Assembly (NCBI GenBank): GCA_024703915.1
Contig: CP087969.1
Location: forward strand, 5,022,001 to 5,086,000
DNA: 64,000 nucleotides
Direction: 5' to 3'
DNA from: Massilia sp. H-1
GTDB taxonomy: Bacteria; Pseudomonadota; Gammaproteobacteria; Burkholderiales; Burkholderiaceae_D
Part shown: positions 1 through 64,000 of the stretch, one piece after another
Layout of the letters: every line of letters begins with the position of its first letter
Position numbering within the stretch: position 1 is the first letter of the stretch
The notes under the pieces: model-generated
The model's input: only the letters and a program-made list of their open reading frames with translations
Databases searched by the model: none
Told to the model about the DNA's origin: nothing
Made by a program: the position numbers and the translations under genes

Positions 1-426
1 TGTCGACCAGGATCAGCATGCGCTGTTCGAGCGTGCCGATGCCGGTCACATAGTCGGCGTACGCGCTTGGCGGCTCATCTGCGGCACCGGCTTGACCTGC
101 TCCGGCAGCAGCGCCAGCACTTCGGACACGCTGTCGACCACGACCCCGACCTGGGCGCCGCCCACCACCACGATCACGACCACGGTGAACTGGTCATAGG
201 CCGGGTCGGGCAAATTGAGCTTGATGCGCAGGTCGATGATGGGAACGATCACGCCGCGCAGGTGGATCACGCCCTTGACGTGGGCCGGCGCGTTGGCGAG
301 GGCGGTGACGGTGGTGTAGGGACGCAGTTCCTGCACGTGCAGGATGTCGACGCCGTATTCCTCCTCGCCCAGCTTGAAGCTCAAGAATTCGAGTACGGTG
401 CCTGCTGCCTGGGTGGTCGTGTGCAT
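1..426 (-). CDS. cheW: Chemotaxis coupling protein CheW (3' end outside window)
   Basis: CheW couples chemoreceptors to the CheA kinase in the cytoplasm. The protein starts MHTTTQAAG and reads FLSFKLGEEEYGVDILHVQE, then KGVIHLRGVIVPIIDLR, which are the two hallmark blocks of the CheW fold. I chose the ATG at 426 because AAAGGG lies a few bases upstream; the longer open frame upstream has no ribosome site. The frame breaks near base 78, after PQMSR. Beyond the break another frame gives YVTGIGTLEQRMLILVD, the expected CheW C-terminus, so the gene is one reading frame with an indel and runs off the left edge. No other chemotaxis gene is in view. Confidence 0.93.
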
Positions 427-598
427 GATGCCCTTTCGTTCGCGTGCGAGTGGAGATGAATGCACTGTAGGCGCAAAGGCGGGACCCGTATATTGTCCTT
501 TGGTGCAAGTGGCGGGCGGTCTTTGCATTTATTTGTGTTTGCGACATACTTGACACTGGCTTTTCCGCCGTTTCAACGCCATCCACGAAAGAGAGACC

Positions 599-985
599 AT
601 GGCCGCCGACCTCCCGCTCACCATGTACCAGCACATCGTCCAGATTGCCCTGTTCCTGGTGGCCGCCATCGCCTGCCTGGGCGGCACCCTGCAAATGGTG
701 CTGGGCCAGCCCGACACCTCGCCCCGGCTCGACAATGTGCACCGCTTCATGGCCGGGGTCTACCTGTCGACCGGCCTGATCAGCCTGTGGGCGGCGCTCA
801 CGGTGCGCGCGCAGGGCTTTCTGATCTATTTGCTGGCCTTCGGGGTGCTGATGGGCGGCATCGGCCGCCTGGTATCTATCGCCAAAGTGGGCATGCCCAC
901 GCCGCGCGCCGTCTGGCTCGGCTACCTGGTGCCGGAGCTGGTGCTGCCGTTCGTGATCGCCGGAGCGCACTATGCCGGGCACTGA
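599..985 (+). CDS. DUF4345-type small integral membrane protein
   Basis: A 128-residue protein of unknown function. It has about four hydrophobic segments (roughly residues 13-33, 50-68, 72-90 and 105-125) with the pattern RFMAGVYLSTGLISLWAAL that I associate with the DUF4345 family. GAGAGA precedes the ATG. Its stop overlaps the start of the next gene, so the two are probably cotranscribed. It is divergent from cheW across about 170 bases, which hold the promoters of both. The family assignment is from memory of the pattern and is moderate; the coding call is firm. Confidence 0.75.
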   Translation: MAADLPLTMYQHIVQIALFLVAAIACLGGTLQMVLGQPDTSPRLDNVHRFMAGVYLSTGLISLWAALTVRAQGFLIYLLAFGVLMGGIGRLVSIAKVGMPTPRAVWLGYLVPELVLPFVIAGAHYAGH

Positions 986-1487
986 GATGGGCAAACAGAT
1001 TCCGTTAGCCATGCTGCCGCTGCTGCTGCGGGCGGCCATGGTATTCCCGCACAAGAAGCTGCCGCCCGACTTTTGGCGCAACGAGCACGGCCCGACCATC
1101 CTGGACGGGTTCAGCGCGCTGGCGCCCCTGATCCTCGGCGCGGGCTTGCCGGACGCGGCCGTTCCGCCCGGCTACCGCATGCTGGCGCTCCTGTTCGACT
1201 GGGAATCGCAGTGCCAGTTCAACGGCTGGGGCGCCTTCGAGAATGTGAATGACGCCGAATTTGCCGCCATCCTGCAAGGCTACACCAGCGTGGGACTGGT
1301 GGCCGAAGCGACCAGCCTGCGCAAGCAGATGGATGCCTTTCTGGCCCACCCGGACGACCTGGAACCGATGCTGCTGGCGGCCGAGGCGCACCGGCACGCT
1401 TTCTCTGGCGAGCTGGACCGGCTTGAATACCTGACCCAGTATTTCTGCGACCATGCCGACGCGCTCCTGTACGAGCCGCAAGCGTGA
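972..1487 (+). CDS. Hypothetical protein, DMP19/DUF4375-like
   Basis: A soluble, acidic protein of 171 residues, or 166 if it starts at the second ATG at 987. The middle reads LLFDWESQCQFNGWGAFEN, then a helical segment with LQGYTSVGLVAEATSLRKQ. This resembles the DMP19/DUF4375 group, whose members have an aromatic, Asn-rich central block; some are acidic DNA mimics. The similarity is weak. It overlaps the upstream DUF4345 gene by 14 bases from the first ATG, which supports translational coupling. Function unknown. Confidence 0.6.
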   Translation: MPGTEMGKQIPLAMLPLLLRAAMVFPHKKLPPDFWRNEHGPTILDGFSALAPLILGAGLPDAAVPPGYRMLALLFDWESQCQFNGWGAFENVNDAEFAAILQGYTSVGLVAEATSLRKQMDAFLAHPDDLEPMLLAAEAHRHAFSGELDRLEYLTQYFCDHADALLYEPQA

Positions 1488-1584
1488 GGGGCGCAGGATG
1501 CGCCTCGCAATTTCTTGTGCGCGCAGGTGAACTTTGCTCAGCGCGGCAAGTCATAGGGGATTAGTCTTTACACTCCCTCGTCCC

Positions 1585-3677
1585 ATGACCCATGCTGTTC
1601 TGGTGATCAGCGACCAGCTTCGTGATTCCAGTATTCTGCGGCAAGCGCTGGCCTTACGCGGCGAAATGCCGTTCGCAGTGGTTCCAGTGCGCAACCTGCA
1701 CGACGCGTTGCGCCGTCTGGACGCGGCGGCGGTCGACATCATCCTCCTCACCCTCGATCTGCCCGACAGCACCGGCCTGGCCACCTTCGAACGGGTGCAG
1801 GCGGCGGCGCTTAGCCACGCCGATCGTGATCCTGTGCGGCACGCCGGACGAGTCCGAAGCCATGGCCGCCATGCAGCGCGGCGCCCAGGGCTTTTTTCGA
1901 CGCGCAACATCGATGACGGCCTGGTGGCGCAGGCGCTGCGCAGCATGATTTGCCGCAAGTCGGTCGAGGAAGCCTTGCATCTCGAAAAAAAAAAAGCCGC
2001 ATCCTGCTCGAAGCGATCGGCGAGGCGGTGCTGGGCACGGATCTGCGCGGCAGCATCAGTTACCTGAACCACGTGGCCGAGGCAATGACAGGCTGGTCCG
2101 GCCACGAATGCGCGGGCCTGAACATCGCCGACGTGGCGCCGCTGGTCGATCCCTGCAGCCATGAACTGATCTGGGAAACCATGCTGCGCGCGATACGCGC
2201 CGACCAGCCGATCCAGACCGCGGCCGGGCTGGTGCTGGTCGGGCAGGACGGCCAGGAGCGCCCGGTCGACCTGACGGTCGGACCTGTGCACGAACGCAAT
2301 GGCCACCTGAGCGGGGCGGTGGTGGTCCTGCACGACGCCACCGAGGCCCAGGCCGCCAGCTACAAGAAGCTCACCTACCTTGCCGAGCATGATTTCCTGA
2401 CCGGCTTGCCGAACCGGCTGCTGCTCCATGACCGGATCTCGCAAGCGATCATCCAGGCCGGGCGCTCGGGCAAGGGCCTGGCCGTGCTGTTCCTCGACCT
2501 CGACAACTTCAAGCATGTCAACGATTCGCTCGGGCATGCGGTGGGCGACAAGCTGCTGCAGTCGGTCGCGCGCTCGCTGACCGATTGCGTGCGCACCAGC
2601 GACACGGTCAGCCGCCAGGGCGGGGACGAGTTCATCATCGTGGTGCTGGACGAATCCAACCCCGCCGATGTCGCCTTGTCGGCCGACAAAATCCTGGTAA
2701 GCATTGCTTAAGCGCCCACACGATCGACAACCACTTGCTGCATGTATCGACCAGCATCGGTATTGCCGTCTATCCACAAGATGGCCGGGACCCGGACACC
2801 CTGATCAAGAATGCCGACACCGCCATGTACTGCGCCAAGAGCGCCGGGCGCAACAGTTACCAGTTCTTCGACCGCGAAATGAATGTGCGCGCGGTCGAGC
2901 GCCAGATCATCGAGGCGCATCTGCGCGAGGCGCTCAAGCAGGGGCGAGTTCATGCTGTACTACCAGCCCAAGGTCGATCTGAGCAATTTCCGGATCACGG
3001 GAGCCGAGGCCTTGCTGCGCTGGCGCCACGACCTGCGCGGCGTGGTCTTGCCCGAATATTTCGTGCCGATCGCCGAAGACTGCGGGCTGATCGGCGCGGT
3101 CGGGCACTGGGTGCTGCGCGAAGCGTGCCGCCAGGCCAAGAGCTGGCACGATGCTTAGGCCTGCATTTCGGGCCGATCGCCGTCAATGTGTCGGCCACGG
3201 AATTTCGCAGCCGCACTTTCCTCGACGGCGTGCGCGCGGTGCTGGCCGAGACCGGCGTGCCGCCCTCGGCCATCGAGCTGGAACTGACCGAAAGCGTGCT
3301 GATGCAGGATGCCACGAGCAGCCAGGCGACCTTGCGCGCTCAAGGAACTGGGCATCGTGCTCAGCGTGGACGATTTCGGCACCGGCTATTCGAGCCTCAG
3401 CTATCTCAAACAATTTCCGATCGATGTGCTCAAGATCGACCAATCCTTCGTGCTGGACCTTGAATCCGATGCCGACAATGGCATCATCGTCACCGCCGTG
3501 GTCGGCATGGGGCGCAGCCTGGGCTTGCGCGTGATCGCCGAAGGCGTCGAGACGCAAGCGCAGTGCCAGTTCCTGCGCTCGCGCGACTGCGACGAGGCGC
3601 AGGGATATTTCTTCAGCCATCCGCTCGACGCCCAGGCGTTCTCGCAACTGGCCGCCACCGGCTTCGCGCGCAGCTGA
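1585..3677 (+). CDS. Receiver-PAS-GGDEF-EAL c-di-GMP signalling protein (frame broken)
   Basis: A cytoplasmic c-di-GMP protein of about 695 residues. Domains in order: a receiver-like domain ([11 protein letters not shown] through [15 protein letters not shown]), a PAS domain ([16 protein letters not shown]), a GGDEF domain with an intact SRQGGDEF motif, and an EAL domain with [25 protein letters not shown] and [10 protein letters not shown]. Both catalytic signatures are present, so synthesis, hydrolysis or both are possible. The frame breaks near 1811, 1900, 1990 (an A11 run), 2708, 2943, 3157 and 3340. Three of these (1811, 2708, 3157) are the recurrent TTAG/TTAAG insertions; the others are homopolymer-type indels. 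I treat it as one functional gene in the organism. Confidence 0.85.
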
Positions 3678-3822
3678 ACCATTTGGATCGGTGAACGACT
3701 TCCTGCCGTCGTCTGCTTTCCAAATCGCAACGTCGCCATTTCAGCCGCGGTCGTCAAGGTCGTCGCACATGGGGTCCAGGTCCGCGACATGGTCAACGGG
3801 CGGCGCTTGCCAATCCAGGGCG

Positions 3823-4017
3823 TCATTGCAGGGCCAGGTACAAGGTTAAATAGGCGCCGAATACTGGCACGAGCACGATGATGGTGGCTTGCGCCCATCG
3901 TTGCGCGGGCTCATAGAACGGCGAGGCGAAGATCTTTCTTATTGCATACGCATCGAGGCACAGACAGGCCATGGCAAGCGCCAAGAAAATCCACTGTGCT
4001 GGCGTGATGTTGTTCAC
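3823..4017 (-). CDS. Small two-helix membrane protein
   Basis: 64 residues, starting with GTG at 4017 (MNNITPAQWIFLALAMACL). It has one hydrophobic helix near the N-terminus and a second near the C-terminus (IIVLVPVFGAYLTLYLAL), with a short polar link containing DAYAIRKIFASPFY. The link pattern recurs in small proteobacterial membrane proteins of unknown function. The 145 bases between this gene and the GGDEF-EAL gene hold no other gene that I can see. Confidence 0.6.
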   Translation of the reverse strand: MNNITPAQWIFLALAMACLCLDAYAIRKIFASPFYEPAQRWAQATIIVLVPVFGAYLTLYLALQ

Positions 4018-4118
4018 CTTGTTCCTGACGGGCCGTCCTGGGAGTCTGAAGCCAATATTGTACTTGAATCGATGTGCGCCGGGCTGACAGCAGGCCCAAG
4101 CTGGCGTAAGCTTGCACC

Positions 4119-5007
4119 ATGTACTCGCTCCTGCCCCCAGCGGCGCTGCAACCCTTCGTCAGACAACTGTGGTATTCCGAGGCCGAGCGGCAGCCCCGGG
4201 TACTGCGCGAACACGTCTTGCCCACAGGTCAAATGCATCTTGTCTTCCGACTCGACGGACCGGCGCTGAAAGTCTTCGCTGGCCCGCTGCCATGCGGCAG
4301 GCGCTACGTTTCGTGAACCGGTGGTCGGCGGTCCGCGCGCCAGTTTCTATGCCAAGGAAAGCGGCCAGGCTGTCACGTCGATCGGCGTGCAATTGCTGCC
4401 CGGTGCAGCGCTGGGACTGTTCGGCGTCAGCGCTGCCGAGCTGGCCGAACGACACACGCCGCTGTCCGAGCTGTGGGGCGCATGCGGCCGCAGCGCACTG
4501 GACCAGATCATGCAGCAAGCAAGCCCACAGGCGCGTCTGAAGGTGCTCGAAACCCTGCTCATGCAGCGATTGCCCCGCATCCAGGCCATGCACCCGGCCG
4601 TGGCCGAACTGCTGGCCAACACGCAGCCGCTGGCGCGGATCGATGCGCTGGTGCGCGACAGCCGCTACAGTCACCGCCACTTCATCGCTGTATTTCGTGA
4701 GGCCACAGGCATGGGGCCCAAACGCTACGCCATGCTGATGCGTTTTCGCGCCGTGCTGGCACGCTTGCGCGATGCACCCGCCAGTGCGCTCAGGGGCGCT
4801 TGCGCTCGATGCCGGCTACAGCGACCAGGCGCACATGACCCGCGAGTTTCGCGTTTCGCGGGCGTGACGCCGTTGCAGTATCTGCAATTGGCGCCAAACG
4901 AACGCGAATCATGTCATGCTCCCCTAGGTCAAATTTCTTCAAGACGCGGCGTCGTGCCCGTTTTACAGTACGTTCTCCCACTACCAGGAGCACATCATGA
5001 TTCATGA
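4119..5007 (+). CDS. AraC-family transcriptional regulator (frame broken)
   Basis: The N-terminal part (MYSLLPPAALQPFVRQLWYS, later HVLPTGQMHLVFRL) matches the ligand-binding half of AraC regulators with a DUF6597-like N-terminus. The C-terminus has the two helix-turn-helix units, including DSRYSHRHFIAVFREATGMG and, in another frame, LALDAGYSDQAHMTREF followed by FAGVTPLQYL. Breaks lie near 4290, 4795 and 4860. The 3' end is uncertain: the current frame stops at 5007 inside the next gene, and an indel near 4920 may hide an earlier stop. It probably controls the adjacent VOC gene. Confidence 0.8.
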
Positions 5008-5442
5008 ACTGTTCGCCTACCTGTGCGTCAACGACGCTCTAAGAAGGCCATTTCCTTCTATGCCAGCGCATTCGGTGCCACCGAGAAATTCCGACTGGTC
5101 GAGCCCGGCGGGCGCATCGGCCACGCCGAGCTCGACTTCGGGCCCGTCACCGTGATGCTGTCCGACGAATTTCCTGAATGCGGCATCCGTTCGCCGCTGT
5201 CCCTGGGCGGTCCGGGCGTGACCATCCACTTGCACGTGGACAATGCCGATGCGGTGATCGGCAAGGCGGTGGAAGCGGGCGCCACGCTGGAGCGCCCGCC
5301 GCAGGACGAGTTCTACGGCGAACGGGGCGGCGTGGTGCGCGACCCCTTCGGGCACCGCTGGAATATCGGCCACAGCATCGAAGTGCTGACCCCGGCCGAA
5401 ATGCAGCGCCGTTACGACGCCTTGCTGGCCGATGGCCAGTAA
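4997..5442 (+). CDS. VOC-family (glyoxalase/bleomycin-resistance-like) protein
   Basis: About 148 residues. After MIHELFAYLCVNDA the frame breaks near 5041 and continues as KKAISFYASAFGATEKFRL. Then come RIGHAELDFGPVTVMLSDE, GPGVTIHLHVDNADAV and GGVVRDPFGHRWNIG. These are the paired beta-alpha-beta-beta-beta units of the vicinal oxygen chelate fold, with metal ligands likely among H and E residues in these blocks. CCAGGAG lies seven bases before the ATG. The substrate cannot be told. Linkage to an AraC regulator is common for this subgroup. Confidence 0.88.
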
Positions 5443-5445
5443 GCC

Positions 5446-5661
5446 TTACAGCTTGGCGATCGAGACCTCGGTCGACTTGACCAGCGCCACCACTTCACTG
5501 CCGACCTTGAGGTCGAGGTCGTGGATGGAGCGGGTCGTGATGACCGAGGTGACGATGCCGTGCGCCGTTTCCACGTCCACTTCGGAGACGACCGAGCCGG
5601 TAATGATTTCCTTGATGACGCCGCGGAATTGATTGCGGACATTGATTTGCGTGACTGCCAT
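5446..5661 (-). CDS. TOBE-domain molybdopterin/molybdate-binding protein
   Basis: 71 residues from an ATG at 5661 with AAAGGATG upstream. The sequence MAVTQINVRNQFRGVIKEI, then GSVVSEVDVETAHGIVTSVIT and a final VALVKSTEVSIAKL, is a single TOBE (Mop-like) domain. Stand-alone Mop proteins bind oxyanions such as molybdate as oligomers in the cytoplasm. It lies 3 bases from the VOC stop on the opposite strand, and just downstream of the amidotransferase gene on its own strand, so it may be transcribed with it. No mod transport genes are in the window. Confidence 0.9.
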   Translation of the reverse strand: MAVTQINVRNQFRGVIKEIITGSVVSEVDVETAHGIVTSVITTRSIHDLDLKVGSEVVALVKSTEVSIAKL

Positions 5662-5673
5662 GATGCATCCTTT

Positions 5674-6488
5674 CTAGTAGCTGATGGGAAGGCCGCGCGA
5701 TGGCGGCCGGGTGTCGCTGCCCGGCACATACGGTGCGCCGTGCACGAATAGCTTGATTTCGCCCGGTGCGAACGCGAGCCAGGTTTCGCCGGTGGTCATG
5801 CGCGCGGTCGCGATCACGGCCATGCGGTCGTCCAGGTGGTTGTGCTGGCTGAACTTGATGGCCAGGTCGCAATCGATCAGGCGCGTCGCGAAACGGATAG
5901 GCGCGCACCACGTAGTGCAGGGCGGTGGAGCAGTGTGCGAAAAACAGTTCCCCGTCCGATAAGATGAAATTGAAACTGCCGTAGGCGGCGATCCCGGCCG
6001 CGATCTCGGTCACGGCCGACAGCAAATCAGGGCGGAAGCGCGCCGCGCGGAAAGCGGGTCCGCAGCGCCGCCATCAGCTGGCAAAAGGCGCGCTCGCTGT
6101 CGGTGTCGCCCACGGTGCGGTAATGGGCATCCTGGGGCGGGTGGTAGTCCTTGAGGTCGCCATTGTGGGCGAAGGACCAGGTCTTGCCCCACAGGATGCG
6201 GGTGAACGGATGGCTGTTTTCGGGCAAGGTCGCGCCCTGGGTTGCCTTGCGGATGTGGGCCACCACATTGCGCGCCCGCCTGGGGGCCTGGCGCACGCTG
6301 GCGGCCAGCGGCGAGTCGGACGAGGCTTGCAGGTCGGTAATCAAATGGCAGCCGATGGCATCATGAAAGGCAATCCCCCAGCCGTCGGAATGCGCGGCCG
6401 TGCGGCCGCCCCGTTCAACAAAGCCGGTGAAGCTGAAACCGGGGCTTAGCTGGTTTACTGCTGTTCATACCCAAAAGCTTAAGCACAT
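5674..6488 (-). CDS. Class II glutamine amidotransferase (YafJ-like), frame broken
   Basis: An N-terminal-nucleophile glutaminase of about 270 residues. The corrected N-terminus is MCQLLGMNS, with Cys2 as the catalytic residue. As read, the word GCTTAAGC at 6478-6485 replaces the expected GCCAGC inside that motif. A second scar near 6437 separates it from GFSFTGFVERGGRTAAHSDG. Then follow WGIAFHDAIGCHL, VVAHIRKATQG, SFAHNGDLKDY and GDTDSERAF, all typical of this family. Further breaks lie near 6055 and 5905. The C-terminus ends GLPISY at 5674. The acceptor substrate is unknown. Confidence 0.88.
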
Positions 6489-6638
6489 TGATCTTTCCTC
6501 TCATCCACGAACCGATCATAGGTTGCGCTGGCGGGAACGTGAACGAATGTTTTCGAGAATGGATATAGCAAATGCTTCCTTGGTAGAGCGCAGCTCGTCG
6601 CATAGACTGGCCGCACTTCATTGCCCAGGAGGTGGCTC

Positions 6639-7404
6639 GTGTCCTATCCCGCATTAATCGCTTATCTGGCGCGCCTGTCCGACCCGGCTTAGGCCTGCCA
6701 TCGAGCCTGTGGCTCAACCCGCAAGGCCAGGCCGAAGGCCGCTTTTTCAACTGCACCCTGACCAGTGCCTTCCAGCCCGTGCGCGACGTGGTCAGCGGCC
6801 AATTGCGCGGCTACGAAGCCGTGGCGCGCAATGCCGAGCCCGGCGACGACAGTCCTTCGCTGTGGCGCCAGCTCGACCATGCCGCCAGCGACGACGAGTC
6901 GGTCGGGCTGGACCGCCTGTGCCGCATGCTGCACGCGATCAATTTTTTCCGGCAAGGCGAGGGCGGCGACGCCGATTTGTACCTGAGCGTGCATGACCGC
7001 CTGCTGAGCGCCAACCAGCGCTGGCTGCTCAGTTACGTGACGGACAATTACAAGCGCAATGGATTCCGCATGGCGCTCAATCTGCCGTCATTAGCCAGCG
7101 CGGCCGAATTGCTGAGCCAGGTGCAGTAGGCAGGCGCTGCATCGATGCCGACCAGGTCGGCGACGACGACACGCTGGCGCGTCTGATCACCGAGGTCGAC
7201 CGCCAGGGTGTGCAATTGATCGTGAGGAAAGTGGAAACGCTGGAGCGCCTGAGTCAGCTGATCCGGATCGCGGGCGCGCTGGGCTTGCCGGTGCAGGCCC
7301 AGGGTTACGCGCTCGGCATCCCGCGCGAGACCATCATCGCAGCGCCAAGCACGCCGAAAAGACACGCCACCGGGCGGGAGCTGCGGTGGCGTGCGCCGAA
7401 CTGA
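6639..7404 (+). CDS. Degenerate EAL-domain protein
   Basis: A cytoplasmic protein of about 250 residues, starting with GTG at 6639 six bases after a strong AGGAGG. It has an EAL fold signature (FQPVRDVVSGQLRGYEAVAR) but EAV in place of EAL, no DDFG block that I can find, and RKVETLERL where catalytic members have AEGVET. It ends LGLPVQAQGYALGIP. It is therefore probably a c-di-GMP receptor or protein-interaction module without phosphodiesterase activity. Breaks lie at 6691 (recurrent scar) and near 7126. The last codons run into the convergent terminator, so the stop at 7402-7404 may itself be displaced. Confidence 0.78.
7363..7393 (-). terminator. Rho-independent-type terminator for the coiled-coil gene
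   Basis: A nine-base stem, CACGCCACC at 7363-7371 pairing with GGTGGCGTG at 7385-7393, with a 13-base loop. Read on the minus strand it is followed by a short T run (GTCTTTT). It lies just past the stop of the minus-strand gene that ends at 7444. Confidence 0.65.
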
Positions 7405-7443
7405 CAGGTCAGGCGGACCCGGGGTTGCCGGGCCCGTTGCCGT

Positions 7444-8211
7444 TTACGCGGCTTTCGAGGCGGACAGACGCTTGAGGCGTTCGAGCGTGGTTTCGCCGCC
7501 CTTGTCGTCGGAAGCGACCGATTTGCGGATCGCGTCGAGTTCGGCCTTCTGGTCGAGCGGCTTCTGGCCGATGTCGGCCACGATGCGCAAGCCTTCGGCT
7601 TCGCTCGAGACGGCCTGGGCGCGGCGGGTCAGCGCGTTCAGGGCGGTCGAATTGCCCTTCATGCCCGACAGGCCGGACAGCTGGGCCTGACGCTCCATGC
7701 GCATTTCCTGCAGATCCTTCTGGGCCTTGGCGGCGGCCAGCTGCTGCATCGCTTTCTTGGCCTGGGCGTCGAATTCGGCCAGCTGCTGGCTCAGCGCGTC
7801 GATGATCTTTTGCAGTTCGTCCATGTAGGCCTTGGCGTCGGCTTCTTCCTGGATTTCCTGCGGCAGGCGGCTCTTGTTCGCTTCTGAGCTCGTCGCAGAA
7901 CATCGTCACGGTCGCTTCCGAGATGCTGCTTAGGGCCAGGCGCTCGGCCAGCTTTTCGGTGGCTTTCTCGTCGTTTTCGATCAGGGTGCGCAGGCTGACC
8001 ACGTCCTGGTGTTCTTTTTCGAACGACGAACGCGCTTTGGCCAGCACCTGGGCGGTTTCAGCGCAGGGTGGCGGCCAGGCGGTCGCGGTCGGCTTCAGGT
8101 AGCCGTTTCAGGGTCGAAGTTCGCGATCGCTTCCGAAATACGGTCGCCCAGCACGCCGAAATGCTTCGAAATCAGTCGTGCGGTCAGTCCCCATCCACTT
8201 GCGTTGCTCAT
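7444..8211 (-). CDS. Coiled-coil protein of yjfJ/K-type cluster (PspA/IM30-like)
   Basis: About 250 residues, mostly predicted helix and coiled coil rich in A, E, K, L and Q. It starts MSNASGWGLTARLISKHFG at 8211 after GAAAGGAAG. Segments include LAKARSSFEKEHQDVVSLR, IENDEKATEKLAERLA, MDELQKIIDALSQQLAEF and KAMQQLAAAKAQKDLQEMR. The position next to a DUF2491 gene is that of yjfJ, a PspA/IM30 homologue in enterobacteria, but I cannot show true PspA homology from the sequence. Breaks lie near 8100, 8055 and 7890. It is probably cotranscribed with the two upstream genes on the same strand. Confidence 0.7.
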
Positions 8212-8257
8212 TTTTGCTTCCTTTCGATGATTAGAAAATTCCCTGCACTCGTATCGT

Positions 8258-9047
8258 TTATTGCAAAACGATGCGTTCTTGCTCCATCGGTATGCCAATG
8301 ACGAAATCGACATGGATACCGCGTTTCGACGTATCACCGTTGACGCTGTCGATGATTTCCGTCGTGATGATCAGATACTCGCGGCCGCCGCCAGCCAGTT
8401 CACGCACATACGGCATGTAATACATTTCCTGCTTCAAGCCCTGCATGCCGCCCGCGTCGTCGATCCGCGTTTCCTTGCCGAAGAAAGGACGGACAAAGGC
8501 GGCGTCCAGATTGCTTAGGCGTCGCGCGTGTAATCGATGCGGTCGCTGTCGCCGAACACGGTGGCCAGGTCGGCATCGCTGAGCTGGTCGGCCAACTGCT
8601 CGCGCCACAGCGTGTAGGACTGGTCGCCCAGGCCCGCGCCTAGCCACGCCGGTGTAGGCGTCCTGGTCTTCCGCCGTTTCCGGCACCACGCGCGCCAGCT
8701 GGGTGCAGTACATGATCTCGGCGATATCGCCATCGGGATCGGCATACACTTGCAAGAACTTTTCGTCGGCATCCTGGTCGCCCTTGGCCAGGTAAAAGCG
8801 GAACAGGGCGCCGTCCAGGTTCAGCTTGATCTGCGACACCGCCAGCACGCGGGTGTCGCCGTCGTCCGGCATGCCGATCAGCGAACCGTTGGTCTGGGCC
8901 CGGATCACCGACCCTTTTTGCATCTGCACCACGCTGCCGATGCGGGCGCCCATCGGCAGCCCCTCGTCTTCGCGGCGCGCCTTGCCGTCCAGGCCGTGAT
9001 TGCTTAGCCATGCCGCGCATATAACTGAATACGTTCTTCCAACCCAT
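8258..9047 (-). CDS. yjfK: DUF2491-family protein (YjfK-like)
   Basis: About 260 residues of the DUF2491 family, cytosolic, function unknown. It starts MGWKNVFSYMRGMA at 9047, two bases after the stop of the upstream gene and with GGAATTGAG before it. Typical blocks are LPMGARIGSVVQMQKGSV, RFYLAKGDQDADEKFLQV, YADPDGDIAEIMYCTQL, AFVRPFFGKETRI and YLIITTEIIDSVNG. Breaks at 9004, 8640 and 8516 are all recurrent scars; restoring GCCAGC or GCTGGC rejoins the frames. The neighbouring coiled-coil and membrane proteins suggest a membrane-associated complex. Confidence 0.85.
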
Positions 9048-9048
9048 C

Positions 9049-9856
9049 TCAATTCCTATCAAACGAATAATTTGCCTGGCTCGGTGCGCTGCCGCGGCGC
9101 AGGAACTTCCAGCCGAAGTACAGTGCCCAGCCCACCACCGCGATGATCAGCAGCCACGCGAAGGTGCGCAGCACCGACATGAAGAAGGAACTGCCGCCCG
9201 GGGGCGCTGCCACCGCGCCGGTGTGTGGCCAACACGCCCGCCGTGCCCGGATAACCGTTCGCATGGGCATGCGAGGGGCTCATCGCGCGGCCCAGCAGGA
9301 AGCCGGTCACGATATTGCCGAAGCCGCTGCCGTGGTTGCCGTTGTTGATGATGATCGGGGCCGGAGTGGGACCGTAGCCTGGCTGGGCGCCGCCGTTGCC
9401 GCCATACGAGGGCGCGGGCTGAACCGGTGCTTAATGGCGGTGCATTGCAGGGCTTGCTCGGCGGCCTTGCGTTCGTCGTAGGTGCGGATCGCGTTCGACT
9501 GGGCATCGCCCTTGCTCAGGCGCTGGGACAGGGCCGAATCCGATTTTTGCGGCACTGCCGCGCTGTCCTGGCGCGGCGCGCTGCCGCCGAAGGAGCCGAA
9601 GCCGCCGCGGCTGGGCGCCGGCTGCCGGGGCCAGCACGGGCGGACGCGGCGCCGGCGTGCTGCTGCGGCTGCCGAACGAGCCGAATCCGCCGCTCGATGG
9701 CGAGGAACTGCGGCTGGGACTTGCGGATGAGGATTTTCCAGAGGAAAATCCGCTCTTGAACGAGCTCGACTTCGAAGGCCGCGTCGCTGCAGTCACATCG
9801 GTGACGACGGGCAGCATCAAGGCGAGCAACAGAGCAATCTTGAAGGACTTCATCAT
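9049..9856 (-). CDS. Secreted/membrane Gly-Ser-rich protein with C-terminal helix
   Basis: About 270 residues. The N-terminus MMKSFKIALLLALMLPVVTD is a signal peptide. Next is a low-complexity region rich in S, G, F, P and R (SSGGFGSFGSRSS and repeats of GGFGSFG), then a Pro/Gly/Asn-rich stretch (PAPIIINNGNHGSGFGNIV). A transmembrane helix follows (VLRTFAWLLIIAVVGWALYF) with a short basic tail. It probably anchors in the inner membrane with a flexible periplasmic part. Breaks lie near 9630, 9432 and 9228. It is the first gene of the coiled-coil/DUF2491 operon. Confidence 0.72.
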
Positions 9857-9938
9857 ATTATGGAGCCGTTAGTAAAGGTTGAAATAAGAATAACAGTACA
9901 AATGGTGCCATGCACCGGTAAAAAAGGCAAGAATCACC

Positions 9939-10431
9939 ATGACTCGACGTTATCTGGACATGAACCAGCACGATGCGCTCTATACCGTGGCGCGCCGCTT
10001 TCCCGGCGGGCTGGAAGTACTCATGAAGGACATCGGCATTTCCGTCAATGTCCTGCGCAACAAGCTGTCACCGACCATCGCTTCGCACTATCCCTCGTTC
10101 GAGGAAGTGTCCATCATCGTCGAACACTGCCACAAGGCCGAGCGTGCCCGACGCCCACATGCCGCTGCATGCCATGCTCGCCCGCCACGGCCTGGCCGCC
10201 TTTGTCGTACCGCATCCCGATCAGGCGGCGCGCGACGACTTGTCGCAAACCGTGTGCCGCGTCATGAGCGAAGTCGGCTCGGTGGCCGAAGCCGTGTCGG
10301 CCGCCTTGCTCGATGGCGTGGTCACCGTGGCCGAAGCGGATTTGATCGAGCGCGAATTTCACTCGGCGCTGTCGGCGCTGGGCGAATGGCGCGCCCGCCT
10401 GCGCATGAAGGCGGGCGTAGATCCGGACTGA
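9939..10431 (+). CDS. Phage CII-like regulatory protein
   Basis: About 164 residues of the phage regulatory CII (CP76) family. MNQHDALYTVARRFPGGLEV and MKDIGISVNVLRNKLSPTI form the DNA-binding half. The C-terminal half (VCRVMSEVGSVAEAVSAALL, EREFHSALSALGEWRARL) is the usual helical extension. The start could be 9939 or the ATG at 9960; both are plausible. One break near 10143. No phage genes are near, so this looks like a domesticated chromosomal regulator. It is divergent from the DUF2491 operon and may control it. Confidence 0.83.
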
Positions 10432-10848
10432 TCAGCGGGTTTGCGGCTTGCGCTCCGGCGCCGGACGCAGCGACTTGAGGAACAGGCCGAGGCCGCCGAA
10501 GGCCAGCGTCACGATGCAGATCAGCTCGAAGGCCGACATGGTACGCAGATTCATGCTCACCGACGAGATCACGCCGAACACGAGTGCGGCGAAGGAGCCG
10601 ATCCCGATCAGCCAGCCCAGGTAGTTCTTGGCGTTGTAAAACACCATGCCGATGCCGATGATGAGTGGAATCATGATCATGCCGCCCGTGACGCCATAGC
10701 CGCCGCCGATGCCGAACAGGCGCGAGCCGAGTCCGAAACTGGAACTGACGACGATGCCGTTGAGCAGCAGGTAAAATCCGCCGCACATCATGATGAGGCC
10801 GAGGAAAAACTGCCCGCTGCCTCCGCTGGTACCGCCTGCTCCGTTCAT
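10432..10848 (-). CDS. Polytopic membrane protein, unknown function
   Basis: 138 residues starting MNGAGGTSGGSGQFFLG at 10848 after AAAGGGATTTCC. Four hydrophobic segments: FFLGLIMMCGGFYLLLNG, GVTGGMIMIPLIIGIGMVFY, GWLIGIGSFAALVFGVIS and AFELICIVTLAFGGLGLFL. The tail is basic (APERKPQTR). The reading frame is unbroken. It abuts the CII-like gene tail to tail with no gap. Confidence 0.8.
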   Translation of the reverse strand: MNGAGGTSGGSGQFFLGLIMMCGGFYLLLNGIVVSSSFGLGSRLFGIGGGYGVTGGMIMIPLIIGIGMVFYNAKNYLGWLIGIGSFAALVFGVISSVSMNLRTMSAFELICIVTLAFGGLGLFLKSLRPAPERKPQTR

Positions 10849-10905
10849 GGAAATCCCTTTCTGATTCATTGATGCCGACATTTTAGCAAACAATATTATT
10901 AGTAA

Positions 10906-10922
10906 TGCATCATTTTGATGCA
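10906..10922. promoter_or_regulatory. Palindrome between divergent genes
   Basis: TGCATCA at 10906-10912, a TTT centre and TGATGCA at 10916-10922 form a perfect 7-3-7 palindrome in a short A/T-rich gap between the divergent membrane-protein and nuclease genes. It could be an operator. It overlaps the ATG at 10918, which makes the later TTG at 10939 a possible true start of the nuclease. Confidence 0.4.
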
Positions 10923-11719
10923 GCAGACGAAGAGTAAAGCTTTGACCTATCCAGTACCACGGTTATTTTTCCGGCGCATTACCGCGCTGGTGTTTTTCGC
11001 AGCATGCAGTGTGGCCGAGGCGAAGTTCATGCCTTCCGTGCCGCAGCGGGACTTCACCGAATGCAAGCAGTTCTTCATGCCGGCGGCAAGGTGCCGGTGT
11101 TCCAGTCGCGTCCGCCCGCCAAGGCGCGCCCGCTCTGTTACGACGCCTTCGCCGTCCTGCATTCGGGCGCGACCAAGACGCCGCTGTATGTGGCCGAGCG
11201 CATCAACCGGGCCTAGCCTGCTCGAGGCGGCCGGTGAGAAACGCAGCAATCACTTCTTTGCCGACGCCCGCCTGCCGCAGTCGGAGCGGGCCGCGCTCGA
11301 CGACTACAAGGGCAGCGGCTACGCGCGCGGGCACATGGCGCCAAGCCGCCAACATGGGCAGCGCCGAAGCGATGGCGCAGAGTTTTTCGCTGGCGAACAT
11401 GGTGCCTCAGGCGCCGCGCAACAACTCCGGTCCGTGGGCGGGCATCGAGAAGGCGACCCGCAAGTACGTGATGCGGGCCAGCGGGGACGTGTATGTGATC
11501 ACCGGCCCCGTGTTCGACGATTCGGGCGAAGCGATCGGGCCGGGGCGGGTGCGGGTGCCGCGCTATCTGTTCAAGCTGGTGTACGACCCGGCTTCCCAGC
11601 GCGCCTGGGCGCACTGGCTGGAAAACAGCGAGCAGGCGCGCACCGGGCGCCCGATCGACTACGAGGAGCTGGTCAAACGGACCGGCATCGAGTTCCTGCC
11701 GGGGCTGACCGTCAGATAG
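10918..11719 (+). CDS. Secreted DNA/RNA non-specific endonuclease (NUC1 family)
   Basis: About 265 residues. A signal peptide ([17 protein letters not shown]) directs it to the periplasm or outside. The nuclease domain shows [21 protein letters not shown], then [11 protein letters not shown] and [18 protein letters not shown]. The His of RGHMAP is the general base and the Asn of the NSGPW block helps bind magnesium; family members usually have DRGH, here [16 protein letters not shown] closes the core. Breaks lie near 11080, at 11214 and at 11342; the last two are GCCAGC-type scars. Likely role: nucleic-acid degradation for nutrition, or matrix turnover. Confidence 0.85.
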
Positions 11720-11726
11720 CGCCATG

Positions 11727-12375
11727 CTACCCAGGCGCGCACATAGTCCGGGGCCGCGACCGCGCAGGCGGGATCGGCCACCGGCGCTGCGCGCTGCACC
11801 CGGAACGGCAGCTCAGCCTAGCCCAGGCGGCAATGCCCATTTCCTCTTCCTCGTCCTTCGGTGGGCCGGTGCGCACCTTGCACGCCGCTTCATCGAGCGC
11901 GATGCGCATGATGGTGGTGGCGGCGAATTCCTTGTCGTTGCCGCGCCGCGCCTCGTGCTGGCGGCCGGGCGCGATCTTGTCCATGAAGACGTCCATCGTC
12001 GAACGCCGGTGCGCCTCGTCGTCCACTTTTTCGAAGCAACCGTAGATCATCGCCGAGCGGTAATTCATCGTGTGGTTGAAGGCGGTCCGGGCCAGTACCA
12101 GGCCGTCCAGATGCGTGATCGTCACGCAGGCCTGGGTCCCCTTGGCCAGCAGCTTGATCAGGCGCCCGCCGTTCGAACCGTGGATGTACAGATGCTCGCC
12201 TTCGCGCCAGCAGGCGGTCGGGATGCAGTGGGTGCCATGCGGCGTCGGCAAAGGCGACGTGGCACAGATAGGCGTCGTCGATGATCGCGTGCAGGGTCGC
12301 GCGTTGGTAGTCGGCGTTGTTGTCGGCGCCGCGGCGAATACGGGTGCGGTCGGTCGGGGGCAGTGGTGCGGTCAT
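11727..12375 (-). CDS. Pyridoxamine 5'-phosphate oxidase-family flavoprotein
   Basis: About 215 residues from an ATG at 12375. It reads [29 protein letters not shown], then [50 protein letters not shown] and [20 protein letters not shown]. This is the split-barrel FMN-binding fold of the pyridoxamine-oxidase-like group that pairs with MocR regulators. Breaks lie near 12243 and 11822; the second is a GCTAGGC scar and beyond it another frame supplies the last 30 or so residues, so the exact stop is uncertain. Divergent from a MocR gene that probably regulates it. Confidence 0.8.
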
Positions 12376-12419
12376 GGCGTTCCGTTCAAGTGAGTGAAGG
12401 CGTAATATAATCGCATCAC

Positions 12420-12440
12420 TGGCTCCAGCATAAGGTCCAG
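12420..12440. promoter_or_regulatory. Direct repeats, candidate MocR operator
   Basis: In the 91 bases between the divergent PNPOx-family and MocR genes, TGGCTCCAG at 12420-12428 and AGGTCCAG at 12433-12440 form imperfect direct repeats. A TATAAT-like hexamer lies at 12406-12411. MocR proteins of the PdxR type bind direct repeats in such divergent promoters, so these are good operator candidates. Confidence 0.45.
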
Positions 12441-12466
12441 AACAACACTAATTTATAGGGCCACGA

Positions 12467-13935
12467 ATGGACTACGCATTGCTCATCGACCGCTACGCGC
12501 AGCAACATGCGGCCGCCGCCTGGCCGCGCCAGCGCCTGCTGCACGCCTGCCTGCGCGAGGCGATTCGCAGCGGCGTGCTGGCCATCCGCACGCGCCTGCA
12601 GGCCAGCCGCGCGCTGGCGCAGGAGCTGGGCATGGCGCGCAACACGGTGCTGTACGCCTACGACCAGCTGGCCACCGAAGGCTTCGTTCTGCCCGATCGG
12701 CGCGGCACGGTCGTGGCTTCGCTGGCGCCAGTCGGCGGCGAGCGGCGCACGCCGGCTGCCATGCCGCCGCCGCTGTCGCGCCGGGCCGGGGCGCTGCATG
12801 CGATGCGCGCGCCCGAACTGTCCACCGCCGGTTTTGCGCCCGGCGTTCCCTCGCTGGCCGATTTTCCGCTGGCCGTGTGGCGCCGCCTGCTCGACCGCGC
12901 CCTGCGCGAGGGCGGCGCGGCGGGCCTGGGCTAGGCGACCCGGCCGGCGAAAGCGAGCCTGCGCGAAGCGATCATGCTTACCACTTGCGCGCCGCGCGCG
13001 GCGCCGACTGCGACGCGGGCCAGGTTTTCATCACCGCCTAGGCACCCAGTCCAGCCTGGACCTGTGCGCGCGCGCCCTGGCCGACGCGGGCGACAAGGTC
13101 TGGATCGAAAACCCGGGTTACAGCGGGGCGCTGGCCGCGTTTCGCGGAGCCCAGCTCAAACCGGTCGGCATTCCGACCGACGGGCAGGGCATCCATCCTT
13201 CGGCCGCCGACTGGCGCCTGCACCGTCCGCGCCTGATCTACACCACGCCGTCGCACCAGTATCCGACCGGGAGCATCCTCAGCCTGGAGCGGCGCCTGGC
13301 GCTGATCGCCCGCGCGCGCAAGCGGGCGCCCTGATCATCGAGGACGACTACGACAGCGAATTTCGCCACGACGGCCCGCCGCTGCTTACCATGCAGGGGC
13401 TGGAAGCCGATGCGCCTGTGGTCTACCTGGGCACCTTCAGTAAGACCATGTTCCCGGCGCTGCGGATCGGTTTCGTGGTGGTGCCGCGCGCTGGCCGAGC
13501 AGGTCGGGGGCGCTGCTGCTGCGTTCGTCCCATGCGGGGCGCGGCGCCGAACAGCTGGCGCTGGCCGCGTTTCTGCGCGACGGCCAGTTCGCGCTGCACC
13601 TGCGGCGCATGCGCCGTCTGTACCGCCAGCGGCGCGACGCGCTGGTGGCCGCGCTGGAACTGCACCTGGGCGAGGTGGGCAGCGTGCACGGCGGCTCGGC
13701 CGGTATGCACCTGGCATTCCAGCTGCACGACGCGCGCCAGGACGACAAGCTGCTGGCCGAACTGGCCCTGCGCGCCGGGATCGTGGCGCCCGCGCTCAGC
13801 GCCCACGCGACCGGTGCGCGCGCCAATGGCTGGAACGGCTTCCTGCTCGGCTACGCGCAAGTGCCCGCGCAGGAGATGGATGCCCTGGTCAGGCGCCTGG
13901 CCGCCGCCTGGGCGACGGCGCCCAAAACACGCTAG
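12467..13935 (+). CDS. MocR-family (GntR-aminotransferase) regulator, PdxR-like
   Basis: About 485 residues. The N-terminal winged helix reads LREAIRSGVLAI, RLQASRALAQELGMARNTV and YDQLATEGFVLPDRRGTVV. The C-terminal fold-type-I aminotransferase domain carries GTQSSLDLCARALADAG, WIENPGYSGAL, YTTPSHQYPTG, IIEDDYDSEFRHDG and the PLP-lysine block GTFSKTMFPALRIGF. Such proteins sense pyridoxal phosphate and its derivatives. Breaks near 12934, 12977, 13038, 13325 and 13490-13560. At 13038 ITAGTQSS is recovered by restoring GCCGGC. It is divergent from the PNPOx-family gene. Confidence 0.88.
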
Positions 13936-14065
13936 GCGATTGCACGGCAGCCAAGCGACCAATTCGGGCCGCCTGCGTTGGCTTCACGCGACGCGAGCCG
14001 GTCTTTCTTCGCTGGCAGCCTCCAAATGGTCTCGGTGTTGATATAATGAAAATATTGTAAATATA

Positions 14066-14239
14066 TTAGTCGATGCCCCTGACACGTTTTTTCTTTTTCT
14101 CCGGGACCGACTGCTCCTGGTCCGGCTTGATGGCTAAGCGGTGGAGCAAGCGGCAAGGGGAAACCGACAAAAACCAGGATAAAAAGACCGGCAGCAGCAG
14201 GTAAAAGAGTGGTCTTTTCCAGTTGAGTTTGCGTTTCAT
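14066..14239 (-). CDS. Possible small membrane protein in a 357-base gap
   Basis: Weak candidate in the gap between the MocR gene and the DUF2262-like gene (13936-14292). It reads MKRKLNWKRPLFYLLLPVF, then LSWFLSVSPCRLLHRL and a basic tail. One hydrophobic helix, 57 residues, no clear ribosome site. A GCTAAGC scar-like word at 14132 may shift its frame. The rest of the gap is A/T-rich around 14040-14070 and contains TATAAT at 14042-14047, which reads like a plus-strand promoter. Nothing else is supported there. Confidence 0.3.
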   Translation of the reverse strand: MKRKLNWKRPLFYLLLPVFLSWFLSVSPCRLLHRLAIKPDQEQSVPEKKKKRVRGID

Positions 14240-14292
14240 CATAGGCAACAGATGCAGCCATGGAGCCGTTATTCAAGTTGCAAGGAATCAAA

Positions 14293-14818
14293 ATGCTGAA
14301 CCGCTTCAAACAACTGATCAATTTATCCCTGACCGACGAGCCGCGCGAGGCGGTCGATCATCCCATCCTGGGCCGCCTGGCGCCGCTCGGCGAAGACCAG
14401 TCGACCCTGGTCGGGCTGGCGCCGCACGGCGCGCGCACGGTGACCCTGCGGGTCGCGGCCGACGACAGCGAGCTGGGCGCGGCGCTGGAGCTGGCCACCT
14501 CGGCCGTGCAGTCGCTGCTGGTGCTCGACGCCAAGGCGCGCAAGCTGGTGTCGGACGCCAGCCTGAAAAGCTATAACGACGAATGGCGCTTCGGTACCTC
14601 GCTGATGGCCGACGGCTCGGCGCGCGGATTCGAAAAGCCTAGCCCTGTCGGAAGAAGAATTCTGCGCCCAGCTGCAGCTCGAAGCGGTCGAGGCCAATGG
14701 CGCCGCATGCCTGACGTTCTCGTACACCGATGGCGGTCTGTTCTGGGGCCACAGCCATTACGTGTCCGCGTTCGACGGTCTGGCGATGCAGGACGTGAAC
14801 GTGTCGATGCTCGGTTAA
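14293..14818 (+). CDS. DUF2262-like protein, unknown function
   Basis: About 174 residues, cytosolic. The start MLNRFKQLINLSLTDEP at 14293 follows AAGGAATC. The first part, HPILGRLAPLGEDQSTLVG and VTLRVAADDSELGAA, with a helical SAVQSLLVLDAKARKLVSD, resembles the DUF2262/DUF6985 type. After a break at 14639 (a GCCTAGC scar) another frame gives LSEEEFCAQLQLEAVEANG and LTFSYTDGGLFWGHSHYVSA, the expected C-terminal half. Its stop TAA shares bases with the stop of the convergent kinase gene. Confidence 0.7.
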
Positions 14819-16248
14819 ACGGGCGCCGCCACGCAGGGCAGGGCAATGGTCACGCACAGGCCGCCCGCCTCGCGGTTGGCCGCGTCGATGCGCCCGCCAT
14901 GGGCCTGCACCACGCGGCGCGCGATCGCCAGCCCGAGACCGTGGCCGTCGATATTGCTGGCGCCGGGGCTGGCCCGGTAGAAGGGCTGGAAGATCGTTTC
15001 CAGCTCGGCCTGGGCCACGCCGGGGCCGTCGTCGATCACGCGCAGCAGCACTTCGCTGCCTGCCGCTTCCACCATGATTTCCACGCCGCCGCCGTCCGTG
15101 CTGTGCTTGACCGCGTTGCGCACCACGTTTTCTATTGCGCGCCACAGCAGGTCGGGCGCGCCGCGCACCAGTACCGGGGCGGCGCCGCTGACGGCCACGT
15201 GGCGGTTCTGGTGTTCGGCCTCGAAAACGGGCATCGGCGGCGATCTCGTCGACCAGGTCCATGATGGCGATGTCTTCGCTTTGCGGCAGTGCAGGGGCCG
15301 CATCGAGGCGCGCCAGCGTGAGCAGCTCGCCCACCAGTTTGTCCATGCGCACGCTTTCGCGCTCGATCCGTTCCAGCGAGGCGGCCATGTTGGCTTAGGC
15401 TGCTGGTGCGCCAGTCCGATGGCCGCCTGCAGGCGCGCCAGCGGCGAGCGCAGTTCGTGCGAAACGTCGTGCAGCAGGCGGCGCTGGTTGTCCATCAGCG
15501 CGCGCAGCTCGCCGCTCATGCGGTCGAAATCGCGTCCCAGCTCGGCCAGTTCGTCGCCCCGACCCTTGCTTAAGCCTGGCTGAAACGCGGCGCCAGGTCA
15601 TCGGCTGGCCGCGGCTTCGAAGGCGGTGCGCAGGGCCCGGATCGGGCGCTGGAAGCGCCACGCCAGCAAGGCCGCGAACATCAGGCTGGCCAGCACGCCC
15701 ACCACGATGCTGATGTAAGGGATGCGCGGTCCCGGCCGTCCGTGCTTAGCCACCGCCGCCACCGTCCGGGGGCGGCCCCATCGGGCGCGCGCCGAAGCCG
15801 GGCGGCGGGCCGCGCAGGGCACCCTCCTGGTCGGTGCGGCGCACGAAGGCGGTGTAGTGGCGGCCGTCGGGCGCGGTCAGGCGCCGCACGGCATTGTCGC
15901 CATCGGCGTCCGGTGAGCAGCGGGCGGGCCGCCGCGCGGACCTCGTCGCTGACGATGCGTCCCAGCAGTTCATGGCCGTCGGCGTCGATCACGAACAGGG
16001 TACTGGAGGTGGCGCGCGCGGCCAGTTCGCGCAGCAGCCGGCAGGCCGCCGAACTTGAGCGCGACCTCGGCCCCGTCGACAATCGTCACGGCCGACGGGC
16101 GGGTGTCGATCAGGGCGCGCGGGGCGCTGTCCTGGTGCGACAGCTCGCGCGTCTGGTTCCACAGCCAGAAGGTGGCGCCCACGCCGACCGTGGCGGCCAC
16201 CTGGGCCAGCAGGATCGCGAAGAAGAATTTCCAGAACAGGCGGCCCAT
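14815..16248 (-). CDS. CpxA-like membrane sensor histidine kinase
   Basis: About 475 residues. It has an N-terminal membrane helix (LFWKFFFAILLAQVAATVGVG), a periplasmic sensor region rich in Pro and Gly (GPPPGFGARPMGPPPDGGG), a second helix (YISIVVGVLASLMFAALLAW), HAMP, and then the kinase core: H-box RLLHDVSHELRSPLARLQ, N-box AIENVVRNAVKHS, DDGPGVAQ, IFQPFYRA and GHGLGLAIARRVV. At least seven breaks (near 16040, 15915, 15748, 15600, 15571, 15396 and 15238). It starts 2 bases after the stop of the regulator gene. The divergent Spy/CpxP-like gene and the TTTAC repeats support a Cpx-type envelope-stress role. Confidence 0.87.
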
Positions 16249-16250
16249 GG

Positions 16251-16940
16251 CTACTCGCTGACCAGCTGGTAGCCGAGCCGGTACACGGTTTGCAGGCAGG
16301 AGCGGCCGTCGGCGAAGCCGCCCAGCTTCTGGCGCAGGCTGCTCATGTGGACGTCGATATTGCGGTCGAAGCGGGCCATGGGCCTAAGCCCAGGCCTTGT
16401 TCGGACAGCTCATTCTTGCTGACCGGGCGGCTAGGCATTGCGCGCCAAAATATCGAGCAGATTGAATTCGGTGCTGGTCAGGGCCAGCGGGGCGCCGTCC
16501 CAGAAGGCGCGCCGCTGGGCCGCGATGATGGTCAGCTTGCCGACCGTGAGCGGGGCCAGGCTGGCGGCGTCGTCCGGCGGCGGGTTGGTGCGGCGCAGGA
16601 TGGCGCGGATGCGGGCCGTCAGTTCGCGCGGCGTGCAGGGCTTGGTCACGTAATCGTCCGCGCCCAGTTCCAGGCCGAGGATGCGGTCGGTGTCGTCGCC
16701 GCGCCCGGTGAGCATCAGGACCGGCATGCGGCTTTTTCGCGGATCTTGCGCAGGGTGTCGATGCCGTTCATGCGCGGCATCATGACGTCCAGGATGGCGA
16801 TCGCGTAGTTGCCGCTCAGGGCTTCGCGCGCCTTGCTGGCCGTCGTGCGCGCAGCCCACGGCAAAGCCTTCCTGCGCCAGGTATTCCCGGAACATGGCGA
16901 CCAGTTCGACATCGTCGTCTATCAGCAGTACATGACTCAT
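16251..16940 (-). CDS. CpxR-like OmpR-family response regulator
   Basis: About 228 residues. The receiver starts MSHVLLIDDDVELVAMFREYL. Across two breaks it supplies ILDVMMPRMNGIDTLRKI (phospho-Asp in LDVMMP), MLTGRGDDTDRILGLELGAD and DYVTKPCTPREL. The winged helix has LTVGKLTIIAAQRR, LTSTEFNLLDILARN and, beyond scars at 16432 and 16384, ARFDRNIDVHMSSLRQKLG with YRLGYQLVSE. Indels lie near 16845 and 16733. It is followed closely by the kinase gene and is divergent from the Spy-like gene, with two CpxR-like repeats between, so autoregulation is likely. Confidence 0.9.
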
Positions 16941-16993
16941 GCGGCCATCATAGCAAAGGCTTAGGCCCCGGCCAAGTGCGCCGGAATGCGCTC

Positions 16994-17029
16994 TTTACCC
17001 GCTTTTACATTGTCCTTACCGCGCTTTAC
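16994..17029. promoter_or_regulatory. Tandem CpxR-like boxes
   Basis: TTTAC-CCGCT-TTTAC at 16994-17008, then CTTAC-CGCGC-TTTAC at 17015-17029, exactly 21 bases (two helical turns) apart. On the other strand these read GTAAA-N5-GTAAA and GTAAA-N5-GTAAG, the known CpxR consensus form. They lie between the divergent regulator/kinase operon and the Spy-like gene. One further single box of each type occurs at 33677 and 35177. Confidence 0.75.
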
Positions 17030-17075
17030 ACCGGCCCGCCCGAAGATGGCGTCTTCCCACTTCACTGGAGCGAAC

Positions 17076-17525
17076 ATGAAACTACTTCCCTGCGCGGTAC
17101 TGGCCCTGAGCTGCATCGGCGTGGCCGCCAGCAGTCCGGCCCTGTCGGGCGAGAACGCGATGCCGGACCAGATGGGCATGCGCGTCGGCGCGCTACCCGG
17201 CCCCCATGGCCGCGACCACGAGCTGGCCCTGAGCGAAGCGCAGGAGCAGAAGGCGTTCGCGCTGCGGCACGCGCTGGCACCGCTGCGCTTCGAACAGACG
17301 GCGGCGCTGCGCAAGGCCAGCGACGCCCTGCGCGAGATGGCCGACTCCGGCCAGTTCGACGAAGCGAAGGCGGCGGCCTGGAGCCAGGCCATCGGCAAGG
17401 CCTCGGCCGCGCTGGCGCTGGGCCAGGCCCGGGCCGACGCCCAGTTCGTCGCGCTGCTCACGCCCGAACAGCGCGCCCGCCATCTGGGCGACGGTCCCCG
17501 TGGACCGAACCGCCCGCGTCAATAA
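17076..17525 (+). CDS. Spy/CpxP-family periplasmic protein
   Basis: 149 residues, reading frame intact. A signal peptide (MKLLPCAVLALSCIGVAASS) is followed by a helical domain with LSEAQEQKAFALRHALAPLR, LREMADSGQFDEAKAAAWSQ and the family signature LTPEQRARHL (LTxxQ). Such proteins are small periplasmic chaperones; CpxP also damps CpxA. GGAGCGAAC precedes the ATG. It is the first gene of a likely two-gene operon with the dioxygenase-like gene and carries the tandem CpxR-like boxes upstream. Confidence 0.85.
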   Translation: MKLLPCAVLALSCIGVAASSPALSGENAMPDQMGMRVGALPGPHGRDHELALSEAQEQKAFALRHALAPLRFEQTAALRKASDALREMADSGQFDEAKAAAWSQAIGKASAALALGQARADAQFVALLTPEQRARHLGDGPRGPNRPRQ

Positions 17526-17545
17526 TCTGTCACCAGGAGAGCGCG

Positions 17546-18376
17546 ATGTCCCATCTTGACCACAGTCTGGCGAACGATATCGCCACCATGCTCGATATGA
17601 GCGCCAGCTTGGCTGCCAGTCCTTGCGCTGGCTGTTTGCTGTAGCGCGGCCGCCGTGCCGCTGGTAGAGCTGCGGCGCCGCGCGCCGTGACCACGGACGA
17701 CAGCGCGTCCGGTGCGTCGGGCGCGGCCTGCACCCTGATTCCGGCGGAGACGGCGGGGCCGTATCCCGCCGACGGCAGCAATGCCAATGTCAGCGGGGTG
17801 GCCAACGCGCTGATCCTGGCTTAAGCATCGTGCGCAGCGACATCCGCGCCAGCGTGGCTAAGCGCCAGCGGGGTGGCGGCCGGGGTGCCTTTGATCATCC
17901 GCCTGCAGCTGGTCAATGTGAATGCGCTGTGCGCCGGGCTGGCTGGCGCCGCCGTCTACCTGTGGCATTGCGACCGCGATGGCAATTACTCGATGTATTC
18001 GAGCAGCGTGGCTAATGAAAACTACCTGCGCGGCGTGCAGGAGTCGGACAGCACGGGACTGGTCACCTTCAATACGATCTTCCCCGGCTGCTACGCGGGC
18101 TGCATGCCGCACGTGCATTTCGAGGTTTATCCCAGCCTGGCCAGGGCGACGCAGGCGTCGAACCGGCTGCGCACCTCGCAGTTCGGCTTCCCCACGGCGA
18201 CCCTGAACGAAGCCTACAGCGCCAGCGGCTACGCCACCAGCGTGCGCAACCTGGCCGGGATCAGTTATGCGACCGACAATGTGTTCAGCGACGGCACCTC
18301 GCTGCAGATCGCCAGCATGAGCGGCAGCGCCGCGCTCAGCTACACGGCCAGCCTGACGGTCGGCCTGGCCGTGTGA
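17546..18376 (+). CDS. Secreted intradiol ring-cleavage dioxygenase-like protein (copy 1)
   Basis: About 270 residues. The N-terminus is broken between 17600 and 17680 but other frames give LGCQSLRWLFAVA and CGAA, a Tat- or lipoprotein-type leader like that of the second copy at 33765. The body has TLIPAETAGPYPADGSN, VYLWHCDRDGNYSMYSS, ENYLRGVQESDSTGLVTFNT and FPGCYAGCMPHVHFEVY, with the Tyr/His iron-ligand positions of intradiol dioxygenases (YPAD, GNYSMY, PHVHF). Breaks at 17821 and 17862 are recurrent scars. CAGGAGAGCG lies before the ATG, 20 bases after the Spy-like stop. The substrate is unknown, and it may not act on catechols. Confidence 0.83.
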
Positions 18377-18494
18377 TTTTTGCTCCTCAGTAAAATTCCT
18401 TGTTGTCAGGATGTCTTTTGTAAGAAATATCCTACATAAAGTGAAGGGAAAGCAGGGATAATGTGAAATAACTTTCCAAGTCGCAAGCGGCACC

Positions 18495-21812
<3,318 letters not shown>

Positions 21813-21825
21813 GGCGAACGCGCCG

Positions 21826-23243
21826 TCAGACGCTGGCGGCCAGTCGCCCCAGCGTGGCCATGGCCGCGTCCATGCGCGCATCCCACGGGTGGCCGTAATT
21901 GAGGCGCAAAAGTTGCCGAACGAGCGGCGCGCGGAGAACATCGGGCCGGGCGCGACGCTGATCCCCAGCGAGAGGGCGCGCCGGTGCACTTCCAGCGCTT
22001 CGACGCCGCTGGCCAGTTCGATCCAAATGAAGTAGCCTCCGTCCGGCCGCGAGGCCCGCGTCCCCTTGGGGAAGTGGCGCACCACCGCGTCCAGCATGGC
22101 GCTTTGCTGGCTTGACAGCGCGTGGCGCAGCTGGCGCAGGTGCTTGTCGTAGCCGCCCTTGGCCAGGTAGTCGGCCAGGGCCGCCTGGGCCGGGGCCGAG
22201 GCCGACAGCGTGCGCGTCATTTTCAGGCGCGCCACGGCGCGCGTGAAGCGGCCCGGCACGGTCCAGCCGACCCGGTAGCCGGGCGCCAGGCATTTGGAGA
22301 ACGAGGACGAGTGCAGCACCAGTCCCGCTTTGTCCCAGGCCTTGGTAAAGCAGCGGCCGGCATGGCTGCCGAAATACAGTTCGCCGTAGACGTCGTCCTC
22401 GATCAGCGGCACTTCGTGTTTGGCCAGCAGTTCGACCAGGGCCTGCTTGTTCTGGTCCGGCATCAGGCTGCCCACGGGATTCTGAAAATTGGTCATCAGC
22501 CAGCACGCCTTGGGCTGGTGCCGTTCAAGCGCCGCCGCCAGCGCGGACAGGTCCATGCCTTCGCGCGCGGACCGGCACCTCGATCGCGCGCAGGCCATGG
22601 CTCTCGAGCGCCTGCAGCGCGCCGTAGAAGGCGGGCGACTCGACGATCACCGCGTCGCCCGGGCGGGTGACGGCGTGCAGGCACAGGTTCAGCCCTTCCA
22701 GCGCGCCATTGGTGATGACGATGTCGTCGGTGTGCACATGCATGCCGTCGGCCAGGTAGCGCAGCGCGATCTGGCGCCGCAGGCTGGCGTTGCCGGGCGA
22801 GATATCGTCGACCGAACTCCATGGGTCCATCGCCTGCACGCTCGAGGCCATCGACCGGGCCAGGCGCGGCAGCGGGAACAGCAGCGGGCTGGGAAAGGCC
22901 GAGCCGAAGGGCACGACGTCGCGCGCCTTGGCCGATTCCAGGATGTCGAAGACCAGCGCTGACGACTCGACCGGGCCGGAGTCGCCGCCTGCCTAGGCGT
23001 TGCCTTGGCGCCCGGTTCGGGCAGCTGCGCCTTGGCCCCGGCGGCGACAAAATAGCCGGAGCGCTCGCGCGCCCGGATCAGGCCGCGCGCCTCGAGCAGG
23101 TAGTAAGCCTCGAACACGGTCGACGGGCTCACCCCGCGGCTGGCGCTGGCCTGGCGCACCGACGGCAGGCGGTCGCCCAGCTTCATCACGCCGGTCCGGA
23201 TCGACTGGGCGATTTCTTCCGCGTAGGCTTCGTAGAGTTTCAT
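21826..23243 (-). CDS. MocR/PLP-dependent aminotransferase-like regulator
   Basis: About 470 residues. The GntR-type winged helix reads MKLYEAYAEEIAQSIRTGV, KLGDRLPSVRQASASRGVS and FEAYYLLEARGLIRARERSG. The aminotransferase domain has VITNGALEGLNLCLHAVTRP, CWLMTNFQNPVGSLMPDQ, LIEDDVYGELYFGSH and the PLP-lysine block SSSFSKCLAPGYRVGW. Breaks near 22996, 22570 and 21915. The start at 23243 overlaps the stop of a tiny upstream gene (ATGA), suggesting one operon with it and the DUF2970 gene. A palindrome upstream at 23549 may be its operator. Confidence 0.87.
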
Positions 23244-23338
23244 GCCGAGGACAGGGCGAAGCGCACCGCCAGCAGCAGGGTGCCGATCAGGATCGCGGTG
23301 CCCGCCAGGGCGGCGACGATCACGTAGCGCGGGTTCAT
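23240..23338 (-). CDS. 32-residue single-helix membrane protein
   Basis: A very short frame, MNPRYVIVAALAGTAILIG followed by a hydrophobic stretch and RFALSSA, giving one membrane helix. Its ATG overlaps the stop of the DUF2970 gene and its TGA overlaps the ATG of the MocR gene, both as ATGA. This tight coupling on both sides is the main evidence that it is real. Function unknown. Confidence 0.55.
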   Translation of the reverse strand: MNPRYVIVAALAGTAILIGTLLLAVRFALSSA

Positions 23339-23461
23339 GGCGCCACTGCGTCGGCGTCAAAATCGCGCTTGCAGGCGCAGGCCCACGAACGACCAGGCGA
23401 TCGCGATCATGGTGGCGCCGAAGGAGCGTTCGGCGGGCTTGGCTGGGGCAGGGTGGTCCAT
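23335..23461 (-). CDS. DUF2970-family small membrane protein
   Basis: About 41 residues, starting MDHPAPAKPAERSFGATMI after AAAGGAAACGG. AIAWSFVGLR is the conserved DUF2970 helix end. A one-base indel near 23370 moves the frame to CKRDFDADAVAP and a stop that overlaps the next ATG; as read without correction it stops a few codons earlier. The acidic tail after the helix is typical of the family. Often found near respiratory genes, as here with the divergent cytochromes. Confidence 0.6.
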
Positions 23462-23548
23462 GGTCCGTTTCCTTTCAGTACAGTGGCAAACAGATTGTCG
23501 CCCCGTGCCCGTGTAAATAACAGATGCAGTTCACCTGTAAAACAGCGT

Positions 23549-23566
23549 ATCAGATGTCCATCTGAT
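23549..23566. promoter_or_regulatory. Perfect 8-2-8 palindrome, candidate operator
   Basis: ATCAGATG, TC, CATCTGAT at 23549-23566, in the 190-base gap between the divergent MocR operon and cytochrome operon. CAGATG also occurs at 23521, and ACCTGTAAAACAG at 23534-23546. The cluster looks like the control region of the two divergent operons, probably bound by the MocR protein. Inference only. Confidence 0.45.
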
Positions 23567-23651
23567 CTGCAAAAAAATGTCGCTGACTGATTCTGTACCG
23601 GATCACGCTTGCGCGCCAGAATGACGGTGCCAAATGTTGAATGGAATTGTC

Positions 23652-24349
23652 ATGAACCTGTACCTATCCCGCCTCCTGTTTGCCTGCCTGCTGGGCGCCA
23701 GCGCCGCCGCACCGGCGCAATCGGCCATCCCCGACCGGATGGCCGAACGCACCGCCGCCTGCATCGCTTGCCACGGCAAGCAGGGCCGCGCCAGCAGCAG
23801 CCTTCCTGCCGCGCATCATTTAAGCAAGCCGCAAGCCTATTTGTACAATCAGCTGCTGCATTTTCAGCGACGGCCGCCGCACGCATGCCCAGATGGCTTA
23901 TCTGCTCGCGCCCTTGTCGGACGCTTACCTGAACGAGATGGCCGCCTACTTCGCGGACCAGCAGCCGCCGTATCCGGCGCCGCAGGCGGCGCGCGTGGCG
24001 CCGCAGGTATTGGCACACGGGCGCTAAGCTGGTGCTCGAAGGCGACGCGGCGCGCAAGATCCCGGCCTGCGTGGCCTGTCACGGCCAGCAGCTGGCCGGG
24101 GTGCTGCCCGCCGTTCCCGGCCTGCTTGGCCTGCCGCGCGATTACCTGAACCTGCAGTTCGGCGCCTGGCGCAACGGCGTACGCCACGCGCAAGCGCCGG
24201 ACTGCATGGCGCAGGTGGCGGGCCGGCTGTCGCTGGACGACGTGGCCGCCGTGTCGGCATGGCTGTCCGGGCAAACGGTGCCGCCGCAGTACGCCCCGGC
24301 TGCGGCGCAGGCGGCGCCGCAGCCGCTGGCATGCGGAGGTGTGCAATGA
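23652..24349 (+). CDS. Dihaem cytochrome c (c4 type)
   Basis: About 230 residues. A signal peptide (LYLSRLLFACLLGASAAAPA) precedes two c-type domains with CIACH and CVACH haem sites. The spacing and blocks (HHLSKPQAYLYNQLLHF, MAAYFADQQPPYPAPQ, RDYLNLQFGAWRNGVR) are those of periplasmic c4 cytochromes. Breaks near 23875 and at 24025 (CGCTAAGC scar). Its TGA overlaps the ATG of the next cytochrome gene. No dehydrogenase gene is adjacent, so the electron donor is elsewhere. Confidence 0.88.
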
Positions 24350-25596
24350 AGCGCCTGATCAAGCTGCTGCTGGCCGCCGCCGTGCTGGCGCCGGGCGCCG
24401 TGTTCCTGGTCCAGACCCTGCACGAACCGGGCAGCGAACAGCGCGCTGTGGCGGTGGCCGACCAGGCGGCCCAGCGCGAGCGGGGCGCCTACCTGGCGCG
24501 CTTGCTAAGCAGCTGCATGGCCTGCCATACGGCGCGCGGTGGCGTTCCCTATGCTTAGGCGGGCGTCCGCTCGAGACGCCGTTCGGCACCCTGTATGCGC
24601 CCAACCTGACGCAGGACGAGGCCACCGGTATCGGCCGCTGGAACGCGGACGACTTCTGGCGCGCCATGCACAACGGTAAATCGAAGGATGGCAGCTTCTT
24701 GTATCCGGCCTTCCCCTACCCGAATTACACCAAGGTCACGCGCGCCGATTCGGACGCGCTGTTCGCCTGGTTTCAGACGCTCGCGCCGGTACGCCAGGCG
24801 CGGCGCGCCAACGAGCTGCGCTTCCCGTACGACCAGCGGCCGCTGCTCGTGTTCTGGCGCGCGCTGTACTTCACGCCCGGCGAATACGCGCCGCAACCGG
24901 ACCAGGGCGCGCTCTGGAACCGGGGCGCCTATCTGGTGCAGGGCCTGGGACATTGCAGCGCCTGCCACGCGCCGCGCAATGCGCTCGGCGCCAGCCTGGG
25001 CGAAGCCACGCTGGGCGGCGGCGCAATGGGCGAGCAGGGATGGCACGCCCCGGCCCTGGGCGGCGTGCGCGATACAGTCGAACTGGCCGCGCTGCTGCAG
25101 ACCGGGGTCTCCGGGCAGGACGCGGTGGCCGGGCCGATGGCCGAAGTGGTCGGCGCCAGTTTGCAGCATCTGGCGGCGGACGATGTGGGGGCGATCACGC
25201 ACTACCTGGTGTCGCTGCCCGCGGCGCAGCATGCCCGGGCCGGCGCTGCGGATGAGGCCGTGCTGCGGCGCGGCGCCAAAATCTACGCGCAGCAGTGCGC
25301 GTCCTGCCACGGCGACCAAGGAGAAGGCGCGGCGCGTGCCTGGCCGCGCCTGGCGGGCAAGGGCGTGCTGGCGGGCGGCCCGCCGACCAATGCGATCCGG
25401 CTGGTGCTCGACGGCGGCTATGGGCCCAGCACGGCCGAGCAATCCCCGTCCGTTCGGCATGCCGCCATTTAGCGGCGTGCTGTCGGACGCCGACGTGGCC
25501 GCGGTCGTGACCTACGTGCGCGCCAGCTGGGGCAATCAGGGCGGCCAGGTGCTGCCGCAGGAGGTGGCTCGCCTGCGCGCTACGCCGGGGGATTGA
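24346..25596 (+). CDS. Trihaem cytochrome c, alcohol-dehydrogenase-subunit type
   Basis: About 415 residues with a signal anchor (LIKLLLAAAVLAPGAVFLV) and three haem sites: SCMACHTARGG, HCSACHAPRN and QCASCHGDQG. TPFGTLYAPNLTQDEATGIG, WNADDFWRAMHNGKSKDGS and LYPAFPYPNYTKV are hallmarks of the membrane-bound cytochrome subunit of alcohol or gluconate dehydrogenases. Breaks at 24555 (TATGCTTAGGCGGG; restoring GCTGGC gives YAGGRPLETPFG) and near 25445. It pairs with the c4 cytochrome by a 4-base overlap, so the two probably form an electron relay. Confidence 0.9.
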
Positions 25597-26487
25597 GGCC
25601 CGTGTCCGCGCGAGCCGCGCGGCCATCAGGTCGATGAAGCTGCGCACCTTGGCCGAACCGTACCGGCTTTCGCGATGCAGGATGTGGACCGGCCACGGCT
25701 CCTCTTCGAAGTCGGCCAGCACCACGCACAGCTGGCTTACCGCCACCTGCGCGGCGACCTGGTAGGACAGCAGGCGCGCGATACCCAGCCCGCGCGCGAC
25801 CGCTTCGATCGCCGCGTCGTTGCTCGTCACGGTCAGGCGCGGCTGCATCCGCATGGCGGCGCTGCCCGGGGCGGGCCGAACTTCCATTCCACCCTGGGCG
25901 AGATGCTGCTGGCGGCGATGATCGTATGGTGCTGCAAATCCGGCGGCGTCTGCGGCACGCCGCGCTGCGCCAGGTAGGCGGGCGAGGCGCACAGCACGCG
26001 CCGCACGGTCCCCACGCGCAGCGCCTTGAGGCTGGAATCGGGCAGGTGCCCGATCCGCACCACGACATCCATGCCTTCCTCGACCAGATTGACGCTGCGG
26101 TCGAGGAAATAGGCCGACACGTCGACCGCCGGATGGCGCTGCAGATAGTCGACCACCGCTCGGCATCACGTACAGCTTCCCGAACAGCACCGGCGCGGTG
26201 ACCGCCAGATGCCCCTGGGGCGAGGCGTTGATGCCATCGGCCGCCTCGTCGGCCTCCGCGATCCTGGCCATGATGTCGCGCGTCGCTCAGGTAGCGCACG
26301 CCTGGCGTCAGTCAGGCGCACGCTGCGCGTGGTGCGGGCCAGCAGCTTGACCCCCAGCTGCGTTTCGAGGCTGACGATGGCGCGCGTCACGGCGGCCGCA
26401 TGAGAGCGAGAGCTTGCGCGATGCGGCCGCAAAGCTCTGGTCTTCGCCCACGGCGATAAACACGGTCATCAGGTGCATGCGGTCCAT
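25580..26487 (-). CDS. LysR-family transcriptional regulator (frame broken)
   Basis: About 300 residues. The N-terminus from the ATG at 26487 reads MDRMHLMTVFIAVGE, then AAAVTRAIVSLETQLGVKLL and ARTTRSVRLT, the LysR helix-turn-helix. The effector domain has VDVSAYFLDRSVNLVEEGMD, VVVRIGHLPDSSLKALRVG, LCASPAYLAQRGVP and VARGLGIARLLSYQVAA. Breaks near 26395, 26290, 26160 and 25870; the 3' end is uncertain within about 20 bases and overlaps the end of the cytochrome gene. The divergent position suggests it controls the dsrE-like operon. The 172-base gap contains an A/T-rich inverted repeat near 26495. Confidence 0.85.
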
Positions 26488-26659
26488 TGTTTCTTTCTTC
26501 GCTTAAAAAATAAGAAAATCCCCAGTTTCTTCACTTTACCCCCTCATGAGCGAAATAGTGAATTGATCGCCGCACGGTTCCCGAAAAAAACCAGGTGCGT
26601 AGACTTGGTTTCAACGGCAGCCCACTCCGGGCGCCGCCCACCACCCAAGGAAACTCACC

Positions 26660-27037
26660 ATGAAAGCAGCAATTGTCATCCTGTCCGATCCTAAACACGG
26701 CGGCGAAGAAGCCCTGGGCCGCGCCTTCAACGGCCTGGCCACCGCCTTCGATTTCCAGCAGCGCGGCATCGACAGCGCGATTTACTTCCAGGGCACCGGC
26801 ACCCGCTGGCCTGGCGTGATGGGGGAAGCTTAGCCATCCGCTGCACGCGCTGTTCAATGCCGTGCAAGGCAGCGTGGCTTAAGCATTTCCTGCGGCTGCG
26901 CGGACGTGTTCGGCGCCGCCGACGCCGCGCTCAAGAGCGGCTTCGATCTCGTCACCGACAACAAGGTGCCGGGCACGTCCGGCCTGCCCAGCCTGGGCAA
27001 GCTGAGCGCCGACGGCTACACGGTCTTCACGTTCTGA
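26660..27037 (+). CDS. DsrE-family sulfur-relay-like protein
   Basis: About 124 residues, cytosolic. MKAAIVILSDPKHGGEEALG, FNGLATAFDFQQRG, AIYFQGTGTRWPGV, SISCGCADVFGA and VPGTSGLPSLGKLS are the conserved blocks of a DsrE-like group; the Cys residues of CGCADVFGA are candidates for a persulfide-carrying site. Breaks at 26830 and 26877: restoring GCCAGC in both gives GEASHPLHALF and SVASISCGC. It is first in an operon with a PNPOx-like protein and a flavin/iron-sulfur reductase, and divergent from a LysR gene. Confidence 0.83.
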
Positions 27038-27065
27038 ACCCGGCCACGGCCACCAGGAGACGATC

Positions 27066-28019
27066 ATGAGCGCAGCAGCGGTATTCCATGAAGGCGAGCG
27101 CGCGGTGCAGGCGCGCACCGGCGAGACGGTCATCGCCGACCATAACGGCACCGTGCTGTCGGCGCAGGTCATTCCCGGCGCGCTTTCATCAGCAAACAGT
27201 TCATGGTGGCCGTGGCCAGCGTCGGTCCGGACGGGCGGGTATGGTCGTCCGTCCTGTTCGGCCAGCCCGGCTTTCTGCAGGCTAGAGCGACGGCGGCACG
27301 ATCCAAGTCGCCATGCCCGAAGCGGCGCGCGACCTCGATGATCCGTTCTGGACCAATATCGCTTAAGCAATGCCCATGTCGGCATGCTGTTCATCGAGAT
27401 CGGCTCCTTGCGCTTGCTATCGCGTCAATGGCCAGCTGGTTGCCAGCAGCGCGCAAGGCATCGAGATCGGCATCCGCGAGGCCTACCCGAACTGTCCCAA
27501 GTTCATTCAGCGCCGCAAGCTCCTCGACATGGGGACGCGCGACGCGCTGGCCGCACCGGTCACGCGCGGCACGCTGCTCGAAGGCGCTGTCGCGGATTTG
27601 GTGCGCCAGGCCGACACCCTGTTCGTGGCCAGTGTGCACCCGGAACGCGGGGCCGACGCCTCGCACCGCGGCGGCAGGCCCGGTTTTGTGACGATGCGCG
27701 ATGCGGCCACCTTGCGCATTCCCGATTATCAGGGCAACAGCATGTTCAACACGCTCGGTAACTTCAGCGTCGATCCGCACGCTCTAAGCATCTGCATTCC
27801 CGATTTTGCTTAAGCAACCGTCTGCTGCAACTGACCGGGACCGTGGAACTGCATTTCGACGCGCCCGACCCGCATGGCCTCACGGGCGGCACGGGCCCGC
27901 TTCTGGGACTTCCGGATCGCGTCCTGGACCTTGCATGCCATCCCCCAGCGGCTGGAATGGGAATATCTGGATGCGTCGCCGTTCAATCCCGCTGCTTAGG
28001 CGAAGGAGCGCTGTCATGA
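27066..28019 (+). CDS. Large pyridoxamine-oxidase-like FMN protein
   Basis: About 310 residues from an ATG preceded by CAGGAGACGATC. It has FHEGERAVQARTG, ISKQFMVAVASVGPDGRVW, SSVLFGQPGFLQA, SNAHVGMLFIEIG, RYRVNGQLVASS, REAYPNCPKFIQRR, FVASVHPERGADASHRGG, RPGFVTMRD and PDYQGNSMFNTLGNF. This is the long PNPOx-like group often linked to ferredoxin reductases. At least seven breaks. The apparent stop in GCTGCTTAGGCG at 27994-28001 is a scar; restoring GCTGGC extends the protein to a TGA overlapping the next ATG (ATGA). Probably an FMN oxidoreductase working with the downstream reductase. Confidence 0.8.
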
Positions 28020-28962
28020 AGCTCACTGTCTCCGCGGTCCTGACGCACGGCCAGGCCGTGCGCGAGCTGCGCCTGCGCGCGCCCGATGGTGCGGCGCTGC
28101 TTAAGCATGGGCGGCGGGCGCGCACATCCGGCTTGCGTTCGGGAGCGCGGGCGACCGCATCGAGCGTCACTATTCGCTCGTCGGCGTGGCTAGCAAGCGA
28201 CGACGGAGTACCGCATCGCCGTGCTGCGCGAGGCGCAGGGCCGTGGCTCGCGCCATCTGCACGAGGCCATCGCGGCCGACGACGCGATCGATGTCGAGGG
28301 CCCCTTCAACAGTTTTCCGGCGCGGGGGGCTGCCATGCCGCGCCGTGTTGGTGGCGGGCGGCATCGGCGTCACGCCGCTGGTGTCGATTGCGCACGCGCT
28401 GGCCACTCAGGGCGTGCGATGCACGTTTCACTACCTGGTCTCCACCCGCGAGCGCGCCGTGCTGCTGGACGAACTGCAGGCGATCCCGGGTCTGGATCTG
28501 GTGCTGCATGTGAGCGCGGAGCAGGGCAGGCGGGCCAGCCTGAACGCGCTGCCGGGCGCCTGGGAAGACGGCGATCTGCTGTATGCCTGCGGCCCCGCAT
28601 CCTTGCTGGCCGGCCTGCGCCGCGCTGCCGCCGATGCTTAAGCTGGCCTGCTGGCGCGGTGCAGGTCGAAAGCTTCGGCGCGCGCAGTGTCGGCACCGAC
28701 GCGCCGCTGACGATCCACCTGGCGCAATCGGACCTGACGCTCGAGGCGGCGCCTGGCGCCACCATTCTGGACACCCTGATCGACGCTCAGCGTGTTCGTC
28801 GCCTATGATTGCAAGCGCGGCGAATGCGGCAACTGCTTCACCCAGGTGACGCAGGGGATCCCGATTCACCGCGACGTTTGCCTGACGCCAGCGCAGCAGC
28901 AGGTGGGCATGTGCACCTGCGTATCGTGGGCGGCCGGCGGGCGTCTGGTACTCGAGCTGTAG
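28016..28962 (+). CDS. VanB-like FMN/NAD and 2Fe-2S oxidoreductase
   Basis: About 310 residues of the PDR/VanB family. HIRLAFGSAGDRIERHYSLV binds flavin, LVAGGIGVTPLVSIAHALA and LLYACGPASLLAGL bind NAD(P)H, and the C-terminal plant-type ferredoxin has YDCKRGECGNCFTQV and the last Cys in MCTCVSWA. It passes electrons from NAD(P)H through FMN to the 2Fe-2S centre and a partner oxygenase or the upstream FMN protein. Breaks at 28101, 28190, 28340, 28637 and 28790. It ends just before a strong terminator and is the last gene of the operon. Confidence 0.87.
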
Positions 28963-28970
28963 GCGGATGC

Positions 28971-29003
28971 AAAAGGGGAAGCGCAGCGGCTTCCCCTTTT
29001 TTT
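28971..29003 (+). terminator. Strong rho-independent terminator
   Basis: An 11-base stem, AAAGGGGAAGC at 28972-28982 with GCTTCCCCTTT at 28989-28999, and a six-base loop, followed on the plus strand by Ts to 29003. An A run on the other side makes it usable in both directions. It separates the convergent VanB-like and phosphatase genes. Confidence 0.9.
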
Positions 29004-29005
29004 GC

Positions 29006-30685
29006 TTAGCGCAGCGTTTCGGTCAGAACGCGGCCTTCGGCGCCAAGGCATGGGCGCACCCGCAGCAGGTGGCCCAGGGTCGGCACGATGTCGACCACTT
29101 CGGCGTACTGGCCGTAGGAGCCCGGCTTGATCCAGCGCTTGCCCATCAAGATGAGCGGGACGTTGGTGTCATAGGCGTACGGCGAGCCATGGGTGGTCCC
29201 CGTCTTTTCGCTGCTGAAGATCCAGAACGGCTTGGACACGACCATCAGGTCGCCCGACATCTGGCGGTTCCAGCCGCGCCGCATCAGCTTGGCCGTGCGG
29301 GTGGCGACGACGCCGTTTTCCATCTGGGTGCGGCTGAAGACTTCGGCCACGCCCGGCTGCTGCAGCAGGAAGCGCGCGGCCGCGTCTTCCAGGGCCACAC
29401 GGCCGATGTTGGCCTTGGCGGCCGCCTCGTAATCGAGGTAGAAGTTGGGGATGCTTGGCTTTTTCACCAGCTTCGGCACCGAGAAGGTGGCGGCAAGGTG
29501 GGTTTCCAGGTCGGCCGCCAGCTTGTCGCCGTCGAGGCGCTGGGCATCGATGTGGCGCGTTTGCGAGAACTCGGGCACGTTGGCAAAACCGTGGTCGGCG
29601 GTCAGCACCACGACCACGTTGTCCATGCCGACGCGCTTGTCGAGGAAGCTGAAGAAGTTGGCCAGCATGCGGTCCAGGCGCTGCAGATGGTCGTGCGACA
29701 TCTTGCTCTCGGGGCCGTAGGTGTGGTTCACGTAATCGTGCGCCGACATCGATACGCCCAGCACGTCGGTCACGCTTCTACCGGGTTGCAGGCCCAGGTT
29801 TTCGCCGTCCACGGCCGCCTGCGCGAATTCGAGCGTCAGTTCGTCCAGCGCGGGCGAGGTCTTCAGGCGCTTGTAGTAGTCGGCATCGGGCTTGCCGCTC
29901 TCGCTGTAGTACGAGAACGGGAAGCGCGCCTGCACGTCCTTCTTGAGCGGGACCAGGTCTTCATTGGCGTCGTCTGCTGTAGGCGGCGTCGTCGAGCAGC
30001 GGTTTCCAGGACTTGCCGTAGTAGCGGTCGGTAGGCTTTTGCGCATTGAAGCTGGTGGCCCAGGCCGGATGCTGCTGCATGTAGAAGGTGCTGCTGGCGA
30101 AGTTGCCCGATTTTTCCATGTACATATAGGCGGTACCGGTTTTGCTTAAGCCAGCAGGATCGCGCCGCGGTCCTTGCCGGACACCGTCACCACCTTGGAG
30201 GTGTTGCCGTTCGAATAGCGCAATTCGTCGCCCAGCGTATTGACGCGCAGGCGGCGCGGCGAGGTGCCGTCGTCGGCCTTGGTTTCTTCGCCGATATAGG
30301 TGCTGGTGATGTCGTCGGTGCAATAGACCGAGGCGCCGCTGGCCTGGTCGATCCAGTTATTGCCGATGATGCCGTGCTGATAAGGATAGGCGCCGGTCAG
30401 GATGGCCGCGTGGCCGATCGCGGTCACGGTCACGCCGTGGGCCTGGTGGGCGTCGCCGTACCAGGCGCCGTCGTCGAGCAGGCGGCGGAAACCGCCCTTG
30501 CCGAACTGGGCGCGGTAGCGCTGGACTTGCTCGTTGGGCAAGCCGTCGACCACCAGCACCACCACCAGCTTGGGTGCGCCGGGCGCGGACGCCACTGGTG
30601 CCGCCTGAAGGGAGTTTGCCGCGAGGCAGGTAATGGTCAGCAGGGCGAACATGCGCAGCGACGGGCGAAGCAGGGTAGGTTTCAT
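29006..30685 (-). CDS. PafA-like periplasmic alkaline phosphatase
   Basis: About 555 residues. A signal peptide (MFALLTITCLAANSLQA) precedes KLVVVLVVDGLPNEQVQRY with a metal-binding Asp, then VTVTAIGHAAILTGAYPYQH with the nucleophilic Thr, GIIGNNWIDQ, GVSMSAHDYVNHTYGPES, VVVLTADHGFANVPEF and HGSPYAYDTNVPLILMG, the further zinc ligands. This is the calcium-independent PafA phosphomonoesterase group. Breaks at 30146 (recurrent scar) and near 29985. It likely releases phosphate from organic esters. Its start lies about 300 bases from the next gene. Confidence 0.88.
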
Positions 30686-30986
30686 GGGTGCTCGGAATGT
30701 GGAAACAAGGACGAAATGATAAGCGACTTTCGTGACGAGAATAATACGAAGCGCGATATTGCGACTATTGCGCCATAAATTTCTTGAAAGAATCATCGTT
30801 TTTGTTTACGATCCGTAATGACAGCCTGACTCCAGGCCCCGATCCCGCCCTGACCCTGCCGCGGATCGTTTCAAGGGTGCCACCGCACCGGGTGCATTTG
30901 CACCGCATCGGCCCCATGGTTGCCGACTCCAATCCTGTTTTGACTGCCGCGGCACGCGTTTCGTTCGCCCGGCGAGGAAGAGTCAC
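30686..30986. other. 301-base divergent intergenic region
   Basis: Between the phosphatase and the GAF-PAS-GGDEF gene. It is A/T-rich near 30710-30810, where promoters of both are expected. A minus-strand frame with a CKCTRCGG block occurs at 30790-30905 but has no ribosome site or family match, so I do not call it. No PHO-box-like repeat is evident to me. Confidence 0.5.
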
Positions 30987-33661
30987 ATGCAATTCGATCA
31001 CTCAGACGACGCCGCGCGGATCCAGTCACTGCACGCACTGGCCATTCTCGACACCCCGGCCGAGGAACGCTTCGACCGCCTCACGCGCCTGGCCAGCTGG
31101 ACCTTCCGGGTCCCGGTGGCGCTGGTGTCGCTGGTCGACCGCGACCGCCAGTGGTTCAAGTCGCGGGTCGGCCTCGATGCGCCGGAAACGCCGCGCCCGG
31201 TCGCGTTCTGCAGCCACGCCGTCGAACAGCGCACGCTGCTGGTCGTGCCCGACGCCACCTGCGACGCGCTTTCGCGACAATCCCCTGGTCACTGGCGCGC
31301 CCGGCATCCGTTTTTACGCCGGCCAGCCGATTTTTGCGCGCGACGGCGCCGCGGTCGGCACCCTCTGCATCATCGATACCAAGCGCGCGCTGAGCGCGGA
31401 AGAACGCATCCACCTGGCCGACCTGGCTACCCTGGTCCAGGATGAATTGAACAAGTACGCGCTGCTGGACGCCAAGACGGCGGCCGAACGCGCCCTGCAC
31501 GAATTGAACGGACAGCTGGAAAAACGCATCGACGAGCGCACCCGCGCCATGCGCGAGACCAACGAGGCGCTCAAGCGCGAGATCCGCCAGCGCGAAGCGG
31601 TTGAAGCGACCCTGCGCCGCAGCGAAGGCCGCATCAGCGCCTTCATCGAATCGTGTTTCAGCGCCTTCGTCAGCATGGACGCGGCTTGGCGCCATCGTCG
31701 ACTGGAACGATTCGGCCGAACACACCTTTGGCTGGACCCGGGCCGAAGTGGCGGGCCTGCCGCTGGCCGAAGTGCTGTTTCCGGAGGCTTGCCGCGAACA
31801 GCACCGGGCGGCCATCCAGCGCTACCTGGACGGCGGCGAAGACAGCGCCGTCAACCACCGCACCCAGCTGCTTAGCCGTGACCCGCAGCGGCGACGAAAT
31901 CACGGTCGAACTGACGATCAGCGCCTACGGTTCGGACGAGGGCCTGTTTTTCGGCGTGTTCCTGCACGACGTCACCGAGCGCCAGCGCGCCGAATTCGTG
32001 CTGCAGCAGGAGCGGGAATTGATCAACGCCGTGCTCGAGACGATCGACGTCGGCGTGGTGGCCTGTTCGGCCGAGGGCGAACTGACCCTGTTCAACCGCG
32101 GCGCCCGTGAATTTCATGGCTTGCTTAAGCCGATTCGGTCGGCCCCCACGAATGGTCGGCCCATTACGACCTGTTCGCGGCCGACGGCCGCACCCGGCTC
32201 GATCCGCAGGACGTGCCGCTGTTTCACGCACTGCAGGGCGAGACCATCAAGGACTTGCCGATGGTGATCGCGCCCAAGGGCATGCGCCAGCGCCTGCTGC
32301 TGGCCAGCGGCAGGCCGCTCACCAGCGCCATGGCTAAAAACCGCTGGGCGCGGTGGTGGCGATGAAGGACATCACGGAACTGAATGAATCGCAGCGCCGC
32401 CTGCGCATGAACGAACACCGGCTGCGCTCGATCACCGAAAACCTGCTTCACCCTGATCGGCCAGGTCGACAAGAGCGGGCGCTTCGCCTTCCTGAACAGC
32501 CAGGCGGCGCGCTTTTCGGCAAGCCACTCGAGCAACTGCTCGGCTTAGCCGGTCAGCGACGCGTATTCGAAGGCCGATTACGCGCGTATCGTTCCCTACA
32601 TCGAGCGCGTCATGGCTTAGGCCAGCGCGTCTCGTTCGAGGAACAGATCGACTGGGGCAGCAAGCGTTCGTACTACTCGGCGACCTATATTCCCGACATC
32701 GATGCCAGCGGCGAAGTGCACGGCTTTTACGCCATGGCCTTCGACATCACCTTCCGCAAGAACAGCGAGATCGCCCAGCGCGAGAGCGAAGAGCGGCTGC
32801 GTACTATTACCGACAACCTGCCGGTCCTGATCAGCTACAAGGACCGCGACATGCGCTTCCGCTTTGCCAACTCGCTGTACCAGGACTGGTTCAACAAGGC
32901 GGCCAATGAAGTGATCGGGCATACCGCGCTCGAGATCTACGGCGACGAACGGCACGAGGAACGCAGCGCGCATTTCCAGCGCTGCCTGCAGGGGCAGAGC
33001 GTGGAATTCGAGCTGCCCGTGACGATTCGCGGCAAGGTACGCATCGCTGCACACGGTGCTGGTGCCGCATCTGCGCGACGGCGTGGCGGACGGGGTCTAT
33101 GCCCTGACCACCGACGTGACCGAAACGCGCCGCCACGAAGCGCGCCTCAAGCAGCTGGCCGATACCGATTCGCTGACCGGCCTGCCGAACCGGCGCAGCT
33201 ACGAAGCCGCGCTGGCGGCCGCGGTCGCGCGTGCGCAGCCGCGCGGCCGAGCCGGTGGCGCTGGTGTACCTGGATATCGACCACTTCAAGAGCATCAACG
33301 ACACGCACGGGCACGCGGCGGGCGACGACGTGCTTCGGGAAATGGCGCAGCGCCTGCGCAAGGCGGTGCGCAAGAGCGATCTGGTGTGCTTAAGCTGGCT
33401 TACGACGAATTCACCGTTGTGCTCGAGGGCTTGCACGAACCGGCGCAATGCGAGCGGGTGGCCGCCAAGATCATCGACGCGATGCAGGCGCCGTTCGAAG
33501 CGGGCGGCAAGACGCTCGACGTCAGCGTCAGTATCGGCATTGCCTGGGACCGCGTGGCGGCACTCGACGCGACCGCGCTCGGCTACTGGGCCGACTCGGC
33601 GATGTACCAGGCCAAGGACGGCGGCCGCAACCGCTACGCCCTGGTCGAGGCCAGTCCGTAG
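30987..33661 (+). CDS. GAF-PAS(x3)-GGDEF diguanylate cyclase (frame broken)
   Basis: About 890 residues, apparently cytoplasmic. A GAF domain comes first (ALAILDTPAEERFDRLTRLA, AFCSHAVEQRTLLVVPDA, GTLCIIDTKRALSAEE), then a coiled coil (LEKRIDERTRAMRETNEAL), at least three PAS units (FIESCFSAFVSMDA; LETIDVGVVACSAEG; ITDNLPVLISYKDRDMRF) and a GGDEF domain (DTDSLTGLPNRRSYEAAL, YLDIDHFKSINDTHGHAAG). The signature reads AYDEF as given, but it sits between two scars at 33391 and 33402, where LAGDEF is expected. About eleven breaks in all. A cyclase activated by intracellular signals is likely. Confidence 0.83.
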
Positions 33662-33676
33662 CGGCGGCAGCCCGGT

Positions 33677-33691
33677 TTTACCTGCTTTTAC
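33677..33691. promoter_or_regulatory. CpxR-like box
   Basis: TTTAC-CTGCT-TTTAC, identical in form to the box at 16994 and nearly identical in its spacer. It lies 74 bases before the start of the second intradiol-dioxygenase-like gene. Confidence 0.65.
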
Positions 33692-33764
33692 ATCCGGCCG
33701 CCTGCACGCAAACGCACAAGCGAAGATAATGGTGGTTTGAACAGCAGGCATGGCAGGGAACGCG

Positions 33765-34583
33765 ATGGAACAGCAGGGCGAACACGCGGGCGAAGGCCTG
33801 GCACAGGATACGGCGGCAATGCTGGCGCTGGCGGGACGGCGCCGCTCGCTGCGCTGGCTGCTGGCCGCGGCGACGCTGCCGCTGGCCGGATGCGACCGCG
33901 CCTTCGGCACGGCGCCGGCAGGGCGCGGCCAGCTGCCCCGCCATTCCCGACGAAACTGGCGGCCCGTATCCGGCCGACGGCAGCAACCACGGCCCGCGCG
34001 GGCGTGGTCAACGCGCTGGCGCTGGCCTAAGCATCGTGCGGCCCGACATCCGGCGCGGCGCCGACGGCGGCGCCCAGGCGCAGGGAATCGCACTGACGCT
34101 CACGCTGCAGGTGGTTAATGCGGCTGACCGCTGCCAGCCCATGCCTGGCGCGGCGGTCTACGTCTGGCATTGTGACCGCGAGGGCCGCTATTCGCTGTAC
34201 GCACCGGGTCTGGAGCAGGAAAGCTACCTGCGCGGCCTGCAGCAGGCCGACGACAACGGCATCGTGACCTTCACCACCATCTTCCCCGGCTGCTACCCGG
34301 GCCGGATGCCGCACGTGCATCTGGAAGTCTTTGCCAGCGTGGAGCAGGCGCTGGCCGGACAGGGCAAGCTCAAGACCAGCCAGTTCGCCTTCCCCATGGG
34401 CGCCGTGAACGAAGCCTACAAGGATCCCGCCTACGCGGCCAGCGTCGTCGCACATGGCTAAGCCAGAGCCTGGAACACGACATGGTGTTTCGCGACGGGC
34501 GCTCCGGTTCACAGATCGCCACCGTCGACGGCGGCCTGGCGCAAGGCTTTTCCGCCAGCCTCACGCTGGGCGTAGCCGCCTAG
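33765..34583 (+). CDS. Tat-exported intradiol dioxygenase-like protein (copy 2)
   Basis: About 270 residues, starting at 33765 after AGGGAACG. The leader has GRRRSLRWLLAAATLPLAGC, a twin-arginine lipoprotein signal. The body repeats copy 1: PDETGGPYPADGSN, VYVWHCDREGRYSLYAP, ESYLRGLQQADDNGIVTFTT and FPGCYPGRMPHVHLEVF with the Tyr and His positions of the iron site. Breaks near 33945, at 34028 and 34460; the last two are scars that repair to LALASIVRPDI and HGASLEHD. A CpxR-like box lies upstream and a Spy-like gene lies downstream, as for copy 1. Confidence 0.85.
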
Positions 34584-35114
34584 AAGCCGACGCCCATGGC
34601 TGCCGGGACGGCCCTTGCCGCCCGGGCGCTGCCCATGTTCACCACGTTCTCCCTGCGGCCGTTCGCCTTGCGGCGCGCGCAGGGGCGTCCACGCTTCGAG
34701 CTGGGTCAGCAGAAACTGCGAGGCAGCCACGCGCTGCTGGTCGGTCAGCGCATCGGTCAGGGTGAGCCACAGTTCGCGCAGCTGGCGGTCTTCGGCTGCG
34801 GCGCTTGCTGCTTCCTGGTCGATACCGGCTGACAGATCGCGCAATTCCTGGCGCGGATCGGCCAGGCGCGTGCGCAGATCGGCCTGCAGCCGCTCGCGCC
34901 TTGGCTCTGGCGCGCGCAGAATCGCGGCCGACTTGCCGGACACCTGCTGGAACAGCGTTTCCTGATTGGGCGTGAGCGCGAGCGACTCGCGCACGAAGCT
35001 TCCCGCGCGCACCAGCTGCTCGGCCTCCATGTTCATGACGTTGGTGGCGCTGGCGGACACGGTAGCCAGCATCAGGGTGGCGCACAGGGCGGCGTGTCTG
35101 AGGCGGTGGGACAT
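34580..35114 (-). CDS. Second Spy/CpxP-like periplasmic protein
   Basis: About 175 residues. The start MSHRLRHAALCATLMLATVS at 35114 follows GGAAATACCC and is a signal peptide. The helical body reads QLVRAGSFVRESLALTPNQE, QADLRTRLADPRQELRDLSA and LTDALTDQQRVAASQFLLTQ, with two L-T-x-x-Q motifs (LTPNQ, LTDQQ). The Gly/Arg-rich tail ends in one of two frames; the frame stopping at 34580 has its stop overlapping that of the convergent dioxygenase-like gene. It is divergent from the CtpA-like protease with a CpxR-like box between them. Confidence 0.75.
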
Positions 35115-35176
35115 GGGTATTTCCAAAGGGGGATGATGCGCAAATATAGGCGCGCGGCGCCGCTGCCGCCATCGCC

Positions 35177-35191
35177 TTTACATAACTTTAC
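35177..35191. promoter_or_regulatory. CpxR-like box between spy-like and ctpA-like genes
   Basis: TTTAC-ATAAC-TTTAC. It lies 63 bases upstream of the Spy-like start (minus strand) and about 60 upstream of the S41 protease start (plus strand), so one site could serve both. A further TTTAC lies at 35206-35210. Confidence 0.65.
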
Positions 35192-35251
35192 CGCGCATAC
35201 GGCGTTTTACATGGTGCGGCGCCAGAATCGGTCAACTGTAAAGGAGTGACC

Positions 35252-36604
35252 ATGCATCCCGTTTTTCGCACCATGATGGCCTTGCCGCTGAGCGCGACGC
35301 TCGCGCTGGCTTCAGCCCCGCCGCCGCCCAGGACGGCAGCGCCACCACAACCATCTCGCGCGCTTCTGGGCGAGCTGCTTGACGCCTATGGCCTGATCAA
35401 GCTGCAGTACGTGAACCAGGTCGACGACAAGAAGCTGCTCACGGCCGCCATCGGCGGCATGCTCAAGTCGCTCGACCCCCATTCCGAATACCTGGACCAG
35501 GACGATCTGCTGGCGCTCGAGCGCGAGAACAGCGGCCAGTACGTGGGCATCGGCCTGGAAGTGGCGGCCGACGCGGGCGCGATGCGGGTCCGTTCGCTGG
35601 TCGAAAACGGGCTTGGCCGAGCGCGGCGGCGTGCGTCGCGGCGACCGCGTGAGTTTCGATCGACGGCCAGCCGGTGACGGGCCTGGCCTATGGCGAGATG
35701 GCGCGCCGCTTCGGCGGGGCACCCGGCTCGGTGCTCGAACTGGTGCTCGCGCGCGACGGCGAACCAGTCTTGCGCAGCCTGCACCTGGTGCGGGCCGCGC
35801 TGCGCAGCGATACCGTCAGCACGCGCGCCGTGGGGCGCAATCTGGCGTGGATCCGGATCAGCAGTTTCGGCAGCAGCACCGCGGCCGAGCTGGCGACAGC
35901 GCTGCACACGCTCGACGCCAGGGGCGCGCCGGACGGCCTGATTCTCGACCTGCGCAACGATCCCGGCGGCCTGGTGAATGCGGCGGCCGGCGTGGCTTCG
36001 GCTTTCCTGGCACCTGAACAGGCCCTGTTCCTGGTGCGCGGACGCGGCGCAGAAGAGCGCATCGACGTGAGCATGGGGCGCGCAGCGCCGCAGGCGGCCG
36101 GCATCGACGGCGCGCTGCCGGCCTGGACCCGCACGGTGCCGCTGGTGGTGCTGGTCAATGGCGCCTCGGCCTCGGCCGCCGAACTGCTGGCCGGCTGCGC
36201 TGCAGGATCACGGACGAGCCACGGTGGTGGGCAGCCGCACTTTCGGCAAGGGATCGATCCAGACCGTCATTCCGCTCACGGCCGACAGCGCCGTCAAAAT
36301 GACGGTGGCGCGCTATGTGACGCCGCTGGGACGCGAGATTCAGGCGCAGGGACTGGTCCCCGATGTGGAGGTGGCCGGGGTGGGGGGCCGAACCGCTGCT
36401 GCGCGAGGCCGATCTGGCCAACCATTTGCTTAAGCGCTGGGAGAGACACCGGCGGCGCTTACCATGGCGGAGGATGCGAAGCTGTTCGGCAGCGCGCAGG
36501 ACAAGGCCCTGCAGACGGCCATTGCGTGCCTGCAGCCGCAGGTGGCGCAGCGCAGCGCGATTGAACGGGGATGGGCGGCGCTGCTGGCGAGGGTCCGGCG
36601 CTGA
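35252..36604 (+). CDS. S41-family (CtpA-like) periplasmic protease
   Basis: About 450 residues. The start at 35252 follows AAGGAGTG. A signal peptide (MMALPLSATLALASA) is followed by AYGLIKLQYVNQVDDKKLLT, MLKSLDPHSEYL, a PDZ domain (GQYVGIGLEVAADAG to RGGVRRGDRV), IRISSFGSSTAAELA and ILDLRNDPGGLV. The catalytic Ser is in LVNGASASAAELL and the Lys in RTFGKGSIQTVIPL. Breaks near 35610, 35655, 36205, 36380 and 36430. A protease beside a Spy-like gene and a CpxR-like box fits envelope quality control. Confidence 0.88.
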
Positions 36605-36636
36605 TTGAAAAGCGCGCTTTTGCTCCAGTCCCTAGA

Positions 36637-36734
36637 TACATCGTCCTCGCGCAGGCGGGGACCCATAGCACTGATGATCAGCGCTACGACTGAGCGCAGG
36701 CGCTATGGGTCCCCGCCTTCATGAGGACGATGTA
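36637..36734. repeat. REP-like inverted repeat
   Basis: Two arms of about 33 bases, 36637-36669 and 36702-36734, are imperfect reverse complements (both contain GCGGGGACCC or GGGTCCCCGC cores). They flank a 32-base loop in the gap between convergent protease and M1/ABC genes. It looks like a bidirectional terminator or a REP-type dispersed element. Confidence 0.7.
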
Positions 36735-36748
36735 GCAGGCTGGACTGA

Positions 36749-39700
36749 CTACTTCTCGATGCTCACTTCCTTGCGGTTGTCACCCGAGACCCGGTCGATC
36801 ATCTTGTTATACGGATCGACCCCCACATCGAAGGGCTGCTCCTTCACCGTGACCGTCACCGTCGGGTTGGCGCCATCGAGCTTGCGCTTCTCGGTGAACA
36901 GGACCCGTTCATCCTTCTCCTTGGCGCCGGGGGCGCGCGCGAAGACGGCGATTTCGACCGGCTCGTCATAGGCGCGCGGCTTTTCCTTGCCCTTGCCGTC
37001 GGTTTCGACCTTGGCCAGGTGCAGCTTCATCGTCACATCCCACTGGCCGTCGGCGCGTTTGACCGCCTTGGCCTCGGTCACCCGGTTATCGTAGAACACG
37101 ATTTTCTCGAACAGGTCCGTGATCAGGTCCTGCTTGTCGGCCGGTGCTTCGGCGCGGATGTAGGAGATCAGTTCGGCCGTAGTGGTGAACGGCGCTTCCT
37201 GGAAGGCCTTGTCCTTGATGAAGCGGGCCAGCGCGCGGTTCAGGGCATCTTCGCCGATCTCGTCGCGCAGGCGGTAGAACACCAGGCTGCCCTTGCGGTA
37301 GTGGATGTACTGCTGGTTCTCCACCCGGTACAGGGGCTGCTCTTCGATCAGCTCGCCGCCGCGGCCGGACAGGTAGCGGTCCAGCTCATAGCGCAGGAAG
37401 CGGCGCAGCTTCGCGCGGCCGTATTCCTTCTCCATCACCATCAGCGCCGAATACTGGGCCAGCGATTCGACCAGCATGGTCGAGCCCTGCACGTTGGCGC
37501 CGACCACCTGGTGCCCCCACCACTGGTGCGCCACTTCATGCGCGGTGACGTAGAACACGTAGTCGATCGCCTCCTTGTCGCGTAGGTCGGCGATGAAGCC
37601 GATCGATTCCGAGAACGGGATCGTGTTGGCGAACGATTGCGCGAACGTGGCGTAGTTCGGGAACTCCAGGATCCGCACCTGCTTGTGCTGGTAAGGCGAG
37701 AACTGGGTGGTGAAGTAGTCGAGCGATTTCTGCGTCGAGCTGATCATGCGGTCCACGTTGTAGCCATGCTTCTTGTCGTAGTAGATCTCGATCGGCAGGC
37801 CGTGCCAGTCGGCCTTCTTCACGTCCCAGCGCCGACAGGTAGGCGAAGAAGGGCAGCATCTTCTGGTCCATCTTGTAGTGGAAGTAGCGGCGGCCATCCT
37901 GTTCCCAGCTCTTTTGCAGGTAGCCGGGCGCGATCGCGGTCTGGTCGCTCGAGGTCGACACCGTGGTGTCGAAGCTGATCCAGTCGCCCTCGGCGCCCAG
38001 GTCGTGGTTGGCGCGCGGGCCTGGTCTTCCAGCTTGGCCATGCGGACCGGTTCACCCAGGCCGCGCTTGCGGCGCTCGTTGCGGTCGCGCAGCTCGAACT
38101 GGTCCAAATAGCCCATGTGCGGGAACACGTCCGAGTTGTTGAAGAAGGTCCCGTTGTGGTGCACCGTGCTTAGGCCATGCCGTTGTTGATGAAGCCGGGA
38201 TTCTTGACGTCGACCGTGAACGCCAGATTCAGGCTGGCGCCGGGCGCGAGCGGCTGCGCCAGTTTGAGGATGGAGAAGCTTACCACCTTGTCGTCCAGGA
38301 CCACCTTGTGGGCGGGCAGGGAGAGCCAGCGCGTGTCATAGTCCGGATTGACCTGCAGGCGCAGGGTGTCCTGGGGCAGGGCGGTCTTGTTCAACAGCGT
38401 ATAGCTGGCGTTCACGTGCACCGCACGCTGCTCGGGATAGATGTCGACCGCGGCTTGCACGGCGCTGATCTTCGGCGCCTAAGCAGATCCTTGTACTGGC
38501 GGTACAGTTTCTCGTAGCGGGCTTGCTTGTCCATGGTGACATCGGCCGCTTCGTACTTGTTGAGCACATTGGTGTTGTAGAAGATCCAGCCACCGGTGTT
38601 AGGCGAACGCGGCCAGGCAGACGGCCAGCGCCAGTCCCGGCGCGCCGCGCAGACGTTGGCGCGCCAGGCGTACCCGTTCGCGCCAGGCCGAGCGTCAGGC
38701 CGCGTACCCAGAATGCCTTGGCCACGATCAGCAGGGCCAGCGTGAACAGGGTCCAGTAGGCCGTGTACCAGGCCCAGCCTTCGATGAAGTGGGCGTAGCC
38801 GTTCATGTCCGAATAGCGGGCCTGCCTAAGACGCTTGGCTGAAGGTGTACAGGTTATGGTCGAAGTGCAGCATCCCCATCACCATCTGCGACACCATCAC
38901 CAGCACGATCAGCAGGTAGCCGATGAACTTGTTGTTGGACAGTACCTGCAGCGCCACCGCGCACAGTCCCATCAGCACGAAATAGGGCGCGCTGACCAGC
39001 ATGCCTTTCAGGTGCAGCAGGGGCTCGATCGGTGCGCCGCCCTTGATCAGCTGGATCACGATCGCGGTGAGCGAGCCGAGCGCCAGGAAGCCAAACAGCA
39101 CGCTTAGCCAGGGCCACGATCTTGGCCAGCATCGGCGCCCAGTCCGGGACCGGCATCGCATCGGACACGTCGGCCACCTTGACTTGGCGTTCCTTGAAAA
39201 TGAGTTCACCCGCGTAGAACATCAGGATCAGCACCAGCATGAAATTGAAGGTGCCGCTGATCAGGTCGAGCATCAGGTGGGTGACCGGATAGACGGTGGT
39301 GCCGAACATGGACGACATGTCGATGCTGCTGCCGATCAGGTTGAGCACGGCAAACAGCAGCATCACCAGGAAGGGCACGCTCTTGAATACCATGGTGGCG
39401 TCGAAGGCGACAATGTGCAGGCATTGCTGCCAGGCGGTGGCGGCGGTAAAGCGCGCTTCCTTGCGCGGCAGGCGGGCCGGGACGGGCGCGGCGGAGGCCG
39501 CCGCGGCCTTGGGGGCCTTGCCGAACAGGCGCTTGCCGGTGCTTAAGCACGCTGCGGTTTGAACAGCATGATCGTGGCCGTGCACATGGCCAGCGGACCG
39601 CGGTCCACAGGGCGCGGTTGGCCAGCAGGTAGCCGCCCAGTTCCGGCAGGCCGCTGTTCGCTTCGGCGGTCGAGAAGTAGCGCGTCGCGCGGCGCAGCGC

Positions 39701-40343
39701 CGCCAGCCCGAACGGATCGATCAGCACCGCCACCCACACGTTGTCGAGTTCGCGGGTGAGGGCGCCATGCGGTAATCCACAGCACCAGGAAGGCCAGCAC
39801 GCCCACGTACACCAGCATCATCGAACGGGTGGTCGCTGCCAGCAGCATCAGCAGCGCGCCCACGAACAGCAGGTTGGGCAGCACGATCACGGCCAGGCTC
39901 CACAGATAGGCCTGGCCTGAGAAGGGCCCGACCTGGCGCGTCGACCCACGGCATGTAGGGGCTTACCCATGATGCCCAGCGTGATCACGCAGAAGATCAG
40001 CAGGCAGACCGTCAGGCTAGGCCAGGAAGCGGCCGCCCAGGTAGTCGCGCTTCTTCATGGGGGTGGCGAACAGCATGTCGGCAATGCCGACTTCATGGTC
40101 GCGCAGCACGGGGGCGGCGACGAACATGGTCACCACCAGCATCGACAGGAAGCTGAACGCGCCCAGCAGCTTGGCGGTCACCAGCGGTGCGTTGCGGTTG
40201 ATGTTGCCGATGGCCCCGCCCACTTGCACCGCATCGCTGCTGGCGGCGCCAAAGGCCAGCAGGGCCAGGATCAGCGCGCACACCCACAACAGGGGCTGAC
40301 GCAGCTGGAAACCGAGGTCGAACTTGAAAAATTCACGCCACAT
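36749..40343 (-). CDS. ABC-2 permease fused to M1-family metallopeptidase
   Basis: About 1,190 residues. The N-terminal half has about twelve membrane helices in two blocks (WREFFKFDLGFQLRQPLL, LLWVCALILALLAFGAASS, FSFLSMLVVTMFVAAPVLR; later MFGTTVYPVTHLMLDLISG). The C-terminal half is an M1 peptidase: VNASYTLLNKTALPQDTLR, then the zinc site HEVAHQWWGHQ with the downstream ES of STMLVESLAQY, and LYRVENQQYIHYRKGSLVFY. About twelve breaks, many of them recurrent scars (38168, 38478, 38826, 39103, 39541). The ATPase gene lies 10 bases upstream on the same strand. Probably a membrane transporter with a periplasmic or tethered peptidase. Confidence 0.85.
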
Positions 40344-40353
40344 GGCAGGCTCC

Positions 40354-41268
40354 TCAGATGACGGTGGAGATGGCGGCGGTGCGCATCGTGCTTAAAGCCG
40401 CTTTGCGCAGCTGCAGGAAGTACACGTCTTCCAGGTCGGCCTCGTGCTGGGCGAAGCTTTGCGTCGGGTTGTTCCTCGGCAAACACGCGGATTTGCGGCT
40501 TGCCGCCCACCAGGCGGGTCGACAGCACATTGAACTTGTCCTGGTAGTGTTCCAGCGCGCCCGGCTCGACGCTGCGGCGCCAGATGCTGTCGCGCAAGGT
40601 ATCGATCGCGTCTTGTGGCTTGCCTTGAATCAACACTTGTCCCTTGACGATCATGGCCATGCGCGGGCACAGGTCGGTCACGTCGGCCACGATGTGGGTC
40701 GACAGGATCACGACCACGTTTTCACCGATCTTGGCCAGCAGGTTGAGGAAGCGGTTGCGTTCGTCCGGGTCGAGGCTAGAGCGGTCGGTTCGTCGACGAT
40801 CACCAGTTTCGGCGCGCCCAGCAGGGCCTGGGCGATGCCGAAGCGCTGGCGCATGCCGCCCGAGAAACCGCCCAGGGCGCGCTTGCGCGCTTCCCAAAGG
40901 TTGGTCTGGTGCAACAATGCGTCGACCGCTTCCTTGCGTTCGCCCTTGCCGGTCAGGCCCTTGAGGACGGCGAAGTGGTTGAGCAGTGTTTCAGCGGTGA
41001 CCTTGGGATAGACGCCGAAATCCTGGGGCAGGTAGCCGAGCTGGCGGCGCAAGCCTTCCTTGTCGGCCAGCACGTCCTTGCCGTGGAAGGTGATGCTGCC
41101 GCTGTCGGCATCCTGCAGCGTGGCGATGGTGCGCATCAGCGAGGATTTGCTTAGCCCCCCGTTCGGGCCCAGCAGGCCGAACATGCCGTTGGGAATGTCG
41201 AGGCTGACATTGTTGATGGCCTTGACGCCGTTGGCGTAGGTCTTGTTCAGGTTCTTGATCGATAGCAT
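40354..41268 (-). CDS. ABC transporter ATP-binding protein
   Basis: About 300 residues. MLSIKNLNKTYANGVKAINN, then a Walker A that reads GPNGGLSKSSLMRT as given; the family requires GPNGAGKSS, so the GCTAAGC at 41149-41155 is an error for GCCGGC. The Q-loop GYLPQDFGVYPKVTAETLLN, signature LGGFSGGMRQRFGIAQALL, Walker B KLVIVDEPTAGLDP and H-loop VVILSTHIVADVTDL follow. Breaks also near 40780 and 40470. It pairs with the permease/M1 fusion immediately downstream. Confidence 0.93.
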
Positions 41269-41463
41269 GGCGCATTCTCCGGGCGGTTGTGTGAGAGTGG
41301 CGCCACTGTAAAAGTTATCGGAATATGCATTGCGAAGAATGCGACGAGTTGCGGGAATGTGGGAATGAAGCGTATATGCATGTGCCGTTCGGTACGCGGC
41401 AATTTCCATATTGAATGGCAGTTCGGTGTATGCTTTCTCAACAAGGCGGTGACAGGAGCGCGC

Positions 41464-43093
41464 ATGCTGCGGTCGTTCAATACCAGCACCCTGAAGTTTC
41501 GCATCACGGCGGCCGTGGTCGTCCTGGTGCTGGCGGCGGCGTCCCTGGTGGCGCTGGTGTCGCTGGCCGTGGCCGGGCGCGAGATGCGCGCCGTGGTCGG
41601 CGACCAGCAGTTCGCGCTGCTCTCGAGCGCGGCCGCCCACATCGACGCCGATCTGGCCGCCAGCCGCGCGCTGCTGGCCAGCCTGCGCGAAGAGCTGACC
41701 GCCGCCCCCGTGCACGACGCCTCCCAGCTGCAAGCTTTCCTCGAAACCCACGGTTCGCTGCGCGACAGCTTCTTCAATGTGCTGGTGTTCGACCGCGGCG
41801 GCACCGTGGTCGCCAATCTGAACGACCGGCGTGCCGTGCTGACCCCGGGTTTCAGCCAGCGCCAGTATTTTGTCGATACGCTGCGCATCCGCGAGGGCGT
41901 CATTTCCAAGCCGTTTCGCAGCACCCTGTCGGGGGCCTGGTGGTGCTGGTGACCGAGCCGGTGTTCGACGAACAGGGGCAGATCCTGTACATCATCGGCG
42001 CGGCGATCGACTTGCAGCGGCCCCGCTTTTTCGGCCAGCTGGCCTCGCTCACCTTCGGCAAGACCGGCTACCTGTTCATGCTCACCAGCGACGGCACCAT
42101 CCTGCACCACCCGGACCCGGAGCGGATTCTGGTCAATGTGCACGCCGAGCCGGGCAAGCCGGTGCTTAAGCCACGCTGGCCGCGCTCAAGGGCTTCGAGG
42201 GCTGGACCGAAGGCGAGACCAAGCGCGGGGTGGCGGCCCTGCTCACCTACAAGCGGCTGCAACAGACCGACTGGATCATCGGGGCCGTGTATCCGGTCGA
42301 GGAAGCGCTGACGCCGCTGATCGCCATGCAGCGCAAGGCGCTGCTGGCGTCGGCCGGCTGTGGCCGTGGTGGCTTCTAGCCTGCTGGGATGGCTGGCCAC
42401 GCTATACCTGCTGCGTCCGCTGGGCGCGCTGCGCAACCATGTGGCCAGAATCCAGCAGGGCAGCATCAATATCGGCGTGTTCAACGTCCAGCGCAAGGAC
42501 GAGTTCGGGGAGCTCAGCCGCGCCTTCTTCCGGCTGTCGCAGCAGCGCCAGACGGCCGAACGCGAGATGGCGGCGCTGGCGCGCACCGACGCGCTGACCG
42601 GGATCGCCAACCGCCGCATGTTCGAGGAAGTGTTCGCGCTGGCGGTGCGGCGCGCCGCGCGGATCGGCAACTGGGTCGGGCTGGCCTATCTCGACATTGA
42701 CCATTTCAAGGCCATCAACGACAGCCGCGGCCATGCGGCGGGCGACCTGGTGCTGGTCGAATTCGCGCGCCGCCTGCGCCTGGCGGTGCGCGCCACCGAT
42801 ACCGTGGCGCGCCTGGCCGGGGATGAATTCGTGGTGCTGTTCGACTGCCTCGACCCCGATGGCGCGCCCGAGGCGCTGGCGCACAAGATCCTCGACTGCA
42901 TGCGCGCGCCATTCGTGCTCGGCGCCGACAGCGTGGACGTCACCGCCAGCGTCGGCGTGGCGCTGGCCATGCAGCATGGCGCTTACTGATGGATGCGCTG
43001 CTGGGCGCGGCCGATCAGGCGCTGTACGAAGCCAAGCACCAGGGCCGCAATACCTGGGCCGTGCGGCGGCTGGGGGCGGCAGCGACCGTGTGA
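41464..43093 (+). CDS. Cache-HAMP-GGDEF membrane diguanylate cyclase
   Basis: About 540 residues. A helix (FRITAAVVVLVLAAASLVAL), a periplasmic double-Cache sensor (FFNVLVFDRGGTVVANLNDR, SQRQYFVDTLRIREGVISKP, LTFGKTGYLFMLTSDGTIL), a second helix (AVAVVASSLLGWLATLYLL), HAMP, and a GGDEF domain with RTDALTGIANRRMFEEV, YLDIDHFKAINDSRGHAAGD and LAGDEFVVLFD; AGDEF is an active variant. Breaks near 41937, 42167, 42360 and 42985. It lies on one side of the glycosyltransferase locus and may feed c-di-GMP to it. Confidence 0.87.
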
Positions 43094-43130
43094 GATGGTG
43101 GCGGAATGTGCCGATGGAAGAGAACATACG

Positions 43131-43247
43131 ATGAAAAGAAAGCTGCAGGTGGCCTTGCCGATCCTGGCCGTTGCCGCTATCGCGGTCTTGCATCCCCGCC
43201 CCACGCTAGTTGTGGACGATGGCGTCACTTTCAACACTCAACGGTGA
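43131..43247 (+). CDS. Small secreted or membrane peptide, 38 residues
   Basis: MKRKLQVALPILAVAAIAVL followed by HPRPTLVVDDGVTFNTQR. It starts 37 bases after the cyclase stop with GGAAGAGA upstream. One hydrophobic helix that could be a signal peptide, leaving about 18 residues outside. It is convergent with the barrel gene. No family recognised. Confidence 0.45.
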   Translation: MKRKLQVALPILAVAAIAVLHPRPTLVVDDGVTFNTQR

Positions 43248-43256
43248 CAGCGCCAA

Positions 43257-44190
43257 TCAGAACGCCAGCAGCCACTCGGCCTGGGCGTAGCGGTAGCTGT
43301 AGTCCGGCCCGCCAAAGGCGGCGCTGCGGTTGTAGCCCGCCCGCAGGCGCAGCGAAGACTTGGCCTTGACCGGGGTTTCCCAGGATGCTTCCAGCAGGCG
43401 GGTGGCGGTGCGCTCGGCGTCGCCCACGCGCTGGCGCCCGACGCCTACTGTCACGCTGGCCATATTGCCGGAAAAGCGCTTGCGAAAACCGAGCGCGAGC
43501 ATCGCTTCATCGTAGCGCGCCGGATTGAAGTAGGCGCGCGGGGTGCTGTCGCTGGCGCTGCGGTAGGTGCGCAGGCGCGCCTGCAGCGTCAGGCCCAGGT
43601 CCAGGCTGGGCTGGACGATCAGGCGCAGGCGCCCGTGCGTACGGTGGTTACCGTCCGAAAAATCCTGATAGCCTAAGCCAGACCCACCACCGTCACATGT
43701 TGGCCGAGCCCCTGTTCGAGCGCCGCGCCGCCAAAGGTGAAGCGCACGCCGTCGTCGAGCGCGCGCCGGGTTTCGACCCAGTCGCGGTTGAGGAACACTT
43801 CCACGCTGGTTTTTTCGGCCAGCGCCTTGCGGTAGCTTGCCGTCGAGCGTGAACAGGCTGCGCCCGCCCTGGCGCGAGAAGCCCGCTTCCACTTGCAGGC
43901 CGTCGGTGGTGGCCGAATCGAGGTCGCGGTGCACGACGCTGATCTGCTGGGCATCGCGCCGCCAGTCGTCCTGGCTGGAAGTGGGCGCCCGCCACCCGCA
44001 CGCCGGTGTGGACGTCGCGGCTGGTGTAGGCGGGCAGGTAGCCGAGGCTGAGGCGGCGGGTGCCGAAGCCTTCGCTGTCATCGGCCACGAAGGCGGTGGC
44101 GCCGGTGCCGTTGTCGGCGGCCTGCACGCCGGCCGCGGCCAGCGTGCCGAGCACCAGCGAAGTCCAACGTCCCATCGTGCGCACGCTCAT
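43257..44190 (-). CDS. Outer-membrane beta-barrel protein of exopolysaccharide locus
   Basis: About 310 residues. A signal peptide (SLVLGTLAAAGVQAA) is followed by many short amphipathic strands ending in aromatic residues (LSLGYLPAYTSRDVHTGVRV, GLQVEAGFSRQGGRSLFTLD, LRLIVQPSLDLGLTLQARLR, MASVTVGVGRQRVG) and a last strand YRYAQAEWLLAF ending in Phe, the mark of outer-membrane barrels. Breaks near 43985, 43835 and at 43674. Its ATG overlaps the glycosyltransferase stop (ATGA). It resembles the barrel half of PgaA or YaiO, without TPR repeats, so it may be the export pore. Confidence 0.7.
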
Positions 44191-45929
44191 TTGGTTCCCC
44201 AGGTTTTTTTGGTTCCCAGTATTTCGGAGGTGTAGCCGATCAGGCAGGCTTAGCTGCATGATCAGGCTGTAAGCCAGCGTGTAGATAAAGAAGCCAGGCA
44301 GGTTGCGCCGCACCTTCCAGGTGGTGGTGCTTGAAGCTCTTGTTGCCCACGCAGTACATCAGGTAGTTCATGCCAAAGCCCATCGGCAGCAGCGCCAGCG
44401 TCATCGGACCGACGATGGCGTAATTGCCGAACAACGCGATGATGATACCCGGAATGAAGCACAGCGTGAATGCCAGGTCGAGCACGGGGAACAGCAGGTT
44501 CCACCAGACGAAGAAGGTCGACAGCTGGGGCTTGAGCATGATGCCCGGATGCTGCTTGAAGCCTTCGACCATGCCGCGCGACCAGCGCTGGCGCTGGCGG
44601 ATGAACTGGACCAGGGTGTCGGGCGCATTGGTAAACAGGTAGGCTTCCTCGCTGTGGCCGATGCGGTGGCCTTCCTTCCAGGATGGCCCAGGTCAGCACG
44701 ATGTCTTCGCCCACGCAGTCGGGCCAGCCGCCGATGCGGCGCAAGGTGGCGCGGTCGTAGAGCGAGAAGGCGCCCTGGGCCACCAGTGTGCCCTGGAACA
44801 GCGACTGCACGCGCTTGATGGCTGAAATGCCGTGGAAGTAATCCCATTCCTGGGCCTTGGTGATCCAGGTCTTGCGCAATTGCGCACCAGGACCGTGCTT
44901 AAGCCACGGCGCGTGTGCTGCGCGGGATCTTCGAAGTAGCGCTCGACAATGCTTTGCAGGGCCAGCTGGTACAGATAGGAATCGGCATCGACCGTGATCA
45001 CCAGGCTGGCCTTGGCCATCGTCAGGCCGTGGTTGAGGGCCTTGGCCTTGCCGCCGTTCTTAGGCATGCGTAGCAGGCGCAGCCAGGAATACTGGCCCAC
45101 CATGGCGGCCACCAGGGCGGCGGTATTGTCTTTGGAGCCGTCGTCGTCGATCACGATCACGTCCATCTTGCCCGGATAGTTCTGCAGGCTCAGGCTCTTG
45201 ATCGTGTCTTCGATATTGTCCGCTTCATTGTAGGCGGCGATCAGGATCGTGATCGGCGGATAGTGGTCGAGCCGGGTGTGGGTGGGGCGCTTGTCGACCG
45301 CCAGGCCGATCAGCAGGAAGGCGTTCATGAAGCCGGGAATGATGGCGATGCTTATGGATGGCGACAATGGCTTAAGCAGCGCGCCGATGCTGGCGCTGAG
45401 CGAGGCGATCCAGGGCTGGGCCAGCCAGATCGAGACCGCCATCCAGATCAGGCCGCCGACCAGGGCCAGCTGGAACTTGGCGCGCACCGACAGGTAGTAG
45501 CCGCGCTTGGGCATGACCTGGCGCGCCAGGCCACCGTCGCCGGGCATGTTGGCCGACAGCGAGGACAGCAGGGCATGGACGCTGTCGATCGCCTGCTCGT
45601 CGAGCACCGCGCCGTCGAAATGCAGGTCGACCTGCTGGCCCAGTTCGCGCGCAGTGGCGCAGCACGTCGAGCCGGTTGATGGTCAGCGGCAGTTCGCCGC
45701 GCCGCAGGCGGGCCAGCTGGGTCGCGGCCAGCTGGCACATGTCGTTGATATGCAACAGTGCGCAGTCGGCGGCGCGGTGGCGCATGCTTTCGACCGTGTT
45801 GATCAGGGTGTCGAGCTCGGCCAGGCGGCGGGTGGCGCTGTCGGGCGAGCGATGGGGCATGTCAGGAATGCTGTGGTGAGGTGCGCCCTTGGTCCATGCT
45901 GGGGTGGAAGTGGCGATAGTGACACTCAT
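44187..45929 (-). CDS. PgaC-like GT2 glycosyltransferase with novel N-terminal domain
   Basis: About 580 residues, starting at 45929 six bases after AGGAGG. Residues 1-130 form a soluble region of unknown type (RLAELDTLINTVESMRHRAA, CALLHINDMCQLAATQLARL). Two helices and the GT2 domain follow: PITILIAAYNEADNIEDTIK, VIVIDDDGSKDNTAAL, LVITVDADSYLYQLALQSI, GGWPDCVGEDIVLTWAIL and IRQRQRWSRGM, the processive-synthase motifs. Helices follow again. Breaks at 45652, 45374, 44898, 44680, 44330 and 44251. After correction its end reads GYTSEILGTKKTWGTK and overlaps the barrel start. Family: poly-beta-1,6-GlcNAc synthase-like; product unproven. Confidence 0.85.
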
Positions 45930-46163
45930 GGTCATCCTCCTGAGCAAGCTTCTGCCCGTATGTACTTACTTAATAGGAACTATAATTTCTTCAAATTAAT
46001 TGTGCTTGATGCCATATCTATTGTCAAGAAGTACCATGTGTTGTTTTTCGTTTAATCGAAAATAATGTTGCATCAAGGAATTTATCCAATGGCGGGCCAG
46101 CCCGGTGGCGGCCTGGTGGACGAGGGGAGGGTGGCAGGCGGCGCACGGCCGCTTGCGGGGGGA

Positions 46164-47760
46164 TTACTTGTTGATGACGAGCGAAAAACGCTTGGTCGAG
46201 CCGGGCGGCATCGAGGCCTTCCGCGCGCACGCGGTTGCGTCCGCTGGTCTTGGCCAGGTAGAGCGCACGGTCGGCGGCGTCGACCAGGTCGGCTTGGCGC
46301 CATGTTCAGCGACGGCACCACGGCATGCACGCCGCAGCTGACGGTCACGCTGTGCGGCATGCCGCTGATGTGTTCCATGACGCGCGGCCACGGTCTTGCG
46401 CACCGATTCGGCCACCGCGATGGCGCCGCGCAGGTCGGTGTCGGGCAGCAGGATGGCGAATTCCTCGCCGCCCAGGCGCGCGGCCAGATCCTGGCTGCGG
46501 CGGCGGCCATTGTTGATGCAGCTTACCACCGCCTTGAGGCATTCATCGCCTACCGGATGGCCGTGCTGATCGTTGTACTTCTTGAAGTAGTCGACGTCCA
46601 GAATGACCAGCGACAGCGGCCCCTCGGTGGCGGCGCGGTTGAATTCGCGCAGCAGGCGGGTGTCGAACTGGCGCCGGTTGGCGATCCCGGTCAGCGCATC
46701 CTTGAGCGCCTGGCGGCGCAGCGAGCGGCTCTTCTTGACCAGCAGTTTTTGCAGGCTGCGTCTTTCCTTCTCCAGGCGGTCGCGCAGGGCGACCTGGCCG
46801 TACAGGCGGATCCCCAGCCACAGCTGGATCAGGATCAGCAGCGACACGCTCGGCGGTCGACAGGTAGGCGCTGTCCCACCAGTCGGCCAGGATGGCGTCG
46901 GTCGGGGGTGGTCACGGCCACCACCAGCGGGTAGGTCTTGAGGCGGCGCCAGGTGTACAGGTGCTCGGTCTGGCGCTCCTTGCTGATCGTGGTGCGGAAC
47001 ATCGAGCCGGGGAACGGTTCGCTGCGCGCCAGCTTGAAGGCCGTGTTGGCGCGCATGTCGGTGCCGATCGCCGGGCGTCCCTCGGGCCGGGTCAGCACCA
47101 GGTGGCCGGAGGTGAGCGCCACCATGATGGTGCTGCCGCTGGCAAACGAGAGGTCCTGGTAGAACGCGTCGAGCACCTTGATGCGCAGGTGGGCCACGGC
47201 GATGCCGCCAAAACCGGTGCCGGGCCTACCCCAGGCGGCGCGACAGCGGCAGCACCCATTCGCCGCCCGAGGGATGGCGCAGCGGGGCGCCGATGTGCAG
47301 GGCGCCGCCAGGATGGCTGCGGTGCTGGCGCAGGGCGGGGGCCGGATCGGGGGCGGGGCCTGGCCAGCGCGGAGGCGGACAGGATGCGCGTGCCTTCCTG
47401 GTCGTAGACGGCCAGGTCGCTCAGCAGCGGCGTGCGCGCGATCCGTTCGGCCAGGTAGCGCTGCATGCGTTCGGGGTCGTCGATGGCGACGTCGGCGCCG
47501 ACCCGGTCGGCCAGCTCGGACAGCTGGGCGTCGGCGCGGTCGAGCGCATTGTCGGCATATTCGGCCATGTTGCGCGTCAGGTTGGCCGTCGAAATCCGGG
47601 ATTCATTGAGCTGAACCTGGCGCGCGGATACACGCTCCACGCCTGCATCCCGCCCAGCGACAGGCACACCAGCGAGAAGAAAACGATCGCCACGCGGGGT
47701 GACGGGGCGCTTCTGGTGGTCGAGCTGGGACAGGGAGGCGAGAATCTGGTCGGGTTTCAT
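46164..47760 (-). CDS. Membrane Cache-GGDEF diguanylate cyclase
   Basis: About 525 residues, starting MKPDQILASLSQLDHQKR at 47760. A helix near residue 30 is followed by a periplasmic Cache domain (RISTANLTRNMAEYADNALD, LSDLAVYDQEGTRILSAS, STIMVALTSGHLVLTRPEGR, RRLKTYPLVVAVTTP), a second helix (VSLLILIQLWLGIRLYG), a coiled coil (RDRLEKERRSLQKLLVKKS) and GGDEF with LTGIANRRQFDTRLL, VDYFKKYNDQHGHPVGD and LGGEEFAILLPD. GGEEF is intact. Breaks near 47640, 47355, 47228, 46910, 46850, 46390 and 46300. The 234-base A/T-rich gap upstream of the divergent-side glycosyltransferase (45930-46163) holds no other gene. Confidence 0.85.
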
Positions 47761-47886
47761 CAGCTTATCTATAGGATGCGTCCCGAAGTTGATGTCAGGA
47801 ATAACATATTGCTAGAGTAATCGATCATATTATCAGAAACGCAACCGTGAATGGTTGTTTCTACCCAACTATGCAAGGCGGATAGC

Positions 47887-48633
47887 TCACGGAATGGGCG
47901 GCAGCCCGTATTTCTTGAGGATGCGCGCATAGGTGCCGTCCTCGACCATCTCCTTGCGGGCCCGGACCAGCAGGGCGGCGTCGGCCTCGCTGGAAGTCGA
48001 GCGAGCCGCCTAGCCAGGTGTTTTCGGTGTGCTGGGTGGGGCTGACGGTGTAGCTGTCGCCGATGCGCTCGCCCAGGAGATGGTGAAAAATGGCCGACTC
48101 CCCGAACACCGCGTCGACGATGCCGCGCTGGAGGAAGCGCAATTCCTCCTCGACGCTGGCCGCCTCGATGATGTTGCTGTAACCGAGCCCGCGCAGCGCG
48201 CTGGTCGCGACCGAGCCGCGCAGCACGCCGATGCGGCGCCGCTTTTCCGCTGCCGCGGCTTGGTGCCTGGCGGCCGCGCCGTGGCGCTGAGGAACACGAA
48301 GCGTTCGTGATACAGCCTGACCAGCCAGCGATACTGGGTTTCGCGCTCGGCCGTGCGCGACAGCGGGAAGATGGCGGCCCGCTTGCCGGTGGTGGTGAGC
48401 AGGATCGCGCGCCGCCACGGCACGAATTCCACCTTGCCTTCGATCTGCGTGCGGCGCAGTAATTCCTGGACGATTTCAAGCAGGGCGCCGGGCGCGGCCG
48501 GATCGCCCGCCATCGCATACGGCGGCAATTCGGTGGTCACCACGCGCACCGGCGCGGCAGCGGCGGCTTACACCGACAGCGCGAGCGGCAGGAGGCAGCA
48601 GAAGCAGGCGAGGTGCACGGTCCAGTTCGGCAT
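47887..48633 (-). CDS. Periplasmic solute-binding protein (transporter substrate-binding domain)
   Basis: About 245 residues. A signal peptide (MPNWTVHLACFCCLLPLALS) precedes VRVVTTELPPYAMAGDP, ALLEIVQELLRRTQIEGKVE, FVPWRRAILLTTTGKRAAIF and YRWLVRLYHERFVFL, the first lobe of the amino-acid-type binding fold. The second lobe is shifted but gives GYSNIIEAASVEEELRFLQR and ILKKYGLPPIP. Breaks near 48568, 48280 and 48000. No transporter is adjacent; it sits 127 bases upstream of the Cache-GGDEF gene on the same strand and may sense a ligand for it. A paralogue lies at 54819. Confidence 0.8.
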
Positions 48634-48843
48634 GATGGTCCTGGTAAGGTGTTGTCGGCGCTACGATACCACGCTTCCCGAAAGCAAAAATTACTCAGCT
48701 CCATATTTGCCCGCAGAGTCAAAAGTGCGCGTAAAATTCCCGATGTTGTGCCTGACGCCGATTGTTCGCTATATGTATAACGTATGGTCAATACAATCTT
48801 CGGAGACGCGTTTCAAATAATCCACCGGATCGAGGGGAAATCA

Positions 48844-52134
<3,291 letters not shown>

Positions 52135-52148
52135 CTTATTTCTGAAAA

Positions 52149-52212
52149 CACAATCAGGGTCAGACCTCAATTCTGCAACTAGTTGCGGAATTGAGGTCTG
52201 ACCCTGATTGTG
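52149..52212. repeat. Near-perfect 32-base-arm inverted repeat
   Basis: The arms 52149-52180 and 52181-52212 are reverse complements with a single mismatch and no loop. Each contains CAGGGTCAGACCTCAATT or its complement. It lies between two convergent genes. It could be a bidirectional terminator, but the length, perfection and lack of a loop suggest a dispersed palindromic element. Confidence 0.85.
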
Positions 52213-52220
52213 CAATGTGA

Positions 52221-52682
52221 CTATTTGTAGATGCTTAGGCGCCGATCAGGACGTCGCCGTGCTTCTCGACGTAGGTGGACTTCGCTTCGATCGCTTTCGA
52301 TACCGGATTCGGCCACTTGTAGTCAACCCAGCCCTTGCCCTTGCCATTGGCGGTGTCGATGAAGCTGCGCACGATGGGCACGCCTTCGGCATCCTTGAGG
52401 TCGATCAAGTCCTTGCCGATCATCTTGGGATTGGCGCCATGGGCGACGGCCGTTCCCTTCCAGGTCGTACACCATGATGTACAGGTCGCGGTCCTTGAAG
52501 GCGCCGTTCGGATTGTTGAACTCGGCATACGCCTTGTCCTTGCCATTGGCCTTCAGATAGGCGCCCGCCTTTTGCACCAGCGCGACCGCCTCGGCCGCGC
52601 TGCCTTTGTCGGCCGCAACGGCCTGTCCCTGCAGAGCAAGCGCACACAGTAGCGTGGCGCCAAACGTCAACATCGACTTCAT
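52221..52682 (-). CDS. Secreted single-Cache-domain protein
   Basis: About 152 residues, starting MKSMLTFGATLLCALALQG with a signal peptide. AVALVQKAGAYLKANGKDKA, YAEFNNPNGAFKDRDLYIMV, AHGANPKMIGKDLIDLKDAE and GWVDYKWPNPVSKAIEAKST are the blocks of stand-alone Cache proteins that bind small ligands in the periplasm. A break near 52455. The apparent stop after LIGA at 52238 is a GCCTAAGC scar; with it repaired the protein ends IYK at 52221. No receptor gene is adjacent. Confidence 0.83.
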
Positions 52683-52839
52683 GGGTGTCTCCTTTTGTGG
52701 TTTGACTGCCCGTCCAGCTTAGTCTTGTTTCGGATCGGCGTTGCATCGCGGCGGCAAATTTGTTTTGGCTTTGCAACAGGCGGCTGGACCGCGCCTGCCG
52801 CTCGCGTAGAATGGGGCGTTCTTTCACGAAGGCGGGACT

Positions 52840-53220
52840 ATGGATCAGCAGTTCGACGACGGCTTGGAAATGCGCAAACAGGTGATGGGCGAGCCTTTCG
52901 TCGATGCCGCGTTTGCCGGTGCGGATGCGTTCACGCAGCCGCTGCAGGAATTCATCACGCGCAATGCCTGGGGCACGGTGTGGCGCCGTGACGGGCTCGA
53001 CCTGAAGAGCCGCAGCTTCGTGACGCTGGCGATCCTGACTGCGCTCGGCCGCACCCACGAGATCAAGGGCCACGTGCGCGGCGCGCTCAATAACGGCGCC
53101 ACGGTCGAAGAAATCCAGGAATTGCTGCTGCACGCGAGCGTCTATTGCGGCGTGCCGCTGGCGGTGGACGCCTTCCGCGCCGCGCACGAGGTGGTGCGCG
53201 AACTGCCGGATCCCCAATGA
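52840..53220 (+). CDS. pcaC: 4-carboxymuconolactone decarboxylase-type protein
   Basis: 126 residues, reading frame intact. DDGLEMRKQVMGEPFVDAAF, QEFITRNAWGTVWRRDGLD, LKSRSFVTLAILTALGRTHE, IKGHVRGALNNGATVEEIQE and LLHASVYCGVPLAVDAFRAA are close to PcaC of the protocatechuate branch of the beta-ketoadipate pathway; the Cys and His of HASVYCGVP are in the active-site block. No other pca genes are nearby, so a different substrate is possible. The TGA overlaps the ATG of the next gene. Confidence 0.87.
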   Translation: MDQQFDDGLEMRKQVMGEPFVDAAFAGADAFTQPLQEFITRNAWGTVWRRDGLDLKSRSFVTLAILTALGRTHEIKGHVRGALNNGATVEEIQELLLHASVYCGVPLAVDAFRAAHEVVRELPDPQ

Positions 53221-54797
53221 AGCGCTGGCTGTGCTTAGGCCAATCGCGCCCGCGCTGCTGGCGCTGGTGCTGGTCTTTGCAGGCCGGCATGGCACGCTCA
53301 CCGGCTGCGCCTCGCTGCCGCCGCAGGATGGGCGCACGCCCTCGGCCGCGCTCGCGCCGGGCGAGGACACCACCATCGGGCGCGCCTTGCACCGCTGACG
53401 GCGGCCCATGCCAGCCTGTCCGGCGTGCACGCGCTGCTCGACGGGCGCGATGCCTTTGCCGCCCGCGTGATGATGGCCGACGCGGCCGAACGCAGCCTCG
53501 ACGTCCAGTACTACATCTGGCGCGACGACACCACCGGCACGCTGCTGCTGGACGCGCTGCGCCAGGCGGCCGGACGCGGCGTGCGGGTGCGCCTTCTGCT
53601 TGACGATAACAATACCATCGGCCTGGACGGCCAGCTGGCGCTGCTCGACGCGCTGCCGAACCTGGAAGTGCGCCTGTTCAATCCCTATGCCAGCCGCCAG
53701 CTGCGCCTTCTCGGCCTGGCGGGCGACTTTGCGCGTCTGAACCGGCGCATGCACAACAAGTCGTTCACGGCCGACGGACTGGCCACCATCGTGGGCGGGC
53801 GCAACGTGGGCGACGAGTATTTCGACGCCACCGGCGAAGTGCTGTTTGCCGATCTCGATATCCTGGCCGTGGGCGCGGTGGTGGGCGATGTTGCGCGCGA
53901 CTTCGACCGCTACTGGAACAGCGCCTCGGCCTATCCGCTGGCCAGCCTGGTGGCCGCACCGGCAGCGCGAGGTGGCCGCGCTGGCGCAGCGCACGGCGCG
54001 CCACGAAACAACGCTTACCGCAGCCAGATACCTGGCAGCGATCCGCGCGTCGACCTTTGTCCAGGAGCTGAAGGATCGCACCCTGCCGTTCGAGTGGGTG
54101 CCGGTCCTGCTGGTGAGCGACGATCCGGGAAAAGTGCTGGGCCAGTGGACGCCCGAGACGGGCCTGGCCTATCAGCTGCTTCTACCTTGTTTGGCACGCC
54201 GGAGCACCAGGCCGACCTGGTGTCGCCGTATTTCGTGCCGGGCCCGGTCTGGACGGCGCGCTTCGACGTGCTCGCGCGCAGCGGCGTGCAGCTGCGGATC
54301 CTGACCAATTCGCTCAGAAGCGACCGATGTCGCGGCGGTGCACGCCGGTTATGCCAAGTGGCGCAAGTCGCTGGTCGAATCGGGCATCACGCTGCTCGAA
54401 CTCAAGCGCACCTGGCCGCGCGGCAGCCAGCCCAGGCGCGCTCGCACCAGCGGCGGCAGTTCCGGCTCCAGCCTGCATGCCAAGACCATCGCGGTCGACC
54501 AGAAGCGCATGTTCGTCGGCTCCTTCAATTTCGACTACCGTTCGGCCGACCTGAATACGGAAATGGGTTTCGTGATCGACAGTCCAGCGCTGGCCGCGCG
54601 CATGTCCGACGTGCTGGGGCAGGACGTGCTTAAGCGCTCGCGCATACGAAGTGAAGCTGGCGCCGGAAGGGACGCTGTACTGGATCGAACAGACCCCGGC
54701 CGGACCGGTGCGGCATGACACGGAGCCCGGCACCAGCTGGTGGCAGCGGATGGCGGTCCGTTTCATGTCGCTGCTGCCGATTGACTGGCTGTTATAG
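53217..54797 (+). CDS. Phospholipase D-family protein (cardiolipin synthase-like)
   Basis: About 520 residues with a lipoprotein-like leader (TLTGCASLPPQDG). Two HKD catalytic sites: HNKSFTADGLATIVGGRNVG and HAKTIAVDQKRMFVGSFNF. DVQYYIWRDDTTGTLLLDAL, RVRLLLDDNNTIGLDGQLAL and DLDILAVGAVVGDVARDFDR are typical of the periplasmic PLD group. Breaks at 53236, 53390, 53960, 54183, 54325 and 54640. It starts within the stop of pcaC. The end reads WWQRMAVRFMSLLPIDWLL. Confidence 0.87.
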
Positions 54798-54818
54798 GGC
54801 AGGGGAGAACAACAGGCG

Positions 54819-55574
54819 ATGGCACCGACTTCCAGGCAAACGCAGACTGGTACTGGGCGCCGCCGTGGCGCTGGGCGGCTGGCCGCTGGCACAGGCGGCG
54901 GTGGCGCCGCGCCTGCGCGTGGTGACCGCCCATCTGCCGCCGCTGGTGGTGGAAAACGGCGGCAAGCGCCCGGGCGCGCTGCACGAAGTGGTCGTTGAAT
55001 TGTGCTTAGGCAGTGGGCCAGGTCCCGGAGCTCGAATTCCTGCCCTGGAAGCGCGCCATCGTGGTGGCTTAAGCACGACGCCTAAGCAACGGCGATCTTT
55101 CCGCTGACCCGGGTGCCGGAGCGGGAAGCCGCGTTCCGCTGGCTGGCGCCCCTGTTCGAAGAAAACTACGTGTTCCTGGCGCCGCGCGGGCGCAGCTTCG
55201 ACGTGCGCCGTCCCGAACAGATGAAGGACAAGCGCATCACGCTGATTCGCGGCGGGGCCCAGGCGGCGGCGCTGCGCGAACTCGGTTACGCCACCATCGT
55301 CGAAGCCCGCTCGATCGACGAGGTGCACCGCTTCCTGATCCACGGGATGGCCGATGCCGCCTTCGGCGAGCGCGAGATCGTGCGCAGCTCGCTGCGCAGC
55401 CGGGGCGAGATCGGCGATTTCGACACCAGCGAACCGGTACGCAAGACCGCCGCCTGGCTGGCTTAGCTCGCCCGACTTCCAGCGAAGCCGATGCCGCCCT
55501 GTACCAGCGCGATGAAGGAGATGGTGGCCGACGGCAGCCATCTGGCCATCCTCAAACGCTACGCGCTGGCGTAG
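54819..55574 (+). CDS. Periplasmic solute-binding protein (paralogue)
   Basis: About 245 residues. A one-base indel after the ATG at 54819 hides the leader, which reads RLVLGAAVALGGWPLAQA. The first lobe gives PRLRVVTAHLPPLVVENGGK and GALHEVVVELC, the second EREAAFRWLAPLFEENYVFL, DKRITLIRGGAQAAALREL, GYATIVEARSIDEVHRFLIH and GMADAAFGEREI. It ends LKRYALA. Breaks at 55008, 55070, 55083 and 55467 are all recurrent scars, four in under 500 bases. It matches the protein at 47887 in plan and length, and has no transporter nearby. Confidence 0.8.
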
Positions 55575-55581
55575 CGGGCCC

Positions 55582-55940
55582 ATGCTGCCAGCGTTCGCCA
55601 TCCTCCTGCTGTTCCAGTGCCTTGGCGAAGGGCTGGTGTTCGTGCTGCACCTGCCGCTGCCCGGTCCCGTTGCTTAAGCATGCTGATGCTGTTCGCGGCG
55701 CTGCTGGCGGTGCCGCGCCTGCTCGCTCTGCTGGAAGCGACCGCGAATGCCTTGCTCAGCCACCTGTCGCTGCTGTTCGTGTAGAAGGCTGCGCTGCCGT
55801 GTCGTGGTGGCCGCGGCCTAAGCCTGGGCGGACAGTGGCTCGCCATGGCTTACTCGCTGCTGGTGAGCACGGTGCTCACGCTGCTGGTTACGGCGGCCGT
55901 GATGCGCCTGTGCCTGCCAAAGGAGAAGGGCGATGACTAG
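55582..55940 (+). CDS. CidA/LrgA-family holin-like protein
   Basis: About 118 residues with four helices. MLPAFAILLLFQCLGEGLVF, HLPLPGPVA and MLMLFAALLAVPRLLALLEA match the LrgA family; PGPVAGML is conserved, and the stop here at 55674 is a GCTTAAGC scar. The middle near 55790 is garbled and the last helix is LVSTVLTLLVTAAVMRLCL. Its end overlaps the next gene by 8 bases. Members act with LrgB/CidB in membrane permeability, cell death or carboxylate export. Confidence 0.8.
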
Positions 55941-56674
55941 CCTGCCGCAATTTGGCGCGATCTGGGTCTACCTGGCGGCGTCGCCGCTGCTGGGCCTGAC
56001 CATGACGCTGGTGGCTTATGTGACGGCGCAAGCGATCTATGTGCGCTGCCGCTCGTCGCCGCTGGCCAATCCGGTGGCGATCGCGGTGGCGCTCGTGTGC
56101 GATGATGCTCGCGCTGAGCGGCATGGCTTACCACGATTATTTCGAAGGCGCCCAGTTCGTTCACTTCTTTGCTGGGGCTTAGGCCACGGTGGCGCTGGCG
56201 GTGCCGCTGGCGCGCCAGTGGCCGCACATGCGGCGCTGGATGCTGCCGATGCTGGCGGCCCTGCTGGCCGGGTCGGCCACGGCAATCGTCTCGGCGGTCG
56301 GGGTGATGCTGGCCCTGGGCGGCAGCGCCCAGCTGGCGGCATCGGCCGGGCCGAAGTCGGCCACGACGCCGATCGCGATGGCGCTGTCGCAAAAGCTGGG
56401 CGGTCTGCCGTCGCTGACGGCGGCGATGGTGATCGGCACCGGGGTTCTCGGTGCGATTGTCGCCCCCTTCATTTTCGCGCGCCTGCGCGGCGCCCCCGAC
56501 GAGGTGCGCGGCTTTGCCATGGGCGTTGCCGCGCACGGGATCGGCACGGCCCGCGCCTTCCAGGTCAGCGCGGCCATGGGCGCCTTTGCTTAGAGCTTCG
56601 GCATGGGCCTCAATGGCGTGCTGACCTCGCTGTTGGCGCCTTGGCTGGTGCCGCTGATGCTGCGCCTGGCCTAG
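55933..56674 (+). CDS. CidB/LrgB-family membrane protein
   Basis: About 245 residues with seven or so helices. FGAIWVYLAASPLLGLTMTL, YVTAQAIYVRCRSSPLANPV, MMLALSGMAYHDYFEGAQFV, ATVALAVPLARQWPHMRRWM, PKSATTPIAMALSQKLGGLP and GFAMGVAAHGIGTARAFQ are the LrgB blocks; the last holds the conserved GVAAHGIGTA. Breaks near 56107, at 56179 and at 56592. It follows CidA with an overlap, the usual two-gene pair. Its stop overlaps that of the convergent hydrolase. Confidence 0.88.
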
Positions 56675-57689
56675 AGCAGCGCGCCGGGCGGCTGGTGCAT
56701 GCCGGCGGCGTTTGCCAGGCTCGCTTCGAGGCGGGCGACCGCGTCCACGATGTGCCCCGGCGCCGCGTAGTGCGCCATGTGGCCGACGCCCGGCTCCAGG
56801 ATCAGTTCGCTGTGCGGAATGTCGTCGTGCAGGCGGCGCGCATTGTGCACCGGATCGACGACCTGGTCTTCACTGCCGCATGATGATGGCGACCGGCATC
56901 GTCAGTTCGGCATAGCGCGCCGACAGCCGCCTGGCCGCGGGCACCAGCATGGCCGCCTCCAGCGCGCTCGCTTTGATCTGTGAGGGGCGCAGGGCCATCC
57001 ATTTGGGCAACTGGCCAAAGCGTTCCGGCACCGGTTCGGGCGCGAACATGCGCCTGACGAAACGGGGCCACAGCATGCTACCCAGCACCGGGACGATCGT
57101 GTGGCGCAGCAGGTGGCCGATGCCGGGCAGGGCCGGGGCCGACTGCAGCGCCGCATCGGGCCGCCCGTTCGGATAGTAGTAGCCGGACACGAGCGTGATG
57201 GCGCGGATGTATTTGGGAAATTCGATCGCCATGGCCAGCGCCACCAGCGTGCCCCGGGAATGGCCGACCAGGATCGGCCGTTCGACGCCGATCTGGTGCA
57301 GGGCCTTGTAGAACAGCTTGGCCTGTTGTTCCGGCGTCCACTGCTGCTTGCCTGGCCGCTCGCTGTAGCCGAAGCCGGGCCGGTCGAAAGCGATCACGCG
57401 GTAGGGTTTGGCGGCCTGCTCTGAACAGGCCGCTGAGTTCGAAATCGGCGGCATACACGCCGTTGCCGTGCAGCAGGACCAGCGCGGGCCCCTCGCCCTG
57501 TTCGACATAGTGCAGGCGCACGCCGTCCACGTCGATAAAGGTGCCGTGCGGCGGATGCAGGCGCTCGGCCTGGCGCTTTTGCGTCTGTACGTAGAGCAGC
57601 GAGGCGATCAGGTAAGCAGCGCCCAGCAGGGCTGCGGTCTGCACGCCACCCGGGGTACGGGGTGAACGGGTGGGTATCAGGGTGTGCAT
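56671..57689 (-). CDS. Membrane-anchored alpha/beta hydrolase
   Basis: About 338 residues from an ATG at 57689 after AAAGGA. An N-terminal helix (VQTAALLGAAYLIASLLYVQ) anchors it. The hydrolase core has LHYVEQGEGPALVLLHGNGV, IAFDRPGFGYSERPG and the nucleophile elbow LVGHSRGTLVALAMA; the catalytic His is in EPGVGHMAHYAAPGH, in a shifted frame after a break near 56880. Another break near 57420. Substrate unknown; esterase or lipase-like. The 172-base gap to the next gene contains A/T-rich, TGATGC-containing sequence and no gene. Confidence 0.83.
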
Positions 57690-57861
57690 TGCAATTCCTT
57701 TCACACGAATGTTTTCAATATGCATTTTTTTGATGCGCGATGCATGGAGATCCTGCTACTCTGGCGGTGTTCATTGCATGCGGTCTGTGCGCCACTCAAC
57801 TGAGGGGCGCCGGAGGATCGCGATACGATCATTCACGTGCGTTATTTGAGGCTGGGAAACC

Positions 57862-59902
57862 ATGCGACAGTGCGTCTTCTTCGTTCTCCTCTCGACTGCC
57901 GTCCTCTCGTCCGCGCTGGCGGCCGGGGATGACGCCGCCGCCGTTCTTGAACAGCAACGACAGCACGGATTCGTCAATCCGGCCGCCGCCATCAAGGCAC
58001 TGACAGCAGCCGGACACGACATTGCGCAGGCGCCACTGGCCTTGCGCATGCGCTATCACGCGGCGCTGGCCTCGCTGTACTCGGTGGCCGAGCAGCCGGA
58101 CCTGTTCAAGCCGGAACTGGCCGAGCTCGAGCGGATGGCGACCGAAGAACACTGCACACCGTGCGCGCACTACAAGCTGGTGCGCGAGTCGCAAATGGCG
58201 GTGCGGATGCAGGACATTCCCGCCGCGCGCACGCTCTTGCTGCAGCTCGAAGCCATCACGCCGACCGACCCGGCACTGCTGCAGGCCGTGGTGTACGCCC
58301 GCGCGGCCACCTATGGCGCGGCAGGCAGCCAGGCGCGCTCGCTGGAAGAGGGCGTGCGCTCCCTGCAGCTGGCCACTGCCAACGGCAATATGGCCGACCA
58401 GGTGCGCTCGCTCAATCTGATGATGCTGGCAAATATTGCAAGACGCGACCTGGAGACGGCGGAAAAGCAGGCCGACGAAGCCTATGCGCTGGCCGAACGG
58501 ATCGGCTTTGTCTACATGATGGCGTATATACGCAACAACCAGGGCTGGCTGTACGGCCTCAAGGAAGCGCCGGAAAAGCAGCTGGAGGCGCTGCGCGATG
58601 CGCTGACCATTACCCGCAACAACCCCGGCATGGCCGATACCGAGCTGACCATCCTGGTCAACATGGCCGAGTACTATCTTGGCCGCAAGGATTACCAGCA
58701 ATCGGTCGGCCTGGCGCGCCAGGCCATGGCCCTGGCCGACCGCCAGAAGAAAGTGACCGCCAAGGGCGTGGTGATGATCAACCTGGGCATCGCGCAAGTC
58801 GAGCTCGGTGAATACGAGAACGGGATTGCCACCATGCAGCAGGCGCACCTGCTGCTCAAGGCGGCCTAGCGCCGACAGCTATGTGCTCGACGCCACCGAA
58901 GGGCTGTCCGTGGTCTACGAGAAAAGCGGCCGCCACCGCGAAGCGCTGGCCGCGCTGCGGGAAGCGGTGGCCCTGCGCGAAAAGGCGACCGCGCGCGACC
59001 GCGAGAAAACCATCGCCGAGGCGCAGGCGAAATTTTCAGCCGAGCGCAAGGACAATGAGATCCAGCGCCTGTCGCTGGAGAATGCTCGGCGCGAGGCCGA
59101 AATCGACGCCCGCGCCTGGCAGCAGCGGCTGTGGGCGACCGCCGCCCTGGCCATGGCGATGGGCGCGGTATTGCTGATGCTGCTGATCAAGCGCGCGCCC
59201 GCAACCGGCAGCTGGAAGACAGCAACGCGGTGCTGAGCGACCAGTCGGTGCACGACCCGCTGACGGGCGTGTTCAACCGCCGCCATTGCACCACGCTGAT
59301 GGGGCAGCAGGAAGCCTTGCTGGCCAAAAAGTCGCGCGACCGGACCTATACCGCCTGCGTCGGCCTGATGCTGCTCGACGTCGACCATTTCAAGAAGATC
59401 AACGACACCTACGGCCATTCCGCGGGTGACGCGGTGCTGGTCGAGATCGCGCGCCGCCTGCAGGAGCTGGTGCGCCAGCACGACGTGGTGGTGCGCTGGG
59501 GCGGCGAGGAATTCGTGCTGGTGCTGCCCGGCACCTCGGCCGAGGGCATGCTGGTGCTGGCCGGGCGCCTGCTGCGCACGATCGCCGACAGCCCGGTCAT
59601 GGCGGAAGGCCAGGCGATTCCGGTCACGGTATCGGTCGGCTGCGTTGCCTATCCGCTGTTCCCGAACCAGGCCTGGCAGGACACGCTCAAGGTGGCGGAC
59701 CTGGCCATGTACCTGGCCAAGCAGGGCGGCCGCAATCGCGCCCTGTGCGTGATGGGCGTGAACGAGGGGGCGCTGGTGGCATCGCTGGCCACCGATCTGG
59801 CTTGGCGCCGTGGCGGCCGGGGACGTGTCGGTGACGACGGTGCCCGGTCCAGGTGCGACGGTGGCTGCGGGACAAGCGGCAGCCGCGAGAAGTTCCGCGT
59901 AA
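57862..59902 (+). CDS. TPR-GGDEF diguanylate cyclase, exported sensor
   Basis: About 680 residues. A signal peptide (VFFVLLSTAVLSSALAAG) precedes a long periplasmic TPR-like helical sensor (LEEGVRSLQLATANGNMADQ, EKQADEAYALAERIGFVYMM, DYQQSVGLARQAMALADRQK), a membrane helix (LWATAALAMAMGAVLLMLL), a coiled coil and a GGDEF domain (DPLTGVFNRRHCTTLMG, LLDVDHFKKINDTYGHSAGD, RWGGEEFVLVLPG). GGEEF is intact. The TPR part is unbroken up to 58867, a GCCTAGC scar; other breaks near 59198 and 59803. The sensor may bind a periplasmic peptide. Confidence 0.88.
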
Positions 59903-59978
59903 GGTCCGATTATGTGATGCCGCGAACATACGGCGCAGGCTTGCCTGTCCATACTGAGCGTTCGGCATAAGGAGCATC

Positions 59979-60153
59979 ATGAAAGCAAACGATACCGCCA
60001 ACCGTTCCCGCATCGACCGCGAACTCGAACGCGAGCGCCAGGAACGCCTGCGCAACGACGAAACGCGCACCGAGCTGTCGGACGACGACCTGCGCCTGAA
60101 AGACGCGCGAGAGCACCAGTTCGGGGCACTTGCAGCGTCAGGGGACGCGCTGA
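59979..60153 (+). CDS. Small charged cytosolic protein
   Basis: MKANDTANRSRIDRELERER, then QERLRNDETRTELSDDDLRL, so a very charged, helical protein starting after AAGGAGCATC. A G4 run at 60122-60125 probably hides one extra base: removing it gives [13 protein letters not shown] and a stop at 60151-60153, so about 57 residues. Uncorrected, the frame runs antisense into the next gene. Function unknown. Confidence 0.6.
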
Positions 60154-60825
60154 GTTACAGACCGCGCTGGAAGCAGCATCAGGTGCTGCCTGGAATCCTG
60201 CTTGAGGGTGTACAGCTGGGCTTAGGCCGGTGCGCGCCTGCCGCTTCGAAGCAGCCTTCGACTGGTTCCAGCATGTCCATTTCCGTGACCTTGCGCCGGA
60301 AGCTGACCTTGTTCAGCGTTTCACCCATCAACACTTCATAGATGCGCTGCAATTGCGGCAGCGTGAACGATTCCCCCGCCAGAAAGCAGGGTAGTGAGGA
60401 ATACTGGCTCTTGTTGCGCAGGCGCTCGACCGCCATCCCGATGATATGGGCATGGTCGAACGGCAGTGTGCCCAGCGCATCAGGCTTACTGCAGCTGAAC
60501 CTGCGAACCACTGGCCTGATCGATGATCTCAAACGGAACCAGGGCGTAATGCGCGACCGAGACCGACCAGCCGCGCGGGTCGCGCCCGGGGCCGGAAAAG
60601 GTGCCCAGCTGCTCCAGATAGGGCGGAACGACGCCTAGCCTTGGCCGTAATGACGCGCATGGCCGCCGCGTACACGCTGGCATCTTTGTCGGCGTGAATA
60701 TAGCCACCCGGCAGGGCCAGCTGACCGGCGTAGGGTTCCTGCTCGCGCCGGATGAGGGCCGCCATCAGCACATCGTGCCGGATGGTCAGCAGGACGACGT
60801 CCACGGTACAGATCACTTGCGTCAT
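60138..60825 (-). CDS. nrtR: NrtR-like Nudix-fold transcriptional regulator of NAD synthesis
   Basis: About 225 residues. [40 protein letters not shown] and [17 protein letters not shown] form a Nudix domain whose box lacks the catalytic REXXEE, as in NrtR, which binds ADP-ribose or similar ligands. [20 protein letters not shown] and the winged helix ([35 protein letters not shown]) follow. Breaks at 60640 (GCTAGGC scar), 60485 and 60224. Its divergent position before pncA-pncB-nadE and a palindrome between them fit NrtR regulation. Confidence 0.87.
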
Positions 60826-60863
60826 TGTTTGTCTTCCACTGTGGAATGAGATTTATTTTGCGA

Positions 60864-60878
60864 AAGTATCCCATACTT
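60864..60878. promoter_or_regulatory. Candidate NrtR operator
   Basis: AAGTAT, CCC, ATACTT at 60864-60878, a perfect 6-3-6 palindrome in the 113-base gap between divergent nrtR and pncA. It sits in A/T-rich DNA where both promoters must lie. NrtR operators are palindromes in such gaps; the exact consensus for this group I cannot check. Confidence 0.6.
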
Positions 60879-60938
60879 AGTTGCAAAAGTAAATTAAGTC
60901 GATTATGCTTGATGTACAGTATCTAAAAGGACACGAAA

Positions 60939-61799
60939 ATGAAGCGCAACCTGCATCTGCTCATCATTGACCCGCAAAACGACTTTTGCGATCTGCCTGC
61001 GGACGCCGTGCTTATGGCTGCGGGCACCGGCCTTGCCCGTGCCTGGCGCCCACGCCGACATGCTGCGCGTGGCCAGCCTGATCATGCGCATGGCGGGGCA
61101 GGCTTGTCCGGGATTAGCGTCACGCTCGACGCGCATCACCGGATCGATGTGGCGCATCCGGCGTTCTGGAAGACGGGCACTGGCGCGCCGGTGAATCCCT
61201 TCACCGTGATTTCCGCCGCCGACGTGGCGGCTTAAGCAGCTACCTGCCGCGCGACCCGCTTGCCTTGCCGCGCGTGACGGCCTACCTGAAGGCACTGGAA
61301 ACGGCGGGCCGCTATCAATTGATGGTGTGGCCGACGCACTGCGAAATCGGCTCCTGGGGCCAGAATGTGCATACCGCCGTGCGCGCCCTACAATCACTGG
61401 GAAGAAGCCACCCTGAACACGGTCACCAAGCTCAATAAGGGCAGCAATCCCTGGACCGAGCATTATTCGGCGATCCAGGCCGAAGTGCCCGATGCCGATG
61501 ACGAGAGCACCCAGATCAATACCGGCTTTGTGCGCATGCTGGCCGCATCGGACAAGGTGTTCATTACCGGCGAGGCGGGCAGCCACTGCGTGCGCGCCAC
61601 CACCGAGCATCTGGTCCAGAACTGGGATCCGGCGCAGATATCGAAGCTGGTCCTTGTGACCGACTGCATGAGTCCCGTGACGGGATTCGATGCGCAGTAC
61701 CAGGAATTCATTCGCGCCATGATGGCGTGCGGCGTACAAATCGCCCAGGCAGCCGACGTTCTCGCCGAGCTGACCGCCAACGCAGAAAGCCAATCATAA
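60939..61799 (+). CDS. pncA: Nicotinamidase (PncA-type cysteine hydrolase)
   Basis: About 285 residues. MKRNLHLLIIDPQNDFCDLP holds the catalytic Asp; GISVTLDAHHRIDVAHPAFW holds the metal-site His residues; LMVWPTHCEIGSWGQNVHTA follows; and ITGEAGSHCVRATTEHL contains the nucleophilic Cys. It converts nicotinamide to nicotinate. Longer than E. coli PncA, as in related Burkholderiales proteins. Breaks near 61046 and 61105, at 61235 (GCTTAAGC scar) and near 61390. The stop is one base before pncB. Confidence 0.85.
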
Positions 61800-61800
61800 T

Positions 61801-63024
61801 ATGCCAGTATCTACCATGACCCCGGTCGTTCGCAGTCTGCTTGAAACCGATTTATATAAATTCACGATGTGGCAGGCGCTGTTGCACGGCCATCCAGCGG
61901 CCCAGGCCGAATATGCCTTTGTTTGCCGCAACAAGCCAGCCTATCCGCTGGCCGAACTGAAGGCGGACGTCGAACGCGAGCTCGATCATTTGTGCAGCCT
62001 GGCGTTTGCGCCCGACGAGATCGCCTATCTGCGCTCGCTGCGCTTCATTAAAAGCGATTTCGCCGATTTTCTGACCGTATTCCGCTTCCAGCGCCATTTC
62101 ATCAGCGTCGGCACCGAAGGCGAGGAGCTGACCATCCGCGCCGTCGGCCCGCAAGTGCACGTGATGGGCTTTGAGATTTTCGTTCTGTATATCGTCAATG
62201 AGCTGTATTTCCGGCGTTTCGACCAGGAGAGCGCGCTCGGCGAAGGGCGCAAGCGCCTTGGCGCCAAGATCGACCTGCTGCGCGTGTTTGCCAGCGAGCC
62301 ACTTTGCCTGCATCCATTCGAGTTTTTCGATTTCGGCGTACGGCGCCGTTTTTCAGGCGCCTGGCATGAAGAAGTCGTTGCCACGCTGGCGCGGAAGTGC
62401 CGCAGTTTTTCAAGGGCACGTCCAACGTCTATCTGGCGATGAAATACAAGCTGGTCCCGATCGGCACCATGGCGCACGAATACCTGCAAAGCTTCCAATC
62501 CTTTGGCGTGCGCCTGCGCGATTTTCAGAAGGCGGCACTGGAAGACTGGGTGCAGGAATACCGGGGCGACCTTGGAACGGCGCTGACCGACGTGGTGGGC
62601 ATGGACGCCTTCCTTGCCGATTTCGATCTGTACTTCGCCAAGCTGTTCGACGGCCTGCGCCATGATTCGGGCGACCCCGTGGAATGGGGCGAGAAGGCGC
62701 TCGCGCATTACGCCAAATTGCGGCTTGATGCCCATACGCGCCGATTGGTGTTTTCCGACGGACTGGATCTGCCGACCGCGTTTTCGCTGTACCGCCATTT
62801 CGCAGACCGCACCATGACCGGATTCGGTATCGGCACCAATCTGTCCAACGATACCGGCATCAAGGCGCTCAATGTGGTGATGAAGCTCATGTCGTGCAAT
62901 GGCCAGCCGGTCGCCAAACTGTCCGATTCGGCTTAAGAAAACACTGTGCAAGGACGAGACCTTCCTCGCCTATTTGCGCCAGGTGTTCCATCATCCTGTG
63001 ATTGCAGGAGACAGCCAGTCATGA
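61801..63024 (+). CDS. pncB: Nicotinate phosphoribosyltransferase
   Basis: About 400 residues. [117 protein letters not shown] and [14 protein letters not shown] are the PncB blocks. Breaks near 62390 and at 62933, where GCTTAAGA interrupts the family motif SDSAGKTLC; downstream the frame continues to [18 protein letters not shown] with a TGA overlapping nadE (ATGA). Makes NaMN from nicotinate and PRPP. Confidence 0.92.
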
Positions 63025-64000
63025 AAATCGCACTCGCACAACTGAACCCCACCGTGGGTGATCTGGACGGCAATGCGACAAGGATCATCGTGGCCATGCA
63101 AGGCAGCGAAGCCGATCTGCTGGTGTGCACCGAATTGTCCCTGTGCGGCTATTATCCGGGCGATTTGCTGGAGGAGGAATCGTTCCTGGCCCGGACCGAG
63201 GCTGCGCTTGCAAAGGTGCTGACCGCGTCCAAAGCCGTTCCCGCACTGGTATCGGTCATCGGCACGGTGCGCCTGCAACCGCGGGCCGGGCAAGCCGTTG
63301 TTCAATGCGCTGCTGGCGATCCGCAACGGCGAAGTGGTCGCCGAGTATTACAAGCAGCTGTTGCCAACCTATGGCATTTTCGACGAGCGGCGCCATTTCG
63401 AGCCGGGACCGGAGGGCGCCTGCCTGCTCGACGTCGTCGCTGCACGGTCGGTTTTCTGATTTGCGAAGACGGCTGGAACAGCAATGGCCGCGATTACAAG
63501 GTCGATCCTTTCGCCGCCCTGCGCGCCGAAGCGCCCGATCTGGTCGTGAGTATTAACGCCAGTCCCGCGAATATCGGAAAGCGTGAGCAGCGCCATGCAC
63601 TGTTCCACGCCGCCGCACGCACCAACCGGCTGCCGATCGTGTACGTGAACCAGGTCGGCGGCCAGGACCAGCTGGTATTTGACGGTGCCTCGTTCGCAGT
63701 AACGCCGCAAGACGGCGTCGTATTCGAGATGCTTAGGCGTTTGAAACAGGCTTCGCGCGTATTGAATTTAATGCTGGCCAATTCGTGCAACGCGCCACGC
63801 AAGAGGCACTGCCGCTGCGGAGTTTGCCCGCCGCCAGATTGTGCTCGGTTTGCGCGACTACGCGCGCCGCTGCGGTTTTGGCAAAGCGGTGGTGGGCTGC
63901 TCAGGGCGGAATCGATTCGGCGCTCACCCTGGCACTGGCGGTGGAAGCGCTGGGCGCGGACAATGTGACTGCCATTACGATGCCGTCGGCTTTTTCCAGC
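63021..64000 (+). CDS. nadE: Glutamine-dependent NAD synthetase (3' end outside window)
   Basis: At least 325 residues are visible. The N-terminal glutaminase domain (nitrilase fold) reads [40 protein letters not shown] with the catalytic Glu, EYYKQLLPTYGIFDERRHF with the Lys, and VGFLICEDGW with the nucleophilic Cys. SINASPANIGKREQRHALF and VYVNQVGGQDQLVFDGASF follow. The synthetase domain starts near 63830 with VVGCSGGIDSALTLALAVEA, the ATP-binding loop, and is cut at the edge. Breaks near 63295, 63445 and 63830, and at 63735 (CTTAGG scar). Completes the NAD salvage operon. Confidence 0.92.

What the first reader, a model, noticed from the sequence alone, without database searches (positions are those of the whole stretch)
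1811..63740. Recurrent T/A-rich insertions at GCCAGC / GCTGGC / GCCGGC across the whole window
About eighty reading frames are broken by words such as GCTTAAGC, GCTTAGGC, GCCTAGC, GCTAAGC, GCCTAAGC, GCTAGGC or GCCAAGC. Wherever the protein family fixes the true residues, the words replace GCCAGC, GCTGGC or GCCGGC with one or two bases gained (a few cases differ or are substitutions only). Many intact GCCAGC words also exist, so the change is partial. The simplest reading is a systematic base-calling error at a modified motif of the type GCYRGC in an uncorrected long-read assembly. If so, the errors are an indirect footprint of a DNA methyltransferase in the source strain. Homopolymer indels elsewhere support an uncorrected assembly.
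Basis: partly seen in the sequence, partly recalled or inferred. Interest (0 to 1): 0.85.

Follow-up and report, generated by a model that had tools for sequence, protein, structure and literature searches.

The report
Sequencing-error scars at methylated GCCGGC sites
The odd extra T and A letters are most likely reading mistakes that a long-read sequencer made wherever the bacterium chemically marks the DNA word GCCGGC, so they are probably not real mutations, but they point to the restriction-modification genes that the strain carries.

Summary
The scars are in the sequence and far above chance: 76 of the seven main scar words in the window against 3.7 expected from two congeners. The source word is GCCGGC. 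Genome-wide there are 1645 GCCGGC against 9544-23450 in 16 congeners, and 1773 GCTTAAGC against 13-41. In the well-conserved rpoB region 10 of 10 aligned GCCGGC sites are altered. The assembly is only 48% complete and rpoB is split.

Outside the window lies one C5 methyltransferase beside Vsr and a NaeI-family restriction enzyme; NaeI binds GCCGGC. None of the 16 congeners has a NaeI hit. Two relatives with the same three genes have ordinary GCCGGC and GCTTAAGC counts. Best reading: an unpolished, probably nanopore, assembly with systematic insertions at methylated GCCGGC. An artefact whose motif leads to its candidate enzyme.

The parts
1809..63738 (.). span of the 76 scar words of the seven main types GC(TTAA|TTAG|CTAA|CTA|TAG|TAA|TTA)GC; first at 1809-1815, last at 63731-63738
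   Evidence: expected 3.7 from two congeners
9002..9008 (.). scar GCTTAGC; the aligned word of congener G015 is GCCGGC
16382..16389 (.). scar GCCTAAGC; aligned G015 word GCCGGC, 10 of 10 flanking bases identical on both sides
20265..20272 (.). scar GCTTAAGC; aligned G015 word GCCGGC
27808..27815 (.). scar GCTTAAGC; aligned G015 word GCCGGC
34025..34032 (.). scar GCCTAAGC; aligned G015 word GCCGGC
51096..51102 (.). scar GCCTAGC; aligned G015 word GCCGGC
52233..52240 (.). scar GCTTAGGC; aligned G015 word GCCGGC, 10 of 10 flanking bases identical on both sides
60633..60639 (.). scar GCCTAGC; aligned G015 word GCCGGC

Best explanation
The sequence is a single-contig, unpolished long-read (probably Oxford Nanopore) assembly of an Oxalobacteraceae bacterium. 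The strain carries a NaeI-type restriction-modification locus whose C5 methyltransferase marks cytosine in GCCGGC, most simply the central CpG cytosine on both strands. The base caller, not trained on this mark, reads the central CG as T/TT/CT or C followed by A/AA/AG, mostly with one or two bases gained. The exact miscall depends on the flanking base, so the consensus keeps it. Shown here: the source word, its loss genome-wide, a poor assembly with a split essential gene, the adjacent methyltransferase-Vsr-NaeI genes, and ordinary word counts in two relatives that have the same genes. Inferred: that the methyltransferase is active on GCCGGC, that the mark is 5mC at position 3, and that the platform is nanopore.
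For: Of all 6-mers, GCCGGC is the most depleted by z-score (135 seen, 825 expected; next ATTGGC 174 of 447) and has the highest length-change rate of those with at least 60 sites (0.387). It is also the best consensus of the relative's six-base words opposite scars (mean distance 0.93, next 1.30; 152 scars). Genome-wide GCCGGC:CGGCCG is 0.19 against 1.46-1.76 in 16 congeners. In the rpoB region 10 of 10 GCCGGC sites are altered (9 in length, 1 by substitution), against 5 of 23 GCCAGC/GCTGGC (1 in length). Completeness is 48%, and rpoB, one open 1379-aa frame in G015, gives five matches in several frames here. Scar form follows the flank: when the next base is A, 90% of 342 right halves are AA. 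C5 MTase (PF00145), Vsr (PF03852, 1.7e-28) and NaeI (PF09126, 8.6e-48; PDB 1ev7, 7.5e-26) genes are adjacent. No PF00145 hit in the nearest relatives G007, G013 and G015; no PF09126 hit in 16 of 16 congeners. The same three genes lie together in G199 and G232, whose GCCGGC ratios and GCTTAAGC counts are ordinary. Homopolymers of 5 or more are shorter in this genome in 10 of 64 clean comparisons and longer in 1 (132 mixed runs left out).
Against: No reads, signal or platform record. The methyltransferase's target is inferred from its neighbour and from the scars, not measured. GCCGGC accounts for only part of the broken frames: of 524 persistent frame shifts inside genes 99 face GCCGGC and 124 more contain a scar word by a broad definition, but 301 do neither. 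In rpoB itself only one of the three altered GCCGGC sites shifts the frame on its own (+2); another is +1 with a one-base loss beside it, the third is +3; homopolymer and other indels do the rest. Some scars face other words, two of them CCAGC words in the rpoB region. Seven of the 11 congeners searched for PF00145 have a C5 methyltransferase gene of their own, of other lineages. Published nanopore modification errors that I read about are mainly substitutions. The homopolymer evidence is modest.
Confidence: 0.93

Rival explanations
1. The insertions are real: the lineage has gained T/A bases at GCCGGC, through a mutator or a site-specific element, and the genes are decaying pseudogenes.
For: GCTTAAGC is listed repeatedly along the first 400 kb (the listing is capped) and scar density is similar in 19 sampled 20-kb stretches; 16 congeners lack the excess.
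Against: Completeness is 48% and rpoB is split, in part by a scar, which a living cell could not bear. Scar form follows the flanking base. Cytosine deamination gives substitutions, not insertions (established knowledge). Two relatives with the same three restriction-modification genes show no excess.
Confidence: 0.02
2. The bases are real and are read through by programmed frameshifting or recoding.
For: The scars contain TAA/TAG and shift frames in otherwise conserved genes.
Against: Gains of one or two bases would need thousands of frameshift events of both signs. Homopolymer shortening, dinucleotide-repeat losses and a second error type also occur.
Confidence: 0.01
3. It is a base-calling error caused by the sequence context GCCGGC itself, with no DNA modification.
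For: Error form depends on the flank, and other errors also occur in C|G contexts.
Against: GCCGGC stands 9544-23450 times in the congeners, and this genome is the only one with a GCTTAAGC excess of this size among the 294 searched, although the others' platforms are unknown. Near neighbours change length far less often: ACCGGC 9%, TCCGGC 5%, GTCGGC 3%, against 39%. The one C5 methyltransferase found sits beside a NaeI-family gene.
Confidence: 0.04

Closest known systems
Modification-mediated errors in nanopore assemblies of Listeria (Modpolish paper, PMC10687267; abstract, part 1 of 5 of the text and search passages seen)
   Same: Low-quality assemblies whose errors sit at short motifs (GCAGC, GCTGG); in four strains with one motif a methyltransferase-encoding defence system is present
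   Different: There the excess errors are mismatches and the method ignores insertion and deletion gaps; here one or two bases are gained and genes lose their frame
Methylation-induced R/Y ambiguity in Klebsiella and other species (PMC11610573; passages seen)
   Same: Modified native DNA confuses the base caller at motif-specific positions
   Different: Mainly A/G and T/C ambiguity with no coherent known motif; here one palindromic motif, most sites altered, net insertions
NaeI restriction-modification locus (PF09126; PDB 1ev7, 1iaw)
   Same: NaeI-family endonuclease beside a C5 methyltransferase and Vsr; NaeI binds GCCGGC (PMC9802373, table passage)
   Different: Endonuclease and methyltransferase genes are split between frames in this assembly; specificity and activity not measured
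GCCGGC m5C methylation of Aeromonas hydrophila NEB724 (PMC8565308, table passage) and NgoAIV of Neisseria gonorrhoeae (PMC12871193, passages)
   Same: m5C methylation of GCCGGC; at the third base in Aeromonas, which fits the central CG of the scars
   Different: Other organisms; no relation of their methyltransferases to this one was tested

Membership tests
modification-mediated long-read assembly error | errors concentrated at one short motif | tested here: met
   GCCGGC has the highest length-change rate (6-mers with at least 60 sites) and the strongest depletion; other error types exist too
modification-mediated long-read assembly error | the genome encodes a modification enzyme expected to act at that motif, and relatives without it lack the errors | tested here: met
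   C5 MTase-Vsr-NaeI locus; no PF00145 hit in G007, G013, G015; no PF09126 hit in 16 of 16 congeners; specificity inferred by homology
modification-mediated long-read assembly error | the errors follow the sequencing method, not the genes | tested here: inconclusive
   G199 and G232 carry the same three genes with ordinary counts, but their platforms are not known
modification-mediated long-read assembly error | errors vanish after amplification or with short reads | not testable with these tools
   no reads or raw signal on hand
NaeI-type restriction-modification locus | NaeI-family endonuclease | tested here: met
   PF09126 E 8.6e-48 for profile positions 15-175; a second piece covers 167-239 in another ORF
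NaeI-type restriction-modification locus | adjacent C5 methyltransferase | tested here: met
   PF00145 in two ORFs, E 1.5e-47 and 4.9e-11
NaeI-type restriction-modification locus | intact reading frames | tested here: not met
   methyltransferase and endonuclease are each split between frames; not decisive, because rpoB is split in this assembly too
NaeI-type restriction-modification locus | activity on GCCGGC | not testable with these tools
   needs a digest or a methylation assay

The most novel reading that the evidence does not exclude
Deposited low-quality assemblies carry a readable methylome: motif-specific insertion scars, measured against congeners, name the methylated word and point to the restriction-modification locus without any raw signal. 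A bolder sub-case is that the mark is not plain 5mC but a bulkier cytosine modification, which would explain why bases are gained rather than substituted.
Probability: 0.15. Interest if true: 0.5.

Novelty: new member of a known kind. Interest (0 to 1): 0.3.

Why it matters
Gene calls, pseudogene counts and completeness for this genome are unreliable, and protein families or 'broken genes' taken from it should not be trusted. The case also shows that a motif read from a bare sequence file, by comparison with congeners, can lead to a matching restriction-modification locus 2 Mb away: a cheap way to screen public assemblies for hidden methylation and for this type of error.

Tried and rejected
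GCYRGC as the motif: rejected, because GCCAGC/GCTGGC counts and conservation are normal. GCCCGC/GCGGGC as a second motif: it has an 18% length-change rate (52 of 284) and only 20% unchanged, but its counts are not depleted (791 seen, 813 expected) and only part of its changes are scar words, so I take divergence and GCGC losses as the better explanation; not proved. rRNA as a test of intolerance: uninformative, because the rRNA locus fetched from G015 has no GCCGGC. CG read as CAG as a second modified motif: 39 of 23663 CG sites, at most 1.5% in any five-base context listed, so not a fully modified motif. rRNA copies of this genome differ from each other at matching sites, which fits random consensus error, but real copy differences are not excluded. 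Rfam and tRNA scans of the window found nothing. Pfam on ten long window ORFs gave ordinary families or none. Literature: ten searches. I saw no report of insertion scars at GCCGGC in those listings or in the passages I read, but most subscription journals are missing, so I make no claim of priority. The genome-contig scan only placed the organism near Oxalobacteraceae (Rugamonas, Pseudoduganella, Janthinobacterium among the best hits); no species name was obtained. Methyltransferase families searched in this genome were PF00145, PF01555 and PF02384 only.
Full report
What was checked. The window is G000:C1:5022001-5086000 of a 5,836,689-base single-contig genome with a completeness of 48%. Related loci place it near Oxalobacteraceae such as Rugamonas and Pseudoduganella; the 16 other genomes of its genus held here are unnamed. 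No species name was obtained.

The scars are in the sequence and are not chance. The seven main scar words occur 76 times in the window; the rate in 376 kb of congeners G015 and G013 predicts 3.7. Genome-wide GCTTAAGC occurs 1773 times, against 13-41 in the 16 congeners and at most 152 among all 293 other family members searched. The density is similar elsewhere: 15 to 31 scar words in each of 19 other 20-kb stretches sampled.

The source word is GCCGGC. G015 is collinear with the window and its surroundings. Of 264 kb, 207 kb aligned; 284 GCCGGC sites of G015 had good flanks, 10 of them read GCCGGC in this genome and 110 changed length. For GCCAGC/GCTGGC, 49% of 702 were unchanged and 56 changed length (Fisher p 1e-28). 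Those 56 (8%) exceed the 3.9% mean of all hexamers. Within the window alone 3 of 69 GCCGGC sites are unchanged and 81 of 178 of the other two words. In 444 kb GCCGGC falls from 825 expected to 135, while GCCAGC/GCTGGC stay at 1811 of 1880. Genome-wide GCCGGC is 1645, against 9544-23450 in congeners, while the reversed control word CGGCCG, 8570, lies within the congeners' 6494-13976; the congener ratio predicts about 12,500 to 15,100 sites. Read the other way, 298 scars were found in the 264 kb; 231 aligned, 189 had good flanks and 152 of these faced a six-base word. 59 of the 152 faced GCCGGC, 13 GCTGGC and 4 GCCAGC, and GCCGGC is the best consensus. Since six intact control words are conserved at only 27-51%, this is what a single source word plus divergence would give. 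A low rate at GCCAGC is not excluded.

Best-aligned case. In the region around rpoB (three alignments, 92-96% identical, one of them a 522-base overlapping second match) all 10 aligned GCCGGC sites are altered: 9 change length and 1 reads GCCAGC. Of 23 GCCAGC/GCTGGC sites 18 are unchanged and 1 changes length. Two scars there face CCAGC words. rpoB gives five matches in several frames here, against one open frame of 1379 aa in G015. It holds three altered GCCGGC sites, of which one shifts the frame alone, one has a one-base loss beside it and one adds three bases; homopolymer and other indels make the other breaks. A living bacterium needs rpoB, so the assembly is wrong there, and at least one scar is among the wrong places. 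This supports the artefact reading but does not prove it for every scar.

Shape of the scar. In the main words the outer GC and GC stay and the central CG becomes T, TT or CT followed by A, AA or AG. The outcome depends on the neighbour: when the next base is A the right half is AA in 90% of 342 cases, against 40-51% with other neighbours. Counting intact words against the seven scar words, TGCCGGCA is intact in 1 of 34 and AGCCGGCG in 22 of 28. The intact share is overstated, because other altered words were not counted. This is how a base caller with a short context behaves, and errors centred on the CpG cytosine of both strands suggest that the third base is marked. RIMS-seq lists m5C at the third base of GCCGGC in Aeromonas hydrophila NEB724 (PMC8565308, table passage). 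The position in this strain is inferred.

The enzyme. The PF00145 search finds one C5 methyltransferase gene, in two adjacent ORFs, next to Vsr (PF03852, 1.7e-28) and a NaeI-family endonuclease (PF09126, 8.6e-48; PDB 1ev7, 7.5e-26), at C1:3045936-3048490. NaeI binds GCCGGC (PMC9802373, table passage); the review PMC4081073 prints the site differently, apparently a misprint. PF00145 was not found in the nearest relatives G007, G013 and G015; seven of the 11 congeners in that search have C5 methyltransferase genes, which are only distantly like this one (26-38% over the N-terminal piece). PF09126 was found in 3 of 294 family members: this genome, G199 and G232. Both others carry all three genes together, with 58% and 72% identity over the N-terminal piece of the methyltransferase. 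Their GCCGGC:CGGCCG ratios (1.76, 1.48) and GCTTAAGC counts (39, 20) are ordinary. Having the locus does not by itself alter the word. Their sequencing platforms are unknown, so this control is suggestive only. A Vsr neighbour is expected of a 5mC system, since Vsr acts on T:G mismatches from deaminated 5mC (established knowledge).

What does not fit neatly. Of 524 persistent frame shifts inside G015 genes (640 in all), 99 face GCCGGC and 124 more contain a scar word by a broad definition; 85 lie at homopolymers of 4 or more and 216 are unexplained (random intervals contain GCCGGC in 3%). Alignment noise at about 80% identity and other consensus errors contribute: losses in CGCGCG-type repeats, shortening of runs of 5 or more in 10 of 64 clean comparisons against lengthening in 1, with 132 mixed runs left out, and a rare CG to CAG error (39 of 23663). 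In the rpoB-region alignments 9 of 26 insertions and 1 of 17 deletions are at GCCGGC. So the assembly is poor in general, and GCCGGC is the strongest single motif among its errors.

Comparison with the known. The Modpolish paper (PMC10687267; abstract, part 1 of 5 of the text and passages) describes nanopore Listeria genomes with errors at GCAGC and GCTGG, in part linked to a methyltransferase-encoding system, and amplification greatly reduced them. Those errors are mismatches and the method ignores gaps. PMC11610573 (passages) describes mainly A/G and T/C ambiguity. Here the errors are net insertions at one palindrome. I count this as a new member of that known kind and make no claim of priority.

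Verdict. Artefact, confidence 0.93 that it is a base-calling error at modified GCCGGC. Interest is modest: the result undermines gene-level reading of this genome and shows that a bare assembly can reveal a methylation motif and its candidate enzyme.

Noticed in passing
G000:C1:3045936-3048490 (L154 11936-14490): C5 methyltransferase, Vsr and NaeI-family endonuclease cluster in a stretch of 50% GC; the sequence upstream has 60% and that downstream 50%. Perhaps acquired; not tested.
   Followed up: yes
alignment of G000:C1:5002001-5266000 with G015; rRNA loci L119, L121, L123: A second, rarer error gains an A between C and G (CG to CAG), more often after T-Y; similar gains differ between rRNA copies.
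   Followed up: partly
same alignment; rpoB region L167: Losses of two bases in GCGCGC-type repeats and shortened homopolymers.
   Followed up: partly
G000:C1:2924431-2925039 (L156): An amino-methyltransferase domain (PF01555) just downstream of a hisD-like ORF, perhaps an orphan adenine methyltransferase; both names are recalled from the look of the sequence, not tested.
   Followed up: no
G000:C1:594742-595682 and 2978002-2978685: Two further N6 methyltransferase loci (PF02384); their motifs were not looked for.
   Followed up: no
444 kb sample of G000: ATTGGC, GTGGCA, CAGTGC and CAATGG are half as common or less than in G015 and G013; codon usage or composition seems likely, but was not tested.
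   Followed up: no
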